From the NCBI GenBank assembly GCA_963965975.1, contig OZ014413.1:8892101-8956100 (forward strand): 64,000 bases of DNA, read 5' to 3'. This document shows, piece by piece, positions 1 through 64,000 of this stretch. This DNA is from Xestospongia bergquistia. Taxonomy: Eukaryota; Porifera; Demospongiae; Haplosclerida; Petrosiidae. The notes beneath the pieces are model-generated. The model saw only the letters and a program-made list of their open reading frames with translations, was not told the origin of the DNA and ran no database searches. Position 1 is the stretch's first letter; the number at the start of each line of letters is the position of its first letter. The translations under genes and the position numbers were made by a program.

Positions 1-276
1 CAATATTGTATATCTGGAATTGTTGACACCATATTGGTATATATACTGATGTTTACTTTCTCTGTAGTTGTGTTCTATCATATAGTGTTAGTTACTGGAC
101 AACAAGCTCGTTTTATAGGTTATATCAATGTTGTTAAAAACTCAATCAAGAAAATGACAAAAAGTCTTAAGAAATCACAACCAGTGTCACATCAAAGTCA
201 TTTTAGAGAAGAGTTGGATTCCTCATTTTTTAATGATAGCTATTCTGATTATCGTGAACCACTCATAAGTCCATAA
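1..276 (+). CDS. 3' end of a receptor-like array gene (type I), partial at window edge
   Basis: The reading frame is open from base 1 to a TAA at 274-276 and encodes the last membrane segment (FTFSVVVFYHIVLVTGQQARF) and the whole cytoplasmic tail, ending DYREPLISP. The start lies outside the window. The bases are almost identical to 11249-11525, the end of the broken copy at 8213, so this is the previous unit of the 11.25 kb tandem duplication. Because that sister copy is a pseudogene with an intact 3' half, this gene may also be broken upstream, which cannot be seen here. Confidence 0.8.
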   Translation, partial: QYCISGIVDTILVYILMFTFSVVVFYHIVLVTGQQARFIGYINVVKNSIKKMTKSLKKSQPVSHQSHFREELDSSFFNDSYSDYREPLISP

Positions 277-1542
277 CAATTTACTTGTTCTCACATTTGG
301 ACTTAATTTCATGTTAGTTACAAATTTTTAAAAGTGTATGTAGTATATGTAACTTCAATAGTTTAATGCTCACTTAATAATTTCTTTTTTATCTTTTTTT
401 TTATTTTAAAGACACTTTGTTAGCTGTTAAGGCAAAATATTTCAAATTTAATCTTCTAATGTCCTATTAATAATTTCATATTTTTTATCTTTTAAGTTAA
501 AGTCACTTGGTTTGTTGTTAAATCAAATATTTTTAACAGAATTAAAAAAGGTGAAATTTTGACTTATAATTACATTAGTAGTCTCTATAGATCACAATAA
601 AATACACTTTACATCAACTGAGTTAATTCATTCATAATATAAAACATTATGAAAGTGAAACTTGTGACACGTTATTTTCCTAGAGATATGAATACAGATA
701 CCTCAAGTTAATAACTGTTTCTCAAAACTTTGTATATTTATAAATACAACTCTTCTAAAAAAGTTTGCTTATATACTTATGTCCATTTTCTCTGTAATTG
801 TGCTCTATCATATAGTCATAATTACTGAAAAGCAAACTTGATAACATTGATTTTTGTCAATACTTAATGAAAAATCTTTTAATAAGAACTTTTAATCAAT
901 GTCACACGAGCCAATTTAAGAATAAAATCACATATGTGTTGTAGCCATAATTTAATGATATACTTGTAATTTTATAAAGCAAATTATTAGGTGCAAAATG
1001 TAATGCATACATATCACTTTTAGTGATTTTAAGTGTGGTGGGACAAATATTGGGTAAGAATGAAGCAGATTGTATACTTTGTATCATAATGGTCTAATTT
1101 TTGACAATACATATAGACAATTGCATGAGTAATTTATTAAACTTATTAATAAATTTATTAAACTGTGACCAATTGCATTGCAACCTTGTGTAACTGAAAT
1201 TAAAAGTATAATATATTCACAGATAACTAATACTTCACAGTGTGAAGTATTAGTTATCAAAATAGTGGGTTACAATAACATCGCATTAACAGATCATCAG
1301 ACATTTTGTTGTAACTGTTGAGGTGTGCTTGGAGTGACAATTACTGAGTTTTCTAAACTTTATCTGATCATTTTCCTTGGTATTTATTGTTTACATAAAC
1401 ATTTTTCTACAATTTATAAAACCTGAATGTAAGTATAAAGATGAAATGATACTTAATGTGGCAAATGAAAGTAAACAAGTTGAACTTAAAAAGTGTAGAT
1501 TTGCTTTGTAGTTTCAAGTGAATTTTTGTTTTCACTGACAAC
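277..1542. other. Intergenic stretch with family flanking blocks and a decayed gene end
   Basis: No gene is seen. From about 545 to 745 lies a 3'-flank block (starting near GTGAAATTTTGACTTATAAT) that recurs near 5575, 11790, 16820, 23995, 31285 and 41150. At 770-850 is a decayed copy of the last membrane segment of the receptor family (TCTGTAATTGTGCTCTATCATATAG). From 1260 to 1542 lies the upstream block found before other copies, with GTAAACA at 1471-1477, about 70 bases before the ATG. The whole stretch is repeated at 11526-12790 with few changes. Confidence 0.7.
1222..1258. repeat. Perfect 18-bp palindrome with 1-base loop
   Basis: The arms 1222-1239 and 1241-1258 are exact reverse complements around a single G at 1240, starting GATAACTAATACTTCACA. 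A sister flank near 47436-47452 carries only the right arm (slightly changed) in the same context, so the left arm looks like an added copy in the opposite sense. It is duplicated at 12470-12506. Confidence 0.9.
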
Positions 1543-4500
1543 ATGAAGTGGCTTATGTTGGTAGTCCTCTTTCACTTACTACTGATATGTAGTAAATGTA
1601 ATAAGGTAATCAATATTACTTCACAAGATCATCTCCTCCAGTCATACTTGTGTCATCATTATAATTACACTGGTAACACTACTCTTCTCCTTCTGGATAC
1701 TGTCTACAATATTAGTGGTAATGGGAGTTTGTGTACCATTAATACCAACTACTCACTTACCATACAAGGTAACCAATCAATGGCTACTATTCAATGTATC
1801 TCTTCTACTTATGCTAACACCACTACCTATGCAACTATTGGATTTGTCTTCACTGGAAGTAGTAATCTGACTCTACAGAGAGTAACATTTATTGGTTGTG
1901 GTGCTAACCTTAATACCCTTGATGAAGAACAACTTAACATTATTAACTCTACCAGTTCTCTTGTCTACTTCACACAATATCATGCTGCTGTACTGGTGTT
2001 CACTGAAATCAGTCATCTTGTTATGAAAGATGTGAGTACATCCCAGTACTATGGGTTTGCTATTGTAGCTGTTAACTTACCTATTGGTACATTGGAAGCC
2101 ATCTATGTAAATGGTTCACAAGGTCTTCAAAAAGTCCGAGGTGGCTACAGTGTTGGTAGTGGAATGTTATTAATGTATCAAAATTCACCTATCACACCCT
2201 CCTTTGTTAACCAATATAAGTTAAAAATTATAGATTCTACATTTTCATACAATTTTGCTTCCTCAGGATATGTGTGTGTTACAAATCTCTACAATTCTTT
2301 TAAATACAGAGATTCTAATAAACAGATCATCTATGCTGCAGGACTTACAATTTATTACATTGGAAAAAACTCTAAAGCTCAAATTAGTTTTTTGCGATGT
2401 ACCTTTAAAGTCAATATTGGTTCTGTAGCAGGAGCAATGTTAATATTACATTTAAAAACAACAACATACTCACAGACTGTTATTAAAAATTCATACTTTG
2501 ACTCAAATGACAATATTCAAAAATGTCATGGAAGTGACATTGTGCTGTTTCTTGATGGACTATCACGATCATCATTACTTACCACCAGTAAAACATATTT
2601 TCCTCTACTGGTTGTACATACAAAATTTACATTTTCACCTGGAAGTGTTTTTACAGACAAACAGCTAGGTGTTATTTTTATTGCTGTCATGAATTTTAAG
2701 GAGATACCAATGTGTTTCAAATTTTCTAATGTTACCTTTAAGGGAAATCAAGCATCAATATCTGGATCTTGTATCTATGCAGTTTCATTTCCATTAACAG
2801 AGAGAAATAAAATATCTTTTTTATTGGAGTCTATTAAAGCATACAAAAATGGGATATTAAACATAGATGTTGTATCACCAACTTTTTTACCAGCCAGCCT
2901 ATTTACATTTTTAAATATCAACAGAATCACAATAAATGGATCAGCAGTAAAACCTAGTAATTTGTCGTTCAACATTGGTACAGTTGTAGAGGCAATTCGA
3001 TCTGATATTACTCTAGAGGGACATATTGTCTTTCACAACAATACAGGTATTAATGGAGGTGCTATTATGTTAATAGGAGATAGTCTCATTTATCTCACTC
3101 AAGGACTTCGAGCTAACTTTACAAATAACAAAGCTCTATCTAGTGGAGGAGCTATATATGATCATAGCAGTCCATTTGACAAGACACATTGCACATTTCA
3201 AGTTAACACTACACAGTATGATGATATAGCAGTGTTATTTGAAAACAATAAAGCAACAGTTACTGGTAACTCTGTCTTTTCATCAAAATTGTATAACTGC
3301 ACCATGGTTGATCCTTATATAAATTCTACAACAGCTGTTGAAATTTACAAAACTATCTTTAAATTTAAAGTAAACAGTACTTTTGAACTTTCTACTACTC
3401 CAATAAAGTTGACAATATGTGACTCACATAATTCTGTAAGATCATATTCATCTGATGCTTATCCTGGACAGACAATTAATTTTTCAATGGCTGCTATTGA
3501 TGCTGTAGGACACCACAGTTATTCTATTATTAACATAGCAGCAGTTAGGAAAAGAAAACATTCAGCATTCACACACATTAATTGGTGGTTCTCAAAAAGA
3601 GAAGATACACAAGTTATAAGAGAAACTGATGACTGCACACTCATTAATATAACAATACATACAAATGATAAGAGTACTTTGGATAAACCTCAAGGAACCC
3701 TACTCTTTACTATACCTAGTATTGCTAACATAACAGTTGTTAATATCATTTTAAAATCTTGTCCACCTGGATTTGAATTAAGTTATATAACAGGATCTTG
3801 TGTCTGCTCACACCTTCTATTAAATATAGCTGGATATACTCCTAACTGTAGTATTAATACCAAAACATTTAAAAGACCAACTTTCACTTCTTGGGTTGGT
3901 TCAGTACAAGTTAGTAATAATACACAAGTTTTTTTTCTAGCTCTACATTGCCATTATGGATATTGTAATGTTGGTGCTAACCTCGATGTTTTTCGTTACA
4001 TCAACGATGGAATGTTTGTTCTTACTTCAGAGGATTTGTCAGGTTTTTCATCATTGTGTAATAATAACAGAGAAGGAATTTTATGTAGCAAGTGTTCTAA
4101 TGTTAATGGTATTAATTACAGTGTAGTGTTTGGTTCTACAGAATGTAGACATTGTAGTAACTGGTGGTTGTGGACACTAGTCCTCTATGCACTAGGTGGT
4201 CCTCTTCTTGTTTACCTGTTATATGCTCTTAGACTTACATTAACAACTGGTACAATTAATGGAATTATATTCTATGTTCAAGTGGCCAATGCTGGATTAC
4301 TGGATCTCTTTTCAATAAAATCTAGTCAATTTTCTTTGTCAATAAACTTTTGTATGAAAATGGCAATATTCTTAATTTCTATCATGAATCTGAATCTTGG
4401 TTTTCCTTTATGCTTTTACAATGGAATGAATGAGTTATGGAAAGCTGGTCTATGTTTAGTCTTTCCTCTTTATCTCCTGACAATAGTTATTGTCCTCATT

Positions 4501-5385
4501 ATCCTCAGTCGTTTTTCTCCATGGCTTTCTAACAGAATAGCTCACTCCTCAGTTCAAGTACTAGTTACTGTTGTACACCTCTCCTTTTCAAAATTACTAC
4601 TAGCAATTGTTGATGTCTTCACACCTGTCCAATTATACAATAGTACTATGAAAGAACCACAGACTGCTTGGTTTAATGATGGCAGTGTTACATATGGAGT
4701 GGGTGACCACTTTCTGTTAATGATAGTAACATCAGTGATAGTGGGTATTTTTATAATACCTTACATGTTAATAATTCTAACTGGTCGTCTATTAATGAAA
4801 TCTAACAAGATAAGAGAATATCTTCGACCAATATATGAAGCTATCCATGCTCCTTATAAATATAACAAACAATATTGGTTTACTGCTAGACAACTGCTGT
4901 TGATTTTTGTGTACATTATGTATACTACCTATCGTGGCAGAGATCTTTTACTTCCTTTCTCTATCATTTTACCAATTTATTTAGTGTTTGTCACTGTTCA
5001 AGCTCATCTAAAACCATTTAAAAACAAGATAATAAACCTTTTAGATCTTGTTGTCATGGTGAACTATGGTCTCATTGCATGTACTAATTGGTACTTTATT
5101 AAAGAGGACCAATATTATATATCTGGTATATTGAATATCACACTTGTATATATACTGATGTTTACTTTCTCTGTAGTTGTGTTCTATCATATAGTGTTAG
5201 TTACTGGACAACAAGCTCGTTTTATAGGTTATATCAGTGCTGTTCAAAACTTAATGAAGAAAATGACCCCATGTCTTAAGAAATCACAATCAGTGTCACA
5301 TCAAAGACATTTTAGAGAAGAGTTGGATTCCTCATTTTTTGATGATAATTATTCTGAATATCGTGAACCTCTCTTAAGTCAATAA
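1543..5385 (+). CDS. Large single-exon multipass receptor-like protein, array copy 1 (type I, subfamily a)
   Basis: The 1280-residue frame has no interruption. Residues 1-19 form a signal peptide ending in ICSKC. Residues 20 to about 700 are Asn/Thr/Ser-rich with many N-X-S/T sites and beta-helix-like turns (INGGAI near 505, SSGGAI near 534, ENNKATVTGNS). A Cys-rich zone follows: CPPGFEL at 740, CHYGYC, EGILCSKC at 844-851 and ECRHCSNWW at 867-875. About ten membrane segments run from 876 to 1220, with a conserved loop IREYLRPIYEAIHAPY near 1090. The cytoplasmic tail ends SEYREPLLSQ. The ATG is shared by all copies in the context AACATGAA. Predicted role: cell-surface receptor or channel-like protein of unknown ligand. 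The GGAI-type repeats recall polymorphic-membrane-protein beta-helices; that link and the role are inference. Near-identical sister at 12791. Confidence 0.92.
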   Translation: MKWLMLVVLFHLLLICSKCNKVINITSQDHLLQSYLCHHYNYTGNTTLLLLDTVYNISGNGSLCTINTNYSLTIQGNQSMATIQCISSTYANTTTYATIGFVFTGSSNLTLQRVTFIGCGANLNTLDEEQLNIINSTSSLVYFTQYHAAVLVFTEISHLVMKDVSTSQYYGFAIVAVNLPIGTLEAIYVNGSQGLQKVRGGYSVGSGMLLMYQNSPITPSFVNQYKLKIIDSTFSYNFASSGYVCVTNLYNSFKYRDSNKQIIYAAGLTIYYIGKNSKAQISFLRCTFKVNIGSVAGAMLILHLKTTTYSQTVIKNSYFDSNDNIQKCHGSDIVLFLDGLSRSSLLTTSKTYFPLLVVHTKFTFSPGSVFTDKQLGVIFIAVMNFKEIPMCFKFSNVTFKGNQASISGSCIYAVSFPLTERNKISFLLESIKAYKNGILNIDVVSPTFLPASLFTFLNINRITINGSAVKPSNLSFNIGTVVEAIRSDITLEGHIVFHNNTGINGGAIMLIGDSLIYLTQGLRANFTNNKALSSGGAIYDHSSPFDKTHCTFQVNTTQYDDIAVLFENNKATVTGNSVFSSKLYNCTMVDPYINSTTAVEIYKTIFKFKVNSTFELSTTPIKLTICDSHNSVRSYSSDAYPGQTINFSMAAIDAVGHHSYSIINIAAVRKRKHSAFTHINWWFSKREDTQVIRETDDCTLINITIHTNDKSTLDKPQGTLLFTIPSIANITVVNIILKSCPPGFELSYITGSCVCSHLLLNIAGYTPNCSINTKTFKRPTFTSWVGSVQVSNNTQVFFLALHCHYGYCNVGANLDVFRYINDGMFVLTSEDLSGFSSLCNNNREGILCSKCSNVNGINYSVVFGSTECRHCSNWWLWTLVLYALGGPLLVYLLYALRLTLTTGTINGIIFYVQVANAGLLDLFSIKSSQFSLSINFCMKMAIFLISIMNLNLGFPLCFYNGMNELWKAGLCLVFPLYLLTIVIVLIILSRFSPWLSNRIAHSSVQVLVTVVHLSFSKLLLAIVDVFTPVQLYNSTMKEPQTAWFNDGSVTYGVGDHFLLMIVTSVIVGIFIIPYMLIILTGRLLMKSNKIREYLRPIYEAIHAPYKYNKQYWFTARQLLLIFVYIMYTTYRGRDLLLPFSIILPIYLVFVTVQAHLKPFKNKIINLLDLVVMVNYGLIACTNWYFIKEDQYYISGILNITLVYILMFTFSVVVFYHIVLVTGQQARFIGYISAVQNLMKKMTPCLKKSQSVSHQRHFREELDSSFFDDNYSEYREPLLSQ

Positions 5386-6529
5386 CAATTTATACATTTG
5401 CGATTTTACTAAATTTTATATTATATTGTAAAGTTTGTTATATGTACATAGTGTGTAGTAAATTTTCTTTAATCCTTTAGCTTACATTTAATTAAGTTTT
5501 CGTTTTTAATCACTTACCATTAGTTAGTCATAAAGTAAAAATATATCACATTGTCAGATTTCAAACAAGTTAAATTTTGACTTAATAATTATGTTAGAAG
5601 TCTGTAGAGAGAGATATAGTAAACCATATCACAATAAAATACACTTTACGTCAACTAAGTTGATTCATAATATATATGACATTGCAAAAGTGAAACTTGT
5701 GACATGTTATTATCCTAAACTTATAAATACAGAGACCTCTAAGCTAATAAATGTTTTACAAAACTCTGTATATTCGTGAATACCATTTATATGTAATGCT
5801 CTTAATTTGTAAAAAGTGAAAAATATTTTACATTTTTTGAATAGACCATAGAAATATAATCATATCATTTATAATGTGTAGAACTTGTGACAAACCTTTA
5901 ATATATTTCCATATCAGTAGAAAGTGAAAAAGAATTACCAACAATAACAACTTCATGTTGTCAATGAAAACAAGAGTTACTTGATGTACATACCATATAT
6001 TAAGTACATTATTCTTCTCTTTGATGATTTTTTTTCATCAACTGTTGAATCCAATTATAAACGATTAAAAATAAATCACGATCATCTCGTATTTTTAGAT
6101 CATTAATGAGGATACTATACTCCATGTGTCCTAATTGGTAATTAATTAGTAGTTAATTACTTCAGGACACAGCAGATAGAAATATTTGACATCACACATG
6201 CTGTATATACTTATCTTTTACTGTTGTTCTCTATCATGCAGTCCTAATAACTGAATAACAAACAAGCTCTTTTTATAAGTTATATCAATGCTAGTCAATA
6301 TGCATTAATGAAAGACTTAATGTCTTAATAACTACATGAATGAATATGTGTGAAGTCACAAAAAATTGATGTGTTGAAATTAAAATCATAGTAAAGACAC
6401 ATAGCTTTTCATCTAATGTTCAAGTTCTTTAAAGCATAATGAGTTTATCATTTATCAACACTATTGCAATGATAGAAAACAATCAAATCATTTAAATTAA
6501 GAAGTTACTTTATAAATCAAATAGATGGC
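5386..6529. other. Intergenic stretch with 3'-flank block and a gene-end remnant
   Basis: The recurring 3'-flank block lies at about 5575-5790. A decayed last-membrane-segment remnant occupies about 6195-6330 (TACTGTTGTTCTCTATCATG, then a degenerate version of the GQQARF region and the tail start). Similarity with 16634-17735 continues to about 6405. No other gene is seen. Confidence 0.6.
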
Positions 6530-7255
6530 TTGATAAGTGGCTTATGTAAGTGGTCCTCTATTACTTACTACTGATATCTATTTGCATCATAAGTGCTCTT
6601 TTGTTATAGAGTAAAATACAATATAATGTTTTGTTCAAATGTAACAATGTACATTAACATCGTCTATTTGTCATCTACTCTCAGACTTATATTGACAACT
6701 GATGAATTATATTCTATTCATTGGTAGCTAACACTGGTTTATTTGATATTTATTCTTTAAATCTAGCCAATGTTCTTTGTCTACAGATTTAGTATAATGT
6801 AGCACTCTTTTTGATTTCCATGATGAATTTAAATCTTGTATTACCTCTGTTTTTACAATGGGATGACAGAGTTATGGAAAGCTGGTCTCAGTTTACTATT
6901 TCCATGTTATCCTGTCTTTTCTGATGATAGATGTTGTCCTCATTATACTTGATCATTTTTCTTTGAAGTTTTCCAAAAGAACAACTTTATCACAATTTCA
7001 AGTAATGATTATTATTGTACACTTCTCCATTTCAAAACACGCTACTTGCACTCTTCAAACCTATCTAATTATACACTATATAAAAAATAATACTCCATTA
7101 ATAGTATGGTTCAATGATGTAATATTAAGTTGGAGAAGGTGAACACTTCGTGATAATAATATTAAAATAATAATAGTTGGTATCTTCCTACAATACCTTA
7201 CATGTTAATCAGTCTAATTGTATACTACTAGTAAGCTGTTTGTCAAAAAATAGAA
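6530..7255 (+). pseudogene. Decayed receptor-like copy: signal peptide piece joined to membrane segments 1-6
   Basis: At 6530-6590 there is a degenerate signal-peptide start (AAGTGGCTTATGTAAGTGG, with a stop). Then, with the whole ectodomain missing, 6665-7255 matches the membrane domain of intact copies: LYSLRLTLTT-like sequence at 6670, GFPLCFYNGMTELWKAGL-like at 6830-6890, and the RIAHSSVQV region near 6970. Frameshifts and stops occur throughout. This is an internally deleted relic with no coding capacity. Confidence 0.75.
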
Positions 7256-8212
7256 TAAAAGCAGGTTGTACTTCAAATTCATGAAAGTATTAAAGTCAAG
7301 AATTAAGTGGTGATTATTTATAATAATTATCCATAGAGTTTCAATTTATTTATATTTTAGGCAAGTATAGAATGTAATCAGAAAAATATGGCCTTTGAGT
7401 TAATATAACCTAGATCTTAAACCTTTGTAATATGGCATTGATTAGTAGAATGTGAATGTCACAATAAAAATCATTATAACACATATCATGTTGTTGCTAT
7501 TTCAGTAAACGTTTAGTCACATAAAGAACATACACAACAAGCTAAATATGCAGTAATAATATTTACTCTATTGCTATTTCTTCAAATTTCTTATATTAAC
7601 TAGACCTTATAAGGAGTATTGATAGAATATGGAGAACTAGATATTAGAATATAAAATATATTAATTGCTTAAACATGCCCCATTTTTAAAGATTAATTAT
7701 TTCAATTTTATAACTATCAAAAGTATTTATTAAAACTTATCAATAGCTTATTATTTGTTTGTATTCATATACTCAGAACCAGCTAACACATTTACATATG
7801 GCAATACTACAGAGATCATAATGAAACTGCATTAGTACTAAAGGAATATAGAGGTGGTTGTAATATTGATAAAAATGTAATATTCATTTTGCAATATGTG
7901 TTTCCAACAAGAATCACTCATATATAAGACCAAATAATTAAAGACAAATATTTGAATTTTTTTATGCTTGAGTATGTAAATGTTAGTATAATATTAAAAC
8001 TATAGAAATATTAACTGAAAATGACACATATTGATTATTGTTTCATTATTGAATTGTTTGCAAAATAATGCTCAATTTTTCTCTTGATGTAAACTGTCTA
8101 TATAAAAACTTACTATATCAAACTTTATAAAAACTTAAATTAATTTCCATAATGAACCAGTGGTCTAAATTGTGAAGTTGTCTTTGTACTTAACTTTCTT
8201 TTCACTGACAAC
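7256..8212. other. AT-rich intergenic stretch before the copy at 8213
   Basis: No gene, RNA or clear repeat is seen here. The last 40 bases (TTTCTTTTCACTGACAACATG) match the start-site context of the copies at 1543 and 12791. The stretch further upstream does not show the usual upstream block. Confidence 0.5.
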
Positions 8213-11200
8213 ATGAAGTGGTTTATGTTGGTAGTCCTCTTTCACTTACTACTGATATGTAGTAAATGTAATAAGGTAATCAATATTATTTCACAAGATC
8301 ATCTTCTCCAGTCATACTTGTGTCATCACTATAATTACACTGGTGATACTACTCTTCTCCTCCTGGATACTGTTTACAATGTTAGTGGTAATGGGAGTAT
8401 GTGTACCATTAATACCAACTACTCACTTATCATACAAAGTAACCATTCAATGGCTACTATTCAATGTATCTCTTCCACTTATGTTAACACTACTCATCCA
8501 ACTATTGGATTTGCTTTCACTGGAAGTAGTAATCTGACTCTACAGAGAGTGACATTTACTGGTTGTGGTGCTAACCTTACTACACTTGATAAAGAACAGC
8601 TTGACATTATTATTCCACCCACTCTCTCGTCTACTTCACACAATATCATGCTGCTGTACTGGTGTTCACTGAGATCAGCCATCTTGTTATGAGAGTTGTG
8701 AGCATACTCCATTACTATGGGTTTGCCATCGTAGCTGTTAATTTACATAAAGGTACTTTGGAGTCTATTAATATTAGTATGTCAATGAGCTTGTATGACA
8801 ATAGTGTTGGCAGTGGAGTTATATTATTATATAAAGAAATGTCTTTTAATACAAGCCTACATAAGGTAGAAATTTTGAAATCTACATTTTTACATAATCA
8901 TGAATCTATTGTCTACGATAACTTTAAATGTGTCACAGATCTCTACAATGCCTTTGTACCCATGCTATCTCCTAAACCAGTGATCAATGCTGCAGGACTT
9001 ACAATACTCTATACTCAAAATGGCACTGGAGCTCAAGTTAGCATTGAAAATTGTGTCTTTAATAAGAATTTTGGTTCTCTAGCAGGAGCAATGTTAGTAT
9101 TACATCTGAACACAATCACACACTCAAAGACGATCATTTCCAAAAATTCTGTTTTTGACACAAATGTCATTTCAAATTCTAAATGTTATGGAACTGCTAT
9201 TGTTTTTATTATGTTCTTTGATAAAGCATCCAAGTCACTGCAAATGGATACCAACCAAAACAATAAAATACATTATCCTCTGCAAGCAATTAATGTGAGC
9301 TTCACTTTTCAACAGAGTAGTCATTTAGATCGACAGATAGGTATTATATACATGTCTGTAATGAATGGTAAAAAAATGTCAGTCTCATTCTTATTTTCAG
9401 ATGTCATTTTAAAAAACAACCTGGTTTCTTCTTCTTCTGTTGCTACTTTTTTTGCAGCTTCTTACCCTCCCACTTTAGAGAACAACATGCAAATTCAAAT
9501 GAATTCTGTAAAAGTATTTGATAATAATCTATTATGCCAGTTAGTCTCTTTCATTTCTCAGATATCAATAATATAATTATTTCTGGATCTGCAGAAAATC
9601 CTAGTAACTTTTCTTTTAATATTGGTACAGTTATAGAGGCAATTCGATCTCATATTACTCTAGAGGGACATATAGTCTAAAAAATAAACAATGGCTTTAT
9701 ATTACCTATTAACTGGTGGTTTTCAGATAGGGAAATTTCACAAGTTATTAAAGACAGTAATGAATCTACTGTCATTAATGTAACTATACATACCAATGAT
9801 AACATGACTTTGATTTCTAATGGCTACATCTTATTCACAATTCCCAGTATAAGAACAACAACATTAGTTAAAATCAATTTGGAATCTTGTCCACCTGGTT
9901 TTGAATTGGATAAACACATAGGTTCTTGTGCCTGCTCACATGTTTTATTTTCCTTTGAAATTAAAGGATACACTCCTAACTGTAGTATTAATACCAGAAC
10001 ATTTAACAGACCAACAATAACATCATGGGTTGGTTCAGTACAAGTAACCAATAATACACCACCCATTTTTCTATTAGCTATATATTGCCATTATGGATAC
10101 TGTAATGTTGGTCCTAACCTTGACTTTTTTCTCTATAATAGTAAAGAAGGAAAGTTTGTACTTACCTCTACAAATTTATCACATCATTCATCATTGTGTC
10201 TTGATAACAGAGAAGGAATTTTATGCAGCAAATGTTCTACTGTTAATGGTGTTAATTACAGTGTAGTGTTTGGTTCTACAGAATGTAGACATTGTAGTAA
10301 CTGGTGGTTGTGGACACTAGTCCTCTATGCAATAGCTGCTCCCCTCCTCATTTACTTGTTATATACTCTCAGACTTACATTAACAACTGGTACACTCAAT
10401 GGAATTATATTCTATGTTCAAGTGACCAATCTTGGATTGTTAGATATTTTGTCTACTATAGGTAATCGATGCTTTTTACCGGCAAAAATTGGCATGAAAA
10501 TAGCAACTTCTTTAACTTCTATTATGAATCTGAATCTTGGTTTTCCTCTGTGTTTTTACAATGGGATGACAGAGTTATGGAAGGCTGGTTTTAGTTTACT
10601 ATTTCCACTTTATCTCTTGACAATAATTGTTGTCCTTATTATCCTCTGTCATTTTTCTCTAAGGTTTTCTAACAAAATAGCTCATTCATCAGTTCAAGTA
10701 CTGGTTACTGTTGTACATCTGTCCTTTTCAAAATTACTACTAGCAATTATTGATGTCTTTACACCTGTTCGATTATATAACAATACTATGACTGAACCTC
10801 AATTTGTTTGGTTAAATGATGGTGGTGTTACATATGGTGACACAAACCACATAAAGTTAATGATAGTAACATCAGTGACAGTTGGAATCTTTCTAATACC
10901 TTACATGTTGATAATTCTAACTGGTCGTCTACTAATTAAATGTAACAAGATAAGAGAATATCTTCGACCAATTTATGAAGCTATTCATGCTCCTTATAAA
11001 TACAACAAACAATATTGGTTTACTGCTAGACAACTCCTACTAATATTTCATAGCATCATGTATACCATGTATCGTGGCAAACATATTTTACTTCCTTTCT
11101 CTATTATTTTACCTATTTACTTTGTGTTTGTCACAGTCCAAGCTTATTTAAGACCATTTAAAAACAAGATAAAAAACCTTTTAGATCTTTCTATAATGAT

Positions 11201-11525
11201 CAATTATGGTATGTTCTTATGTACTAACTGGTACTTTATTGATATTGGCCAATTTTGTATATCTGGAATTGTTGACATCATATTGGTATATATAATAATG
11301 TTTACTTTCTCTGTAGTTGTGTTCTATCATATAGTGTTAGTTACTGGACAACAAGCTCGTTTTATAGGTTACATCAATGTTGTTAAAAACTCAATCAAGA
11401 AAATGACAAAAAGTCTTAAGAAATCACAACCAGTGTCACATCAAAGTCATTTTAGAGAAGAGTTGGATTCCTCATTTTTTAATGATAGTTATTCTGATTA
11501 TCGTGAACCACTCATAAGTCCATAA
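8213..11525 (+). pseudogene. Broken receptor-like copy with intact membrane half (type I, subfamily a)
   Basis: The signal peptide and first 140 residues are intact (8213-8630). Near 8610-8630 one base is missing where intact copies read INSTSSLVYF. The frame then continues from 8662 to 9576, with a second break near 9540-9570 at the LPASLF motif. At 9679 a TAA follows the HIV codons, and roughly 550 bases with both GGAI turns are absent. From 9700 the frame is open again to the stop at 11523-11525 and holds the NWWFS motif, the Cys-rich zone, all membrane segments and the tail ending SDYREPLISP. The 573-residue 3' frame (9804-11525) lacks a signal peptide, so I do not call it a separate gene. 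Its 3' end nearly equals bases 1-276. Confidence 0.85.
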
Positions 11526-12790
11526 CAATTTACTTGTTCTCACATTTGGACTTAATTTCATGTTAGTTGCATATTTTTAAAAGTGTATGTAGTATATGTA
11601 ACTTCAATAGTTTAATACTCACTTAATAATTTCTTTTTTATCTTTTTTTTATTTTAAAGACACTTTGTTAGCTGTTAAGGCAAAATATTTCAAATTTAAT
11701 CTTCTAATGTCCTATTAATAATTTCATATTTTTTATCTTTTAAGTTAAAGTCACTTGGTTTGTTGTTAAATCAAATATTTTTAACAGAATTAAAAAAGGT
11801 GAAATTTTGACTTATAATTACATTAGTAGTCTCTATAGATCACAATAAAATACACTTTACATCAACTGAGTTAATTCATTCATAATATAAGACATTATGA
11901 AAGTGAAACTTGTGACACGTTATTTTCCTAGAGATATGAATACAGATTCCTCAAGTTAATAACTGTTTCTCAAAACTTTGTATATTTATAAATACAACTC
12001 TTCTAAAAAAGTTTGCTTATATACTTATGTCCATTTTCTCTGTAATTGTGCTCTATCATATAGTCATAATTACTGAAAAGCAAACTTGATAACATTGATT
12101 TTTGTCAATACTTAATGAAAAATCTTTTAATAAGAACTTTTAATCAATGTCACACGAGCCAATTTAAGAATAAAATCACATATGTGTTGTAGCCATAATT
12201 TAATGATATACTTGTAATTTTATAAAGCAAATTATTAGGTGCAAAATGTAATGCATACATATCACTTTTAGTGATTTTAAGTGTGGTGGGACAAATATTG
12301 GGTAAGAATGAAGCAGATTGTATACTTTGTATCATAATGGTCTAATTTTTGACAATACATATAGACAATTGCATGAGTAATTTATTAAACTTATTAATAA
12401 ATTTATTAAACTGTGACCAATTGCATTGCAACCTTGTGTAACTGAAATTAAAAGTATAATATATTCACAGATAACTAATACTTCACAGTGTGAAGTATTA
12501 GTTATCAAAATAGTGGGTTACAATAACATCGCATTAACAGATCATCAGACATTTTGTTGTAACTGTTGAGGTGTGCTTGGAGTGACAATTACTGAGTTTT
12601 CTAAACTTTATCTGATCATTTTCCTTGGTATTTATTGTTTACATAAACATTTTTCTACAATTTATAAAACGTGAATGTAAGTGTAAAGATGAAATGATAT
12701 GTAATGTGGCAAATGAAAGTAAACAAATTGAACTTAAAAAGTGTAGAGTTGCTTTGTAGTTTCAAGTGAATTTTTGTTTTCACTGACAAC
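11526..12790. other. Intergenic copy of 277-1542
   Basis: It holds the same elements in the same order as 277-1542: 3'-flank block (about 11790-11992), gene-end remnant (12020-12100), palindrome (12470-12506), upstream block, and GTAAACA at 12719-12725 before the ATG at 12791. Differences are single bases and one T-run length change near 11640. No gene is seen. Confidence 0.75.
12470..12506. repeat. Perfect 18-bp palindrome with 1-base loop, second copy
   Basis: It is identical in sequence to 1222-1258 and lies 11248 bases away, so it was present before the segmental duplication and has not decayed since. Confidence 0.9.
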
Positions 12791-15700
12791 ATGAAGTGGC
12801 TTATGTTGGTAGTCCTCTTTCACTTACTACTGATATGTAGTGAATGTAATAAGGTAATCAATATTACTTCACAAGATCAGCTCCTCCAGTTTTACTTGTG
12901 TCATCATTATAATTACACTGATGACACTACTCTTCTCCTGCTGGATACTCTCTACAATATTAGTGGTAATGGGAGTATGTGTACCATTAATACCAACTAC
13001 TCACTTACCATACAAGGTAACCAATCAATCGCTACTATTCAATGTATCTCTTCCACTTATGTTAACACCACTACCAATCCAACTATTGGATTTGTCTTCA
13101 CTGGAAGTAGTAATCTGACTCTACAGAGAGTAACATTTACTGGTTGTGGTGCTAACCTTAATACCCTTGATGAAGAGCAGCTTGACATTATCAACTCTAC
13201 CAGTTGTCTTGTCTACTTCACACAATATCATGCTGCTGTACTGGTGTTCGCTGAGATCAGTCATCTTGTTATGAAAGATGTGATGATATCCCAGTACTAT
13301 GGGTTTGCTATTGTAGCTGTTAACTTACCTATTGGTACATTAGAAGCCATTTATGTAAATGGTTCACAAGGTCTTGAAAAAGTCCGAGGTGGCTACAGTG
13401 TTGGAAGTGGAATGTTATTAATGTATCAAGATTCACCTATCACACCCTCCTTTGTTAACCAATATAAGTTAAAAATTATAGATTCTACATTTTCATACAA
13501 TTTTGCTTCCTCAGGATATGTATGTGTTACAGATCTCTACAATTCTTTTCATTACAAAGATTCTAATAAACAGATCATCTATGCTGCAGGACTTACAATT
13601 TATTACATTGGAAAAAACTCTAAAGCTCAAATTAGTTTTTTGCAATGTACCTTTAAAGTCAATATTGGTTCTGTAGCAGGAGCAATGTTAATATTACATT
13701 TAAAAACAACAAAATATTCACAGACTGTTATTAAAAATTCATACTTTGACTCAAATGGCAATATTCAAAAATGTCATGGGAGTGACATTGTGCTGTTTCT
13801 TGATGGACTATCACGATCATTATTACTTACAACCAGTGAAACATATTTTCCTCTACTGGTTGTACATACAAAATTTACATTTTCACCTGGAAGTGTTTTT
13901 ACAGATAAACAGCTAGGTGTTATTTTTATTGCTGTCATGAATTTTAAGGAGATACCAATGTGTTTCAAATTTTCTAATGTTACCTTTAAGGGAAACCAAG
14001 CATCAATATCTGGATCTTGTATCTATGCAGTTTCATATCCGTCAACAGGGACGAATAATGTCTCTTTTTTATTGGAATCTATTAAAGCATACAAAAATGG
14101 GATATTAAACATAGATGTTGTATCACCAACTTTTTTACCAGCCAGCCTCTTTAAATTTTTAAATATCAACAGAATCACAATAAATGGATCAGCAGTAAAA
14201 CCTAGTAATTTATCGTTCAACATTGGTACAGTTGTAGAGGCAATTCGATCTGATATTACTCTAGAGGGACATATAATCTTTCACAACAATACAAGTATTA
14301 ATGGAGGTGCTATTATGTTAATAGGTGATAGTGTCATTTATCTCACTCAAGGACTTCGAGCTAACTTTACAAATAACAAAGCTCTATCTAGTGGAGGAGC
14401 TATATATGATCATAGCAGTCCATTTGACAAAACACATTGTATATTTCAAGTTAACACTACACAGTATAATGATATAACAGTGTTATTGGAAAACAATAAA
14501 GCAACAGTTACTGGTAACTCTGTCTTTTCATCTAAATTATATAACTGCACCATGGTTGATCCTTATATAAATTCTACAACAGCTGCTGAAATTTACAAAA
14601 CTATCTTTAAATTTAAAGCAAACAGTACTTTTGAACTTTCTACTACTCCAATAAAGTTGACAATATGTGACTCACATAATTCTGTAATGTCATATTCATC
14701 TGATGCTTATCCTGGACAGACAATTAATTTTTCAATGGCTGCTATTGATGCTGTAGGACACCACAGTTATTCTATTATTAACATAGCAGCAGTTAGGAAA
14801 AGAAAACATTCAGCATTCACACACATTAATTGGTGGTTCTCAGAAAGAGAAGATACACAAGTTATAAGAGAAACTGATAACTGCACACTCATTAATATAA
14901 CTATACATACCAATGATCACAGCACATTGGATAAACCTGATGGTGCCCTACTCTTTACTATACCTAGTATTGCTAACATAACAGTTGTTAATATCAATTT
15001 AAAATCTTGTCCACCTGGATTTGAATTAAGTTATCTAAAAGGATCTTGTATCTGCTCACACCTACTACTAAATATAGCTGGATATACTCCTAACTGCAGT
15101 ATTAATACCAAAACATTTAAAAGACCAACTTTCACTTCTTGGGTTGGTTCAGTACAAGTTAATAATAATACACCAATTTTCCTTCTAGCTCTACATTGTC
15201 ATTATGGATATTGTAATGTTGGTGTTAACCTCAATGTTTTTCGTTACATCAACGATGGAATGTTTGTTCTTACTTCAGAGGATTTGTCAAGTTTTTCATC
15301 ATTGTGTAATAATAACAGAGAAGGGATTTTATGTAGCAAGTGTTCTACTGTTAATGGTAGTAATTACAGTGTGGTGTTTGGTTCTACAGAATGCAGACAT
15401 TGTAGTAACTGGTGGTTGTGGACACTGGTCCTCTATGCACTAGCTGGTCCCCTCCTCATTTTCCTCTTATATACTCTCAGACTTACATTAACAACAGGTA
15501 CACTCAATGGAATTATATTCTATGTTCAAGTGGCCAATGCTGGATTACTGGATCTCTTTTCAATAAAATCTAGTCAATTTTCTTTGTCAATAAACTTTTG
15601 TATGAAAATGGCAATATTCTTAATTTCTATCATGAATCTGAATCTTGGTTTTCCTCTATGCTTTTACAATGGAATGAATGAGTTATGGAAAGCTGGTCTA

Positions 15701-16633
15701 TGTTTAGTCTTTCCTCTTTATCTCCTGACAATAGTTATTGTCCTCATTATCCTCAGTCGTTTTTCGCTAAACCTTTCTAACAGTATAGCTCACTCCTCAG
15801 TTCAAGTAATGGTTACTGTTGTACACCTCTCCTTTTCAAAATTACTACTAGCAATTATTGATGTCTTTACATCTGTCCAATTATACAAAAGTACTATGAA
15901 AGAACCACAAAGTGCTTGGTTTAATGACGGCAGTGTTACATATGGAGTGGGTGACCACTTTGTTTTAATGATAGTAATATCGTTGATAGTTGGTATCTTT
16001 ATAATACCTTACATGTTAATAATTCTAACCAGTCGTCTATTAATGAAATCTAACAAGATAAGAGAATATCTTCGACCAATATATGAAGCTATCCATGCTC
16101 CTTATAAATACAACAAACAATATTGGTTTACTGCTAGACAACTGCTGTTGATTTTTGTGTACATTATGTATACTACCTATCGTGGCAGAGATCTTTTACT
16201 TCCTTTCTCTATCATTTTACCAATTTATTTTGTGTTTGTCACTGTTCAAGCTTATCTGAAACCATTTAAAAACAAGATAATAAACCTTTTAGATCTTGTT
16301 GTCATGGTGAACTATGGTCTCATTGCATGTACTAATTGGTACTTTATTAAAGAGGACCAATATTATATACCTGGTATATTGAATATCACACTTGTATATA
16401 TACTGATGTTTACTTTCTGTGTAGTTGTGTTCTATCATATAGTGTTAGTTACTGGACAACAAGCTCGTTTTATAGGTTACATCAATGTTGTTCAAAACTC
16501 AATCAAGAAAATGACCCAATGTCTTAAGAAATCACAATCAGTGTCACATCAAAGATATTTTAGAAAAGAGATGGATTCCTCATTTTTTGATGAGAACTAT
16601 TCTGAATATCGTGAACCTCTCTTAAGTCAATAA
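12791..16633 (+). CDS. Large single-exon multipass receptor-like protein, array copy 2 (type I, subfamily a)
   Basis: 1280 residues, the same length as its tandem sister at 1543. The signal peptide ends LLLICSEC. Differences from the sister are scattered substitutions with small clusters, for example SQDQLLQFYLCHHYNYTDD at the start of the mature protein, SYPSTGTNNV in the ectodomain, and RFSLNLSNSIAHSSVQVMV in a membrane-proximal loop. The Cys-rich zone reads EGILCSKCSTVNG and ECRHCSNWW. The last membrane segment has FTFCVVVFY where others have FTFSVVVFY. The tail ends SEYREPLLSQ. The open frame over 3.8 kb in both sisters suggests selection on both, though the duplication may be too recent to tell. 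Confidence 0.92.
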   Translation: MKWLMLVVLFHLLLICSECNKVINITSQDQLLQFYLCHHYNYTDDTTLLLLDTLYNISGNGSMCTINTNYSLTIQGNQSIATIQCISSTYVNTTTNPTIGFVFTGSSNLTLQRVTFTGCGANLNTLDEEQLDIINSTSCLVYFTQYHAAVLVFAEISHLVMKDVMISQYYGFAIVAVNLPIGTLEAIYVNGSQGLEKVRGGYSVGSGMLLMYQDSPITPSFVNQYKLKIIDSTFSYNFASSGYVCVTDLYNSFHYKDSNKQIIYAAGLTIYYIGKNSKAQISFLQCTFKVNIGSVAGAMLILHLKTTKYSQTVIKNSYFDSNGNIQKCHGSDIVLFLDGLSRSLLLTTSETYFPLLVVHTKFTFSPGSVFTDKQLGVIFIAVMNFKEIPMCFKFSNVTFKGNQASISGSCIYAVSYPSTGTNNVSFLLESIKAYKNGILNIDVVSPTFLPASLFKFLNINRITINGSAVKPSNLSFNIGTVVEAIRSDITLEGHIIFHNNTSINGGAIMLIGDSVIYLTQGLRANFTNNKALSSGGAIYDHSSPFDKTHCIFQVNTTQYNDITVLLENNKATVTGNSVFSSKLYNCTMVDPYINSTTAAEIYKTIFKFKANSTFELSTTPIKLTICDSHNSVMSYSSDAYPGQTINFSMAAIDAVGHHSYSIINIAAVRKRKHSAFTHINWWFSEREDTQVIRETDNCTLINITIHTNDHSTLDKPDGALLFTIPSIANITVVNINLKSCPPGFELSYLKGSCICSHLLLNIAGYTPNCSINTKTFKRPTFTSWVGSVQVNNNTPIFLLALHCHYGYCNVGVNLNVFRYINDGMFVLTSEDLSSFSSLCNNNREGILCSKCSTVNGSNYSVVFGSTECRHCSNWWLWTLVLYALAGPLLIFLLYTLRLTLTTGTLNGIIFYVQVANAGLLDLFSIKSSQFSLSINFCMKMAIFLISIMNLNLGFPLCFYNGMNELWKAGLCLVFPLYLLTIVIVLIILSRFSLNLSNSIAHSSVQVMVTVVHLSFSKLLLAIIDVFTSVQLYKSTMKEPQSAWFNDGSVTYGVGDHFVLMIVISLIVGIFIIPYMLIILTSRLLMKSNKIREYLRPIYEAIHAPYKYNKQYWFTARQLLLIFVYIMYTTYRGRDLLLPFSIILPIYFVFVTVQAYLKPFKNKIINLLDLVVMVNYGLIACTNWYFIKEDQYYIPGILNITLVYILMFTFCVVVFYHIVLVTGQQARFIGYINVVQNSIKKMTQCLKKSQSVSHQRYFRKEMDSSFFDENYSEYREPLLSQ

Positions 16634-17992
16634 CAATTTATACATTTGTGATTTTACTAAATTTTATATTATATTCTAACGTTTGTTATATGTACAAAGT
16701 GTGTAGTAAATTTTCTTTAATCCTTTAGTTTACAATTAATTAAGTTTTTTGTTTTAAATTACTTACTAAATTACTAATAGTTAGTCATAACGTAAAAATT
16801 TATCAAATTAACAGATTTCAAACAGGTGAAATTTTGACTTATAATTATGTTAGAAGTCTGTAAAGAGAGAGATATAATAAACCATATCACAATAATATAC
16901 ACTTTACATCAACTGAGTTGATTCATAATATATATGACATTACGAAAGTGAAACTTGTGACATGTGATTGTCCTAAACTTATAAATACAGAGACCTCTAA
17001 GTTAATAAATGTTATCTGTATACTCATGAATACCATTTATATGTAATGCTCTTCTTTTGTAAAAGTGAAAAATATTTTACATTTTTTTGAATAGACCATA
17101 GAAATATCATCATATCATTTACATTGTGAAATAGTCTTTGTATACACAAATAAATCAGTAAAAAAGTTAGATAATATAATTAAATTATATATTGTGCTGT
17201 TTTATAAGGAATATGAGAAGAAACATGTGGCAACCATCTCAATATAATATCAGTATTAAGCGAAAGAGAAAAGTATCAACATTACCACTTCATGTTGTCA
17301 AGATTTATTTGATTTAGTACCATGTATTAAGTTTATCATTATTTTCTTTATATTTTTATAGTATCAACTGTTAAATCCTATCATATACCATCCAAAAACA
17401 AATCATGTTCATCTTGTATTTTACATCACTAATAATGATACTATACTGCACATGTACTAATTGGTACTTAATTTGTAGTTAATTACTTTTTTGTGCAACA
17501 GATGGGAATATTTTACATCACATTTGTATATACTAATCTTTTATAGTTGTCCTCTATCATATAGTCCTTATTACTGAATAACAAGGTTGCTGTGTAGGTT
17601 ATATCAATGCTATTCAATATTCATTAATGAAAACAACTCAATGTCTTAATAAAAACATGCTATATAAGTATGTGTAGTATAGTCACAAAAAATTGATGTA
17701 TTGAAATTAAAATCATAGTAAAGACACACAGCTGTAATATAAAATCTTACTAATATCAAGCATGTACATCTATGTATTAACAGTATTGTAGGATCTTAAT
17801 TACAGCTCATAATCTAATCAGATGTTTACTGAAGGTGTGAAATATATATGTTTGTCACTAATATTTACTTTCAAAACTTTATCTAATAATGTCCCTTGGC
17901 ATTTACTGTTTGGATAAACATATTCTATATTTCAAAAAAATATGGCATCATTGGTAGCAATAGAAAGTAGGAATAACATGACTACTTGGTAT
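16634..17992. other. Intergenic stretch with 3'-flank block, gene-end remnant and upstream block
   Basis: The 3'-flank block lies at about 16820-17030. A last-membrane-segment remnant lies at about 17525-17660 (TTATAGTTGTCCTCTATCAT). At about 17740-17940 there is an upstream-type block (ATCAGATGTTTACTGAAG; ATCTAATAATGTCCCTTGGC), which elsewhere precedes gene starts. Here it is followed by the 3' end of an inverted copy, so it marks a rearrangement point near 17950-17990. Confidence 0.55.
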
Positions 17993-20900
17993 AGTTAAGT
18001 ACACAATATACTACCATAATTGATCATGACAGAAAGATCCAAGATATTTATAAACTTGTTTTTAAATGTTTTTAGATAAGCTTGAAAAGTCACAAACAAC
18101 AGATAAATGGGAAGACCAATAGAAAAAGAAGATAAAAAGTTGCTTCTGCTTTTACCTCGATATATAGTGTATATAATATACACAGCTATCAGTAGGAGTT
18201 GTCTAGCAATATTGTTTGTTGTATTTATAAGGAGCATGGATAGCTTCATATATTGGTCGAAGATATTCTCTTATCTTGTTAGATTTCATTAGTAGACGAC
18301 CAGTTAGAATTATTAACAAGTAAGGTATTAGAAAGATACCAACTATCACTGATGTTACTATCATTAACACCAAATGTTCACCTTCTCCATATGTAACATA
18401 ACCATCATTAAACCAAACCTTGGTAACTCCTTTTCTGGTACTAGAGTACAATTCAACAGGTGTGAAAATATTACCAATTGTTAATAACAGTTTTGTAAAG
18501 GAGAGGTGTACAACAGTAACCAGTACTTGAACTGAAGAGTGAGCTATTCTGTTAGAAAGCCTTAGAGAAAAGCGACTAATAATTATCAGAAAAACCACTA
18601 TTATCAATACATGAAATACATGTAATAAACAGAGACCAGCTTTCCATAACTCATTCATTCCATTGTAAAAACATAGAGGAAAGCCAAGGTTTAGATTCAT
18701 AATGGAAATCCAAAACATTGTTACTTTCATGCTATACTTTATAACCCAAGAACATTGCCTTGCATTAATAGACAGTACATCATATAAGCCAGCATTAACT
18801 ATCTGGATGTAGAATATAATTCCATTGAGTGTACCAGTTGTCAATGTAAGTCTGAGAGTGTATAACAGGTAAACAAGGAGGGGCCAGCTACTGCATAGAT
18901 TACTAGTGTCCACAACCACCAGTTACTACATTGTCTACATTCTGTAGAACCAAACACTACACTGTAATTAACACCATTAACAGTCGAACACTTACTGCAC
19001 AAAATTCGTTCTCTATTCTTATGACACAATGATGAATTTCATGAAAAGTCTTTAGTTCTTAGCAAAAATGAATTATTGCTGTAACAAAAAACACTAAAGG
19101 TAGGATCACCGTTGCAATACATATGATGACAATTTTCTGAGTAAAGAAAGATAAATGGCTTTTTAATTCTAACACCAACCCATGAAGTAAAAGTTGGTCT
19201 ATTAAATGTTCTAGTATTAATGTTACAGTTAGGAGTGTAACCATCAAAATCTAATGATGACAAAGATGTGAACAGATACATGATCCAGTTTGTGAGTTCA
19301 ATTCAAAACCAGGTGGACAAGATTTTAAAGTGATATCAACAACTGTTATATTAGTAATAATGGGAACAGTGAATAATAAGGCACTATAATTGGGTATGTC
19401 CAGTGTACTGTGATCATTGGTATGTATGGTTATATTAATGTGAGTACAGTTATTAATTTCTCTTATAACTTGTGTACTCTGTCTCTCTGACAAGTACCAG
19501 GGAATTTCTGATTCAAACGCAGCATCTACATTCCTAATTATGACTACAGAAACAATAGAGTAACTGTAATGACCTACAGCGTTAATAGCAGCTATTGAAA
19601 AATAATTGTCTCCCCAAGATAAGCGTCATATGTATTGAGTATATTAGAGTAACATATTGTCAACTTTACTGGAGTAGTAAAAAGTTGAAAAGTGTTATTT
19701 GGGATAAAGGTGAAGATGGAGTTATAAATTTCTGTTGCATTTGTGGAATTAACCCAACTATAATTGTTCAAATAACAGTTATATAATTTTGATGAAAAGA
19801 CAGAGTTACCAGTAACTGTTGCTTTATTTTTTTCAAATAACACTGTTATATCATCATATTGTGTAGTGTTAACTTGAAATATACAATGTATCTTGTCAAA
19901 TGGACTGCTGTGATCATATATAGCTCCTCCACTAGATAGAGCTTTGTTATTTGTAAAGTTAGTTTGAAGTCCTCGAGTGAGATAAATGACACTATCTCCT
20001 ATTAACATAATAGCACCTCCATTAATACCTGTATTGTTGTGAAAGACAATATGTCCCTCTAGAGTAATATCAGATCGAATAGCCTGTATAACTGTACCAA
20101 TGTTGAAAGAAAAATTGCTGAGGTTTTGTTAGGATCCTTTTATTTTGATCTTATTGATATCTAACAATTTGAAGAGGCTGGCTTGTAAAAATGATGATGC
20201 AGCATTCTGTTTTGATATTCCATTGTTGTATGCTTTGATAGTTTCCAATATAAAGGATATATTATTTCTCTCTGATGGATATGAAGCTACAAATATACAT
20301 GACCAGAAAGTAGAGATTTGTTTTTGTTAAATGTAACATTAGAAAATGTGAAAGAGATCGGAGTTTTTTTAATATCAATTGTTGCAATATAAACAACCCC
20401 CTCTTGCTCATCTCTAAAAGGACTTCCAAATGAAAATGTAAACTGTACATAAACTACTTTAAGTGGTTGATATATTTCATTAGTAGAAGATGCTCTGGAA
20501 TGTTTATTAAAGAGTAACACAAGACCACTTCCATGACATTTTTGATCACTCTCATTTGAATCAAATGTGGAACTTTTAATAACAGTTTGAGAGTGTGTTT
20601 TTGTGTTCAGATCCAATACTAGCATTGCTCCAGCTATAGAACCGAGATTGTCTACAAAGTGCATTGTTGTATATCAACTTGAACATTGATGTTTGGTCCT
20701 ATATAATATATTGTAAGTCCTGCAGCATTTATGACTGGTTTCTTAGAATGCTTGTTTTTAAAAGAATTGTAGAGATCTGTAACACATGCATATCCTGAGT
20801 CAAAATTGTATGAAAAAGTAGATCCTGTAATTATTAACTTATATTGGTTTGTACAGGAGAGTGCTTTGGGTGAATCTTGATAGAATAATAATACTCCACT

Positions 20901-21521
20901 TCCAATACTGTAACCATTTCTGTATTTTGCTGTCTTTTCAATACGTTGAGAACCAGTTATATAAATAGAACCCAAAGTACTATTAGGTACATTAACAACT
21001 ACAATAGCAAACCCATAGTACTGGGATATACTCACATATTTCATAAACACATGAGTGATTTCGGTGAACACCAGTACAGCAGCATGATATTGTGTGAAGT
21101 AGATAAGAGAACTGGTAGAGTTAATAATGTCAAGTTGTTCCTTATCAAGGGTAATAAGGTCAGCACTACAACCAGTAAATGTCACTCTCTGTAGAGTCAA
21201 ACTACTATTTCCAGTGAAAACAAATCCAATAGTTGGATGGGTATTGTTGACATAAGTGGAAGAGAAACATTGAATAATAGCCATTGAGTTTTTACCTTGT
21301 ATGGTAAGTGAGTAGTTGGTATTAATGGTACACAAACTCCCATTACCACTAATATTGTAGTGAGTATCCAGGAGGAGAATAGTAGTGTCACTAGTGTAAT
21401 TATAATGATGACACAAGTATGATTGGAGGATTTGATCTTGTGCAGTAATATTGATTACCTTATTACATCTACTACATATCAGTAGTAAATAAAAGAGGAG
21501 TACCAACATAAGCCATTTCAT
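17993..21521 (-). pseudogene. Inverted receptor-like copy with many lesions
   Basis: This is the only near full-length copy on the minus strand. The start at 21521 gives an intact signal peptide and 289 residues. A frameshift near 20655 leads into a 125-residue piece that ends in a TAG near 20315. Other visible lesions, going down in coordinate, are: a TAA in the GSLQNPSNF region near 20131; a one-base loss after GETI near 19600; a one-base loss in the SHLLSSL region near 19260; a TGA before NSSLC near 19040; and a one-base loss in the first membrane segment (AGPLL) near 18885. The frame stops at ILCT (17993-17998), so the last membrane segment and tail are missing. The Cys-rich zone mixes features of both subfamilies (CSKCSTVNG with ECRQC). 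Four of these lesions are shared with 28560-29588. Confidence 0.88.
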
Positions 21522-21844
21522 TTTGTTATGATATAGTAGTCCTCTTTATCTATGCAAACCAACTTAAATCTTTGAATTTGGTCAATCAGTTCACTTTCAC
21601 TTGCTACACAAAATGTCATTATTTTATTGTTTAAATGCTTAGGCTTTGTAAAACTTATTGTATATTGTAATTACCAAGGGAAATCATTAAATGATATTTT
21701 GAAAACAAGCTTTTGACTTCAAATTTACCATTTTACACTTTCAGTGAAGTGTCTGATTACAATGAAGGTGTTATTAAGATAATGTTGATATGTAGCATTA
21801 ATTGCATGTTACCATAACCCAATAATATTTAATAACTAATACTT

Positions 21845-22035
21845 GTTGTCCAGTAAGTAACACTATATGATAAAACACAACTATACACATACAAAAACAT
21901 CAGTATATTTATATATAAATGTGATATCAAATATTATTACCTAATAACTATAACAATTAAGTTCCAATTAGAACACATACAGTGCCATAGTTAATGATGA
22001 AGTAATAAAGATGTTTATGGCTTTCTTAAACAGTT
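21845..22035 (-). pseudogene. Inverted fragment of last two membrane segments
   Basis: Read on the minus strand, bases 22035 to 21845 match the LLDL..MINYG..CTNW region and the FSVVVFYHIVLVTGQQ region in degenerate form, with stops. The same piece occurs in direct orientation at 22665-22890 and 42310-42520, so 21845-22890 contains an inverted repeat about 630 bases apart. Confidence 0.65.
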
Positions 22036-22664
22036 TCTGTATTTATTCATGTTAAAAAGCATATGTAGATAAAAATCATGTTAAACAGTAAACCAGTAAC
22101 TGTTGCTGTTTTATAATGAACACAATATTTCTTTTTATTATTATTACTGTACATGTATATGAATATGAATATGAATAGCATTATAGTAACAAAAATTGAT
22201 GTATTGAAATTAAAATTATTGCAAAGACACAAAGCTGTAATATATTACTTATCAAATCATACTGATGTACATGTACATCTATGTATTAACAGTATTGTAG
22301 GAACTTAATAACAATTCAAAATCTAATCAGATGTTTACTGAAGTGAAATATATATGTTTGTCAGTCATATTTACTTTCGAAACTTTATCTAATAATGTCC
22401 CTTGCTATTTATTGTTTGGATAAACATATTCTATATTTACAGAATCAAACTATTAAATAAAACAATGTTATTTGGTATGGCAAGTTAAAACAAACAAGTA
22501 AAAGTTTAGAGTTTCAAGTTCCTTTTATATAAATTAAGTAGAACTTGTATTCACTGACACAACATAAAGTAACATATGATTGTACTTACATTGATATGTA
22601 ATGGTTAATATTGTGTTCATTATAAAACATCAACAATTACTGGTTCACTGTTTAACATCTTTCA

Positions 22665-22890
22665 TAGATTCTAATGTAAATGCAGACTTTGTTAAAGAAA
22701 GTCATAAACATCTTGGATCTTTACATCATGATTAACAATGGCACTATATTGTATGTGTTCTAATTGGGACTTATCAATATGGATATCAGGTAGTAATATT
22801 TGATATTGCATTAGCATATGTATATATACTGAGTTTTGTCTGTATATAGTTGTGTTCTATTATATAGTGTTAGCTACTGGACAACAAGTT
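22665..22890 (+). pseudogene. Fragment of last two membrane segments
   Basis: The sequence AACATCTTGGATCTTTACAT, then TGTGTTCTAATTGGGACTT, then GTGTTAGCTACTGGACAACA matches the NILDLSVMINYG..CTNWYF...VLVTGQQ region of intact copies, with stops. Nearly the same fragment occurs at 42310-42520, and a shorter form near 39290-39360 and 54595-54670. Confidence 0.65.
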
Positions 22891-23204
22891 TTAGCTTTAA
22901 ATATTATTGGGTTATGGTAACATGTAATTAATGCTACATATCAACATTATCTTAATGACAACTCAATTCAAATGAGTCACTTTACTGAAAGTGTAAAATG
23001 GGTAATTCTCACAGTCACAAGTTTGTTTTCAAAATATCATTTAATGATTTCCCTTGGTATATACAGTATACAATATATTTTACAAAACCTAAGTATTTAA
23101 GAAAAACAGCCAAAGTATACCAAGTGAACGTAAACATAGTAACCAAATAAAATTTCAGAATATCAAGTTGTCTTTCATTAAAAGAGTAGACTAGGTCCAA
23201 AAAA

Positions 23205-23275
23205 CATGAAGTGGCTTATGTTGTTACACCTCTTTCAGTTACTACATATAAGTAGTAAGTAAAAGAGGAGTACTT
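23205..23275 (+). pseudogene. Broken start of a receptor-like copy, folded into a quasi-palindrome
   Basis: ATGAAGTGGCTTATGTTG at 23205-23222 is the usual start, followed by a degraded signal peptide. At 23229-23245 and 23252-23268 the sequence is an imperfect inverted repeat (CCTCTTTCAGTTACTAC against the reverse of GTAGTAAGTAAAAGAGG), so the right half reads like the signal-peptide coding region on the opposite strand. Confidence 0.6.
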
Positions 23276-23516
23276 TATTGTAAGCATGAATGGACATGCT
23301 TGTATTTTTGTTTCAGTTTTGCAGTCATCATTACTTTGTTTTCTAAAACTTCACATTTAATCATTTATAGCATACTATATATTTAATAAAAACAAAGCAA
23401 TTAAACAATAAAACAATGACATTTTGTGTAGCGAGCGAAAGTAAACAAATAAACTTAATAGAAGTTTTAAGTGTCAAACTGCTTTTCATAGATAGAGTAG
23501 ACTAGATTCTATCAAC

Positions 23517-23688
23517 ATGAAATGGCTTATGTTGGTACTCCTCTTTCACTTACTACTGATATGTAGTAAATGTAATAAGGTAATCAATATTGCTTCACAA
23601 GATCATCTCCTCCAGTCATACTTGTGTCATCATTATAATTACACTGGTAACACTACTCTTCTCCTCCTGGATACTCTCTACAATATTA

Positions 23689-23691
<3 letters not shown>
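23517..23691 (+). pseudogene. 5' fragment of a receptor-like copy cut by an AT microsatellite
   Basis: The intact start and signal peptide (MKWLMLVLLFHLLLICSKC) and the next 40 residues match the family exactly up to LYNIS, about residue 58. There the frame runs into a (TA)n tract and the rest of the gene is missing. The upstream block with GTAAACA is present, so the fragment may keep a promoter but encodes no useful protein. Confidence 0.85.
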
Positions 23692-23730
<39 letters not shown>

Positions 23731-23740
23731 GCATATGGGA
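23692..23740. repeat. AT microsatellite at a gene break
   Basis: Two (TA)n runs separated by TACATA. The tract replaces the coding sequence of the fragment at 23517-23691 and joins it to foreign sequence. Confidence 0.9.
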
Positions 23741-24351
23741 ATCACAGGTTTAGCATAATTTACAAATTTAATTTTAAATAATCACAAACAATAACTATTA
23801 ATTTATTCACACTCAAATTAAATTAGCATAACTAAACATATTCCCAATTAATACACTCTCAGTTTATATAAAATTTAAACTGTTCGAAAGTAAGCAAATA
23901 TAATTTTGATATTTTACTTCTCACTTAATTATTTTATGTATCTTTTGTCTTAAAGTCACATGATTAGTTGATAAGTCAAAATAATCAAATTAACAGAATT
24001 AAAAGGTTAAATTTTGACTTGTAACTGCATTAGCTGTCTTTTGAGTAAGATAGTAAATCATGTCACAATTTAATACATTTCACATCAACTGAGTTGATTC
24101 ATTTATGATATATGACATAATGAAAGTGAAACTAGTGACACATAATTTTTTTAGAGTTATGAATACAAATACCTCTAAGTTAATAACTGTTTTGAAAAAC
24201 TCTTTTATATTTGTAAATAACATTCATATATAAATCTCTTATTTTGTAAAACATGAGAAATGTTTACATTTTGAAATTAACTATTTTCACTAATAAAATA
24301 AGTAGTTCAAAGTATCGATTTCCATAGATAGATAGACTACATCCTAATAAC
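23741..24351. other. Intergenic junction with an inverted type II 3' flank, a 3'-flank block and a gene start region
   Basis: Bases about 23738-23800 are the reverse complement of the 3' flank found after the gene at 24352 (28240-28300) and after the pseudogene ending at 40461. The 3'-flank block lies at about 23995-24215. From about 24257 to 24351 the sequence (ATAGATAGATAGACTACATC close to the ATG) is nearly identical to 55803-55897, the region before the gene at 55898. Confidence 0.6.
24257..24351 (+). promoter_or_regulatory. Candidate core promoter / 5' leader shared with the gene at 55898
   Basis: About 95 bases directly before the ATG are nearly identical to 55803-55897 although the sequences further upstream differ. 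A related end block (TAGAGTAGACTAGATCCTA then CAACATG) precedes the copies at 23517 and 42839. Conservation next to the start suggests a leader or promoter; no TATA or initiator can be assigned with confidence. Confidence 0.4.
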
Positions 24352-27300
24352 ATGAATTGGCTTATGTCGGTACTCCTCTTTCACTTACTACTGATATGTA
24401 GTAAATGTAATAAGGTAATCAATATTACTTCACAAGATCATCTCCTCCAGTTTTACTTGTGTCATCAATATAATTACACTGGTGACACTACTCTTCTCCT
24501 CCTGGATACTCTCTACAATATTAGTGGTAATGGGAGTTTGTGTACCATTAATACCAACTACTCACTTACCATACAAGGTAATCATTCAATGGCTACTATT
24601 CAATGTATCTCTTCCACTTATGCTAATACTGCCCATCCAACTATTGGATTTGTCTTTACTGGAAGTAGTAGTCTGACTCTACAGAGAGTAACATTTATTG
24701 GTTGTGGTGCTAACCTTACTACACTTGATAAGAAACAGCTTGAAATTATTAACTCTACTAGTTCTCTTATCTACTTCACACAATATCATGCTGCTGTATT
24801 GGTGCTCACTGAGATTAGTCATCTTGTTATGAGAGATGTGAATATATCCCAGTATTATGGGTTTGCTATTGTAGCAGTTAACTTACCTAGTGGTACTTTG
24901 GATTCAATTAATGTAACTTTTTCTCAAAGTATTGAAAAGGCAGCACAATACGAAAATGGGTACAGTGTTGGTAGTGGAGCGTTGTTATTATATCAAGATT
25001 CACCCAAAGCACTCTCATATACAATCCAATATAAGTTAATAATTACGAATTCTACTTTTTTATACAATTTGGACTATTTACCTTACTTAGGATTTGTGTG
25101 TGTTTCAAATATTTACAATTCTTTCAGATATAAATATTTTAAGAAACCAGTCATCAATGCTGCAGGACTTACAATATATTACATTGGAGCAAACATCAAT
25201 GTTCAAGCTGATATATTACAATGTGCTTTTGCAGACAATATTGGTTCTGTAGCTGGAGCAATGCTGGTATTAAATTTGGAAACAAAAACACACTCACAGA
25301 CTGTTATTAAAAATACCACATTTGATTCAAATGGCAATGATCGGAAATGTCATGGAAATGGTCTTGTATTATTCTTCAATAAGCTTTCCAATTCATTTAT
25401 TACTAATGAAATATATCAACCTCTTCAAGTAATTAATGTACATTTTACACTTACAAAACGAAGTACTTTGAAAGATAAACAAAAGGGTGTTGTTTATATT
25501 GCCATTATGAATGTTAAAAAAATTCCTATCTGTATCATATTTTCTAATGTTACTTTTAACAAAAACAAAGCTATTTTTTCTGGATCTTGTGTATTTGCAG
25601 TTTCATATCCATCAGAGAAAAATAATATATCCTTTATATTTGAATCTATTAAAGCATACAACAATGGAATATTAAAAAGGAATGCTGCATCATCATTTTT
25701 ACCAGCCAGCCTCTTCAAATTTTTAGATATCAATAGAATCATAATAAAAGGATCCTTACAAAACCCCAGCAATTTTTCTTTTAACTATGGTACAGTTATA
25801 CAGACTATTCGATCTGATATTACTCTAGAGGGACATATAGTCTTTCACAACAATACAGGTATTAATGGAGGTGCTATTATGTTAATAGGAGATAGTGTCA
25901 TTTATCTCACTCGAGGACTTCAAGCTAAATTTACAAATAACAGAGCTTTATCTAGTGGAGGAGCTATATATGATCTTAGCAGTACATTTGACAAGACACA
26001 TTGTATATTTCAAGTTACACAGTATGATGATATAACAGTGATATTTGAAAACAATAAAGCAACAGTTGCTGGTAACTCTGTCTTTTCATCAAAATTATAT
26101 AACTGTTATATGAACAATTATAGTTGGGTTAATTCCACAAAGGCAACAAAGATTTATAACACCGTCATCACATTTATACCAAATAATACTTTTCAACTTT
26201 CTACTACTCCAGTTAAGTTGACAATATGTTACTCTAATATACTCAATACATATGATGCTTATCCTGGAGAGACAGTTAATATTTTAATAGCTGCTATTAA
26301 TGCTGTAGGAAACCACAGTTACTCCATTGTTTCTGTAGCAGTAGTTAGGAATATAGAGGCTGGGTTTACATCAGATATCAACTGGTACTTGTCAGAAAGA
26401 CTGAGTACACAGGTTATAAGAGAAACTGATAACTGTACTCTCATTAATATAAGTATACATACCAATGATAACAATACATTGGATATACTCAAGTATGGTG
26501 CCCTACTATTCACTGTTCCTAGTATTGCTAGTATAACAGTTGTTGACATTACTTTAAAATCTTGTCCACCTGGTTTTGAATTGAACTCAAAAACTGGATC
26601 ATGTATCTGTTCACATCTTTTATCATCATTAAATATTGAAGGGTACACTCCTAACTGTAATATTAATACTAGAACTTTTAATAGACCAACTTTTACTTCA
26701 TGGGCTGGTACAGTAAATGAAACATCAGGGTTTGTCCTGTCTTTATATTGCCATTATGAATACTGCAATGGAGATCCTGATCTCACTGTCTTTTATTACA
26801 GCAACAGAGACAAAACAATTAGTATAACTTCAAAAGATTTATCAAGTACTTCATCATTATGCCTTTATAACAGAAAAGGGATTTTATGTGGCAGTTGCTC
26901 TACAAACTACAGTGTAGTGTTTGGTTCTACAGAATGTAGACAATGTAGTAACTGGTGGTTGTGGACATTAGTCCTCTATGCAGTAGCTGGTCCCCTCCTT
27001 ATTTACCTGTTATATACTCTCAGACTCACATTAACAACTGGTACATTCAATGGAATTATATTCTATGCTCAGGCTGCTAATCTGGGAATACTAGATATGC
27101 TGAGTATTTACAGTAGGAAAATGGGAATAGTGAGAGAGATCTTAATTGTTTTACTTTCAGTTCTAAATCTTGGACTTGGATTTCCTCTATGTTTTTATAA
27201 TGAGATGACAGAGTTATGGAAAGCTTGTTTCAGTTTACTATTTCCACTCTATCTCCTGACAATAGTTGTTGTCCTCATTATCCTCAGTCGTTTTTCTCTA

Positions 27301-28143
27301 AGGCTTTCTAACAGAATAGCTCACTCCTCAATTCAAGTACTGGTGACTGTTGTACACCTCTCCTTTGGAAGATTATTGGGTGCAATTATCAATGCCTTTA
27401 CACCAGCTAATGTCTATACTTCAGAACAGACATATCATGTATGGTATTGGGATGGGTCTGTTGAATATGGTAGTAAAGGACATATTACTCTTATGATAAT
27501 CACATCATTGGTTGTCTTTCTTCTCCTCTTACCCTATGTTCTCCTTCTCTTTTTTGCTAAACCTCTCAGACATTGGAGATATGCCAATGAATATACAAGA
27601 CCAATACTTGAAGCTATCCATGCTCCATATAAGAATAGTAAGCAGTACTGGTTTCTAGCTCGTCTATTACTTCTTATTATGATGTACATATTGTACAGTA
27701 TTGAACCTTATGCTCAAGTTATCTACATAGTTTTTGCCTCAATATTGTTCTTCTTCATAATTGGTCAGGCTATGTTCAGACCTTACAAGAGTAACTTTAT
27801 TAACCTGTTAGACTGTTGGCTTCTCTTCAATCTTATCTTTGTATACATCACAACATGGTACATGGGACATATGGAGGTAACCATTTATAGTATAGTAGCT
27901 ATCTTCCTGTTCTTCACGACCTTCTTTATGGTACTTCTCTATCATATCCTGTTTATTACAAAAAAAGTGGAGAAAGTAGAAAGAAAAGTAAATGATATTT
28001 GTACAAATATTAATCAATATTTCTCACGTTTTAAACGTAATTATGGTTTTCAAAGACGACATCGTTTACCATTACAAGATGCTAATGATTCCTTCTATGA
28101 TTCATGTGATAACTATAGAGAACCAATGTTGAGTACTAGCTAG
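24352..28143 (+). CDS. Chimeric receptor-like protein: family ectodomain with type II membrane domain
   Basis: 1263 residues, uninterrupted. The start MNWLMSVLLFHLLLICSKC and the ectodomain up to ECRQCSNWWLWTL (residues 1 to about 900) are as close to other copies as they are to each other. From about base 27060 (after GTFNGIIFY) the protein switches to a diverged module: AQAANLGILDMLSIYSRKMG, HLSFGRLLGAIINAFTPANV, WYWDGSVEYGSKGH, LLPYVLLLFFAKPLRHWRYA, ILEAIHAPYKNSKQYWFLAR, RPYKSNFINLLDCW. The tail is longer and basic (KKVEKVERKVND..., FKRNYGFQRRHR) and ends NYREPMLSTS. It still has about ten membrane segments. Fragments of the same module occur at 39495-40461 and 54795-55570. The combination suggests module exchange by recombination; function unknown. 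Confidence 0.92.
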   Translation: MNWLMSVLLFHLLLICSKCNKVINITSQDHLLQFYLCHQYNYTGDTTLLLLDTLYNISGNGSLCTINTNYSLTIQGNHSMATIQCISSTYANTAHPTIGFVFTGSSSLTLQRVTFIGCGANLTTLDKKQLEIINSTSSLIYFTQYHAAVLVLTEISHLVMRDVNISQYYGFAIVAVNLPSGTLDSINVTFSQSIEKAAQYENGYSVGSGALLLYQDSPKALSYTIQYKLIITNSTFLYNLDYLPYLGFVCVSNIYNSFRYKYFKKPVINAAGLTIYYIGANINVQADILQCAFADNIGSVAGAMLVLNLETKTHSQTVIKNTTFDSNGNDRKCHGNGLVLFFNKLSNSFITNEIYQPLQVINVHFTLTKRSTLKDKQKGVVYIAIMNVKKIPICIIFSNVTFNKNKAIFSGSCVFAVSYPSEKNNISFIFESIKAYNNGILKRNAASSFLPASLFKFLDINRIIIKGSLQNPSNFSFNYGTVIQTIRSDITLEGHIVFHNNTGINGGAIMLIGDSVIYLTRGLQAKFTNNRALSSGGAIYDLSSTFDKTHCIFQVTQYDDITVIFENNKATVAGNSVFSSKLYNCYMNNYSWVNSTKATKIYNTVITFIPNNTFQLSTTPVKLTICYSNILNTYDAYPGETVNILIAAINAVGNHSYSIVSVAVVRNIEAGFTSDINWYLSERLSTQVIRETDNCTLINISIHTNDNNTLDILKYGALLFTVPSIASITVVDITLKSCPPGFELNSKTGSCICSHLLSSLNIEGYTPNCNINTRTFNRPTFTSWAGTVNETSGFVLSLYCHYEYCNGDPDLTVFYYSNRDKTISITSKDLSSTSSLCLYNRKGILCGSCSTNYSVVFGSTECRQCSNWWLWTLVLYAVAGPLLIYLLYTLRLTLTTGTFNGIIFYAQAANLGILDMLSIYSRKMGIVREILIVLLSVLNLGLGFPLCFYNEMTELWKACFSLLFPLYLLTIVVVLIILSRFSLRLSNRIAHSSIQVLVTVVHLSFGRLLGAIINAFTPANVYTSEQTYHVWYWDGSVEYGSKGHITLMIITSLVVFLLLLPYVLLLFFAKPLRHWRYANEYTRPILEAIHAPYKNSKQYWFLARLLLLIMMYILYSIEPYAQVIYIVFASILFFFIIGQAMFRPYKSNFINLLDCWLLFNLIFVYITTWYMGHMEVTIYSIVAIFLFFTTFFMVLLYHILFITKKVEKVERKVNDICTNINQYFSRFKRNYGFQRRHRLPLQDANDSFYDSCDNYREPMLSTS

Positions 28144-28337
28144 TAAAGTCCCTTTTATTTACTGTAGAACAGTTTATATTGTGTATAAACTATGAATATA
28201 TTTAGTTATACTACTTTAAATTGATTGCAAACATATAAATAGTTATTGTTTATGATTTTTTATAATTAAATTTGTAAATAATGCTAAATCTGTGGTTCCC
28301 ACATCTATACATATCTTATTACATGCTCTAAAATTGT
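28144..28337. other. 3' flank of the type II gene
   Basis: This flank is nearly identical to 40462-40650, downstream of the type II pseudogene, and in part to the reverse of 23738-23800. It ends in the first copy of a 46-base direct repeat (28291-28336). Confidence 0.7.
28291..28336 (+). repeat. 46-bp direct repeat, left copy
   Basis: It starts TGTGGTTCCCACATCTATAC and ends CTAAAATTG. The same 46 bases occur at 29589-29634, so the pair brackets the pseudogene block 28337-29588. A diverged third copy lies near 40608-40650, next to the other type II 3' end. Confidence 0.9.
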
Positions 28338-28425
28338 AACAGAAAAGGGATTTTATGTGGCAGTTGCTCTACAAACTACAGTGTAGTGTTTGGTTCTACA
28401 GAATGTAGACAATGTAGTAACTTCA
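28338..28425 (+). pseudogene. Short displaced fragment of the Cys-rich zone
   Basis: About 88 bases match 26864-26951 of the gene at 24352 (NRKGILCGSCSTNYSVVFGSTECRQCSN region). They are joined directly, out of order, to beta-helix sequence that begins at 28426. Confidence 0.8.
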
Positions 28426-29588
28426 AGCTAACTTTACAAATAACAAAGCTTTATCTAGTGGAGGAGCTATATATGATCTTAGCAGTCCATTTGACAAGAC
28501 ACATTGCACATTTCAAGTTAACACTACACAATATGATGATATAGTAATGTTATTTGAAAACAATAAAGCAACAGTTACTGGTAACTCTGTCTTCTCATCA
28601 AAATTCTAGAACTGTTATATGAACAATTATAGTTGGGTTAATTCCACAAATGCAACAGAAATTTATAACTCCATCTTCACCTTTATCCCAAATAACACTT
28701 TTCAACTTTCTACTACTCCAGTTAAGTTGACAATATGTTACTCTAATATACTCAATACATATGACGCTTATCTTGGGGAGACAATTATTTTTCAATAGCT
28801 GCTATTAACGCTGTAGGTCATTACAGTTATTCTATTGTTTCTGTAGTTATAATTAGGAATGTAGATGCTGCGTTTGAATCAGAAATTCCCTGGTACTTGT
28901 CAGAGAGACAGAGTACACAAGTTATAAGAGAAATTGATAACTATACTCTCATTAATATAACCATACATACCAATGATCACAGTACACTGGACATACCCAA
29001 TTATAGTGCCTTATTATTCACTGTTCCCAGTATTACTAATATAACAGTTGTTGATATCACTTTAAAATCTTGTCCACCTGGTTTTGAATTGAACTCACAA
29101 ACTGGATCATGTATTTGTTCACATCTTTGTCATCATTAGATTTTGATAATTACACTCCTAACTGTAACATTAATACTAGAACATTTAATAGACCAACTTT
29201 TACTTCATGGGTTGGTGTTAGAAATAAAAAGCCATTTATCTTTCTTTACTCAGAAAATTGTCATCATATGTATTGCAACGGTGATCCTACCTTTAGTGTT
29301 TTTTGTTACAGCAATAATTCATTTTTGCTAACAACCAAAGACTTTTCATGAAATTCATCATTGTGTCATAAGAATAGAGAACGAATTTTGTGCAGTAAGT
29401 GTTCGACTGTTAATGGTGTTAATTACAGTGTAGTGTTTGGTTCTACAGAATGTAGACAATGTAGTAACTGGTGGTTGTGGACACTAGTAATCTATGCAGT
29501 AGCTGGCCCCTCCTTGTTTACCTGTTATACACTCTCAGACTTACATTGACAACTGGTACACTCAATGGAATTGTATTCTACATCCACA
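28426..29588 (+). pseudogene. Receptor-like fragment copied from (or with) the inverted pseudogene
   Basis: It runs from the LQANFTNNKALSSGGAIYD region to the start of the second membrane segment. It shares four lesions with 18840-19980 on the minus strand: a lost base after GETI (28791-28796), a lost base in the SHLLSS codons (about 29130), a TGA before NSSLC (29349-29351), and a lost base in AGPLL (about 29508). It also has its own change, a TAG instead of the YNC codons near 28606. It ends abruptly at the 46-base repeat. Confidence 0.88.
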
Positions 29589-29634
29589 TGTGGTTCCCAC
29601 ATCTATACATATCTTATTACATGCTCTAAAATTG
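29589..29634 (+). repeat. 46-bp direct repeat, right copy
   Basis: It is identical to 28291-28336. It joins directly to the truncated second membrane segment (GGAATTGTATTCTACATCCA) on its left and continues into sequence resembling the flank near 40650 on its right. Confidence 0.9.
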
Positions 29635-29789
29635 CTCAAGATTGAAGCACAGTTGATGTCAGTTATCTGACTGAAAGCTTTGGAAGATTTGTTTGTATAG
29701 TTTGTAATATACCAAAGAGTTATGTTATTCCTATTTTCTATTGATGCCAATGATTCTATAAAACAAAACAATTACTCTATTGCTACCAT

Positions 29790-31163
29790 ATAGTTAGGAA
29801 CTGTTTCTCCAGTATGTAAACAATGTAGTAATAACTGTTAATTATGAACACTAGTCTTCTATGCAATAGCTAGTCCCCTCCTCATTTACCTGTTGTATGC
29901 TCTCAGATTTATATTAACGAGTGGTACACTCAATTCAGTTATATCCAAGTAGCTAAGTCTGAGTTATATGCAGTTCTGTCTATTAATGCTAGTCAATGTT
30001 CTTGGACTACAAGGTGTGGTATGAAAATAACACTCTTTCTATTTTGAATCTTAATCTTGGTTTTCCTCCATGTTTTATAGTGGGATGACAGAGTTCTGGT
30101 ACCTAGTCTCATTTTAGCTTTTCAACTCTATATCGTGACTATAGTTGCTGTCTTCGAACATTTCCATCTAAGGCTTTCCAACAGAACAGCTCATTCCTGA
30201 CCACAAACCCATCAATTGGTTGTACAACTTTTATTCACGAAATACAGAGAATAATCCCTGATGCTTTTACATTAGTACAATTACACTAACAATGTTCCTG
30301 CAATAGTTAGGTTAGTTTGATAATAATTTTAAGTACACAGTCTCTGTGTCATTTGTATTGTTTGTCACTGATTATAAAAACGAATTTGTGTATTTGTGAA
30401 GTTGCTTCAGTTCAAGAACTGGTTACTGTTGTACACCTTTCCTTTCAAATTACAACTAGCAATTGTTGATGTCTTTACATTTGTCCAATTACAACAGTAC
30501 TATGAATGAACCACAGGGTGCTTGATTCAGTGACAGCAATGTTACATATGGAGTATTTGACTACTTTGTGTTAATGATAGTAACATCAGTGATAGTGGGT
30601 ATCTTTCTAATACCTTACATGTTAATAATTCTAACTGGTCATCTATTAATTAAATCTATCAAGATAAGATAATATCTTCAACCAATATATGAAGCTATCC
30701 ATGCTCCTTATGAATACAAAAAACAATATTGGTTTACTGCTAAACAACTCCTACTAATGTTTGTGTATATTATGTATACTACTTACACTGACAAAAGCCT
30801 TTTATCTCCTTTCTCTATCTGTTTATCCATTTTTTTGTTTGTCACTCATCTAATACCATTTAAAAACAAGATAATAAACCATTTAGATCTTTCTGTAATG
30901 ATCAATTATGGTATTATATTACATACTAAATGGTTTTTTTATTAAGGAGGACCAATATTGTATATCTGGAATATTGAATATCACATTTGTATATATACTG
31001 ATGTTTACTTTCTCTGTAGTTGTGTTCTATCATATAGAGTTAGATACTGGACAACAAGCTCATTTTATAGGTTATATAAATGTTGTTCAAAACTTAATCA
31101 ATTGTCCCAATTTCTTAAGGAAAATGAATATCATAAACCTTCATAAGTCCATTATAGCTTGAT
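29790..31163 (+). pseudogene. Two overlapping decayed membrane-domain fragments (type I)
   Basis: 29795-30300 covers a degenerate ECRQCSNWWLW region through membrane segments 1-5, with frameshifts. After about 100 bases of unrelated sequence, 30405-31163 starts again at SVQVLVTVVHLSF and goes to the tail, so segment 5 is present twice. Stops occur at several points (for example TAA at 30669). The second piece keeps a readable last membrane segment (ILNITFVYILMFTFSVVVFYHI), but its tail is altered (INCPNFLRK..) and the YREPLLS end is gone. The first piece is related to the inverted fragment at 55571-55770. Confidence 0.78.
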
Positions 31164-32060
31164 AAAGTGTCTGCAGCAATTGTAACTCTAATCCTTTAAT
31201 TCTCACTTAATTATTTAATATTTTTTATGTTTTCCTTTGAAGTCATTTGTTTATTTGAAAAGTTACAATAATCATATTAACAGAACTTTAAAAAATTTTG
31301 ACTTGTAATTGTGTCAGTAGTCTTTAGAGAGAGATAGTAAACCATATAACAATTTAATACAGTTCACATCAACTGAGTTGATTCATTCAAAATATATGAC
31401 ACATTGAAAGTGAAACTTGTAGCATGTGATTGTTCTAGAGTTATGAAGACAGATACTTCTAAGTTAATAAATGTTTTGTAAAACAATGTATATTTACAAA
31501 TACCATTCATATGTAATGCTCTTTTTTCACAAAACATGAGAAATGCTTATATTTTTTGAATTGGCTGTTTTTACACCATAGAAATATAATCATGTTGTTT
31601 ATATTGTGTAATAGTCTTTGTATATACAAATAAATTAGTAAAAAATGTTGAATAATATAAACCAATAATATGTTGTGGTGTTTTTATAAGGAACACGTGT
31701 AGAATTTGTGGTAATCATTTCAATATATTTCCATATTAATAGTAAGTGAAAAGAAGTACCAACTTTAGCAACTTCATGTTGTCAATAAATACAGGAGGTA
31801 CTTGATGTATATACCATATATTAAGTACGTTATTCTTCTCTTTGATGATTTTGTCATCAACTGTTGAATCCAATATTAAAAATAAATCATGATCATCTTG
31901 TATTTTTTCATCATTAACTATGAGATAGTATAGATAAGATAGTATAGATGAGGTAGACTAAATCCTAACACTAATACTAATTTTGTCAAAATTTACCTGA
32001 TCATTTCCCTTGGTATTTATTGTTCAAACATTTTATAAACATGAATGTAAGTGTAGAAAA
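31164..32060. other. Intergenic stretch with 3'-flank block and a gene-less start-site block
   Basis: The 3'-flank block lies at about 31285-31510. At 31919-31972 a short repeated motif (GATAGTATAGAT twice) leads into GAGGTAGACTAAATCCTAAC, which resembles the 5' leader of the copies at 23517, 42839 and 47687, but no ATG or signal peptide follows. No gene is seen. Confidence 0.5.
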
Positions 32061-32069
32061 ACATATGGG

Positions 32070-32500
32070 AACGAGTCTATTCATATTCATAACCACAGTA
32101 ATAAAATTATGAATATTTAACAAATAAATATTTATCCACACAAACATTTCCAGGAACATAATTTACTAATCCCGTTTGATTTCAGTATGATATGATTAAA
32201 ATCAATTCAATGTGTAATATTAAAGTTTATCACTAACTTATCAGTAAACATGTATTTAATATTTTAATGAGAAATTAATATTATATGCTAGTTATAAAGT
32301 TTAAACATTGGAAAGGAAATGTATTAATTTATATTAAAGCATCAAATAGTGTTACTGATAGATAAGTGAGACACATAGTTTTAAAAAATGTATAAGTATC
32401 ATATTAAATATCATCAATTAAATAGATTCTTATCATTTAGTGTTATTATCAAAATTTTTGTTATGAATACAAGTATTAAATCACTTCTTATATACATATC
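32070..32500 (-). pseudogene. Intron-derived fragment of the RNF212B-like gene
   Basis: 32085-32210 matches intron 8 of the gene at 60055-63010 (near 61110-61245). At about 32211 it jumps straight to sequence of intron 6 (near 61800-61990), so exons 7 and 8 between them are lost. No exon sequence remains. It is the most decayed of the five RNF212B-like pieces in the window. Confidence 0.65.
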
Positions 32501-32509
32501 TTGTTTTTT

Positions 32510-32940
32510 TGGATTGACCATTTTATACACCAAAGAATGTTGTTCACATTGTGAAAACGTCTTTGTAATAAATCGATAATAAATGTTAAATAATATAAAC
32601 CAATAATATGTTCATAAGGAACACGAGTAAAACTTCCAGTAATCATCTTAATATAATGACTGACAAGTATTGAGATATTCTGATTTGTTTTGGATGATAG
32701 TTTTCTGCCAATACATTTCAATGGACAATCTGACCCATCCCTACATAGGCATTGCTACTGTGTGCATGATAAATTGCTTTATTGCACAGCAGACATTAAT
32801 ACTTGACATCATATTTGTGTATATATTAACTTTTACTTTCTTTGTAGTTGTGTTCTATCATATAATGTTAGTTACTGGACAACAAGCTTGTTTTATAGGC
32901 TATAAAATGTTGTTCAGTATTCAACGAAGAAAATGACACA
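32510..32940 (+). pseudogene. Gene-end remnant with shared flank
   Basis: 32800-32940 is a degenerate last membrane segment and tail start (TTTGTAGTTGTGTTCTATCA, then GTTACTGGACAACAAGCTTG). The stretch 32380-32830 is repeated at 53945-54370 and, with a deletion, at 38820-39060. So a unit made of RNF212B intron sequence followed by this remnant exists three times. Confidence 0.6.
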
Positions 32941-33703
32941 ATAATTAATAAGAACTTATAGCTAATGTTACTTGTAACCACAAAAATGGTGTTAGTTACT
33001 AGACAACAAGTATTAGTTATTAAATATTATTGTGTTATGGTAATATGTGATTAATACTAAATATAACATCATAAGTGTAGGAACAATTTCATCATTGGGG
33101 GGCACATATGTAACATTTTAACATTGTTCAATTTAACAATGAAGTATTTAAAAAATAACCAAAATAAAACCTTCTGTCGTTTACAATGACAAAAATTTTT
33201 GAAACGTTTTTACATAAAATGTGCATCTACAGATGTAAATTGTATTATGAGGATAGGGATTGAAATTTAAATCAGTTGATTGTGAAACTACCTCACAATT
33301 ACTAAAAATATTAGGAGGTCACGTGCCCCTGTGCCCCCCCCCCCCCCCCCTGTTCCTACACCTAAGAACATTATATTAATAACAGCTCAATTGTAATCAG
33401 ACACTGAAAGTATGAAATGGGTAAGTTTTGGGCTTGTTTTCAAAATATTTTCTTATTACATTATTATAAGCATGAATGGACATATTTATATTTTGGTTTC
33501 AGTTTTGCAGTCATTATTACTTTGTTTTCTAAAACTTCATTTAATCATTTATAATATATTATATATTTTATAAAAACTAATGATTTAAACAATAAAGCAA
33601 TATCATTTTGAGTAGCGAGTGAAAGTAAACAGATTGGACGTATAGAAGTTCAAACATTCAAGTTGGTTTGCATTGATAAAGAGGACTACTATATCATAGC
33701 AAA
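32941..33703. other. Upstream region of the gene at 33704, interrupted by a MITE
   Basis: Upstream-type blocks flank the element at 33074-33362: 33000-33073 (GTTAGTTACTAGACAACAAG; TATTGTGTTATGGTAATATG) and 33400-33703. GTAAACA is at 33625-33631, 73 bases before the ATG. No other gene is seen. Confidence 0.55.
33074..33362. mobile_element. MITE-like element with terminal inverted repeats and a poly-C run
   Basis: The left end AGTGTAGGAACA and the right end TGTTCCTACACC are inverted repeats of about 12 bases, with GGGGGGCAC near the left and GTGCCCCCC near the right continuing the symmetry. TA precedes the left end (33072-33073) and follows the right end (33363-33364), which fits a TA target duplication. 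There is a run of about 19 C near 33332-33350. Length is 289 bases with no open frame, as expected of a non-autonomous DNA element. The superfamily is not determined. Confidence 0.7.
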
Positions 33704-36700
33704 ATGAAATGGCTTGTGTTGGTATTCCTCTTTTATTTACTACTGATATGTAGTAAATGTAATAAGGTAATCAATATTACTTCACAAGATCATCTCCTCC
33801 AGTTATACTTGTGTCATCAATATAATTACACTGGTGACACTACTCTTCTCCTCCTGGATACTCTCTACAATATTAGTGGTAATGGGAGTTTGTGTACCAT
33901 TAATACAAACTACTCATTTACCATACAAGGTAATCATTCAATGACTACTATTCAATGTATCTCTTCTAACACTATCCACCCAACTACTGGATTTATCTTC
34001 ACTGGAAGTAGTATTCTCACGCTACAGAGAGTGACATTTATTGATTGTGGTGCTAATCTTACTACACTTGATAAGGAACAACTTGAAATTATTAACTCTA
34101 CCAGTTCTCATGTCTACTTCACACAATATCATGCTGCTGTATTGGTGTTCACTGAGATCAGTCATCTTGTTATGAGAGATGTGAGTATATCCCAATACTA
34201 TGGGTTTGCTATTGTAGTTTTTAACTTACCTAATGGTACTTTGGATTCTATTAATATAAGTGGTTCTCAAGGTATATATATTGAAAAGACAGCACAACAC
34301 AAAAATGGGTACAGTGTTGGTAGTGGAGTGTTGTTAATATATCAAGATTCACTCAAAGCACTCTCCTATACAAGCCAGTATAAGTTAATAATTACAAGCT
34401 CTAACTTTTCTTACAATTTTTACAATGTAGCTAACTCAGGATATTTGTGTGTGACCAAACTCTACAAACTTTATAAACATAAACATTTTAAGAAACCAAT
34501 CATCAATGCTGCAGGACTTACAATATATTACATAGGAGCAAACACGAGTGTTCAAGCTAATATATCACAATGTGCTTTTGCAGGCAATCTAAGTTCTATA
34601 GCTGGAGCAATGCTAGTATTACATTTGGAAACAAAAACACACTCACAGACTATTATTAAGAATTCACAGTTTAATTCAAATGGCAGTGACCGAAAATGTC
34701 ATGGAAGTGATCTCGTGTTATTCTTCAATAAACTTTCCAAATCATTTACTACTAACAAAACGTATCAACCTCTTCAAGTAATTAATGTAAATTTTACAGC
34801 TACAAAAGGAAGAAATCGCAAAGGCAAACAAGAAGGCTTTGTTTATATTGCCATGATGAATGTTAAATATATTCTTATCTATGTCACATTTTCTAATGTT
34901 ACTTTTAACAAAAACAAAGCTCTACTTTCTGGATCTTGTATATTTGCAGCTTCATATCAATCAGAGAGAAATAATATACACATTCAATTGGAATCTATTA
35001 AAGCATACAACAATGGAATATCAAAACAGAATGCTGCATCATCATTTTTACCAGCCAGCCTCTTCAAATTTTTAAATATCAACAGTATCATAATAAAAGG
35101 ATCCTTACTAACCCCCAGCAATTTTTCTTTTAACTATGGTACAGTTATACAGGCAATTCGATCTGATATTACTCTAGAGGGACATATAGTCTTTCACAAC
35201 AATACAGGTATTAATGGAGGTGCTATTATGTTAATAGGAGATAGTCTCATTTATCTCACTCAAGGACTTCGAGCTAACTTTACAAATAACAAAGCTCTAT
35301 CTAGTGGAGGAGCTATATATGATTATAGCAGTCCATTTGACAAGACATATTGTACATTTCAAGTTCATAATACACACTATCATAATATAACAGTGTTGTT
35401 TGAAAACAATAAAGCAACAGTCACTGGTAACTCTGTCTTTTCATCTAAATTATATAACTGCTATATGATATATTATAGTTGGGATAATTCCACAAAGGCA
35501 AGAGAAATTTATAACACCATCTTCACATTTATCCCAAACAATACTTTTCAACTTTCCACTATTCCAGTAAAGTTGACAATATGTAATTCAAACAATTCTA
35601 ACATGCTTGATACATATAATATTTATCCTGGAGAGACAATTAAGTTTTTAATGGCTGCTATTAATGCTGTAAGTAATTACAGTTACTCTATTGTTTCTGT
35701 AGCTGTAGTTAAAAATATAGATACTGGATTTACATCAGATATCAAATGGTACTTGTCAGAGAGACAGAGTACGCAAGTTATAAGAGAAATTGATAACTGT
35801 ACTCTCGTTAATATAACCATACATACCAACGATAGCAGTACACTGAACATACCCAAGTATGGTGCCCTACTATTCACTGTTACTGGTATTACTAATATAA
35901 CAGTTGTTGATATCACTTTAAAATCTTGTCCACCTGGTTTTGAATTAAACTCAAAAACTGGATCATGTATCTGTTTACATTATTTGTCTTCATTAAAAAT
36001 TGATGGCTACACTCCTAATTGTAGTATCAATACTAGAACATTTAACAGACCAACTTTGGCCTCATGGGCTGGCACAATGAATGAAACATCAGGCTTTCTC
36101 TTGTCTTTATATTGTCATCATGAATACTGCAATGGAGATCCTGATCTCACTGTCTTTCATTACAGTAGCAGAGACAAAACAATTAGTATAAGTTCAAAAG
36201 ATTTATCAATTAATTCATCATTGTGTCTTTACAACAGAGAAGGCATTTTATGTGGCAATTGTCCTACAAACTACAGTGTAGTGTTTGGTTCTACAGAATG
36301 TAGACAATGTAGTAACTGGTGGTTGTGGACACTAGTCTTCTATGCCGTAGCTGGTCCTCTCCTTATTTACATGTTATATACTCTCAGACTTACATTAACA
36401 ACTGGTACACTCAATAGTATTATATTCTACATCCAGATAGCAAATACTGCCTTATATGATGTTCTATCTATTAACGCAAAGCAATGTTCTTGGGTTATAA
36501 GATATAGTATGAAAGTAGCCCTGTTTGTAATTTCCATTTTGAATCTGAATCTTGGTTTTCCTCTCTGTTTTTACAATGGAATGACAGAGTTATGGAAAGT
36601 TGGTCTCAGTTTACTATTTCCACTTTATCTCCTGATAATAGTTGTTGTCCTCATTATTCTCAGTCATTTTTCTCTAAAGCTTTCTAACAAAATAGCGCAC

Positions 36701-37552
36701 TCATCAATCCAAGTACTAGTTACTGTTGTACACCTTTCTTTCACAAAATTACTACTAGCACTCTCTGATGTCTTCACACCTGACAATTTATACAACAGTA
36801 CTATGAATAAACCAATAAATGTATGGTACAATGATGGTAATATAAAATATGGAGAAGGGGACCACTTTGTTTTAATGATAATAACATCAGTGATAGTTGG
36901 TATCTTTCTAATACCTTACATGTTAATAATTCTAACTGGTCGTCTATTAATGAACTCTAACAAGATAAGAGAATATCTTCGACCAATATATGAAGCTATC
37001 CATGCTCCTTATAAATATAACAAACAATATTGGTTTACTGCTAGACAACTTTTACTAATTCTTTCATCCGTTGTTTACACAATATATCGAGGAAGTAACA
37101 TGACCAAGTTTTTATTCGTTTATTCTATCATTCTTCCTGTTTACATGTTGTTTGTGACTTTTCAAGCTTATCTAAAGCCATTTAAAAACAAGTTCATAAA
37201 TATCTTGGATCTTTCTGTCATGATCAACTACGGTACTATACTGTGTACTAATTGGTACTTCATTGGAAGAAAAACATACTATTGCACTATAGGAGTTCTT
37301 GATGCCACATTAGTACATGTACTTATGTTTACTTTCTCTGTAGTTGTGTTCTATCATATAGTGTTAGTTACTGGACAACAAGCTCGTTTTATAGGGTACA
37401 TCAATGTTGTTCAAAACTCACTCAAGAAAATGACCCAATGTCTTAAAAAGAATTCACAACCAGTAAGACATCGTAGACATTTTAGAGAACTGGACTACTC
37501 ATTTTTTGATGACAAGTACTCTGAATATCGTGAGCCTCTCTTAAGTCCATAA
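33704..37552 (+). CDS. Large single-exon multipass receptor-like protein, array copy (type I, subfamily b)
   Basis: 1282 residues, intact. The signal peptide is MKWLVLVFLFYLLLICSKC. The ectodomain has a longer variable loop (GSQGIYIEKTAQHKNGYSVGSG), INGGAI and SSGGAI turns and many N-glycosylation sites. The Cys-rich zone is of subfamily b: CHHEYCNGDP, EGILCGNCPTNYSVVFG, ECRQCSNWW. Membrane segments follow, with ILSSVVYTIYRGSNMTKFLF between segments 7 and 8, a sequence shared with the copies at 47687 and 55898. The tail contains a basic run (PVRHRRHFREL) and ends SEYREPLLSP. AATAAA is at 37749, and RNF212B-like fragment exons follow on the opposite strand from 37854. Confidence 0.93.
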   Translation: MKWLVLVFLFYLLLICSKCNKVINITSQDHLLQLYLCHQYNYTGDTTLLLLDTLYNISGNGSLCTINTNYSFTIQGNHSMTTIQCISSNTIHPTTGFIFTGSSILTLQRVTFIDCGANLTTLDKEQLEIINSTSSHVYFTQYHAAVLVFTEISHLVMRDVSISQYYGFAIVVFNLPNGTLDSINISGSQGIYIEKTAQHKNGYSVGSGVLLIYQDSLKALSYTSQYKLIITSSNFSYNFYNVANSGYLCVTKLYKLYKHKHFKKPIINAAGLTIYYIGANTSVQANISQCAFAGNLSSIAGAMLVLHLETKTHSQTIIKNSQFNSNGSDRKCHGSDLVLFFNKLSKSFTTNKTYQPLQVINVNFTATKGRNRKGKQEGFVYIAMMNVKYILIYVTFSNVTFNKNKALLSGSCIFAASYQSERNNIHIQLESIKAYNNGISKQNAASSFLPASLFKFLNINSIIIKGSLLTPSNFSFNYGTVIQAIRSDITLEGHIVFHNNTGINGGAIMLIGDSLIYLTQGLRANFTNNKALSSGGAIYDYSSPFDKTYCTFQVHNTHYHNITVLFENNKATVTGNSVFSSKLYNCYMIYYSWDNSTKAREIYNTIFTFIPNNTFQLSTIPVKLTICNSNNSNMLDTYNIYPGETIKFLMAAINAVSNYSYSIVSVAVVKNIDTGFTSDIKWYLSERQSTQVIREIDNCTLVNITIHTNDSSTLNIPKYGALLFTVTGITNITVVDITLKSCPPGFELNSKTGSCICLHYLSSLKIDGYTPNCSINTRTFNRPTLASWAGTMNETSGFLLSLYCHHEYCNGDPDLTVFHYSSRDKTISISSKDLSINSSLCLYNREGILCGNCPTNYSVVFGSTECRQCSNWWLWTLVFYAVAGPLLIYMLYTLRLTLTTGTLNSIIFYIQIANTALYDVLSINAKQCSWVIRYSMKVALFVISILNLNLGFPLCFYNGMTELWKVGLSLLFPLYLLIIVVVLIILSHFSLKLSNKIAHSSIQVLVTVVHLSFTKLLLALSDVFTPDNLYNSTMNKPINVWYNDGNIKYGEGDHFVLMIITSVIVGIFLIPYMLIILTGRLLMNSNKIREYLRPIYEAIHAPYKYNKQYWFTARQLLLILSSVVYTIYRGSNMTKFLFVYSIILPVYMLFVTFQAYLKPFKNKFINILDLSVMINYGTILCTNWYFIGRKTYYCTIGVLDATLVHVLMFTFSVVVFYHIVLVTGQQARFIGYINVVQNSLKKMTQCLKKNSQPVRHRRHFRELDYSFFDDKYSEYREPLLSP

Positions 37553-37748
37553 TTATTATATTAATTCTTTATTATTGTTTGTATTTGTTGTTTGTTGCTA
37601 GTTTCAGAATTATTTTAGGTAAAAATATATTTACAATATCACAGAGTTTAATTTAAAAGAATATCTCAACAATTACCCTAAAAGTTCATTATTATATGTA
37701 GTAGAGTACTTAGAATTTAGTTGACATTCAATTATTATAATATTTTGA

Positions 37749-37754
37749 AATAAA
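37749..37754 (+). terminator. Polyadenylation signal AATAAA for the gene at 33704
   Basis: It lies 197 bases after the stop, in the conserved context AATAAAGTTTGAATTTA that also follows the genes at 47687 and 55898 at the same distance. Confidence 0.65.
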
Positions 37755-37853
37755 GTTTGAATTTATTTTTAAAAATTGTATATAATATGTTCACTTTTTA
37801 TTACAAATAAGTTTTTGGACAAACATTTGTATAATATTACTGTAATATATTGT

Positions 37854-38870
37854 TTAATAAAATATAGGTCTATTAAAGCCAGTTGGTATAGCTGTTGGTG
37901 ATATCAATATTTTATTTGCTGCAATACTTGAGTGATGAGGGATAAAAGGGTGTGGTACAAATAGAATAGAGGGCACACCTCTTATCATACTAGCTGGATT
38001 TGTGACACTAACTTGATTTGTAGATCTTGGATAGCTAAAATCAAAACAAGACAGCATTATAATGTCAGTTAATTATTAGTAAATTATAACATTTCAGTCA
38101 TAGTGTATTACAAATTGTATAGATATTATAATAACAGTTTTATTTTATATACACTACAATGTACTACTAACAATAATTTATGGTTAAAAATAAAGTCTGT
38201 TATTACTTTTATTAACAATGTATTATATATTATATCAATTCATTTTTTTACGTTATATTGATGATGTTTACCTAGTTAGTTGTAATGAAAGAGGTGACTT
38301 TAAATGTCCCATAGATAATGGCTGTCTATAATAAGCTATTACCTATGGGACTATCAGAGTCATGACCAATAGTAGTCAAATAAAATTTATTTATATCACT
38401 GTACTGTAGTTAATAAATTAATATAATCAATTTGATTATATAGTTAATTAAAGTGTAATTACTATAATATTTATAAAAATAAATTATATAATATATCCTT
38501 AATCCCTTACTTGAGCGCTGTTAGGAGTTTTTAATGTTTTTATTGTTGGAGAAGTACTATACCAAGCAAATGTTTTCCATTGATAATTCTATTCTTAATA
38601 TTTGATGTTGGTGTAATACTTCCAGCAGATTTAGGTCTTTTGGCTAATAACACTGGAGAAGCACCTAAAATTTTCTAGAGTAAAGTCTAATATTAAAGTT
38701 TATCATTAACTTATCAGTAAACATGGTGTATTTAATATTTTAATGAGAAATTGGAAAGGAAATGTATCAATTTATATTAAAGCATCAAATAGTGCTACTG
38801 ATAGATAAGTGATAAATTAGTTTTAAATAGATTAGATTTTCATCATTTAATGTTATTATTAAAATTTTCT
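37854..38870 (-). pseudogene. RNF212B-like 3' fragment A
   Basis: Terminal exon copy at 37854-38032 ([20 protein letters not shown]... type); the original TAG is changed so the frame runs one codon further to a TAA. A copy of exon 11 ([16 protein letters not shown] type) is at about 38275-38331. At 38511-38685 there is a copy of the Ser/Thr/Pro-rich exon 7 with two internal deletions. Intron 6 sequence continues to about 38870. The RING exons are absent, so this cannot encode a working protein. Confidence 0.82.
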
Positions 38871-39029
38871 TTATGAATACAAGTATTAAATCACTTCTTA
38901 TATACATATCTTAATACTTTTATTTTTTGAATTGACTACGTTTTTACACCAAAGAATGTTGCCATCCCTACATAGGCATCACTACCGTGTGCCTGATAAA
39001 TTACTTTATTGCAAAGCAAACATAAATAC

Positions 39030-39370
39030 TTGATATTATCTTTGTGTATATATTAACTTTTACTTTCTCTGTAGTTGGGTTCTATCATATAGTGTTAGTT
39101 ACTGGACAATAACCTCGTTTTATAGGTTACATCAATGTTGTTCAATACTCAATAGAGAAAATGACCGAATGTTTTAATAAGAACTTATAGCTAATGTTAC
39201 TTGAGCCAATTTCAGAATTAAATGACATGTCTGTGATAACCACAAAAATGATGTATTACTGTATAAAATAAATTTCATTTATCACATTTGTATATATACT
39301 GATGTTTTTGTCTGTACATAGATGTGTTCTACCATATAGTGTTAGTCACTGGACAACAAGTATTAGTTAA
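39030..39370 (+). pseudogene. Two gene-end remnants of the receptor family
   Basis: 39050-39190 is a last membrane segment and tail start with a stop (GTTACTGGACAATAACCTCG). 39290-39365 is a second, shorter remnant (GTGTTAGTCACTGGACAACA). The same pair in the same order occurs at 54350-54675. Confidence 0.65.
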
Positions 39371-39494
39371 TAATAATTATTATTGGGTTATGGTAACATG
39401 TAATTAATGCTACAGATCAACATTATATTACTGAAAGTATGAAATAGGTAACTCTTGCTGTCACAAGCTTGTTTTCAAAATATCATCAATGAGA

Positions 39495-40461
39495 TTTGAA
39501 CTGTTTTACTTTCAGTTCTAAATCTTGGACTTGGATTTCCTCTATGTTTTTATAACAGGATGACAGAGTTATGGAAAGCTTGTTTCAGTTTACTATTCCC
39601 ACTCTATGTCTTGACAATAGTTGTTGTCCTCATTATCTTCAGTTGTTTTTCTCTAAGGTCTTTTAACTGAATAGCTCACTCCTCATTTCAAGTACTGGTT
39701 ACTGTTGTACACCTCTCCTTTGGAAGACTATTGAGTGCAAGTATAAATGTCTTTACACCAGCTAAAGTCTTTACTTCAGAACAATTGTATCATGTATGGT
39801 ATTGGGATGGTCTGTTGACTATAGTAGTAATCACATCATTCTTTCTTCTCTTTTTACTCTATGTTCTCCTTCTATCCTTTTTTGCTAAGCCTCTCAGATA
39901 TGCCAATAAATACATGAGACCATACTTGAAGCTATCCATGATCCATATAAAAATGGTAAGCAGTACTGGTTTGTAGCTCGCCTTTTACTTCTCATTATGA
40001 TGTACACACTGTACAGTGTTGAACCTTATGATCAAGTTATCTACATAATTATTGCTTCAATATTGTTCTTTGTTATAATTGGTCAGGCTATGTTCAGACC
40101 TTATAAGAGTAACTTTATTAACCTGTTAGACTGTTGGCTTCTTTTCAATCTTGCTTTTGTATACATCACAACATGGTATTGTGGATATATGGAGGTAACA
40201 CTCTATAATATGGTAGCTGTCTTCCTATTCTTCATAACATTCTTCATGGTACTTCTCTATCATATCCTGTTTATTACAAAAAAAGTGGAGAAAGTAGAAA
40301 GAAAAGTAAATGACATTTGTACAAATATTAATCAATATTTCTCACGTTTTAAACGTAATTATGGTTTTCAAAGACGACATCGTTTACCATTACAAGATGC
40401 TAATGATTCCTTCTATGATTCATGTGATAACTATAGAGAACCAATGTTGAGTCTTAGCTAG
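39495..40461 (+). pseudogene. Type II membrane-domain fragment
   Basis: It starts inside membrane segment 3 (LLSVLNLGLGFPLCFY region) and runs to the tail NYREPMLSLS. Stops and frameshifts occur near 39667 (TGA), 39815 and 39940. The last 154 residues (39997-40461) are open and close to the gene at 24352, including RPYKSNFINLLDCW and RKVNDICTNINQYFSRFKRN. With no signal peptide or ectodomain it is a fragment. Its left junction (ATATCATCAATGAGAT) is the same as in the fragment at 54795. Confidence 0.82.
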
Positions 40462-40689
40462 TAAAGTCCCTTTTATTTACTGTAGAACAGTTTATATTGT
40501 GTATAAACTATGAATATATTTAGTTATACTACTTTAATTTGATTGCAAACATATAAATAGTTATTGTTTTGTGATTTTTTAAAATTAAATTTGTAAATAA
40601 TGAAAAACTGTAATTCCCACATCTATGCATATCTTAATTCATGCTCTAAAATTAGGTAAGATTGAAATACAGTCAATGTTGGTTAATTA
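40462..40689. other. Type II 3' flank copy
   Basis: It is nearly identical to 28144-28337 up to about 40650, including a diverged copy of the 46-base repeat. It then joins a type I fragment. No gene is seen. Confidence 0.7.
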
Positions 40690-41030
40690 GCACTCTTTGA
40701 TATCTTCACACCTGTCCAATTATACAGCAGCATTATCAATAGATTAATAAAAGTTTGGTACAATGATGGCAGTGTTATATATGGGGAAGGTGAACATTTG
40801 GTGTTAATGATAGTATTATCAGTGATAGTTGGTATCTTTCTAATACCTTACATGTTAATAATTCTAACTGGTCGTCTATTAATGAAATCTAACAAGATAA
40901 GAGAATATCTTCGACCAATATATGAAGCTATCCATGCTCCTTATAAATACAACAAACAATATTGGTTTACTGCTAGACAACTACTGTTGATTTTTGTATA
41001 CATTATGTATATTACCTATCATGATAATAC
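40690..41030 (+). pseudogene. Type I membrane segments 5-7 fragment
   Basis: It matches the region from the end of segment 5 (DIFTPVQLYSS) through YGEGEHLVLMIV, NKIREYLRPIYEAIHAPY and the start of segment 7 (LLLIFVYIMYITY). At about 41030 coding sequence stops and 3'-flank sequence begins (GTGTCTGCAGCAAATATAAT, similar to 31166 onward), so the last three membrane segments have been deleted. Confidence 0.8.
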
Positions 41031-42838
41031 AAGTGTCTGCAGCAAATATAATTTTAATATTTTCTTTCTCACTTAATTATTTCATGTACTTTTATCTCTT
41101 GTCTTAAAGTCACTTGATTAGTTGATAAGTCGAAATAATCAAATTAACAGAATTTATTAGGTGACATGATGTCTTGTTACTATGTTAGTAGTCAGTTGAA
41201 TGAGATTGTAAACCAAACCACAATTAGTACTCTTCACATCAACTGTGTTGACTCATTTGTAATATATGACAAAATGAAAGTGAAACTTGTGACATGTGAT
41301 TGTTCTAGAGTTACGAATACAGATACCTCTAAGTTAATAATTGTTTTTAAAACTCTTTATATTTGTAAATACCATTCATATATGCATCTCTTATTTTGTA
41401 AAACATGAGAAATGTTTACATTTTTAAATCGATTGTTTTCATCCCAAAGAAATGTAATAATGTCGTTTTTCATTGTAAACAAATAAGTCACTAAAAATGT
41501 TGAATGATATATATACCAATAATATGTTTGCTGTTTTCTTAAAGAACACGAGAAGAACTTGTGGCAAACATTTTGATATATTTCCATATCAGTAGTAGTG
41601 AAATATAACTACCAATATATGCATCTTCACTTCATATTGTCAATGAGTACAAGTAAGTTACTTGATTTACATACCATGAATTAAATCTATTTTCTTCAGC
41701 CTATGTCATTGCTGCTCAATACTTAATAAAGAAAAAGACCTAGTGTTTTTTAAGAACTTATAGACAATGTCACATGAGTCAATTTAAGAATTGAAAGTCG
41801 TACATATATTAGTCAAAAAATGATGTACTGAAATTAAAGCCAAACAATGGCACACAGCTGTAAATTATTAGTTATCAAATCTTAAATGTTGTAGCTATGT
41901 ATAAACAATATAGCAACAACTTAATAACAACTCAAAACTAATAAGATGTTTTACTGAAAGTGTGAAATGTATATATATTTTGCAGTCAAAATTACTTGTT
42001 TTCAAGATTTTATCTATAATATATATTGGTATTTATTGTTTAGGTAAACATATTCTATATTTTACAAAACCTAATTATTAATTAGTAAAAATAAGACAAT
42101 GTTATTTGTGTGACAAGTGAAAGTAAACAAATAGAATTTAGAGTTTCAAGTTCCTTTTATGTTCACTGACACAACATAAGGTAATATATGTTGGTAGTTA
42201 TACAGATAGATAAATGGTTAATATTGTGTTCATTATAAAACAGTAAGAAATATTGATTTACTGTTTAACTTCTTTTACAGATTCTTATGTACATATGTTT
42301 TAACATATATAAAGTGAAAAAATGTTAAAGAAAGTCATAAACATCTTGAATCTTTACATCATGATAACTATGGCAATCTACTGCATGTGTCCTAATTGGA
42401 ACTTAATCAATATGGATACCAGGTAGTAACATTTGATATCACATTTGCACATATATACTGATGTTCTTTTCTGTACATGGTTGTGCTCTATAGTGTTAGT
42501 TACTGGACAACAAGCATTAGTTATCAAATAATATTGGGTTATGGTAACATGTATTAAATGCTACATATCACAATTATCTTAATAACACCTCAATTGTAAT
42601 CAGACACTTACTGTAAGTGTGAAATAGGTAAGTTTAGATTTTTTTGTTTTAAGTTTTGCAATCACTATTACATGGTTTTCTAAAACTTCATTTAATCAAG
42701 CACAGTATTTACAAAACTTAAAGCAAAAATGTAAACAATAACATGTTGTGTAGCAAATAAAAATAAATAGATTAACCTAATAGAAGCTCATAGTATCAAG
42801 TAAATTTTCATAGATAGAGTAGACTAGATCCTAGCAAC
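41031..42838. other. Long intergenic stretch with 3'-flank and upstream blocks and a gene-end remnant
   Basis: 3'-flank block at about 41150-41370; a possible tail remnant near 41700-41770; an upstream block at 41870-42130 with GTAAACA at 42124-42130; a fragment of the last two membrane segments at 42310-42520 with stops; a second upstream block at 42530-42720; and the leader block ending at the ATG of the next copy. No intact gene. Confidence 0.6.
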
Positions 42839-45800
42839 ATGAAGTGGCTATTGTTGGTACTCCTCTTTCACTTACTACTGATATGTAGTAAATGTAATAA
42901 GGTAATCAATATTGCTTCACAAGATCATCTCCAGTTATACTTGTGTCATCATTATAATTACACTGGTGACACTACTCTTCTCCTCCTGGATACTCTCTAC
43001 AATATTAGTGGTAATGGGAGTTTGTGTACCATTAATACCAACTACTCACTTACCATACAAGGTAACCACTCAATGGCTACTATTCAATGTAACTCTTCCA
43101 CTGACCACCTAACTATTGGATTTGCCTTTACTGGAAGTAGTAATCTGACTCTACAAAGAGTGAAATTTACTGGTTGTGGTGCTAACCTTATTAAACTTGA
43201 TAAGGAACAACTTGAAATTATTAACTCTACTAGTTCTCGTGTCTTCTTCACACAATATCATGCTGCTGTACTGGTGTTTACTGAGATTAGTTATCTTGCT
43301 ATGAGAGATGTGAATATATCCCAGTACTATGGGTTTGCTATTATAGCTGTTAACTTACCTAATTGTAGTTTGGATTCTATTAATGTAACTATGTCTCAAG
43401 GTATTGAAAAGGCTGCACAGCAGAAAAATAGTTATAGTGTTGGTAGTGGAGTGTTGTTAATGTATCAAGATTCACCCAAAGCCTATACAAGCCAATATAA
43501 GTTAAGAATTACAAGTTCTATTTTTTCATTTAATTTTGATTATGTAGCTAATTCAGGATATATGTGTGTTACAGATGTCTACATTTTCAAAAACAAATAT
43601 TCTAAGAAACCAGTCATCAATGCTGCAGGACTTACAATATATTACATAGGAGCAAACATCAATGTTCAAGTTCATATTCTACAATGTACTTTTGCAAACA
43701 ATGCAGGTTCTATAGCTTGAGCAATGCTGCTATTACATTTGGAATTACAAACACATTCAGGGACTGTTATTAAAAATTCAAAGTTTGACACAAATGGCAG
43801 TGATCGAAAATGTCATGGAAGTGGTCTGGTGTTATTTTTTGATACACTTTCCCATTCATCTACTAATAAAATATACCAACCTCTCCAAATAATTAATGTA
43901 AATTTTACATTTTCATTTGGAAGTATTTTAAGAGATAAACAAGAAGGTGTTGTTTATATTGCCATGATGAATGTTAAAAAAATTCCTATCTGTATCACAT
44001 TTTCTAATGTTATTTTTAAGAAAAACAAAGGTCTAATTTCTGGATCTTGTATATTTGCAGTTTCATATCCATCAGAGAGAAATAACATATCTTTTGTGTT
44101 GGAATTTATTAAAGCATACAACAATGGAATATCAAAACATGATATTGGATCATCATTTTTACCAGCCAGTCTCTTCAAATTTTTAGATATTAACAATATC
44201 ATAATAAAAGGTTTCTTAAAAAAACCCAGCAATTTTTCTTTTAACTATGGTACAGTTATACGGGCAATTCGATCTGATATTACTCTAGAGGGACATATAA
44301 TCTTTCACAACAATACAGGTATTAATGGAGGTGCTATTATGTTAACAGGAGATAGTGTCATTTATCTCACTCGAGGACTTCAAGCTAATTTTACAAATAA
44401 CAAAGCTCTATCTAGTGGAGGAGCTATATATGATCATAGCAGTCCATTTGACAAGATACATTGTATATTTCAAGTTAACACTACACAATATGATGATATA
44501 GCGGTGTTATTTGAAAACAATAAAGCAACAGTCACTGGTAACTCTGTCTTTTCATCTAAATTATATAACTGTTATATGAACAATTATAGTTGGGTTAATT
44601 CCACAAAAGCAGCAGAAATTTATAACACGATCTTCACATTTATACCAAATAATACTTTTCAACTTTCTACTACTCCAGTAAAGTTGACAATATGTTACTC
44701 TAATATACTCAATACATATGATGCTTATCCTGGAGAGACAGTTAGTTTTTCAATAGCTGCTATTAATGCTGTAGGTAATTACAGTTACTCCATTGTTTCT
44801 GTAGCTATAGTCAGGAATATAGAAACTGGGTTTACATCAGATATTAACTGGTACTTGTCAGAGAGACAGAGTACACAAGTTATAAGAGAAACTGATAACT
44901 GTACTCTCATTAATATAACTATACATACCAATGATAATAGTACATTGGATATACTCAAGTATGGTGCTCTCCTATTCACTGTTCCTGGTATTACTAATAT
45001 AACAGTTGTTGATATCACTTTAAAATCTTGTCCACCTGGTTTTGAATTCAACTCAAAAAGTGGATCGTGTATCTGTTCACATTTTTTGTTTTCGTTAAAT
45101 ATTGATGGCTACACTCCTAATTGTAGTATTAATACTAGAACATTTAACAGACCAACTTTTACTTCATGGGCTGGTACAGCGAATACAGTGAATGAAACAT
45201 CAGGTTTTCTCTTGTCTTTATATTGCCATCATGAATACTGCAATGGAGATCCTGATCTCACTGTCTTACGTTACAACAATAAAGACAAAATATTTGAAAT
45301 ATTTTCTAAAGATTTGTTAATTAATTCATCATTGTGTCTTTATAACAGAGAAGGCATTTTATGTGGCAATTGTTCTACAAACTACAGTATAGTGTTTGGT
45401 TCTACAGAATGTAGACAATGTAGTAACTGGTGGTTGTGGACATTAGTCTTTTATGCAGTAGCTGGTCCCCTCCTTATTTACCTGTTATATACTCTCAGAC
45501 TTACATTAACAACTGGTACACTCAATGGGATTATTTTCTACATCCAGATAGCAAATGCTGGCTTATATGATGTTCTTTCTATTAATGCAAGGCAATGTTC
45601 TTGGGTTGTAAAGTATAGTATGAAATTAGCACTGTTTGTAATTTCTATTTTGAATCTGAATCTTGGTTTTCCTCTATGCTTTTACAATGGAATGACAGAG
45701 TTATGGAAAGCTGGTCTCAGTGTACTATTTCCACTCTATCTTCTGACAATAGTTGTTGTCATTATTATCTTGAGCCGTCATTCTGTAAGGCTTTCTAACA

Positions 45801-46660
45801 GAATAGCACACTCCTCAGTTCAAGTACTGGTTACTGTTGTACACCTCTCCTTCACAAAATTACTACTAGCAATTGTTGACGTCTTCACACCTGTCCAATT
45901 ATACAATAGTACTATGAATAATTTAATAAACGTTTGGTTCAATGATGGCAGTGTTACATATGGAGAAGGTGAACATTTGGTGTTAATGATAGTAACATCA
46001 GTGATAGTTGGTATCTTTCTAATACCTTATATGGTAATAATTCTAACTGGCCGTCTATTAATGAAATCTAATAAGATAAGAGAATATCTTCGACCAATAT
46101 ATGAAGCTATCCATGCTCCTTATAAATACAACAAACAATATTGGTTTACTGCTAGACAACTTTTGTTAATTTTTGTGTCCATTGTTTACTCCATATTTCG
46201 AGGAAGTAGCATAGGCAAAATGTTAGTTGCTTTTTCTATCATTCTTCCTGTTTATGTCCTGTTTGTGACTTTTCAAGCTTATCTAAAGCCATTTAAAAAC
46301 AAGTTCATAAATATCTTGGACCTTTCTGTTATGATCAATTATGGTATTATACTGTGTACTAACTGGTACTTCATAACCAATAAAATGCATTATTGCATAG
46401 CAGGAATATTTGATGCCACATTTATATATGTACTGATCTTTACTTTCTCTGTAGTTGTGTTCTATCATATAGTGTTAGTTACTGGACAACAAGCTCGTTT
46501 TATAGGTTACATCGATATGACACAAAATTTAATGAGGAAATTCACCCAATGTTTCAAACATTCACAACCAGTGACACATCCTAAACATTTTGGAGATGAA
46601 TTGAACTCGTCATTTGACAATAACTATTCTGAATATCGTGAACCTCTCTTAAGTCCATAA
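42839..46660 (+). pseudogene. Nearly intact receptor-like copy interrupted by one TGA (type I, subfamily b)
   Basis: Codons 1-293 (42839-43717) give the signal peptide and the first part of the ectodomain. A TGA at 43718-43720 then stands where other copies have GGA in the motif SIAGAML. The frame continues without any further break for 978 residues to 46660 (tail SEYREPLLSP). No other lesion is visible in 3.8 kb. It may be a very recent pseudogene, a polymorphic null allele, a base-call error, or, less likely, a read-through product. Membrane and Cys-rich parts are of subfamily b (CHHEYCNGDP, LCGNCSTNYS, ECRQC). AATAAA is at 46781, and RNF212B-like terminal exon sequence follows at 46840 on the other strand. 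Confidence 0.85.
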
Positions 46661-46780
46661 TTGTCATATTAACACTCCACAGTTTAGTTTTAAAAAATAT
46701 TGGTATCTTAACAATTCACTAATGTAGGAGAGTGCAATTCCTATACTTATTTACTTTAGTATATTCAAATTTTGTTTACA

Positions 46781-46786
46781 AATAAA
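46781..46786 (+). terminator. Polyadenylation signal AATAAA for the copy at 42839
   Basis: It lies 121 bases after the stop in the context AATAAAGTTTTTGGACAA. Confidence 0.55.
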
Positions 46787-46839
46787 GTTTTTGGACAACA
46801 TTTTGAATGATATTATTGATAATTTTGTAAGGTGGTTTA

Positions 46840-47350
46840 CTAAAATATAGTTTTACTAAAGACAATTGGTTTAACTCCTGGAGTGACTGTTGTTTTATTT
46901 ATAGCATTACTTGAATGCTGAGGAATAAAAGGGTGTGGTACAAATGAAGCCGAGGGTACACCTCTCATCATACTAGCTGGACATGTGGCACCAACTGGAT
47001 TAGTAGATATTGGGTAACTAAAATTAAAACAAGGCAACAATAAAGTTTCTTTATCATATTTTAATTTCTCAGTGGATAATAACATCTCTGCCACTACAAT
47101 GTACTACTAACACTATTTAAAGGTTCAAAATAAAGGCTTTTATTAGTTTCATTAACAATGTATTATATATTACATTAATTCAATGATTATGATGTTTACC
47201 TAGTTTGTTGTAATGAAAAAGATGACTTTAAATGTCCCATAGATAATGGCTGTCTATAATAAGAGAGACATGTAGTATATAATACATGATAGGTAACTAA
47301 ACTCTATATTATTGCATTAGAAGATCATAACAGATATTAAAGTGTGTTAT
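46840..47350 (-). pseudogene. RNF212B-like 3' fragment B
   Basis: The terminal exon copy ends with a stop at 46840 and is diverged (SYPISTNPVGATCPASMMRG, PFIPQHSSNAINKT). An exon 11 copy lies at about 47200-47256 (GTCCCATAGATAATGGCTGT on the plus strand), followed by intron 10 sequence to about 47350. Nothing further upstream of the gene is present. Confidence 0.8.
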
Positions 47351-47686
47351 TTATTGATTGAATTTGTGACACTGTGGTCAAATGCATGAGTAAACCTTAG
47401 ATAACTGAAATTAAAACTATTAATATATATACACAAGTGTAAAGTATTAGTTATCAAAATAGTGGGTTACAATAACATAGTAGTATTACTTTATTGAAAG
47501 TGTGAAATGAGTAAGTTTTGTAGTCATAAGCTTGTTTTTAAAATGTTATTACAGTATACTATATATTCTGCAGAACTTGAACATCAAAACATTAAAAAAC
47601 TATGTTTTGTAAAGTAAACGAAAGGAAAATAGAAGTTCAAACTACCAACTTGATTTTGTAAATAGGAAAGACAAGATCCTAACAAC
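47351..47686. other. Upstream region of the gene at 47687
   Basis: It resembles 1140-1542, but at 47436-47452 it has only one arm of the palindrome (GTGTAAAGTATTAGTTATC). A leader-type block (AAGACAAGATCCTAACAAC) precedes the ATG. No gene is seen. Confidence 0.6.
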
Positions 47687-50600
47687 ATGAAGTGGTTTAT
47701 GTTGGTACTCCTCTTTCATTTACTACTGATATGTAGTAAATGTAGTAAGGTAATCAATATTACTTCACGAGATCATCTCCTCCAGTCATACTTGTGTCAT
47801 CACAATAATTACACTGGTGACACCACTCTTCTCCTCCTGGATACTGTCTACAATGTTAGCGGTAATGGGAGTTTGTGTACCATTAATACCAACTACTCAC
47901 TTACCATACAAGGTAATCACTCAATGACTGTTATTCAATGTATCTCTTCTATTTATGTTAACACTGCCCATCCAAATATTGGATTTGCTTTCACTGGAAG
48001 TAGTAGTCTGATTCTACAGAGAGTGACATTTACTGGTTGTGGTGCTAACCTTACTACACTTGATAAGGGACAACTTAACATTATCAACTCTACCAGTTCT
48101 CTTGTCTACTTCACACAATATCATGCTGCTGTACTGGTGTTCACTGAGACCAGTCATCTTGTTATGAGAGATGTGAGTATATCCCAGTACTATGGGTTTG
48201 CTATTGTAGCTGTTAACTTACCTATTGGTACTTTGGACTTTATTAATATAAATGGTTCTCGAGGCATTGAAAAGACAGCTAAGTACAAAAATGGGTACAG
48301 TGTTGGTAGTGGAGTGTTGTTAATATATGAAGATCCATTGAAACTACTCTCCTATACAAACCATCATAAGATAAGAATTACAAATTCTAATTTTTCATAC
48401 AGTTTTGACTATGTAGCTTACTCAGGATATGTGTGTGTTACAGATGTCTACATTTTCAAAAAAAAAGAGTCGCAGAAACCAGTCATCAATGCTGCAGGAC
48501 TAACAATATATTACATTCGAGGAAACGTCAATGTTCAAGCTGATATATTACAATGTACTTTTGTAGACAATATTGGTTCTGTAGCTGGAGCAATGCTAGT
48601 GTTGCATTTGAAAACAAAAACACACTCACAGACTGTTGTTAAAAATTCAAAGTTTGATTCAAATGCCAGTGATCGAAAATGTCATGGAAGTGGTCTTGTG
48701 TTATTCTTTGATAAACTTTCCAGAACATCTTCTACTAGTGAAATATATCAACCTCTTAAAGTAGTTGATGTAAAGTTTACATTTTCATTTGGAAGTATTT
48801 TTAGAGATAAACAAGAAGGTGTTGTTTACATTGCCACAGTTGATGTTAAGAAAATTCCAATCTCTTTCACATTTTCTAATGTTACATTTAACAAAAACAA
48901 AGCTCTACTTTCTGGATCTTGTATATTTGCAGCTTCATATCCATCAGAGAGAAATAACATATCCTTTGTATTGGAAACTATCAAAGCGTATAACAATGGG
49001 ATGTCAAAAAAGGATGTTGTTTCAACAACATTTCTACCAGCCAGTCTCTTCAAATTTTTAGATATCAATAGAATCATAATAAATGGATCCTTACAAAACC
49101 CCAGCGATTTTTCTTTTAACTATGGTACAGTTATCCAGGCTATTCGATCTGATATTACTCTAGAGGGACATATAGTCTTTCACAATAACACAAGCAATAA
49201 TGGAGGTGCTATTATGTTAATAGGAGATCGTCTCATTCATCTCACTCGAGGACTTCGAGCTAATTTTACAAATAACAAAGCTCTATCTAGTGGAGGAGCT
49301 ATATATGATCATAGCAGTACATTTGACAAGACACATTGTATATTTCAAGTTACACAGTATGATGATATAGCAGTGTTATTTGAAAACAATAAAGCAACAG
49401 TTACTGGTAACTCTGTCTTTTCATCTAAATTATATAATTGTTACATAAACAATTATAGTTGGATTAATTCCACAAAGGCAACAAAGATTTATAACACGAT
49501 CTTCACATTTATCCCAAATAATACTTTTCAACTTTCTACTACTCCAGTAAAGTTGAAAATATATAATTCAAACAATTCTAACATGCTCAATACATATAAT
49601 GTTTATCCTGGAGAGACAATTAATTTTTTAATGGCTGCTATTAATGCTGTAGATAATTACAGTTACTCTATTGTTTCTGTGTCTGTAGTTAAGAATATAG
49701 ATACTGGGTTTACATCAGATATCAACTGGTATTTGTCAGAGAGACAGAGTACACAAGTTATAAGAGAAACTGATGATTGTACTCTCATTAATATAACTAT
49801 ACATAGCAATGATAACAATACATTGGACATACCCAAATATGGTGCCCTACTATTCACTGTTCCTAGTATTGCTAATATAACAGTTGTTGACATCACTTTA
49901 AAATCTTGTCCACCTGGTTTTGAATTAAACTCACAAAGTGGATCATGTATCTGTTCACATATTTTATCATCGTTAGATTTTGATGACTACACTCCTAATT
50001 GTAGTATTAATACTAGAACATTTAACAGGCCAACTTTTACTTCATGGGCTGGTACAATGAATGAAACATCAGGCTTTCTCTTGTCTTTATATTGTCATTA
50101 TGGATATTGTAATAGTGACCCTACCCTTAATGTCTTTCATTACAGCAGCACAGACAAAAGAATTACTATAAGTTCAAAAGATTTATCAATTAATTCATCA
50201 TTGTGTCTTTATAACAGAGAAGGTATTTCATGTGGCAGTTGTTCTACAAACTACAGCGTGGTGTTTGGTTCTACAGAATGTAGACAATGTAGTAACTGGT
50301 GGTTGTGGACATTAGTCCTATATGCATTAGCTGGTCCCCTCCTTATATACCTGTTATATGCTCTCAGACTTTTATTAACAACTGGTACACTCAATGGAAT
50401 TATATTCTACATCCAGATAGCAAATTCTGGCTTATATGATGTTCTGTCTATTAATGTTAGTCAATGTTCTTGGGTTATAAAATATAGCATGAAATTAGCA
50501 CTGTTTGTAATTTCCATTTTGAATCTGAATCTTGGATTTCCTCTATGTTTTTACAATGGAATGACAGAGTTATGGAAAGTTGGTCTCAGTGTACTATTTC

Positions 50601-51532
50601 CACTCTATCTCCTGACAATAGTTGTTGTCATCATTATCCTCAGTCGTTTTTCTCTAAGGCTTTCTAACAAAATAGCTCAATCATCAGTTCAAGTACTGGT
50701 TACTATTGTACACCTTTCTTTCACAAAATTACTACTAGCACTCTCTGATGTCTTCACACCTGACAAATTATACAACAGTACTATGAATGAATTAATATAT
50801 GTTTGGTACAATGATGGCAGCATTATATATGGAGAAGGCGAACATTTGGTGTTAATGATAATAACATCAGTGATAGTGGGTATCTTTCTAATACCTTACA
50901 TGTTAATAATTCTAACTGGTCGTCTATTAATGAAATGTAACAAGATAAGAGAATATCTTCGACCAATATATGAAGCTATCCATGCTCCTTATAAATATAA
51001 CAAACAATATTGGTTTACTGCTAGACAACTTTTACTAATTCTTTCCTCCGTTGTTTACACAATATATCGAGGAAGTAACATGACCAAGTTTTTATTCATT
51101 TATTCTATCATTCTTCCTGTTTACATGTTGTTTGTGTCTTTTCAAGCTTATCTAAAGCCATTTAAAAACAAGTTCATAAATATCTTGGATCTTTCTGTCA
51201 TGATCAACTACGGTACTATACTGTGTACTAATTGGTACTTCATTGGAAGAAAAACATACTATTGCGCTATAGGAATACTTGATGCCACATTAGTACATGT
51301 ACTGATGTTTACTTTCTCTGTAGTTGTGTTCTATCATATAGTGTTAGTTACTGGACAACAAGCTCGTTTTATAGTGTACATCAATGTTGTTCAATACTCA
51401 GTGAAGAAAATAACACAATGTTTTAAAAAGAATTCACAACCAGTAAGACATCGTAGACATTTTAGAGAAATGGACAACTCATTTTTTGATGACAAGTACT
51501 CTGAATATCGTGAGCCTCTCTTAAGTCCATAA
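47687..51532 (+). CDS. Large single-exon multipass receptor-like protein, array copy (type I, subfamily b)
   Basis: 1281 residues, intact. Start MKWFMLVLLFHLLLICSKC, then SKVINITSRDH. The ectodomain has the variable loop GSRGIEKTAKYKNGYSVGSG and the turn SNNGGAI. The Cys-rich zone is CHYGYCNSDP, EGISCGSCSTNYSVVFG and ECRQCSNWW. Small departures from the family consensus: IAQSSVQV for IAHSSVQV, and ARFIVYINVVQYS after the last membrane segment. The tail PVRHRRHFREMDNS...SEYREPLLSP matches the copies at 33704 and 55898. With its downstream RNF212B-like fragment C it forms a unit whose sister is 55898-62156, at an offset of about 8.2 kb. Confidence 0.93.
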   Translation: MKWFMLVLLFHLLLICSKCSKVINITSRDHLLQSYLCHHNNYTGDTTLLLLDTVYNVSGNGSLCTINTNYSLTIQGNHSMTVIQCISSIYVNTAHPNIGFAFTGSSSLILQRVTFTGCGANLTTLDKGQLNIINSTSSLVYFTQYHAAVLVFTETSHLVMRDVSISQYYGFAIVAVNLPIGTLDFININGSRGIEKTAKYKNGYSVGSGVLLIYEDPLKLLSYTNHHKIRITNSNFSYSFDYVAYSGYVCVTDVYIFKKKESQKPVINAAGLTIYYIRGNVNVQADILQCTFVDNIGSVAGAMLVLHLKTKTHSQTVVKNSKFDSNASDRKCHGSGLVLFFDKLSRTSSTSEIYQPLKVVDVKFTFSFGSIFRDKQEGVVYIATVDVKKIPISFTFSNVTFNKNKALLSGSCIFAASYPSERNNISFVLETIKAYNNGMSKKDVVSTTFLPASLFKFLDINRIIINGSLQNPSDFSFNYGTVIQAIRSDITLEGHIVFHNNTSNNGGAIMLIGDRLIHLTRGLRANFTNNKALSSGGAIYDHSSTFDKTHCIFQVTQYDDIAVLFENNKATVTGNSVFSSKLYNCYINNYSWINSTKATKIYNTIFTFIPNNTFQLSTTPVKLKIYNSNNSNMLNTYNVYPGETINFLMAAINAVDNYSYSIVSVSVVKNIDTGFTSDINWYLSERQSTQVIRETDDCTLINITIHSNDNNTLDIPKYGALLFTVPSIANITVVDITLKSCPPGFELNSQSGSCICSHILSSLDFDDYTPNCSINTRTFNRPTFTSWAGTMNETSGFLLSLYCHYGYCNSDPTLNVFHYSSTDKRITISSKDLSINSSLCLYNREGISCGSCSTNYSVVFGSTECRQCSNWWLWTLVLYALAGPLLIYLLYALRLLLTTGTLNGIIFYIQIANSGLYDVLSINVSQCSWVIKYSMKLALFVISILNLNLGFPLCFYNGMTELWKVGLSVLFPLYLLTIVVVIIILSRFSLRLSNKIAQSSVQVLVTIVHLSFTKLLLALSDVFTPDKLYNSTMNELIYVWYNDGSIIYGEGEHLVLMIITSVIVGIFLIPYMLIILTGRLLMKCNKIREYLRPIYEAIHAPYKYNKQYWFTARQLLLILSSVVYTIYRGSNMTKFLFIYSIILPVYMLFVSFQAYLKPFKNKFINILDLSVMINYGTILCTNWYFIGRKTYYCAIGILDATLVHVLMFTFSVVVFYHIVLVTGQQARFIVYINVVQYSVKKITQCFKKNSQPVRHRRHFREMDNSFFDDKYSEYREPLLSP

Positions 51533-51729
51533 TTATTATATTAATTCTCTATTATTGTTTGTATTTGTCGTTTGTTGCTAGTTTCAGAATTGTTTTGGGT
51601 GAAACAATATTTACAATATCACAGAGTTTAATTTAAAAGAATATCTCAACAATTAACTTAATGAGTTCATTATTGTATGCAGTAGAGTACTTAGAATTTA
51701 GTTGTCATTCCATTATTATAATATTTTAA

Positions 51730-51735
51730 AATAAA
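51730..51735 (+). terminator. Polyadenylation signal AATAAA for the gene at 47687
   Basis: It lies 198 bases after the stop, in the same AATAAAGTTTGAATTTA context as at 37749 and 59947. Confidence 0.65.
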
Positions 51736-51871
51736 GTTTGAATTTATTTTTTTAATTTTATATAATAATTATGTTCATTTTTTATTACAAATAAGTTTTA
51801 GATAATCATTTTGTATATTATTATTATATTCTGATTGTTTACTATTGTTTACTATTATTATGTATTGTTTA

Positions 51872-52429
51872 CTAAAATATATGTCTATTAAAGCCAGTTG
51901 GTCTAACTGTTGGTGATATCAATGTTTTATTAGTGGTAATATTTGAATGCTGAGGAATAAAAGGGTGTGGTACAAATGGAATAGAGGGCACACCTCTTAT
52001 CATACTAGCTGGATTTGTGACACTAACTTGATTTGTAGATCTTGGATAACTAAAATTAAAACCATACAGCAATATAATGTCAGTTAATTATTAGTGAATT
52101 ATAACATTTCAGTCATTGTGTATTACAAATAGTATATATATTATAATAACAGTTTTATTTTATATACACTACAATGTACTACTAACAATAATTTATGGAT
52201 AAAAATAAAGGCTGTTATTAGTTTCATTTACAATGTATTATATATTATATTAATTCATGTTTTATGTTATGATGTTTACCTAGTTTGTTGTAATGAAAAG
52301 AGGTGACTTTAAATGTCCCATAGATAATGGCTGTCTATAATAGCAGAGAGAGACATAGTACATAATACATAATAGGTATCTAAATTCTATATGTTACATT
52401 AGAAAATCATAGCAGATATTAAATGTATG

Positions 52430-52465
<36 letters not shown>

Positions 52466-53708
52466 CACACATTTATAACACCTAAAATATACATGTATAT
52501 AAATTAAGTGATACCACATTAGAATGTTATACATGGTTCCATATGATGTCTAAATAGTTATTACTCATTCCTCTTCATGCAGAAGTAGCAGTGAATGAGT
52601 CTATTTATATTCATAACCACAGTAATAAAATTATGAGCATTTAACAGATGAATATTTATGCACACAAACATTTCCAGGAACATAGATTACTAATCCTATT
52701 TGATTTCAGCATTAAATGATAAAATCAATTCACCTATTCTTCCATCAATGGGAGGTGTTCTAACACATAGCCTGGTTGAACCAACAGCTGTAGTCAATTG
52801 TCTCTATATAAAAAAAAACACAAGAAATAAAATCATCCAACTATCGGAGCCATGACCGATAGTAGTCTATTAAAATATATTTATATTACTGTACTGTAGT
52901 TAATAATTTCATATAATCAATTAATTATAAAGTTAATTAAAGTGTAATTACTATAATCATAATAAAAAATAAATTATATAATATATCCTTAATCCCTTAC
53001 TTGAGCGCTGTTAGGAGTTTTTAATTTTTTTATTGTTGGAGAAGTACCATACTGAGCAACTGGTGATGATGACAACCTATGTTTTCCACTGATAATTCTA
53101 TTCTTAATATTTGATGTTGGTGTAATACTTCCAGTAGATTTAGGTCTTTTGGTTGACAACACTGACTTATTGCTACAAGGATAACTTTGTGAATTTGTGA
53201 CTGGTATAGAGGTAGCAGTACGTGGTACTGACAGGCTGGATAGTTGATGATTGAAACCTTGAAAATGTGGAGTAGTACTTAGTGGAGTGACAGGAACTGG
53301 AGAAGGGGTCATGCTCATTGGAGAAGCACCCACACCTTTCTAGAGTAAAGTGTAATATTAAAGATTATAGCTAACCTATTACTATCAGTGACATTATGTA
53401 TTTGGTACTTTAATGAGAACTTAATATTATATGTTAGACTTAAAGTTTAGACATTGAAAGGAAATGTATGAATTTTATATCAAAGTATGACATCATCAGA
53501 TTAGATTCTTATCACCTAATGATATTATATTATAAATGTAAGTATCAAATCATTTTTATTTATATCTTAATATTATACATGTATACACTTACATTTAACA
53601 TGGATTTTAAAGCAGCATTCTCCCTAACATTTATTTCAATAATTAACAAAATATTATAACAAGATATTATATTGGTAATAACTGACTTTTCTAATACATC
53701 AATTTCAT
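51872..53708 (-). pseudogene. RNF212B-like 3' fragment C (most recent copy)
   Basis: It is highly similar to 60055-62156. Terminal exon copy at 51872-52049; exon 11 at about 52299-52350 with one extra A (frameshift); exon 8 at about 52733-52802; the Ser/Thr/Pro-rich exon 7 at 53001-53339, open with only a few changes; exon 6 at about 53593-53623; and part of exon 5. Exons 9 and 10 are missing, replaced by a (TA)n run at 52431. The RING exons 1-2 and the promoter are not included. The homology stops at 53708 inside exon 5. Confidence 0.87.
52431..52464. repeat. (TA)n microsatellite at the exon 9-10 deletion point
   Basis: About 17 TA units. In the complete gene a (TA)n plus (GA)n tract lies in intron 10 (60596-60650), so the deletion in fragment C runs from this tract to the start of exon 9. 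Confidence 0.9.
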
Positions 53709-53721
53709 CAGAAATAACACT

Positions 53722-54010
53722 CATCAGAGAAGCACCTAAACTTTTCTAGAGTAAAGTGTAATACTAAAGATTATTACTAACTTATCAGTAAACATGGTGT
53801 ATTTAATACTTTAATGAAAAATTAATATTATATGCTAGACTTAAAGTTTAAACATTGGAAAAGAAATGTATCAATTTATATTAAAGCATCAAGTACTGTT
53901 ACTGATAGATAAGTGAGACACATCATAAATTAGTTTTAAAAATGTATATGTATATCATATTAAATATATCATCAATAGATTAGATTTTCATCATTTAATG
54001 TTATTCTCAA
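53722..54010 (-). pseudogene. RNF212B-like fragment C2, a second piece joined to fragment C
   Basis: It begins with the first bases of exon 7 (GAGAAGCACCTAAACTTTTC on the plus strand; fragment A shows a similar form) and continues into intron 6 sequence. Because fragment C already contains exon 7 and intron 6, this is a separate, older fragment lying head-to-tail with it. Confidence 0.7.
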
Positions 54011-54029
54011 ATTTTTGTTACGGATACAA

Positions 54030-54790
54030 GTATTAAATCACTTCTTATATACATATCTTAATACATTTTTTTTTTGAATTGACCATTTTTTATACCAAAG
54101 AATGTTGTTTACATTGGGAAATTGTCTTTGTAATAAATCAGTAATAAATGTTAAATAATATAAACCAATAATATGTTCATAAGAAACACAAGTAAAACTT
54201 CCAGCAATCATCTTAATATAATGACTGACAAGTATTGAGATATTCTGATTTGTTTGTGCAATAGTTTTCTGCCAATACATTTCAATGGACAATCTGGGCC
54301 ATTGCTACCATGTGCTTGATAAATAGCTTTATTTCACAGCAGACATAAATACTTGACATTATATTAGTGTATATATTAACTTTTGCTTTCTTTGTAGTTA
54401 GGTTCTATCATATAGTATTAGTTATTGGACAACAAGCTCGTTTCATAGGTTACATCAATGTTGTTCAATACTCAATAGAGAAAATGACACAATGTTTTAA
54501 TAAGAACTTTCAGAATTAAATTTCAGAATTAAATGACATATCTGTGATAACCACAAAAATGATGTATTACTGTATAAAATAAATTTCATATATCACATTT
54601 GTATATATATACTGATGTTTTTGTCTGTACATAGATGTGTTCTACCTTATAGTGTTAGTCACTGGACAACAAGTATTAGTTAATAATAATTATTATTGGG
54701 TTATGGTAACATGTAATTAATACTACAGATCAACATTATATTACTGAAAGTATGAAATGGGTAACTCTTGCAGTCGCAAGCTTGTTTTCA
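54030..54790 (+). pseudogene. Gene-end remnants and upstream block of the receptor family
   Basis: 54350-54510 is a last-membrane-segment and tail remnant (GTTATTGGACAACAAGCTCG). 54595-54675 is a second shorter one. 54690-54790 is an upstream-type block (GGGTTATGGTAACATGTAAT). The same order occurs at 39030-39490 and, in part, at 32510-32940. Confidence 0.65.
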
Positions 54791-54794
54791 AAAT

Positions 54795-55570
54795 ATCATC
54801 AATGAGATCTCAATTGTTTTACTTTCAGTTCTAAATCTTGGACTTGGATTTCCTCTATGTTTTTATAATGAGATGACAGAGTTATGGAAAGCTTGTTTCA
54901 GTTTACTATTTCCACTCTATCTCCTGTTAATAGTTGTTGTCCTCATTATCCTCAGTCGTTTTTCTCTAAGGCTTTCTAACAGAATAGCTCACTCCTCATT
55001 TCAAGTACTGGTTACTGTTGTACACCTCTCCTTTGGAAGATTATTGGGTGCAATTATCAATGCCTTTACACCAGCTAATGTCTATACTTCAGAACAGACA
55101 TATCATGTATGGTATTGGGATGGGTCTGTGGAATATGGTAGTAAAGGACATATTACTCTTATGGTAATCACATCATTGGTTGTCTTTCTTCTCCTTTTAC
55201 CCTATGTTCTCCTTCTATCCTTTTTTACTAAACTTCTCAGACATTAGAGATATGCCAATGAATACACAAGACCAATACTTGAAGCTATCCATGCTCCATA
55301 TAAGAATAGTAAGCAGTACTGGTTTGTAGCTCGTCTATTACTTCTCATTATGATGTTCATATTGTACAGTATTGAACCTTATGCTCAAGTTATTTACATA
55401 GTTATTGCCTCAATATTGTTCTTATTCATAATTAGGCTATGTTCAGACCATATAAGAGTAACTTTATTAACCTCTTAGACTGTTGGCTATTTTTCAACAT
55501 TATCTTTGTATACATCACAACATGGTACATGAGACATATGGAAGTAACCATTTATAGTATAGTAGCTACA
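54795..55570 (+). pseudogene. Type II membrane-domain fragment, second copy
   Basis: It starts at the same point in segment 3 as 39495 (after ATATCATCAATGAGAT). It is close to the gene at 24352 through FGRLLGAIINAFTPANVYTS and LLPYVLLL, but has a TAG at 55245-55247 (RH then stop) and a deletion in the GQAMFRPYK region near 55433. It ends abruptly at about 55570 (TATAGTATAGTAGCTA), where an inverted type I piece begins. Confidence 0.82.
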
Positions 55571-55770
55571 ATTAGTAGGCAGAACTGCATATAACCCAGA
55601 TGTAGTTACCTGGATATAATTGAATTGAGTGTACTGGTCGTTAATGTAAATCTGATAGCTTATAACAGATAGATAAGGATGGGACAAGCTACTTCATAGA
55701 GGACTAGTGTCCACAATTATCAGTTGTTACTACATTGTCTACATATTGGAGAAACAGTTCCTAACTTTGT
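55571..55770 (-). pseudogene. Inverted fragment of membrane segments 1-2 (type I)
   Basis: Read on the minus strand it matches ECRQCSNNW..LVLYAV..PLLIYLL..LRLTLTTGTLN in degenerate form, bounded by GTTAGGAACTGTTTCTCCA. The same boundary and fragment occur in direct orientation at about 29793-29990, so both come from one damaged ancestor. Confidence 0.75.
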
Positions 55771-55802
55771 GGTAACAATTGACTAATTGTTTTGTCCTAT
55801 AG

Positions 55803-55897
55803 CAAATGTTTACATTTTTAAATTAACTGTTTTCACTAATAAAATAAGTAGTTCAAAGTATTGATTTCCATAGATAGATAGACTACATCCTAATAAC
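55803..55897 (+). promoter_or_regulatory. Candidate core promoter / 5' leader shared with the gene at 24352
   Basis: It is nearly identical to 24257-24351 (AATAAAATAAGTAGTTCAAA; ATAGATAGATAGACTACATC) while the sequence before it is unrelated. The two genes also share the unusual start MNWLMSVLLF, so the common segment spans leader and 5' coding sequence. Confidence 0.4.
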
Positions 55898-58800
55898 ATG
55901 AATTGGCTTATGTCGGTACTCCTCTTTCACTTACTACTGATATGTAGTAAATGTAATAAGGTAATCAATATTACTTCAGAAGATCGTCTCCTCCAGTCAT
56001 ACTTGTGTCATCACTATAATTACACTGATGACACTACTCTTCTCCTACTGGATACTCTCTACAATATTAGTGGCAATGGGAGTTTGTGTACCATTAATAC
56101 CAACTACTTGCTTACCATACAAGGTAACCAATCAATGGCTACTATTCAATGTATATCTTCCACTTATGTTAACACTACTCATCCAACTATTGGATTTGCT
56201 TTCACTGGAAGTAGTAGTCTGACTCTACAGAGAGTGACATTTATTGGTTGTGGTGCTAACCTTATTACACTTGATAAGGAACAATTTGACATTATCAACT
56301 GTACTAGTTCTCTTGTCTACTTCACACAATATCATGCTGTTGTACTGGTGTTCACTGAGATCAGTCATCTTGTTATGAGAGATGTGAATATATCCCAGTA
56401 CTATGGGTTTGCTATTGTAGCTGTTAACTTACCTAGTGGTACTTTGGATTCTATTAATGTAAATTTTTCTCAAGGTATTGAAAAGGCAGCACAGCAGAAA
56501 AGTGGTTATAGTGTTGGTAGTGGAGTGTTGTTAATGTATCAAGATTCACCCAAAACACTCTCCTATACAAATCAATATAAGTTAAGAATCACAAATTCTA
56601 ACTTTTCAGACAATTTTGACAATGTAGCTTATTCAGGATATGTGTGTGTTACAAAACTCTACAATTCTTATGAATATAAATATTCTAAAAAACCAGTCAT
56701 CAATGCTGCAGGACTTACAATATTTTACATAGGAGCAAACATCAATGTTCAAATTGATATATCTCGATGTACTTTTGCATACAACGCAGGTTCTATAGCT
56801 GGAGCAATGTTGTTATTACATTTGAAAACAAAAACACATTCACAGACTGTTATTAAAAATTCAAAGTTTGTCTCAAATGGCAGTAATCGAAAATGTCATG
56901 GAAGTGGTCTCGTTATGTTCTTTGATAAACTTTCCGGAACATCTTTTACTAGTGAAATATATCAACCTCTTAAAGTAACTGATGTAAACTTTACATTTTC
57001 AGCTGGAAAATTTTTTAGAGATAAGCAAGAAGGTGTTGTTTATATTGCCATGATGAATGTTACAAAAATTCCTATCTGTTTCACATTTACTAACGTTACT
57101 TTTAGCAATAACAAAGCATTACTTTCTGGATCTTGTATATTTGCAGTTTCATATCCATCAGAGAAAAATAACATATCCTTTCTGTTGGAATCTATTAAAG
57201 CAATCAGCAATGGAATATCTAAAAATGATGTTGGATTGTCATTTTTACCAGCCAGTCTCTTCAAATTTTTAGATATCAATAGAATCATAATAAAAGGATC
57301 CTTACAAAACCCCAGCAATTTTTCTTTTAACTATGGTACAGTTATACAGGCAATTCGATCTGATATTACTCTAGAGGGACATATAGTCTTTTACAACAAT
57401 ACAGGTATTAATGGAGGTGCTATTATGTTAATAGGAGATAGTGTCATTCATTTCACTCAAGGACTTCAAGCTAACTTTACAAATAACAGAGCTTTATCTA
57501 GTGGAGGAGCTATATATGATCATAGCAGTCCATTTGACAAGACACAATGCACATTTCAAGTTAACACTACACAGTATGATGATATAACAGTGTTATTTGA
57601 AAATAATAAAGCAACAGTCACTGGTAATTCTGTATTTTCATCAAAATTATACAACTGTTATATGAATAATTATAAATGGGTTAATTCCACAAAGGCAACA
57701 GAAATTTATAACACGATCTTCACATTTATCCCAAATAATACTTTTCAACTTTCTACTACTCCAATAAAGTTGAAAATATGTAATTCAAACAATTCTAACA
57801 TGCTTGATACATATAATATTTATCCTGGAGAGACAATTAATTTTTCAATAGCTGCTATTGATGAGGTAGGTAATTACAGTTACTCTATTGTATCTGTGTC
57901 TGTAGTTAAGAATATAGATACTGGGTTTACATCAGATATCAACTGGTATTTGTCAGAGAGACAGAGTACACAAGTTATAAGAGAAACTGATAACTGTACT
58001 CTCATTAATATAACTATACATACCAATGATAACAATACATTGGATATACCCAAATATGGTGCCCTATTATTCTTTGTTCCTAGTATTGCTAATATAACAG
58101 TTGTAGACATCACTTTAAAATCTTGTCCACCTGGTTTTGAATTGAATTCACAAACTGGCTCATGTATCTGTTCACATCTTTTATCATCATTAGATTTTGA
58201 TGACTACACTCCTAATTGTAGTATTAATACTAGAACATTTAACAGACCAACTTTAACTTCATGGGCTGGTACCATAAATGAAACATCAGGCTTTCTCTTG
58301 TCTTTATATTGTCATTATGGATATTGTAATAGTGACCCTATCCTTAATGTCTTTCATTACAGTAGCAGAGACAAAAGAATTACTATAAGTTCAAAAGACT
58401 TATCAATTAATTCATCATTGTGTCTTTATAACAGAGAAGGCATTTTATGTGGCAATTGTTCTACAAACTACAGTGTAGTGTTTGGTTCTACAGAATGTAG
58501 ACAATGTAGTAACTGGTGGTTGGGGACATTAGTCCTCTATGCAGTAGCTGGTCCAACCCTTGTTTACCTGTTATATGCTCTCAGACTTTTATTAACAACT
58601 GGTACACTCAATGGTATTATATTCTACATCCAGATAGCAAATGCTGGCTTATATGATGTTCTGTCTATTAATGTTAGTCAATGTTCTTGGGTTATAAAAT
58701 ATAGTATGAAATTAGCACTGTTCATAATTTCCATTTTGAATCTAAATCTTGGCTTTCCTCTATGTTTTTACAATGGAATGACAGAGTTATGGAAAGTTGG

Positions 58801-59749
58801 TCTCAGTTTACTATTTCCACTTTATCTCCTGACAATAGTTGTTGTCATCATTATCCTCAGTCGTTTTTCTCTAAAGCTTTCTAACAAAATAGCTCACTCA
58901 TCAATCCAAGTACTGGTTACTATTGTACACCTTTCTTTCACAAAATTACTACTAGCACTCTCTGATGTCTTCACACCTGACAAATTATACAACAGTACTA
59001 TGAATGAATCAATAAATGTATGGTACAATGATGGTAATATAAAATATGGAGAAGGGGACCATTTGGTGTTAATGATAATAACATCAGTGATAGTGGGTAT
59101 CTTTCTAATACCTTACATGTTAATAATTCTAACTGGTCGTCTTTTAATGAAATCTAATAAGATAAGAGAATATCTTCGACCAATATATGAAGCTATCCAT
59201 GCTCCTTATAAATATAACAAACAATATTGGTTTACTGCTAGACAACTTTTACTAATTCTTTCATCCGTTGTTTACACAATATATCGAGGAAGTAACATGA
59301 CCAAGTTTTTATTCGTTTATTCTATCATTCTTCCTGTTTACATGTTGTTTGTGACTTTTCAAGCTTATCTAAAGCCATTTAAAAACAAGTTCATAAATAT
59401 CTTGGATCTTTCTGTCATGATCAACTACGGTACTATACTGTGTACTAATTGGTACTTCATTGGAAGAAAAACATACTATTGCACTATAGGAATACTTGAT
59501 GCCACATTTGTACATGTACTTATGTTTACTTTCTCTGTAGTTGTGTTCTATCATATAGTGTTAGTTACTGGACAACAAGCTCGTTTTATAGGGTACATCA
59601 ATGTTGTTCAAAGCTTAATAAAGAAAATCACCCAATATCTTAAAAAGAATTCACAACCAGTAAGACATCGTAGACATTTTAGAGAACTGGACTACTCATT
59701 TTTTGATGACCAGTACTTTGAATATCGTGAGCCACTCTTAAGTCCATAA
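55898..59749 (+). CDS. Large single-exon multipass receptor-like protein, array copy (type I, subfamily b)
   Basis: 1283 residues, intact. Start MNWLMSVLLFHLLLICSKC as in the chimeric gene at 24352, but the membrane domain is type I, nearly identical in its last 200 residues to 33704 and 47687 (ILSSVVYTIYRGSNMTKFLF). The Cys-rich zone reads CHYGYCNSDP, EGILCGNCSTNYSVVFG, ECRQCSNWW. The first membrane segment begins WWLGTLVLYAVAGPTLVY, with G where all other readable copies have W. The tail is PVRHRRHFRELDYSFFDDQYFEYREPLLSP. It converges with the RNF212B-like gene, whose stop is 306 bases downstream; their polyadenylation signals are about 45 bases apart. Confidence 0.93.
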   Translation: MNWLMSVLLFHLLLICSKCNKVINITSEDRLLQSYLCHHYNYTDDTTLLLLDTLYNISGNGSLCTINTNYLLTIQGNQSMATIQCISSTYVNTTHPTIGFAFTGSSSLTLQRVTFIGCGANLITLDKEQFDIINCTSSLVYFTQYHAVVLVFTEISHLVMRDVNISQYYGFAIVAVNLPSGTLDSINVNFSQGIEKAAQQKSGYSVGSGVLLMYQDSPKTLSYTNQYKLRITNSNFSDNFDNVAYSGYVCVTKLYNSYEYKYSKKPVINAAGLTIFYIGANINVQIDISRCTFAYNAGSIAGAMLLLHLKTKTHSQTVIKNSKFVSNGSNRKCHGSGLVMFFDKLSGTSFTSEIYQPLKVTDVNFTFSAGKFFRDKQEGVVYIAMMNVTKIPICFTFTNVTFSNNKALLSGSCIFAVSYPSEKNNISFLLESIKAISNGISKNDVGLSFLPASLFKFLDINRIIIKGSLQNPSNFSFNYGTVIQAIRSDITLEGHIVFYNNTGINGGAIMLIGDSVIHFTQGLQANFTNNRALSSGGAIYDHSSPFDKTQCTFQVNTTQYDDITVLFENNKATVTGNSVFSSKLYNCYMNNYKWVNSTKATEIYNTIFTFIPNNTFQLSTTPIKLKICNSNNSNMLDTYNIYPGETINFSIAAIDEVGNYSYSIVSVSVVKNIDTGFTSDINWYLSERQSTQVIRETDNCTLINITIHTNDNNTLDIPKYGALLFFVPSIANITVVDITLKSCPPGFELNSQTGSCICSHLLSSLDFDDYTPNCSINTRTFNRPTLTSWAGTINETSGFLLSLYCHYGYCNSDPILNVFHYSSRDKRITISSKDLSINSSLCLYNREGILCGNCSTNYSVVFGSTECRQCSNWWLGTLVLYAVAGPTLVYLLYALRLLLTTGTLNGIIFYIQIANAGLYDVLSINVSQCSWVIKYSMKLALFIISILNLNLGFPLCFYNGMTELWKVGLSLLFPLYLLTIVVVIIILSRFSLKLSNKIAHSSIQVLVTIVHLSFTKLLLALSDVFTPDKLYNSTMNESINVWYNDGNIKYGEGDHLVLMIITSVIVGIFLIPYMLIILTGRLLMKSNKIREYLRPIYEAIHAPYKYNKQYWFTARQLLLILSSVVYTIYRGSNMTKFLFVYSIILPVYMLFVTFQAYLKPFKNKFINILDLSVMINYGTILCTNWYFIGRKTYYCTIGILDATFVHVLMFTFSVVVFYHIVLVTGQQARFIGYINVVQSLIKKITQYLKKNSQPVRHRRHFRELDYSFFDDQYFEYREPLLSP

Positions 59750-59946
59750 TTATTATATTAATACTATATTATTGTTTTTATTTGTTGTTTGCTGTTAGTT
59801 TCAGAACTATTTTAGGTAAAAATATATTTACAATATCACACTGTTTAATTTAAAAGAGTATCTCAACAATTACCCTAAAAGGTTCATTATTATATGTAGT
59901 GGAGTACTTATAATTTAATTGACATTCAATTATTGTAATATTTTAA

Positions 59947-59952
59947 AATAAA
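59947..59952 (+). terminator. Polyadenylation signal AATAAA for the gene at 55898
   Basis: It lies 198 bases after the stop in the context AATAAAGTTTGAATTTA. Confidence 0.65.
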
Positions 59953-59994
59953 GTTTGAATTTATTTTTAAAAATTGTATATAATATGTTCACTT

Positions 59995-60000
59995 TTTATT
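59995..60000 (-). terminator. Polyadenylation signal AATAAA for the RNF212B-like gene
   Basis: On the minus strand AATAAA begins 55 bases after the TAG at 60055. It faces the signal of the opposite gene at 59947-59952, so the two 3' ends are likely to overlap. Confidence 0.55.
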
Positions 60001-60054
60001 GCAAATAAGTTTTAGATAAACATTTTGTATATTATTATTGTAATATATTGTTTA

Positions 60055-60595
60055 CTAAAATATAGGTCTATTAAAGCCAGTTGGTCTAACTGTTGGTGAT
60101 ATCAATGTTTTATTAGTGGTAAAATTTGAATGCTGAGGAATAAAAGGGTGTGGTACAAATGGAATAGAGGGCACGCCTCTTATCATACTAGCTGGATTTG
60201 TGACACTAACTTGATTTGTAGATCTTGGATAACTAAAATTAAAACCATACAGCATTATAATGTCAGTTAATTATTAGTGAATTATAACATTTCAGTTATA
60301 GTGTATTACAAATAGTATATATATTATAATAACAGTTTTATTTTATATACACTACAATGTACTACTAACAATAATTTATGGATAAAAATAAAGGCTGTTA
60401 TTAGTTTCATTTACAATCTATTATATATTACATTGATTATGTTATGATGTTTACCTAGTTTGTTGTAATGAAAGAGGTGACTTTAAATGTCCCATAGATA
60501 ATGGCTGTCTATAATAATAGAGAGAGGCATAGTACATAATGCATAATAGGTACCTAAATTGTATATGCTACATTATACATATTAAATTTATGCTA

Positions 60596-60650
<55 letters not shown>

Positions 60651-63010
60651 AGGGTGTATTAACTTAAAATAATTATTATATACTATGTGTAGCATCTAAA
60701 CATTAAAGGTAGCATACTTTTAGATTGAGTGTGTTGGTACATGTATTCTTAAACTATAACGTTTTGTACTGGAAAGTTGAATGCAAAAAGCAAAAAGATT
60801 ATACTTAGGTTTACCTGACAAGAGTCATTAGAGAATCACGTTTGGCACTAGCACTGCATATAAAAAACAACTATAAATACATTTGGTGTGTAATATAAAC
60901 CATATTATACCTTGATATGTTCTCTCTGGGTATACTTCCTCTGGGTGAAGGTGACAGGAGTTGTCGAGCTTCTTTAGAACCAGGAATAACACCTATATAA
61001 TAAATATATATGTATATAAATTAAGTGATACCATATTAGAATGTTATACATGGTTCCATATGATGTCTAAATAGTTATTACTCATTTCTCTTCATGCAGA
61101 AGTAGCAGTGAATGAGTCTATTTATATTCATAACCACAGTAATAAAATTATGAGCATTTAACAGATGAATATTTATGCACACAAACATTTCCAGGAACAT
61201 AGATTACTAATCCTATTTGATTTCAGCATTAAATGATAAAATCAATTCACCTATTCTTCCATCAATGGGAGGTGTTCTAACACATAGCCTGGTTGAACCA
61301 ACAGCAGTAGTCAATTGTCTCTATATAAAACAAAAACACACAAGACACATCCAACTATCGGAGCCATGGCAAATAGTAGTCTAATTAATTAAAGTGTAAT
61401 TACTATAATCATAATAAAAAATAAATTATATAATATATCCTTAATCCCTTACTTGAGTGCTGTTAGGAGTTTTTAATGTTTTTATTGTTGGAGAAGTACC
61501 ATACTGAGCAACTGGTGATGATGATAACCTATGTTTTCCACTGATAATTCTATTCTTAATATTTGATGTTGGTGTAATACTTCCAGTAGATTTAGGTCTT
61601 TTGGTTGACAACACTGACTTATTGCTACAAGGATAACTTTGTGAATTTGTGACTGGTATAGAGGTAGCAGTACGTGGTACTGACAGGCTGGATAGTTGAT
61701 GATTGAAACCTTGAAAATGTGGAGTAGTACTTAGTGGAGTGACAGGAACTGGAGAGGGGGTCATGCTCATTGGAGAAGCACCCACACCTTTCTAGAGTAA
61801 GGTGTAATATTAAAGATTATAGCTAACCTATTACTATCAGTGACATTATGTATTTGGTACTTTAATGAGAACTTAATATTATATGTTAGACTTAAAGTTT
61901 AGACATTGAAAGGAAATGTATGAATTTTAAAGTATGACATCATCAGATTAGATTCTTATTACCCAATGATATTATATTATAAATGTAAGTATTAAATCAT
62001 TTTTATTTTATATCTTAATATTATGCATGTATACACTTACATTTAACATGGATTTTAAAGCAGCATTCTCCCTAACATTTATTTCAATAATTAACAAAAT
62101 ATTATAACAAGATATTATATTGGTAATAACTGACTTTTCTAATACATCAATTTCATGTTGTCGTTGTTTTGTTTTCTGCTCAATCTATAATTTATTTATA
62201 TTATTTGAAGAACTAACATTTTATTAATAATTATACCAGAGATATTTGATGCTTTAGGAGTCTCCTTTTCTGTTCATCTTGAAATTTACAAACCTATAAT
62301 TAAAGTAATAAACATATTATTGCACATATATTTAAATTGACTTGGTTACCCGTTCAAATTGTGCAATAAATTTGTCAAATAATGTTTGAGGACTTGTGAA
62401 GTAGACTATTACATCATTAGGTACCTATAGAAAACGAAAAGATGAGAAGAATGTGATTCTATGTCTTGTAGCTAGCTCGATAATCCTCTAGATATCAACA
62501 ATGACATCAAATCTGCTGAGAAAAGTTAGTATATAAATGAGGTATTGTGTATGTGCTCTGTTACAGATCAATACTAAAAGTAAGTGGCTATTTATACAGC
62601 AATAAGGCCTTAATTATAACACATGTTTAGGGTTTAGGGGTGGGGATCAGAATCACTGATACCTAAACAATAAATATATTACTTATTAAACAATAATATA
62701 TTACTTTCATGCTACAACAAATAACATCTGTACACCATATGAATGCAGATATAGATGTACAATATATATGAATATAATTACTTGTTTTGAGAGAGAAACA
62801 GAATTACAAGAAGACTGGCAGATGAAACAAAAATTTTCCTTAGTAGCTACATAAGAGAGGCTTAATTTATTACATTACTGGGACAATGTAAGACTTACCT
62901 GCACATTTATTACACATAATATGGCCACAAGAAGTCAAAATGAAGGTAGTGTCCTTCTTGTCAGGGGCAGGTTGACAATAGCACACATTACAATGAACCC
63001 AATCCATCAT
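60055..63010 (-). CDS. RNF212B: RNF212B-like RING-finger protein (meiotic crossover E3-like), 12 exons
   Basis: Exons found by eye from GT/AG sites and phase: 62899-63010, 62782-62846, 62350-62424, 62237-62293, 62135-62184, 62041-62071, 61453-61791, 61251-61320, 60911-60992, 60815-60853, 60455-60508, 60055-60232. Together they give 383 residues. Residues 1-47 form a RING: C7, C10, C28, H30, C33, C36, C44, C47, within [15 protein letters not shown] and ENFCFIC. A coiled coil follows ([28 protein letters not shown]), then a Ser/Thr/Pro-rich tail (exon 7) and [14 protein letters not shown], coiled coil and Ser-rich tail is the layout of the RNF212/RNF212B/ZHP/Zip3 family, SUMO- or ubiquitin-ligase-like proteins that stabilise recombination intermediates in meiosis. 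The RNF212B assignment rests on remembered motifs. The intron in 62072-62134 uses a GTCAGT donor; without it the coiled coil would be broken by 21 residues. Confidence 0.87.
60596..60650. repeat. (TA)n then (GA)n microsatellite in intron 10
   Basis: About 10 TA units followed by about 17 GA units. The corresponding place in fragment C is a pure (TA)n joined to sequence beyond exon 9. Confidence 0.9.
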
Positions 63011-63332
63011 GCTTTAAGTAAATATACAGCTGGATCTTATCAATAATCTTTTGGGGTGTGGCTGGCTCATCTAAACCACTCACTAAACACCAAAGTTACT
63101 CAGTGCTTGATCAGAAATAAGAGAGTGACTTGAAACTTATTGAACTTTACTAGTAAGTAACAAATATCTTACTTCCCAGTACTATGTACTATATTATAAT
63201 GAACTCTAGATGTATTGTGCGCGTTTGTGTATGAAACACTTGCATCACTATTAAGAGATCACAATTAATGTCAATAAATGAAGAATTAGTAATAATAATA
63301 ATTGTTCTTAAAATTATATTATTTTAATACTT
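63011..63332. other. Intergenic region between RNF212B-like gene and MRPL9
   Basis: It should hold the promoter of the RNF212B-like gene and the 3' end of MRPL9. On the minus strand ATTAAA at 63328-63323, just after the MRPL9 stop, could be its polyadenylation signal. No TATA box or other site can be assigned. Confidence 0.4.
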
Positions 63333-64000
63333 TTACACATCATATTCAAATTCAGTCTCAGGATTAGTTTGTTTCTTCTCAAACTTTACTTTGTGTACTA
63401 CTTCTACAGGTATGCTAATACGTATACCCTTTTGTAAATTTTCATTTTCTTCTCTTATTACTAACTCATCTTCACTAAGTCGTAGCGTCACTTCAGACAT
63501 GCCAAATTCAGTAATAAACGTTGACAATTCAATGCAGTCTATTGGTACATGTAATTGAAATTGTTTTGCAAATGCCTGTGATATGTGTTGTTCACGAATT
63601 GACCAATTGTATGCTTTCTCATCTTGATATATTATTAGAGTCTTATCACTAAGAAACTTTTCAATGTATGGAATATTGCTGACTTGGGTCTCAGTTTGTT
63701 GAACATCAGCAGTCTTTTCTCTTGTATCAACAATACCATAGAATTTGCAGTTCTCGTGATTAGCATAGACAGCTTTACTTTGAGGTAGGAGGAAATTACG
63801 ACCATAGCCATGTTTTACACGTACTAGATCACCTTTAAAACCTAGTTTGGGTACGTCATCAGTCAAGATAAGTGACATACGAGGTCTTCTATTAGGTTTT
63901 TGCTTCCATGGGCGAGACTCCTGCCTCTTACCATAATTTCTTGATATATTTAGGAAATTTATAACTGGTAGAAGTTTTCTTTCAGGAAATATGCCTGAGA
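63333..64000 (-). CDS. MRPL9: Mitochondrial large-subunit ribosomal protein bL9m, partial at window edge
   Basis: The frame is open from the window edge to a stop at 63333-63335. The bL9 N-terminal RNA-binding domain is clear: [18 protein letters not shown], then [20 protein letters not shown], matching the family pattern of a glycine- and lysine-rich loop followed by RN.LLP...A. Upstream of the internal Met at 63878 the frame stays open with a basic stretch ([20 protein letters not shown]) that fits a mitochondrial presequence or extension, so translation probably starts outside the window. TCTCAG at 63995-64000 (minus strand) could be an acceptor just before this exon. The C-terminal half ([27 protein letters not shown]) is the usual, less conserved region. 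bL9m is a structural component of the mitoribosome. Same strand as the RNF212B-like gene, 322 bases apart. Confidence 0.9.

Follow-up and report, generated by a model that had tools for sequence, protein, structure and literature searches.

A clustered gene family of putative cell-surface recognition receptors with exchanged ectodomain and membrane modules in the demosponge Xestospongia bergquistia

The POMP proteins of chlamydiae end in a bacterial autotransporter barrel. The sponge gene family analyzed here is similar to these POMP/Pmp proteins (TIGR01376 / PF02415) in the F-x-x-N...GGAI repeat of its ectodomain, but the C-terminal part of the sponge proteins is helical and polytopic, and the genes are located in an animal genome. 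A second comparison is with paired receptors, which are reported to have similar ectodomains on different output parts and to exchange sequence between gene copies (PMC5112662), with CEACAM, Siglec-11/-16 and CD300A/C as examples (PMC5112662, PMC5701461, PMC12447643). The sponge family likewise has similar ectodomains on different output domains, as seen in the 24352 and 33704 copies (named by their start positions), in trees and in AU tests. However, paired receptors are of the vertebrate immunoglobulin type, whereas the part swapped in the sponge is a polytopic domain, no opposed signals are known, and the widely shared part is the membrane module. In the demosponge Ephydatia muelleri, >120 metabotropic GABA receptors are predicted and tandem receptor expansions are described (PMC7385117), and to that extent it too has a large, clustered multigene receptor family; those receptors are class C GPCRs, whereas no GPCR family was among the Pfam matches listed for the family described here. 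Large receptor clusters in sponges are already known in kind (PMC7385117); what is new is that modules are exchanged on a polytopic scaffold.

The family was undescribed in the titles and abstract starts seen in searches of open PMC papers on the family and its setting, a scope that leaves subscription papers and preprints largely outside. In agreement with a previous sequence-only reading of this DNA, no described family was matched in Pfam, NCBIfam or PDB sequences beyond the POMP-type beta-helix repeat. Membrane-domain motifs of a similar kind (like GTINGLIFY and HAPYK) probably also occur in proteins that lack annotation in cnidarians, lancelets and further sponges, and if so the family itself may be old.

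Intact genes, relics and genomic setting

The window, meaning the whole stretch of 64,000 nucleotides that was analyzed, is part of contig C3 (11.48 Mb) in an assembly of 146.46 Mb in 21 contigs. It contains six intact, intronless ATG frames, all on the plus strand and 1263 to 1283 aa in length (Table 1), the number and lengths being those given by the sequence-only reading. The single architecture proposed for them was also found in six of six: a hydrophobic stretch at the N terminus is followed by an ectodomain rich in sequons, the Cys collar, the polytopic domain and, close to the C terminus, a REP motif. In DNA of 30% GC, six similar frames of such length are not due to chance. With the six proteins as tblastn queries, family matches made up 63% of the window in 47 non-redundant stretches, with relics on both strands, and so the many relics and decayed neighbours that had been noticed are real. 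The array reported at positions 1 to 59749 is present, but it is not confined to the window and continues beyond both edges. No tRNA genes were found in the window.

Table 1. Family members, relics and the module switch in the window (window coordinates).
Positions	Strand	Feature	Remarks
1..270	+	C-terminal end of neighbouring gene (locus L019)	gene intact, 1286 aa
1543..5385	+	gene	intact, single exon, 1280 aa, membrane class A
6706..7190	+	small membrane-domain relic	tblastn
8213..11519	+	relic, itself mosaic	tblastn
12791..16633	+	gene	intact, single exon, 1280 aa, class A; tandem sister of 1543 copy
17989..21521	-	relic	seven separate matches (tblastn)
23517..23690	+	small N-terminus relic (residues 1-58)	tblastn
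24352..28143	+	gene, chimera	intact, single exon, 1263 aa; ectodomain similar to 33704/47687/55898 copies, membrane domain and tail class B
26929..27045	+	switch stretch of 24352 copy	collar end and first membrane segment; three estimated points
28338..31099	+	rearranged relic	tblastn
33704..37552	+	gene	intact, single exon, 1282 aa, class A
38981..41022	+	relic, C-terminal half of class B	39922-40458 has 90% protein identity to 24352 copy
42839..46660	+	near-complete copy (tblastn match to 46657)	single in-frame TGA; 978 aa frame left at 43724-46660
47687..51532	+	gene	intact, single exon, 1281 aa, class A
54349..55743	+	relic, membrane domain of class B	54795-55433 has 93% protein identity to 24352 copy; two small minus-strand matches at its end
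55898..59749	+	gene	intact, single exon, 1283 aa, class A

The family was found in at least 120 places genome-wide, about 85 of them with long open frames, which agrees with the high copy number that had been suggested. Merging of the genome searches (37 and 97 rows, plus 14 of the 96 rows of a third search, the other 82 being judged repeats) gave 118 places, two of which were parts of one open frame, leaving 117; this count is a lower bound because the search scores the best candidates only. At least 111 of the 117 were on C3, with five on C1 and one on C4. The frame between stops reached 1240 aa or more, with a stop-free full-length match, in 86 rows (85 genes after the same correction). Three more members (L039 to L041), on C2 and C1, were found by motif and are 37 to 40% identical with the same architecture; L039 and L040 have long single-exon frames, and L041 is in two frames. 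The codon pattern for EAIH[AG]PYK occurred 127 times genome-wide compared to zero for the control, and that for NGIIFY 154 times compared to two. Dense clusters are present on C3 at 5-7.3, 8.5-8.95 and 9.07-9.27 Mb, and the family shows birth and death in tandem arrays. Two loci, L020 and L022 (C3, 5.10 and 5.06 Mb), are nearly identical and about 46 kb apart with a dS of 0.009, indicating a recent segmental duplication.

The right edge of the array is marked by a ribosomal protein L9 gene at 63336-63998 on the minus strand (Pfam Ribosomal_L9_N, E 7.3e-20), presumably encoding a mitochondrial ribosomal protein. Short Ser/Thr/Pro-rich minus-strand frames at 61441-61785 and 60055-60255 had no Pfam matches and are perhaps exons of an intron-bearing gene. 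A bacterial or symbiont origin was ruled out, as the contig that carries the genes is 11.5 Mb long, the genome totals 146 Mb, and the L9 gene is adjacent. Elsewhere in the assembly, contig C21 is the mitochondrial genome (18,997 bases, code 4 with nine TGA within cox1, 25 tRNA genes called), with atp9 at 15785-16018; among animals, mtDNA-encoded atp9 is a demosponge trait, and the host is taken as a demosponge on this basis. Cox1-like stretches with stops at 3154917-3155898 and 3199148-3200446 of the nuclear-sized contig C6 are probably nuclear copies of mitochondrial DNA.

Ectodomain, collar and membrane part

The ectodomain is longer than the 600 or so residues previously estimated, at about 715 aa (residues 20-735), and is followed by a collar of about 138 aa. 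The glycosylation proposed for it is in keeping with an excess of sequons: residues 21-870 contain 25 to 34 N-x-S/T sites per copy compared to 14.6 to 16.7 in shuffles, and the count was reached by 0, 0, 9, 0, 1 and 0 of 1000 shuffles for the six window copies. The GGAI turns of the sequence-only reading held in a looser form, in that exact GGAI occurs only twice per window protein, whereas an F/I/V/L-x-x-N...G/S-G/A/S/C motif, counted with overlapping starts, is repeated 5 to 7 times compared to 0.4 to 0.6 in shuffles. The F-x-x-N...G motif was above shuffles in all 14 ectodomains tested, and in 11 of these none of 500 shuffles reached the count (the others being L034 with 1/500, L031 with 2/500 and, the weakest, L035 with 11/500).

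The profile POMP_repeat (TIGR01376) was over its cut-off in four of six proteins. All 11 ectodomains searched gave a match to Chlam_PMP (PF02415) at E up to 10, the best being 3.3e-5, but this profile was over the Pfam cut-off in only two of the six full-length window proteins (best E 3.1e-6). Because the POMP-type repeat forms a beta-helix in known proteins, we infer that the sponge ectodomain is a right-handed beta-helix. A profile search for PDB relatives of the ectodomain gave one chance-level row (E 2.7). Nine cysteines of the collar are among the invariant columns of 13 aligned sequences (47 to 78% identical to the first row).

The membrane part is more conserved than the ectodomain, with 77 of 393 positions invariant (13 sequences) compared to 81 of 722 (ten near-complete sequences). 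Of the approximately ten membrane segments that had been proposed, ten were recovered as hydrophobic peaks but not as crossings: when the charge rule was applied, nine crossings scored best at positive-inside weights of 0.3, 0.6 and 1.0 (with seven close to nine at a weight of 1.0, 43.3 versus 43.9), and ten were best only with charge ignored. The weakest hydrophobic segment is the highly conserved RLTLTTGTxNGIIFY, which may be re-entrant, although a minor sequon at residue 930 fits another choice of the nine segments.

The YREPLLS tail was found as SEYREPLLS or FEYREPLLS in five window copies, the 24352 copy having CDNYREPMLS instead. Near the C-terminal end, REP[LMI][LIM] was present in 29 of 30 proteins, and the remaining one is truncated by the limit of its sequence stretch. 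Of the 29 uncut tails, 27 retain the Y of YREP, the other two having F (L031) or L (L039). Counted from the dileucine, the acidic residue of the tail is at -5, one position away from the -4 of the classic [DE]xxxL[LI] signal.

Searches for relatives of the membrane part were negative. No PDB relative was found by sequence and profile, a later search giving two chance-level rows (best E 0.31), and Pfam at E up to 10 gave scattered rows for 13 members (best 0.04). No viral relative was found in IMG/VR (71 pattern stretches) and no prokaryotic relative in GTDB contigs (32 pattern stretches). GPCR families were absent from the Pfam matches at E up to 1 for the six proteins and up to 10 for 13 membrane parts, a sequence-level negative, and one in which the HMMER filters drop most weak matches. 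No autotransporter family was among the Pfam matches of the six proteins, which have ten hydrophobic helix-like segments instead of a C-terminal barrel.

An alternative to a recognition receptor is a channel or transporter, in which the membrane part would conduct or carry and the ectodomain would be a gate, filter or scaffold. This is consistent with the membrane core being the most conserved part, with the polar invariants TLTTGTxNGIIFY and FPLCFYNGMTELWK, and with hydropathy giving nine or ten segments and one possible re-entrant loop. We nevertheless think a channel or transporter rather unlikely, because TRP, polycystin, ion-channel and transporter families were absent from the Pfam matches (E up to 10) listed for 13 members, TRP and polycystin families also from those of the six proteins, and because a carrier would not usually have so many copies, with ectodomains this divergent and membrane modules that are swapped. 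The membrane part may have a distant fold relation to TRP, polycystin or TRP-like channels.

Exchange between ectodomain and membrane modules

The sequence exchange between copies that had been suspected was strongly supported by separate trees, AU tests and a mosaic relic, and it was found to be modular, between ectodomain and membrane domain, which the sequence-only reading had not included. The 24352 and 33704 copies are 73 to 91% identical in all ectodomain and collar regions but 55, 25 and 24% identical in the last three (membrane and tail) regions. In these last three regions, the 24352 copy is instead 67 to 87% identical to L026-L030, and 87, 72 and 52% identical to L034 on another contig, whereas the ectodomain regions of these membrane-part matches are only 28 to 37% identical.

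Separate ectodomain and membrane trees were made from 30 proteins (28 complete members plus L039 and the cut L040); loci that were broken or incomplete were not included, nor were copies that the window had already supplied. The seven membrane domains of class B grouped in a single clade (100/100), whereas their ectodomains were scattered over the ectodomain tree, on which there were six changes of class over 26 rows (L031, L035, L039 and L040 being unscored). A single clade for the ectodomains of the six near class B members was rejected (AU p 6.0e-6), as were groupings on the membrane tree of 24352 with 33704 (AU p 3.7e-6) and of L029 with L014 (AU p 1e-16); the groups were picked after seeing the data, and so these p-values are only indicative, with log-likelihood gaps of 431 to 1499. 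In ten of ten comparisons, the switch was at residues 835-904, a conserved part that takes in the end of the collar and the first membrane segments; for the 24352 copy, the points were 866, 877 and 904 (1543-copy numbering), which, converted via the CSNWW positions, fall within 26929-27045 of the window.

Exchange also occurs at a finer scale. Only the 3' half of the relic at 8213-11519 (from 9679) matches the L019 stretch that carries the intact neighbour gene, with 98.75% identity over 2323 bases, and the unit at 271-5878 copies that at 11520-17128 (a tandem unit, 95.9% identical over 5620 bases).

Selection and possible roles

The pooled pN/pS over six disjoint close pairs was 0.48 (ectodomain 0.49, membrane part 0.41, tail 0.73). 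This value indicates purifying selection, and therefore the intact genes are constrained and probably in use. No pooled domain had a pN/pS >1, and sliding windows over eight pairs (32 in total, at most 60 codons each) did not exceed 1 either, the highest value being 0.88 on 8 synonymous changes, which speaks against strong diversifying selection. A hypervariable, positively selected ectodomain was thus unsupported.

These values bear on two further explanations. A family without an organismal role, maintained because DNA that is mobile or recombines easily is duplicated, would account for the intronless copies and many relics. We regard this as very improbable in view of the pooled pN/pS, the approximately 85 long open frames and an arrangement in tandem units rather than scattered insertions; in addition, no transposase or reverse transcriptase was noticed in the window, though without a dedicated search. 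The other explanation is allorecognition or cell adhesion, in which ectodomains would bind to one another or to a partner carried by a different sponge cell. Sponges discriminate self from non-self, and the location of at least 111 of the 117 places on a single contig, with dense clusters on C3, would fit such a role, as would exchange between copies; the ectodomain, however, has no local excess of amino-acid change, and we consider this explanation unlikely. Together with a channel or transporter, it is a serious rival.

Our own reading, to which we give somewhat less than even confidence, is that the family has expanded in demosponges and encodes cell-surface recognition receptors whose outer and membrane modules can be interchanged. 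It is based on the POMP-type repeats, sequon excess, conserved membrane part, purifying selection, REP tail, module swaps, and birth and death of copies. Counting against it are the lack of any sign of the diversifying selection that is usual in immune receptors, the absence of a known signalling motif apart from the tail, and the polytopic domain, which is equally typical of channels and transporters. In such a receptor, the right-handed beta-helix would bind a surface, which could be a microbial or food-particle glycan or another cell, and the collar would couple it to the nine-crossing domain with its cytosolic tail. The membrane module would then transmit a signal or drive uptake, with the REP[LMI][LIM] end sorting or recruiting. 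Copies would differ in binding target, and module swaps would give one binding surface a different output.

A bolder and more doubtful proposal is that of a paired-receptor-like system outside vertebrates on a new scaffold, in which beta-helix ectodomains would repeatedly be re-plugged by recombination at the conserved stretch of collar and first helix onto at least two polytopic output modules with different tails, such that one binding surface would be read differently.

It is an open problem how microbes, food and other individuals are distinguished by animals that have no adaptive immunity or nerves. The family is relevant to the way in which receptor repertoires are built by recombination when introns are absent, and, if the recognition-receptor reading is true, a clustered family of >100 genes whose binding and output halves are interchangeable would be a concrete candidate for such discrimination.
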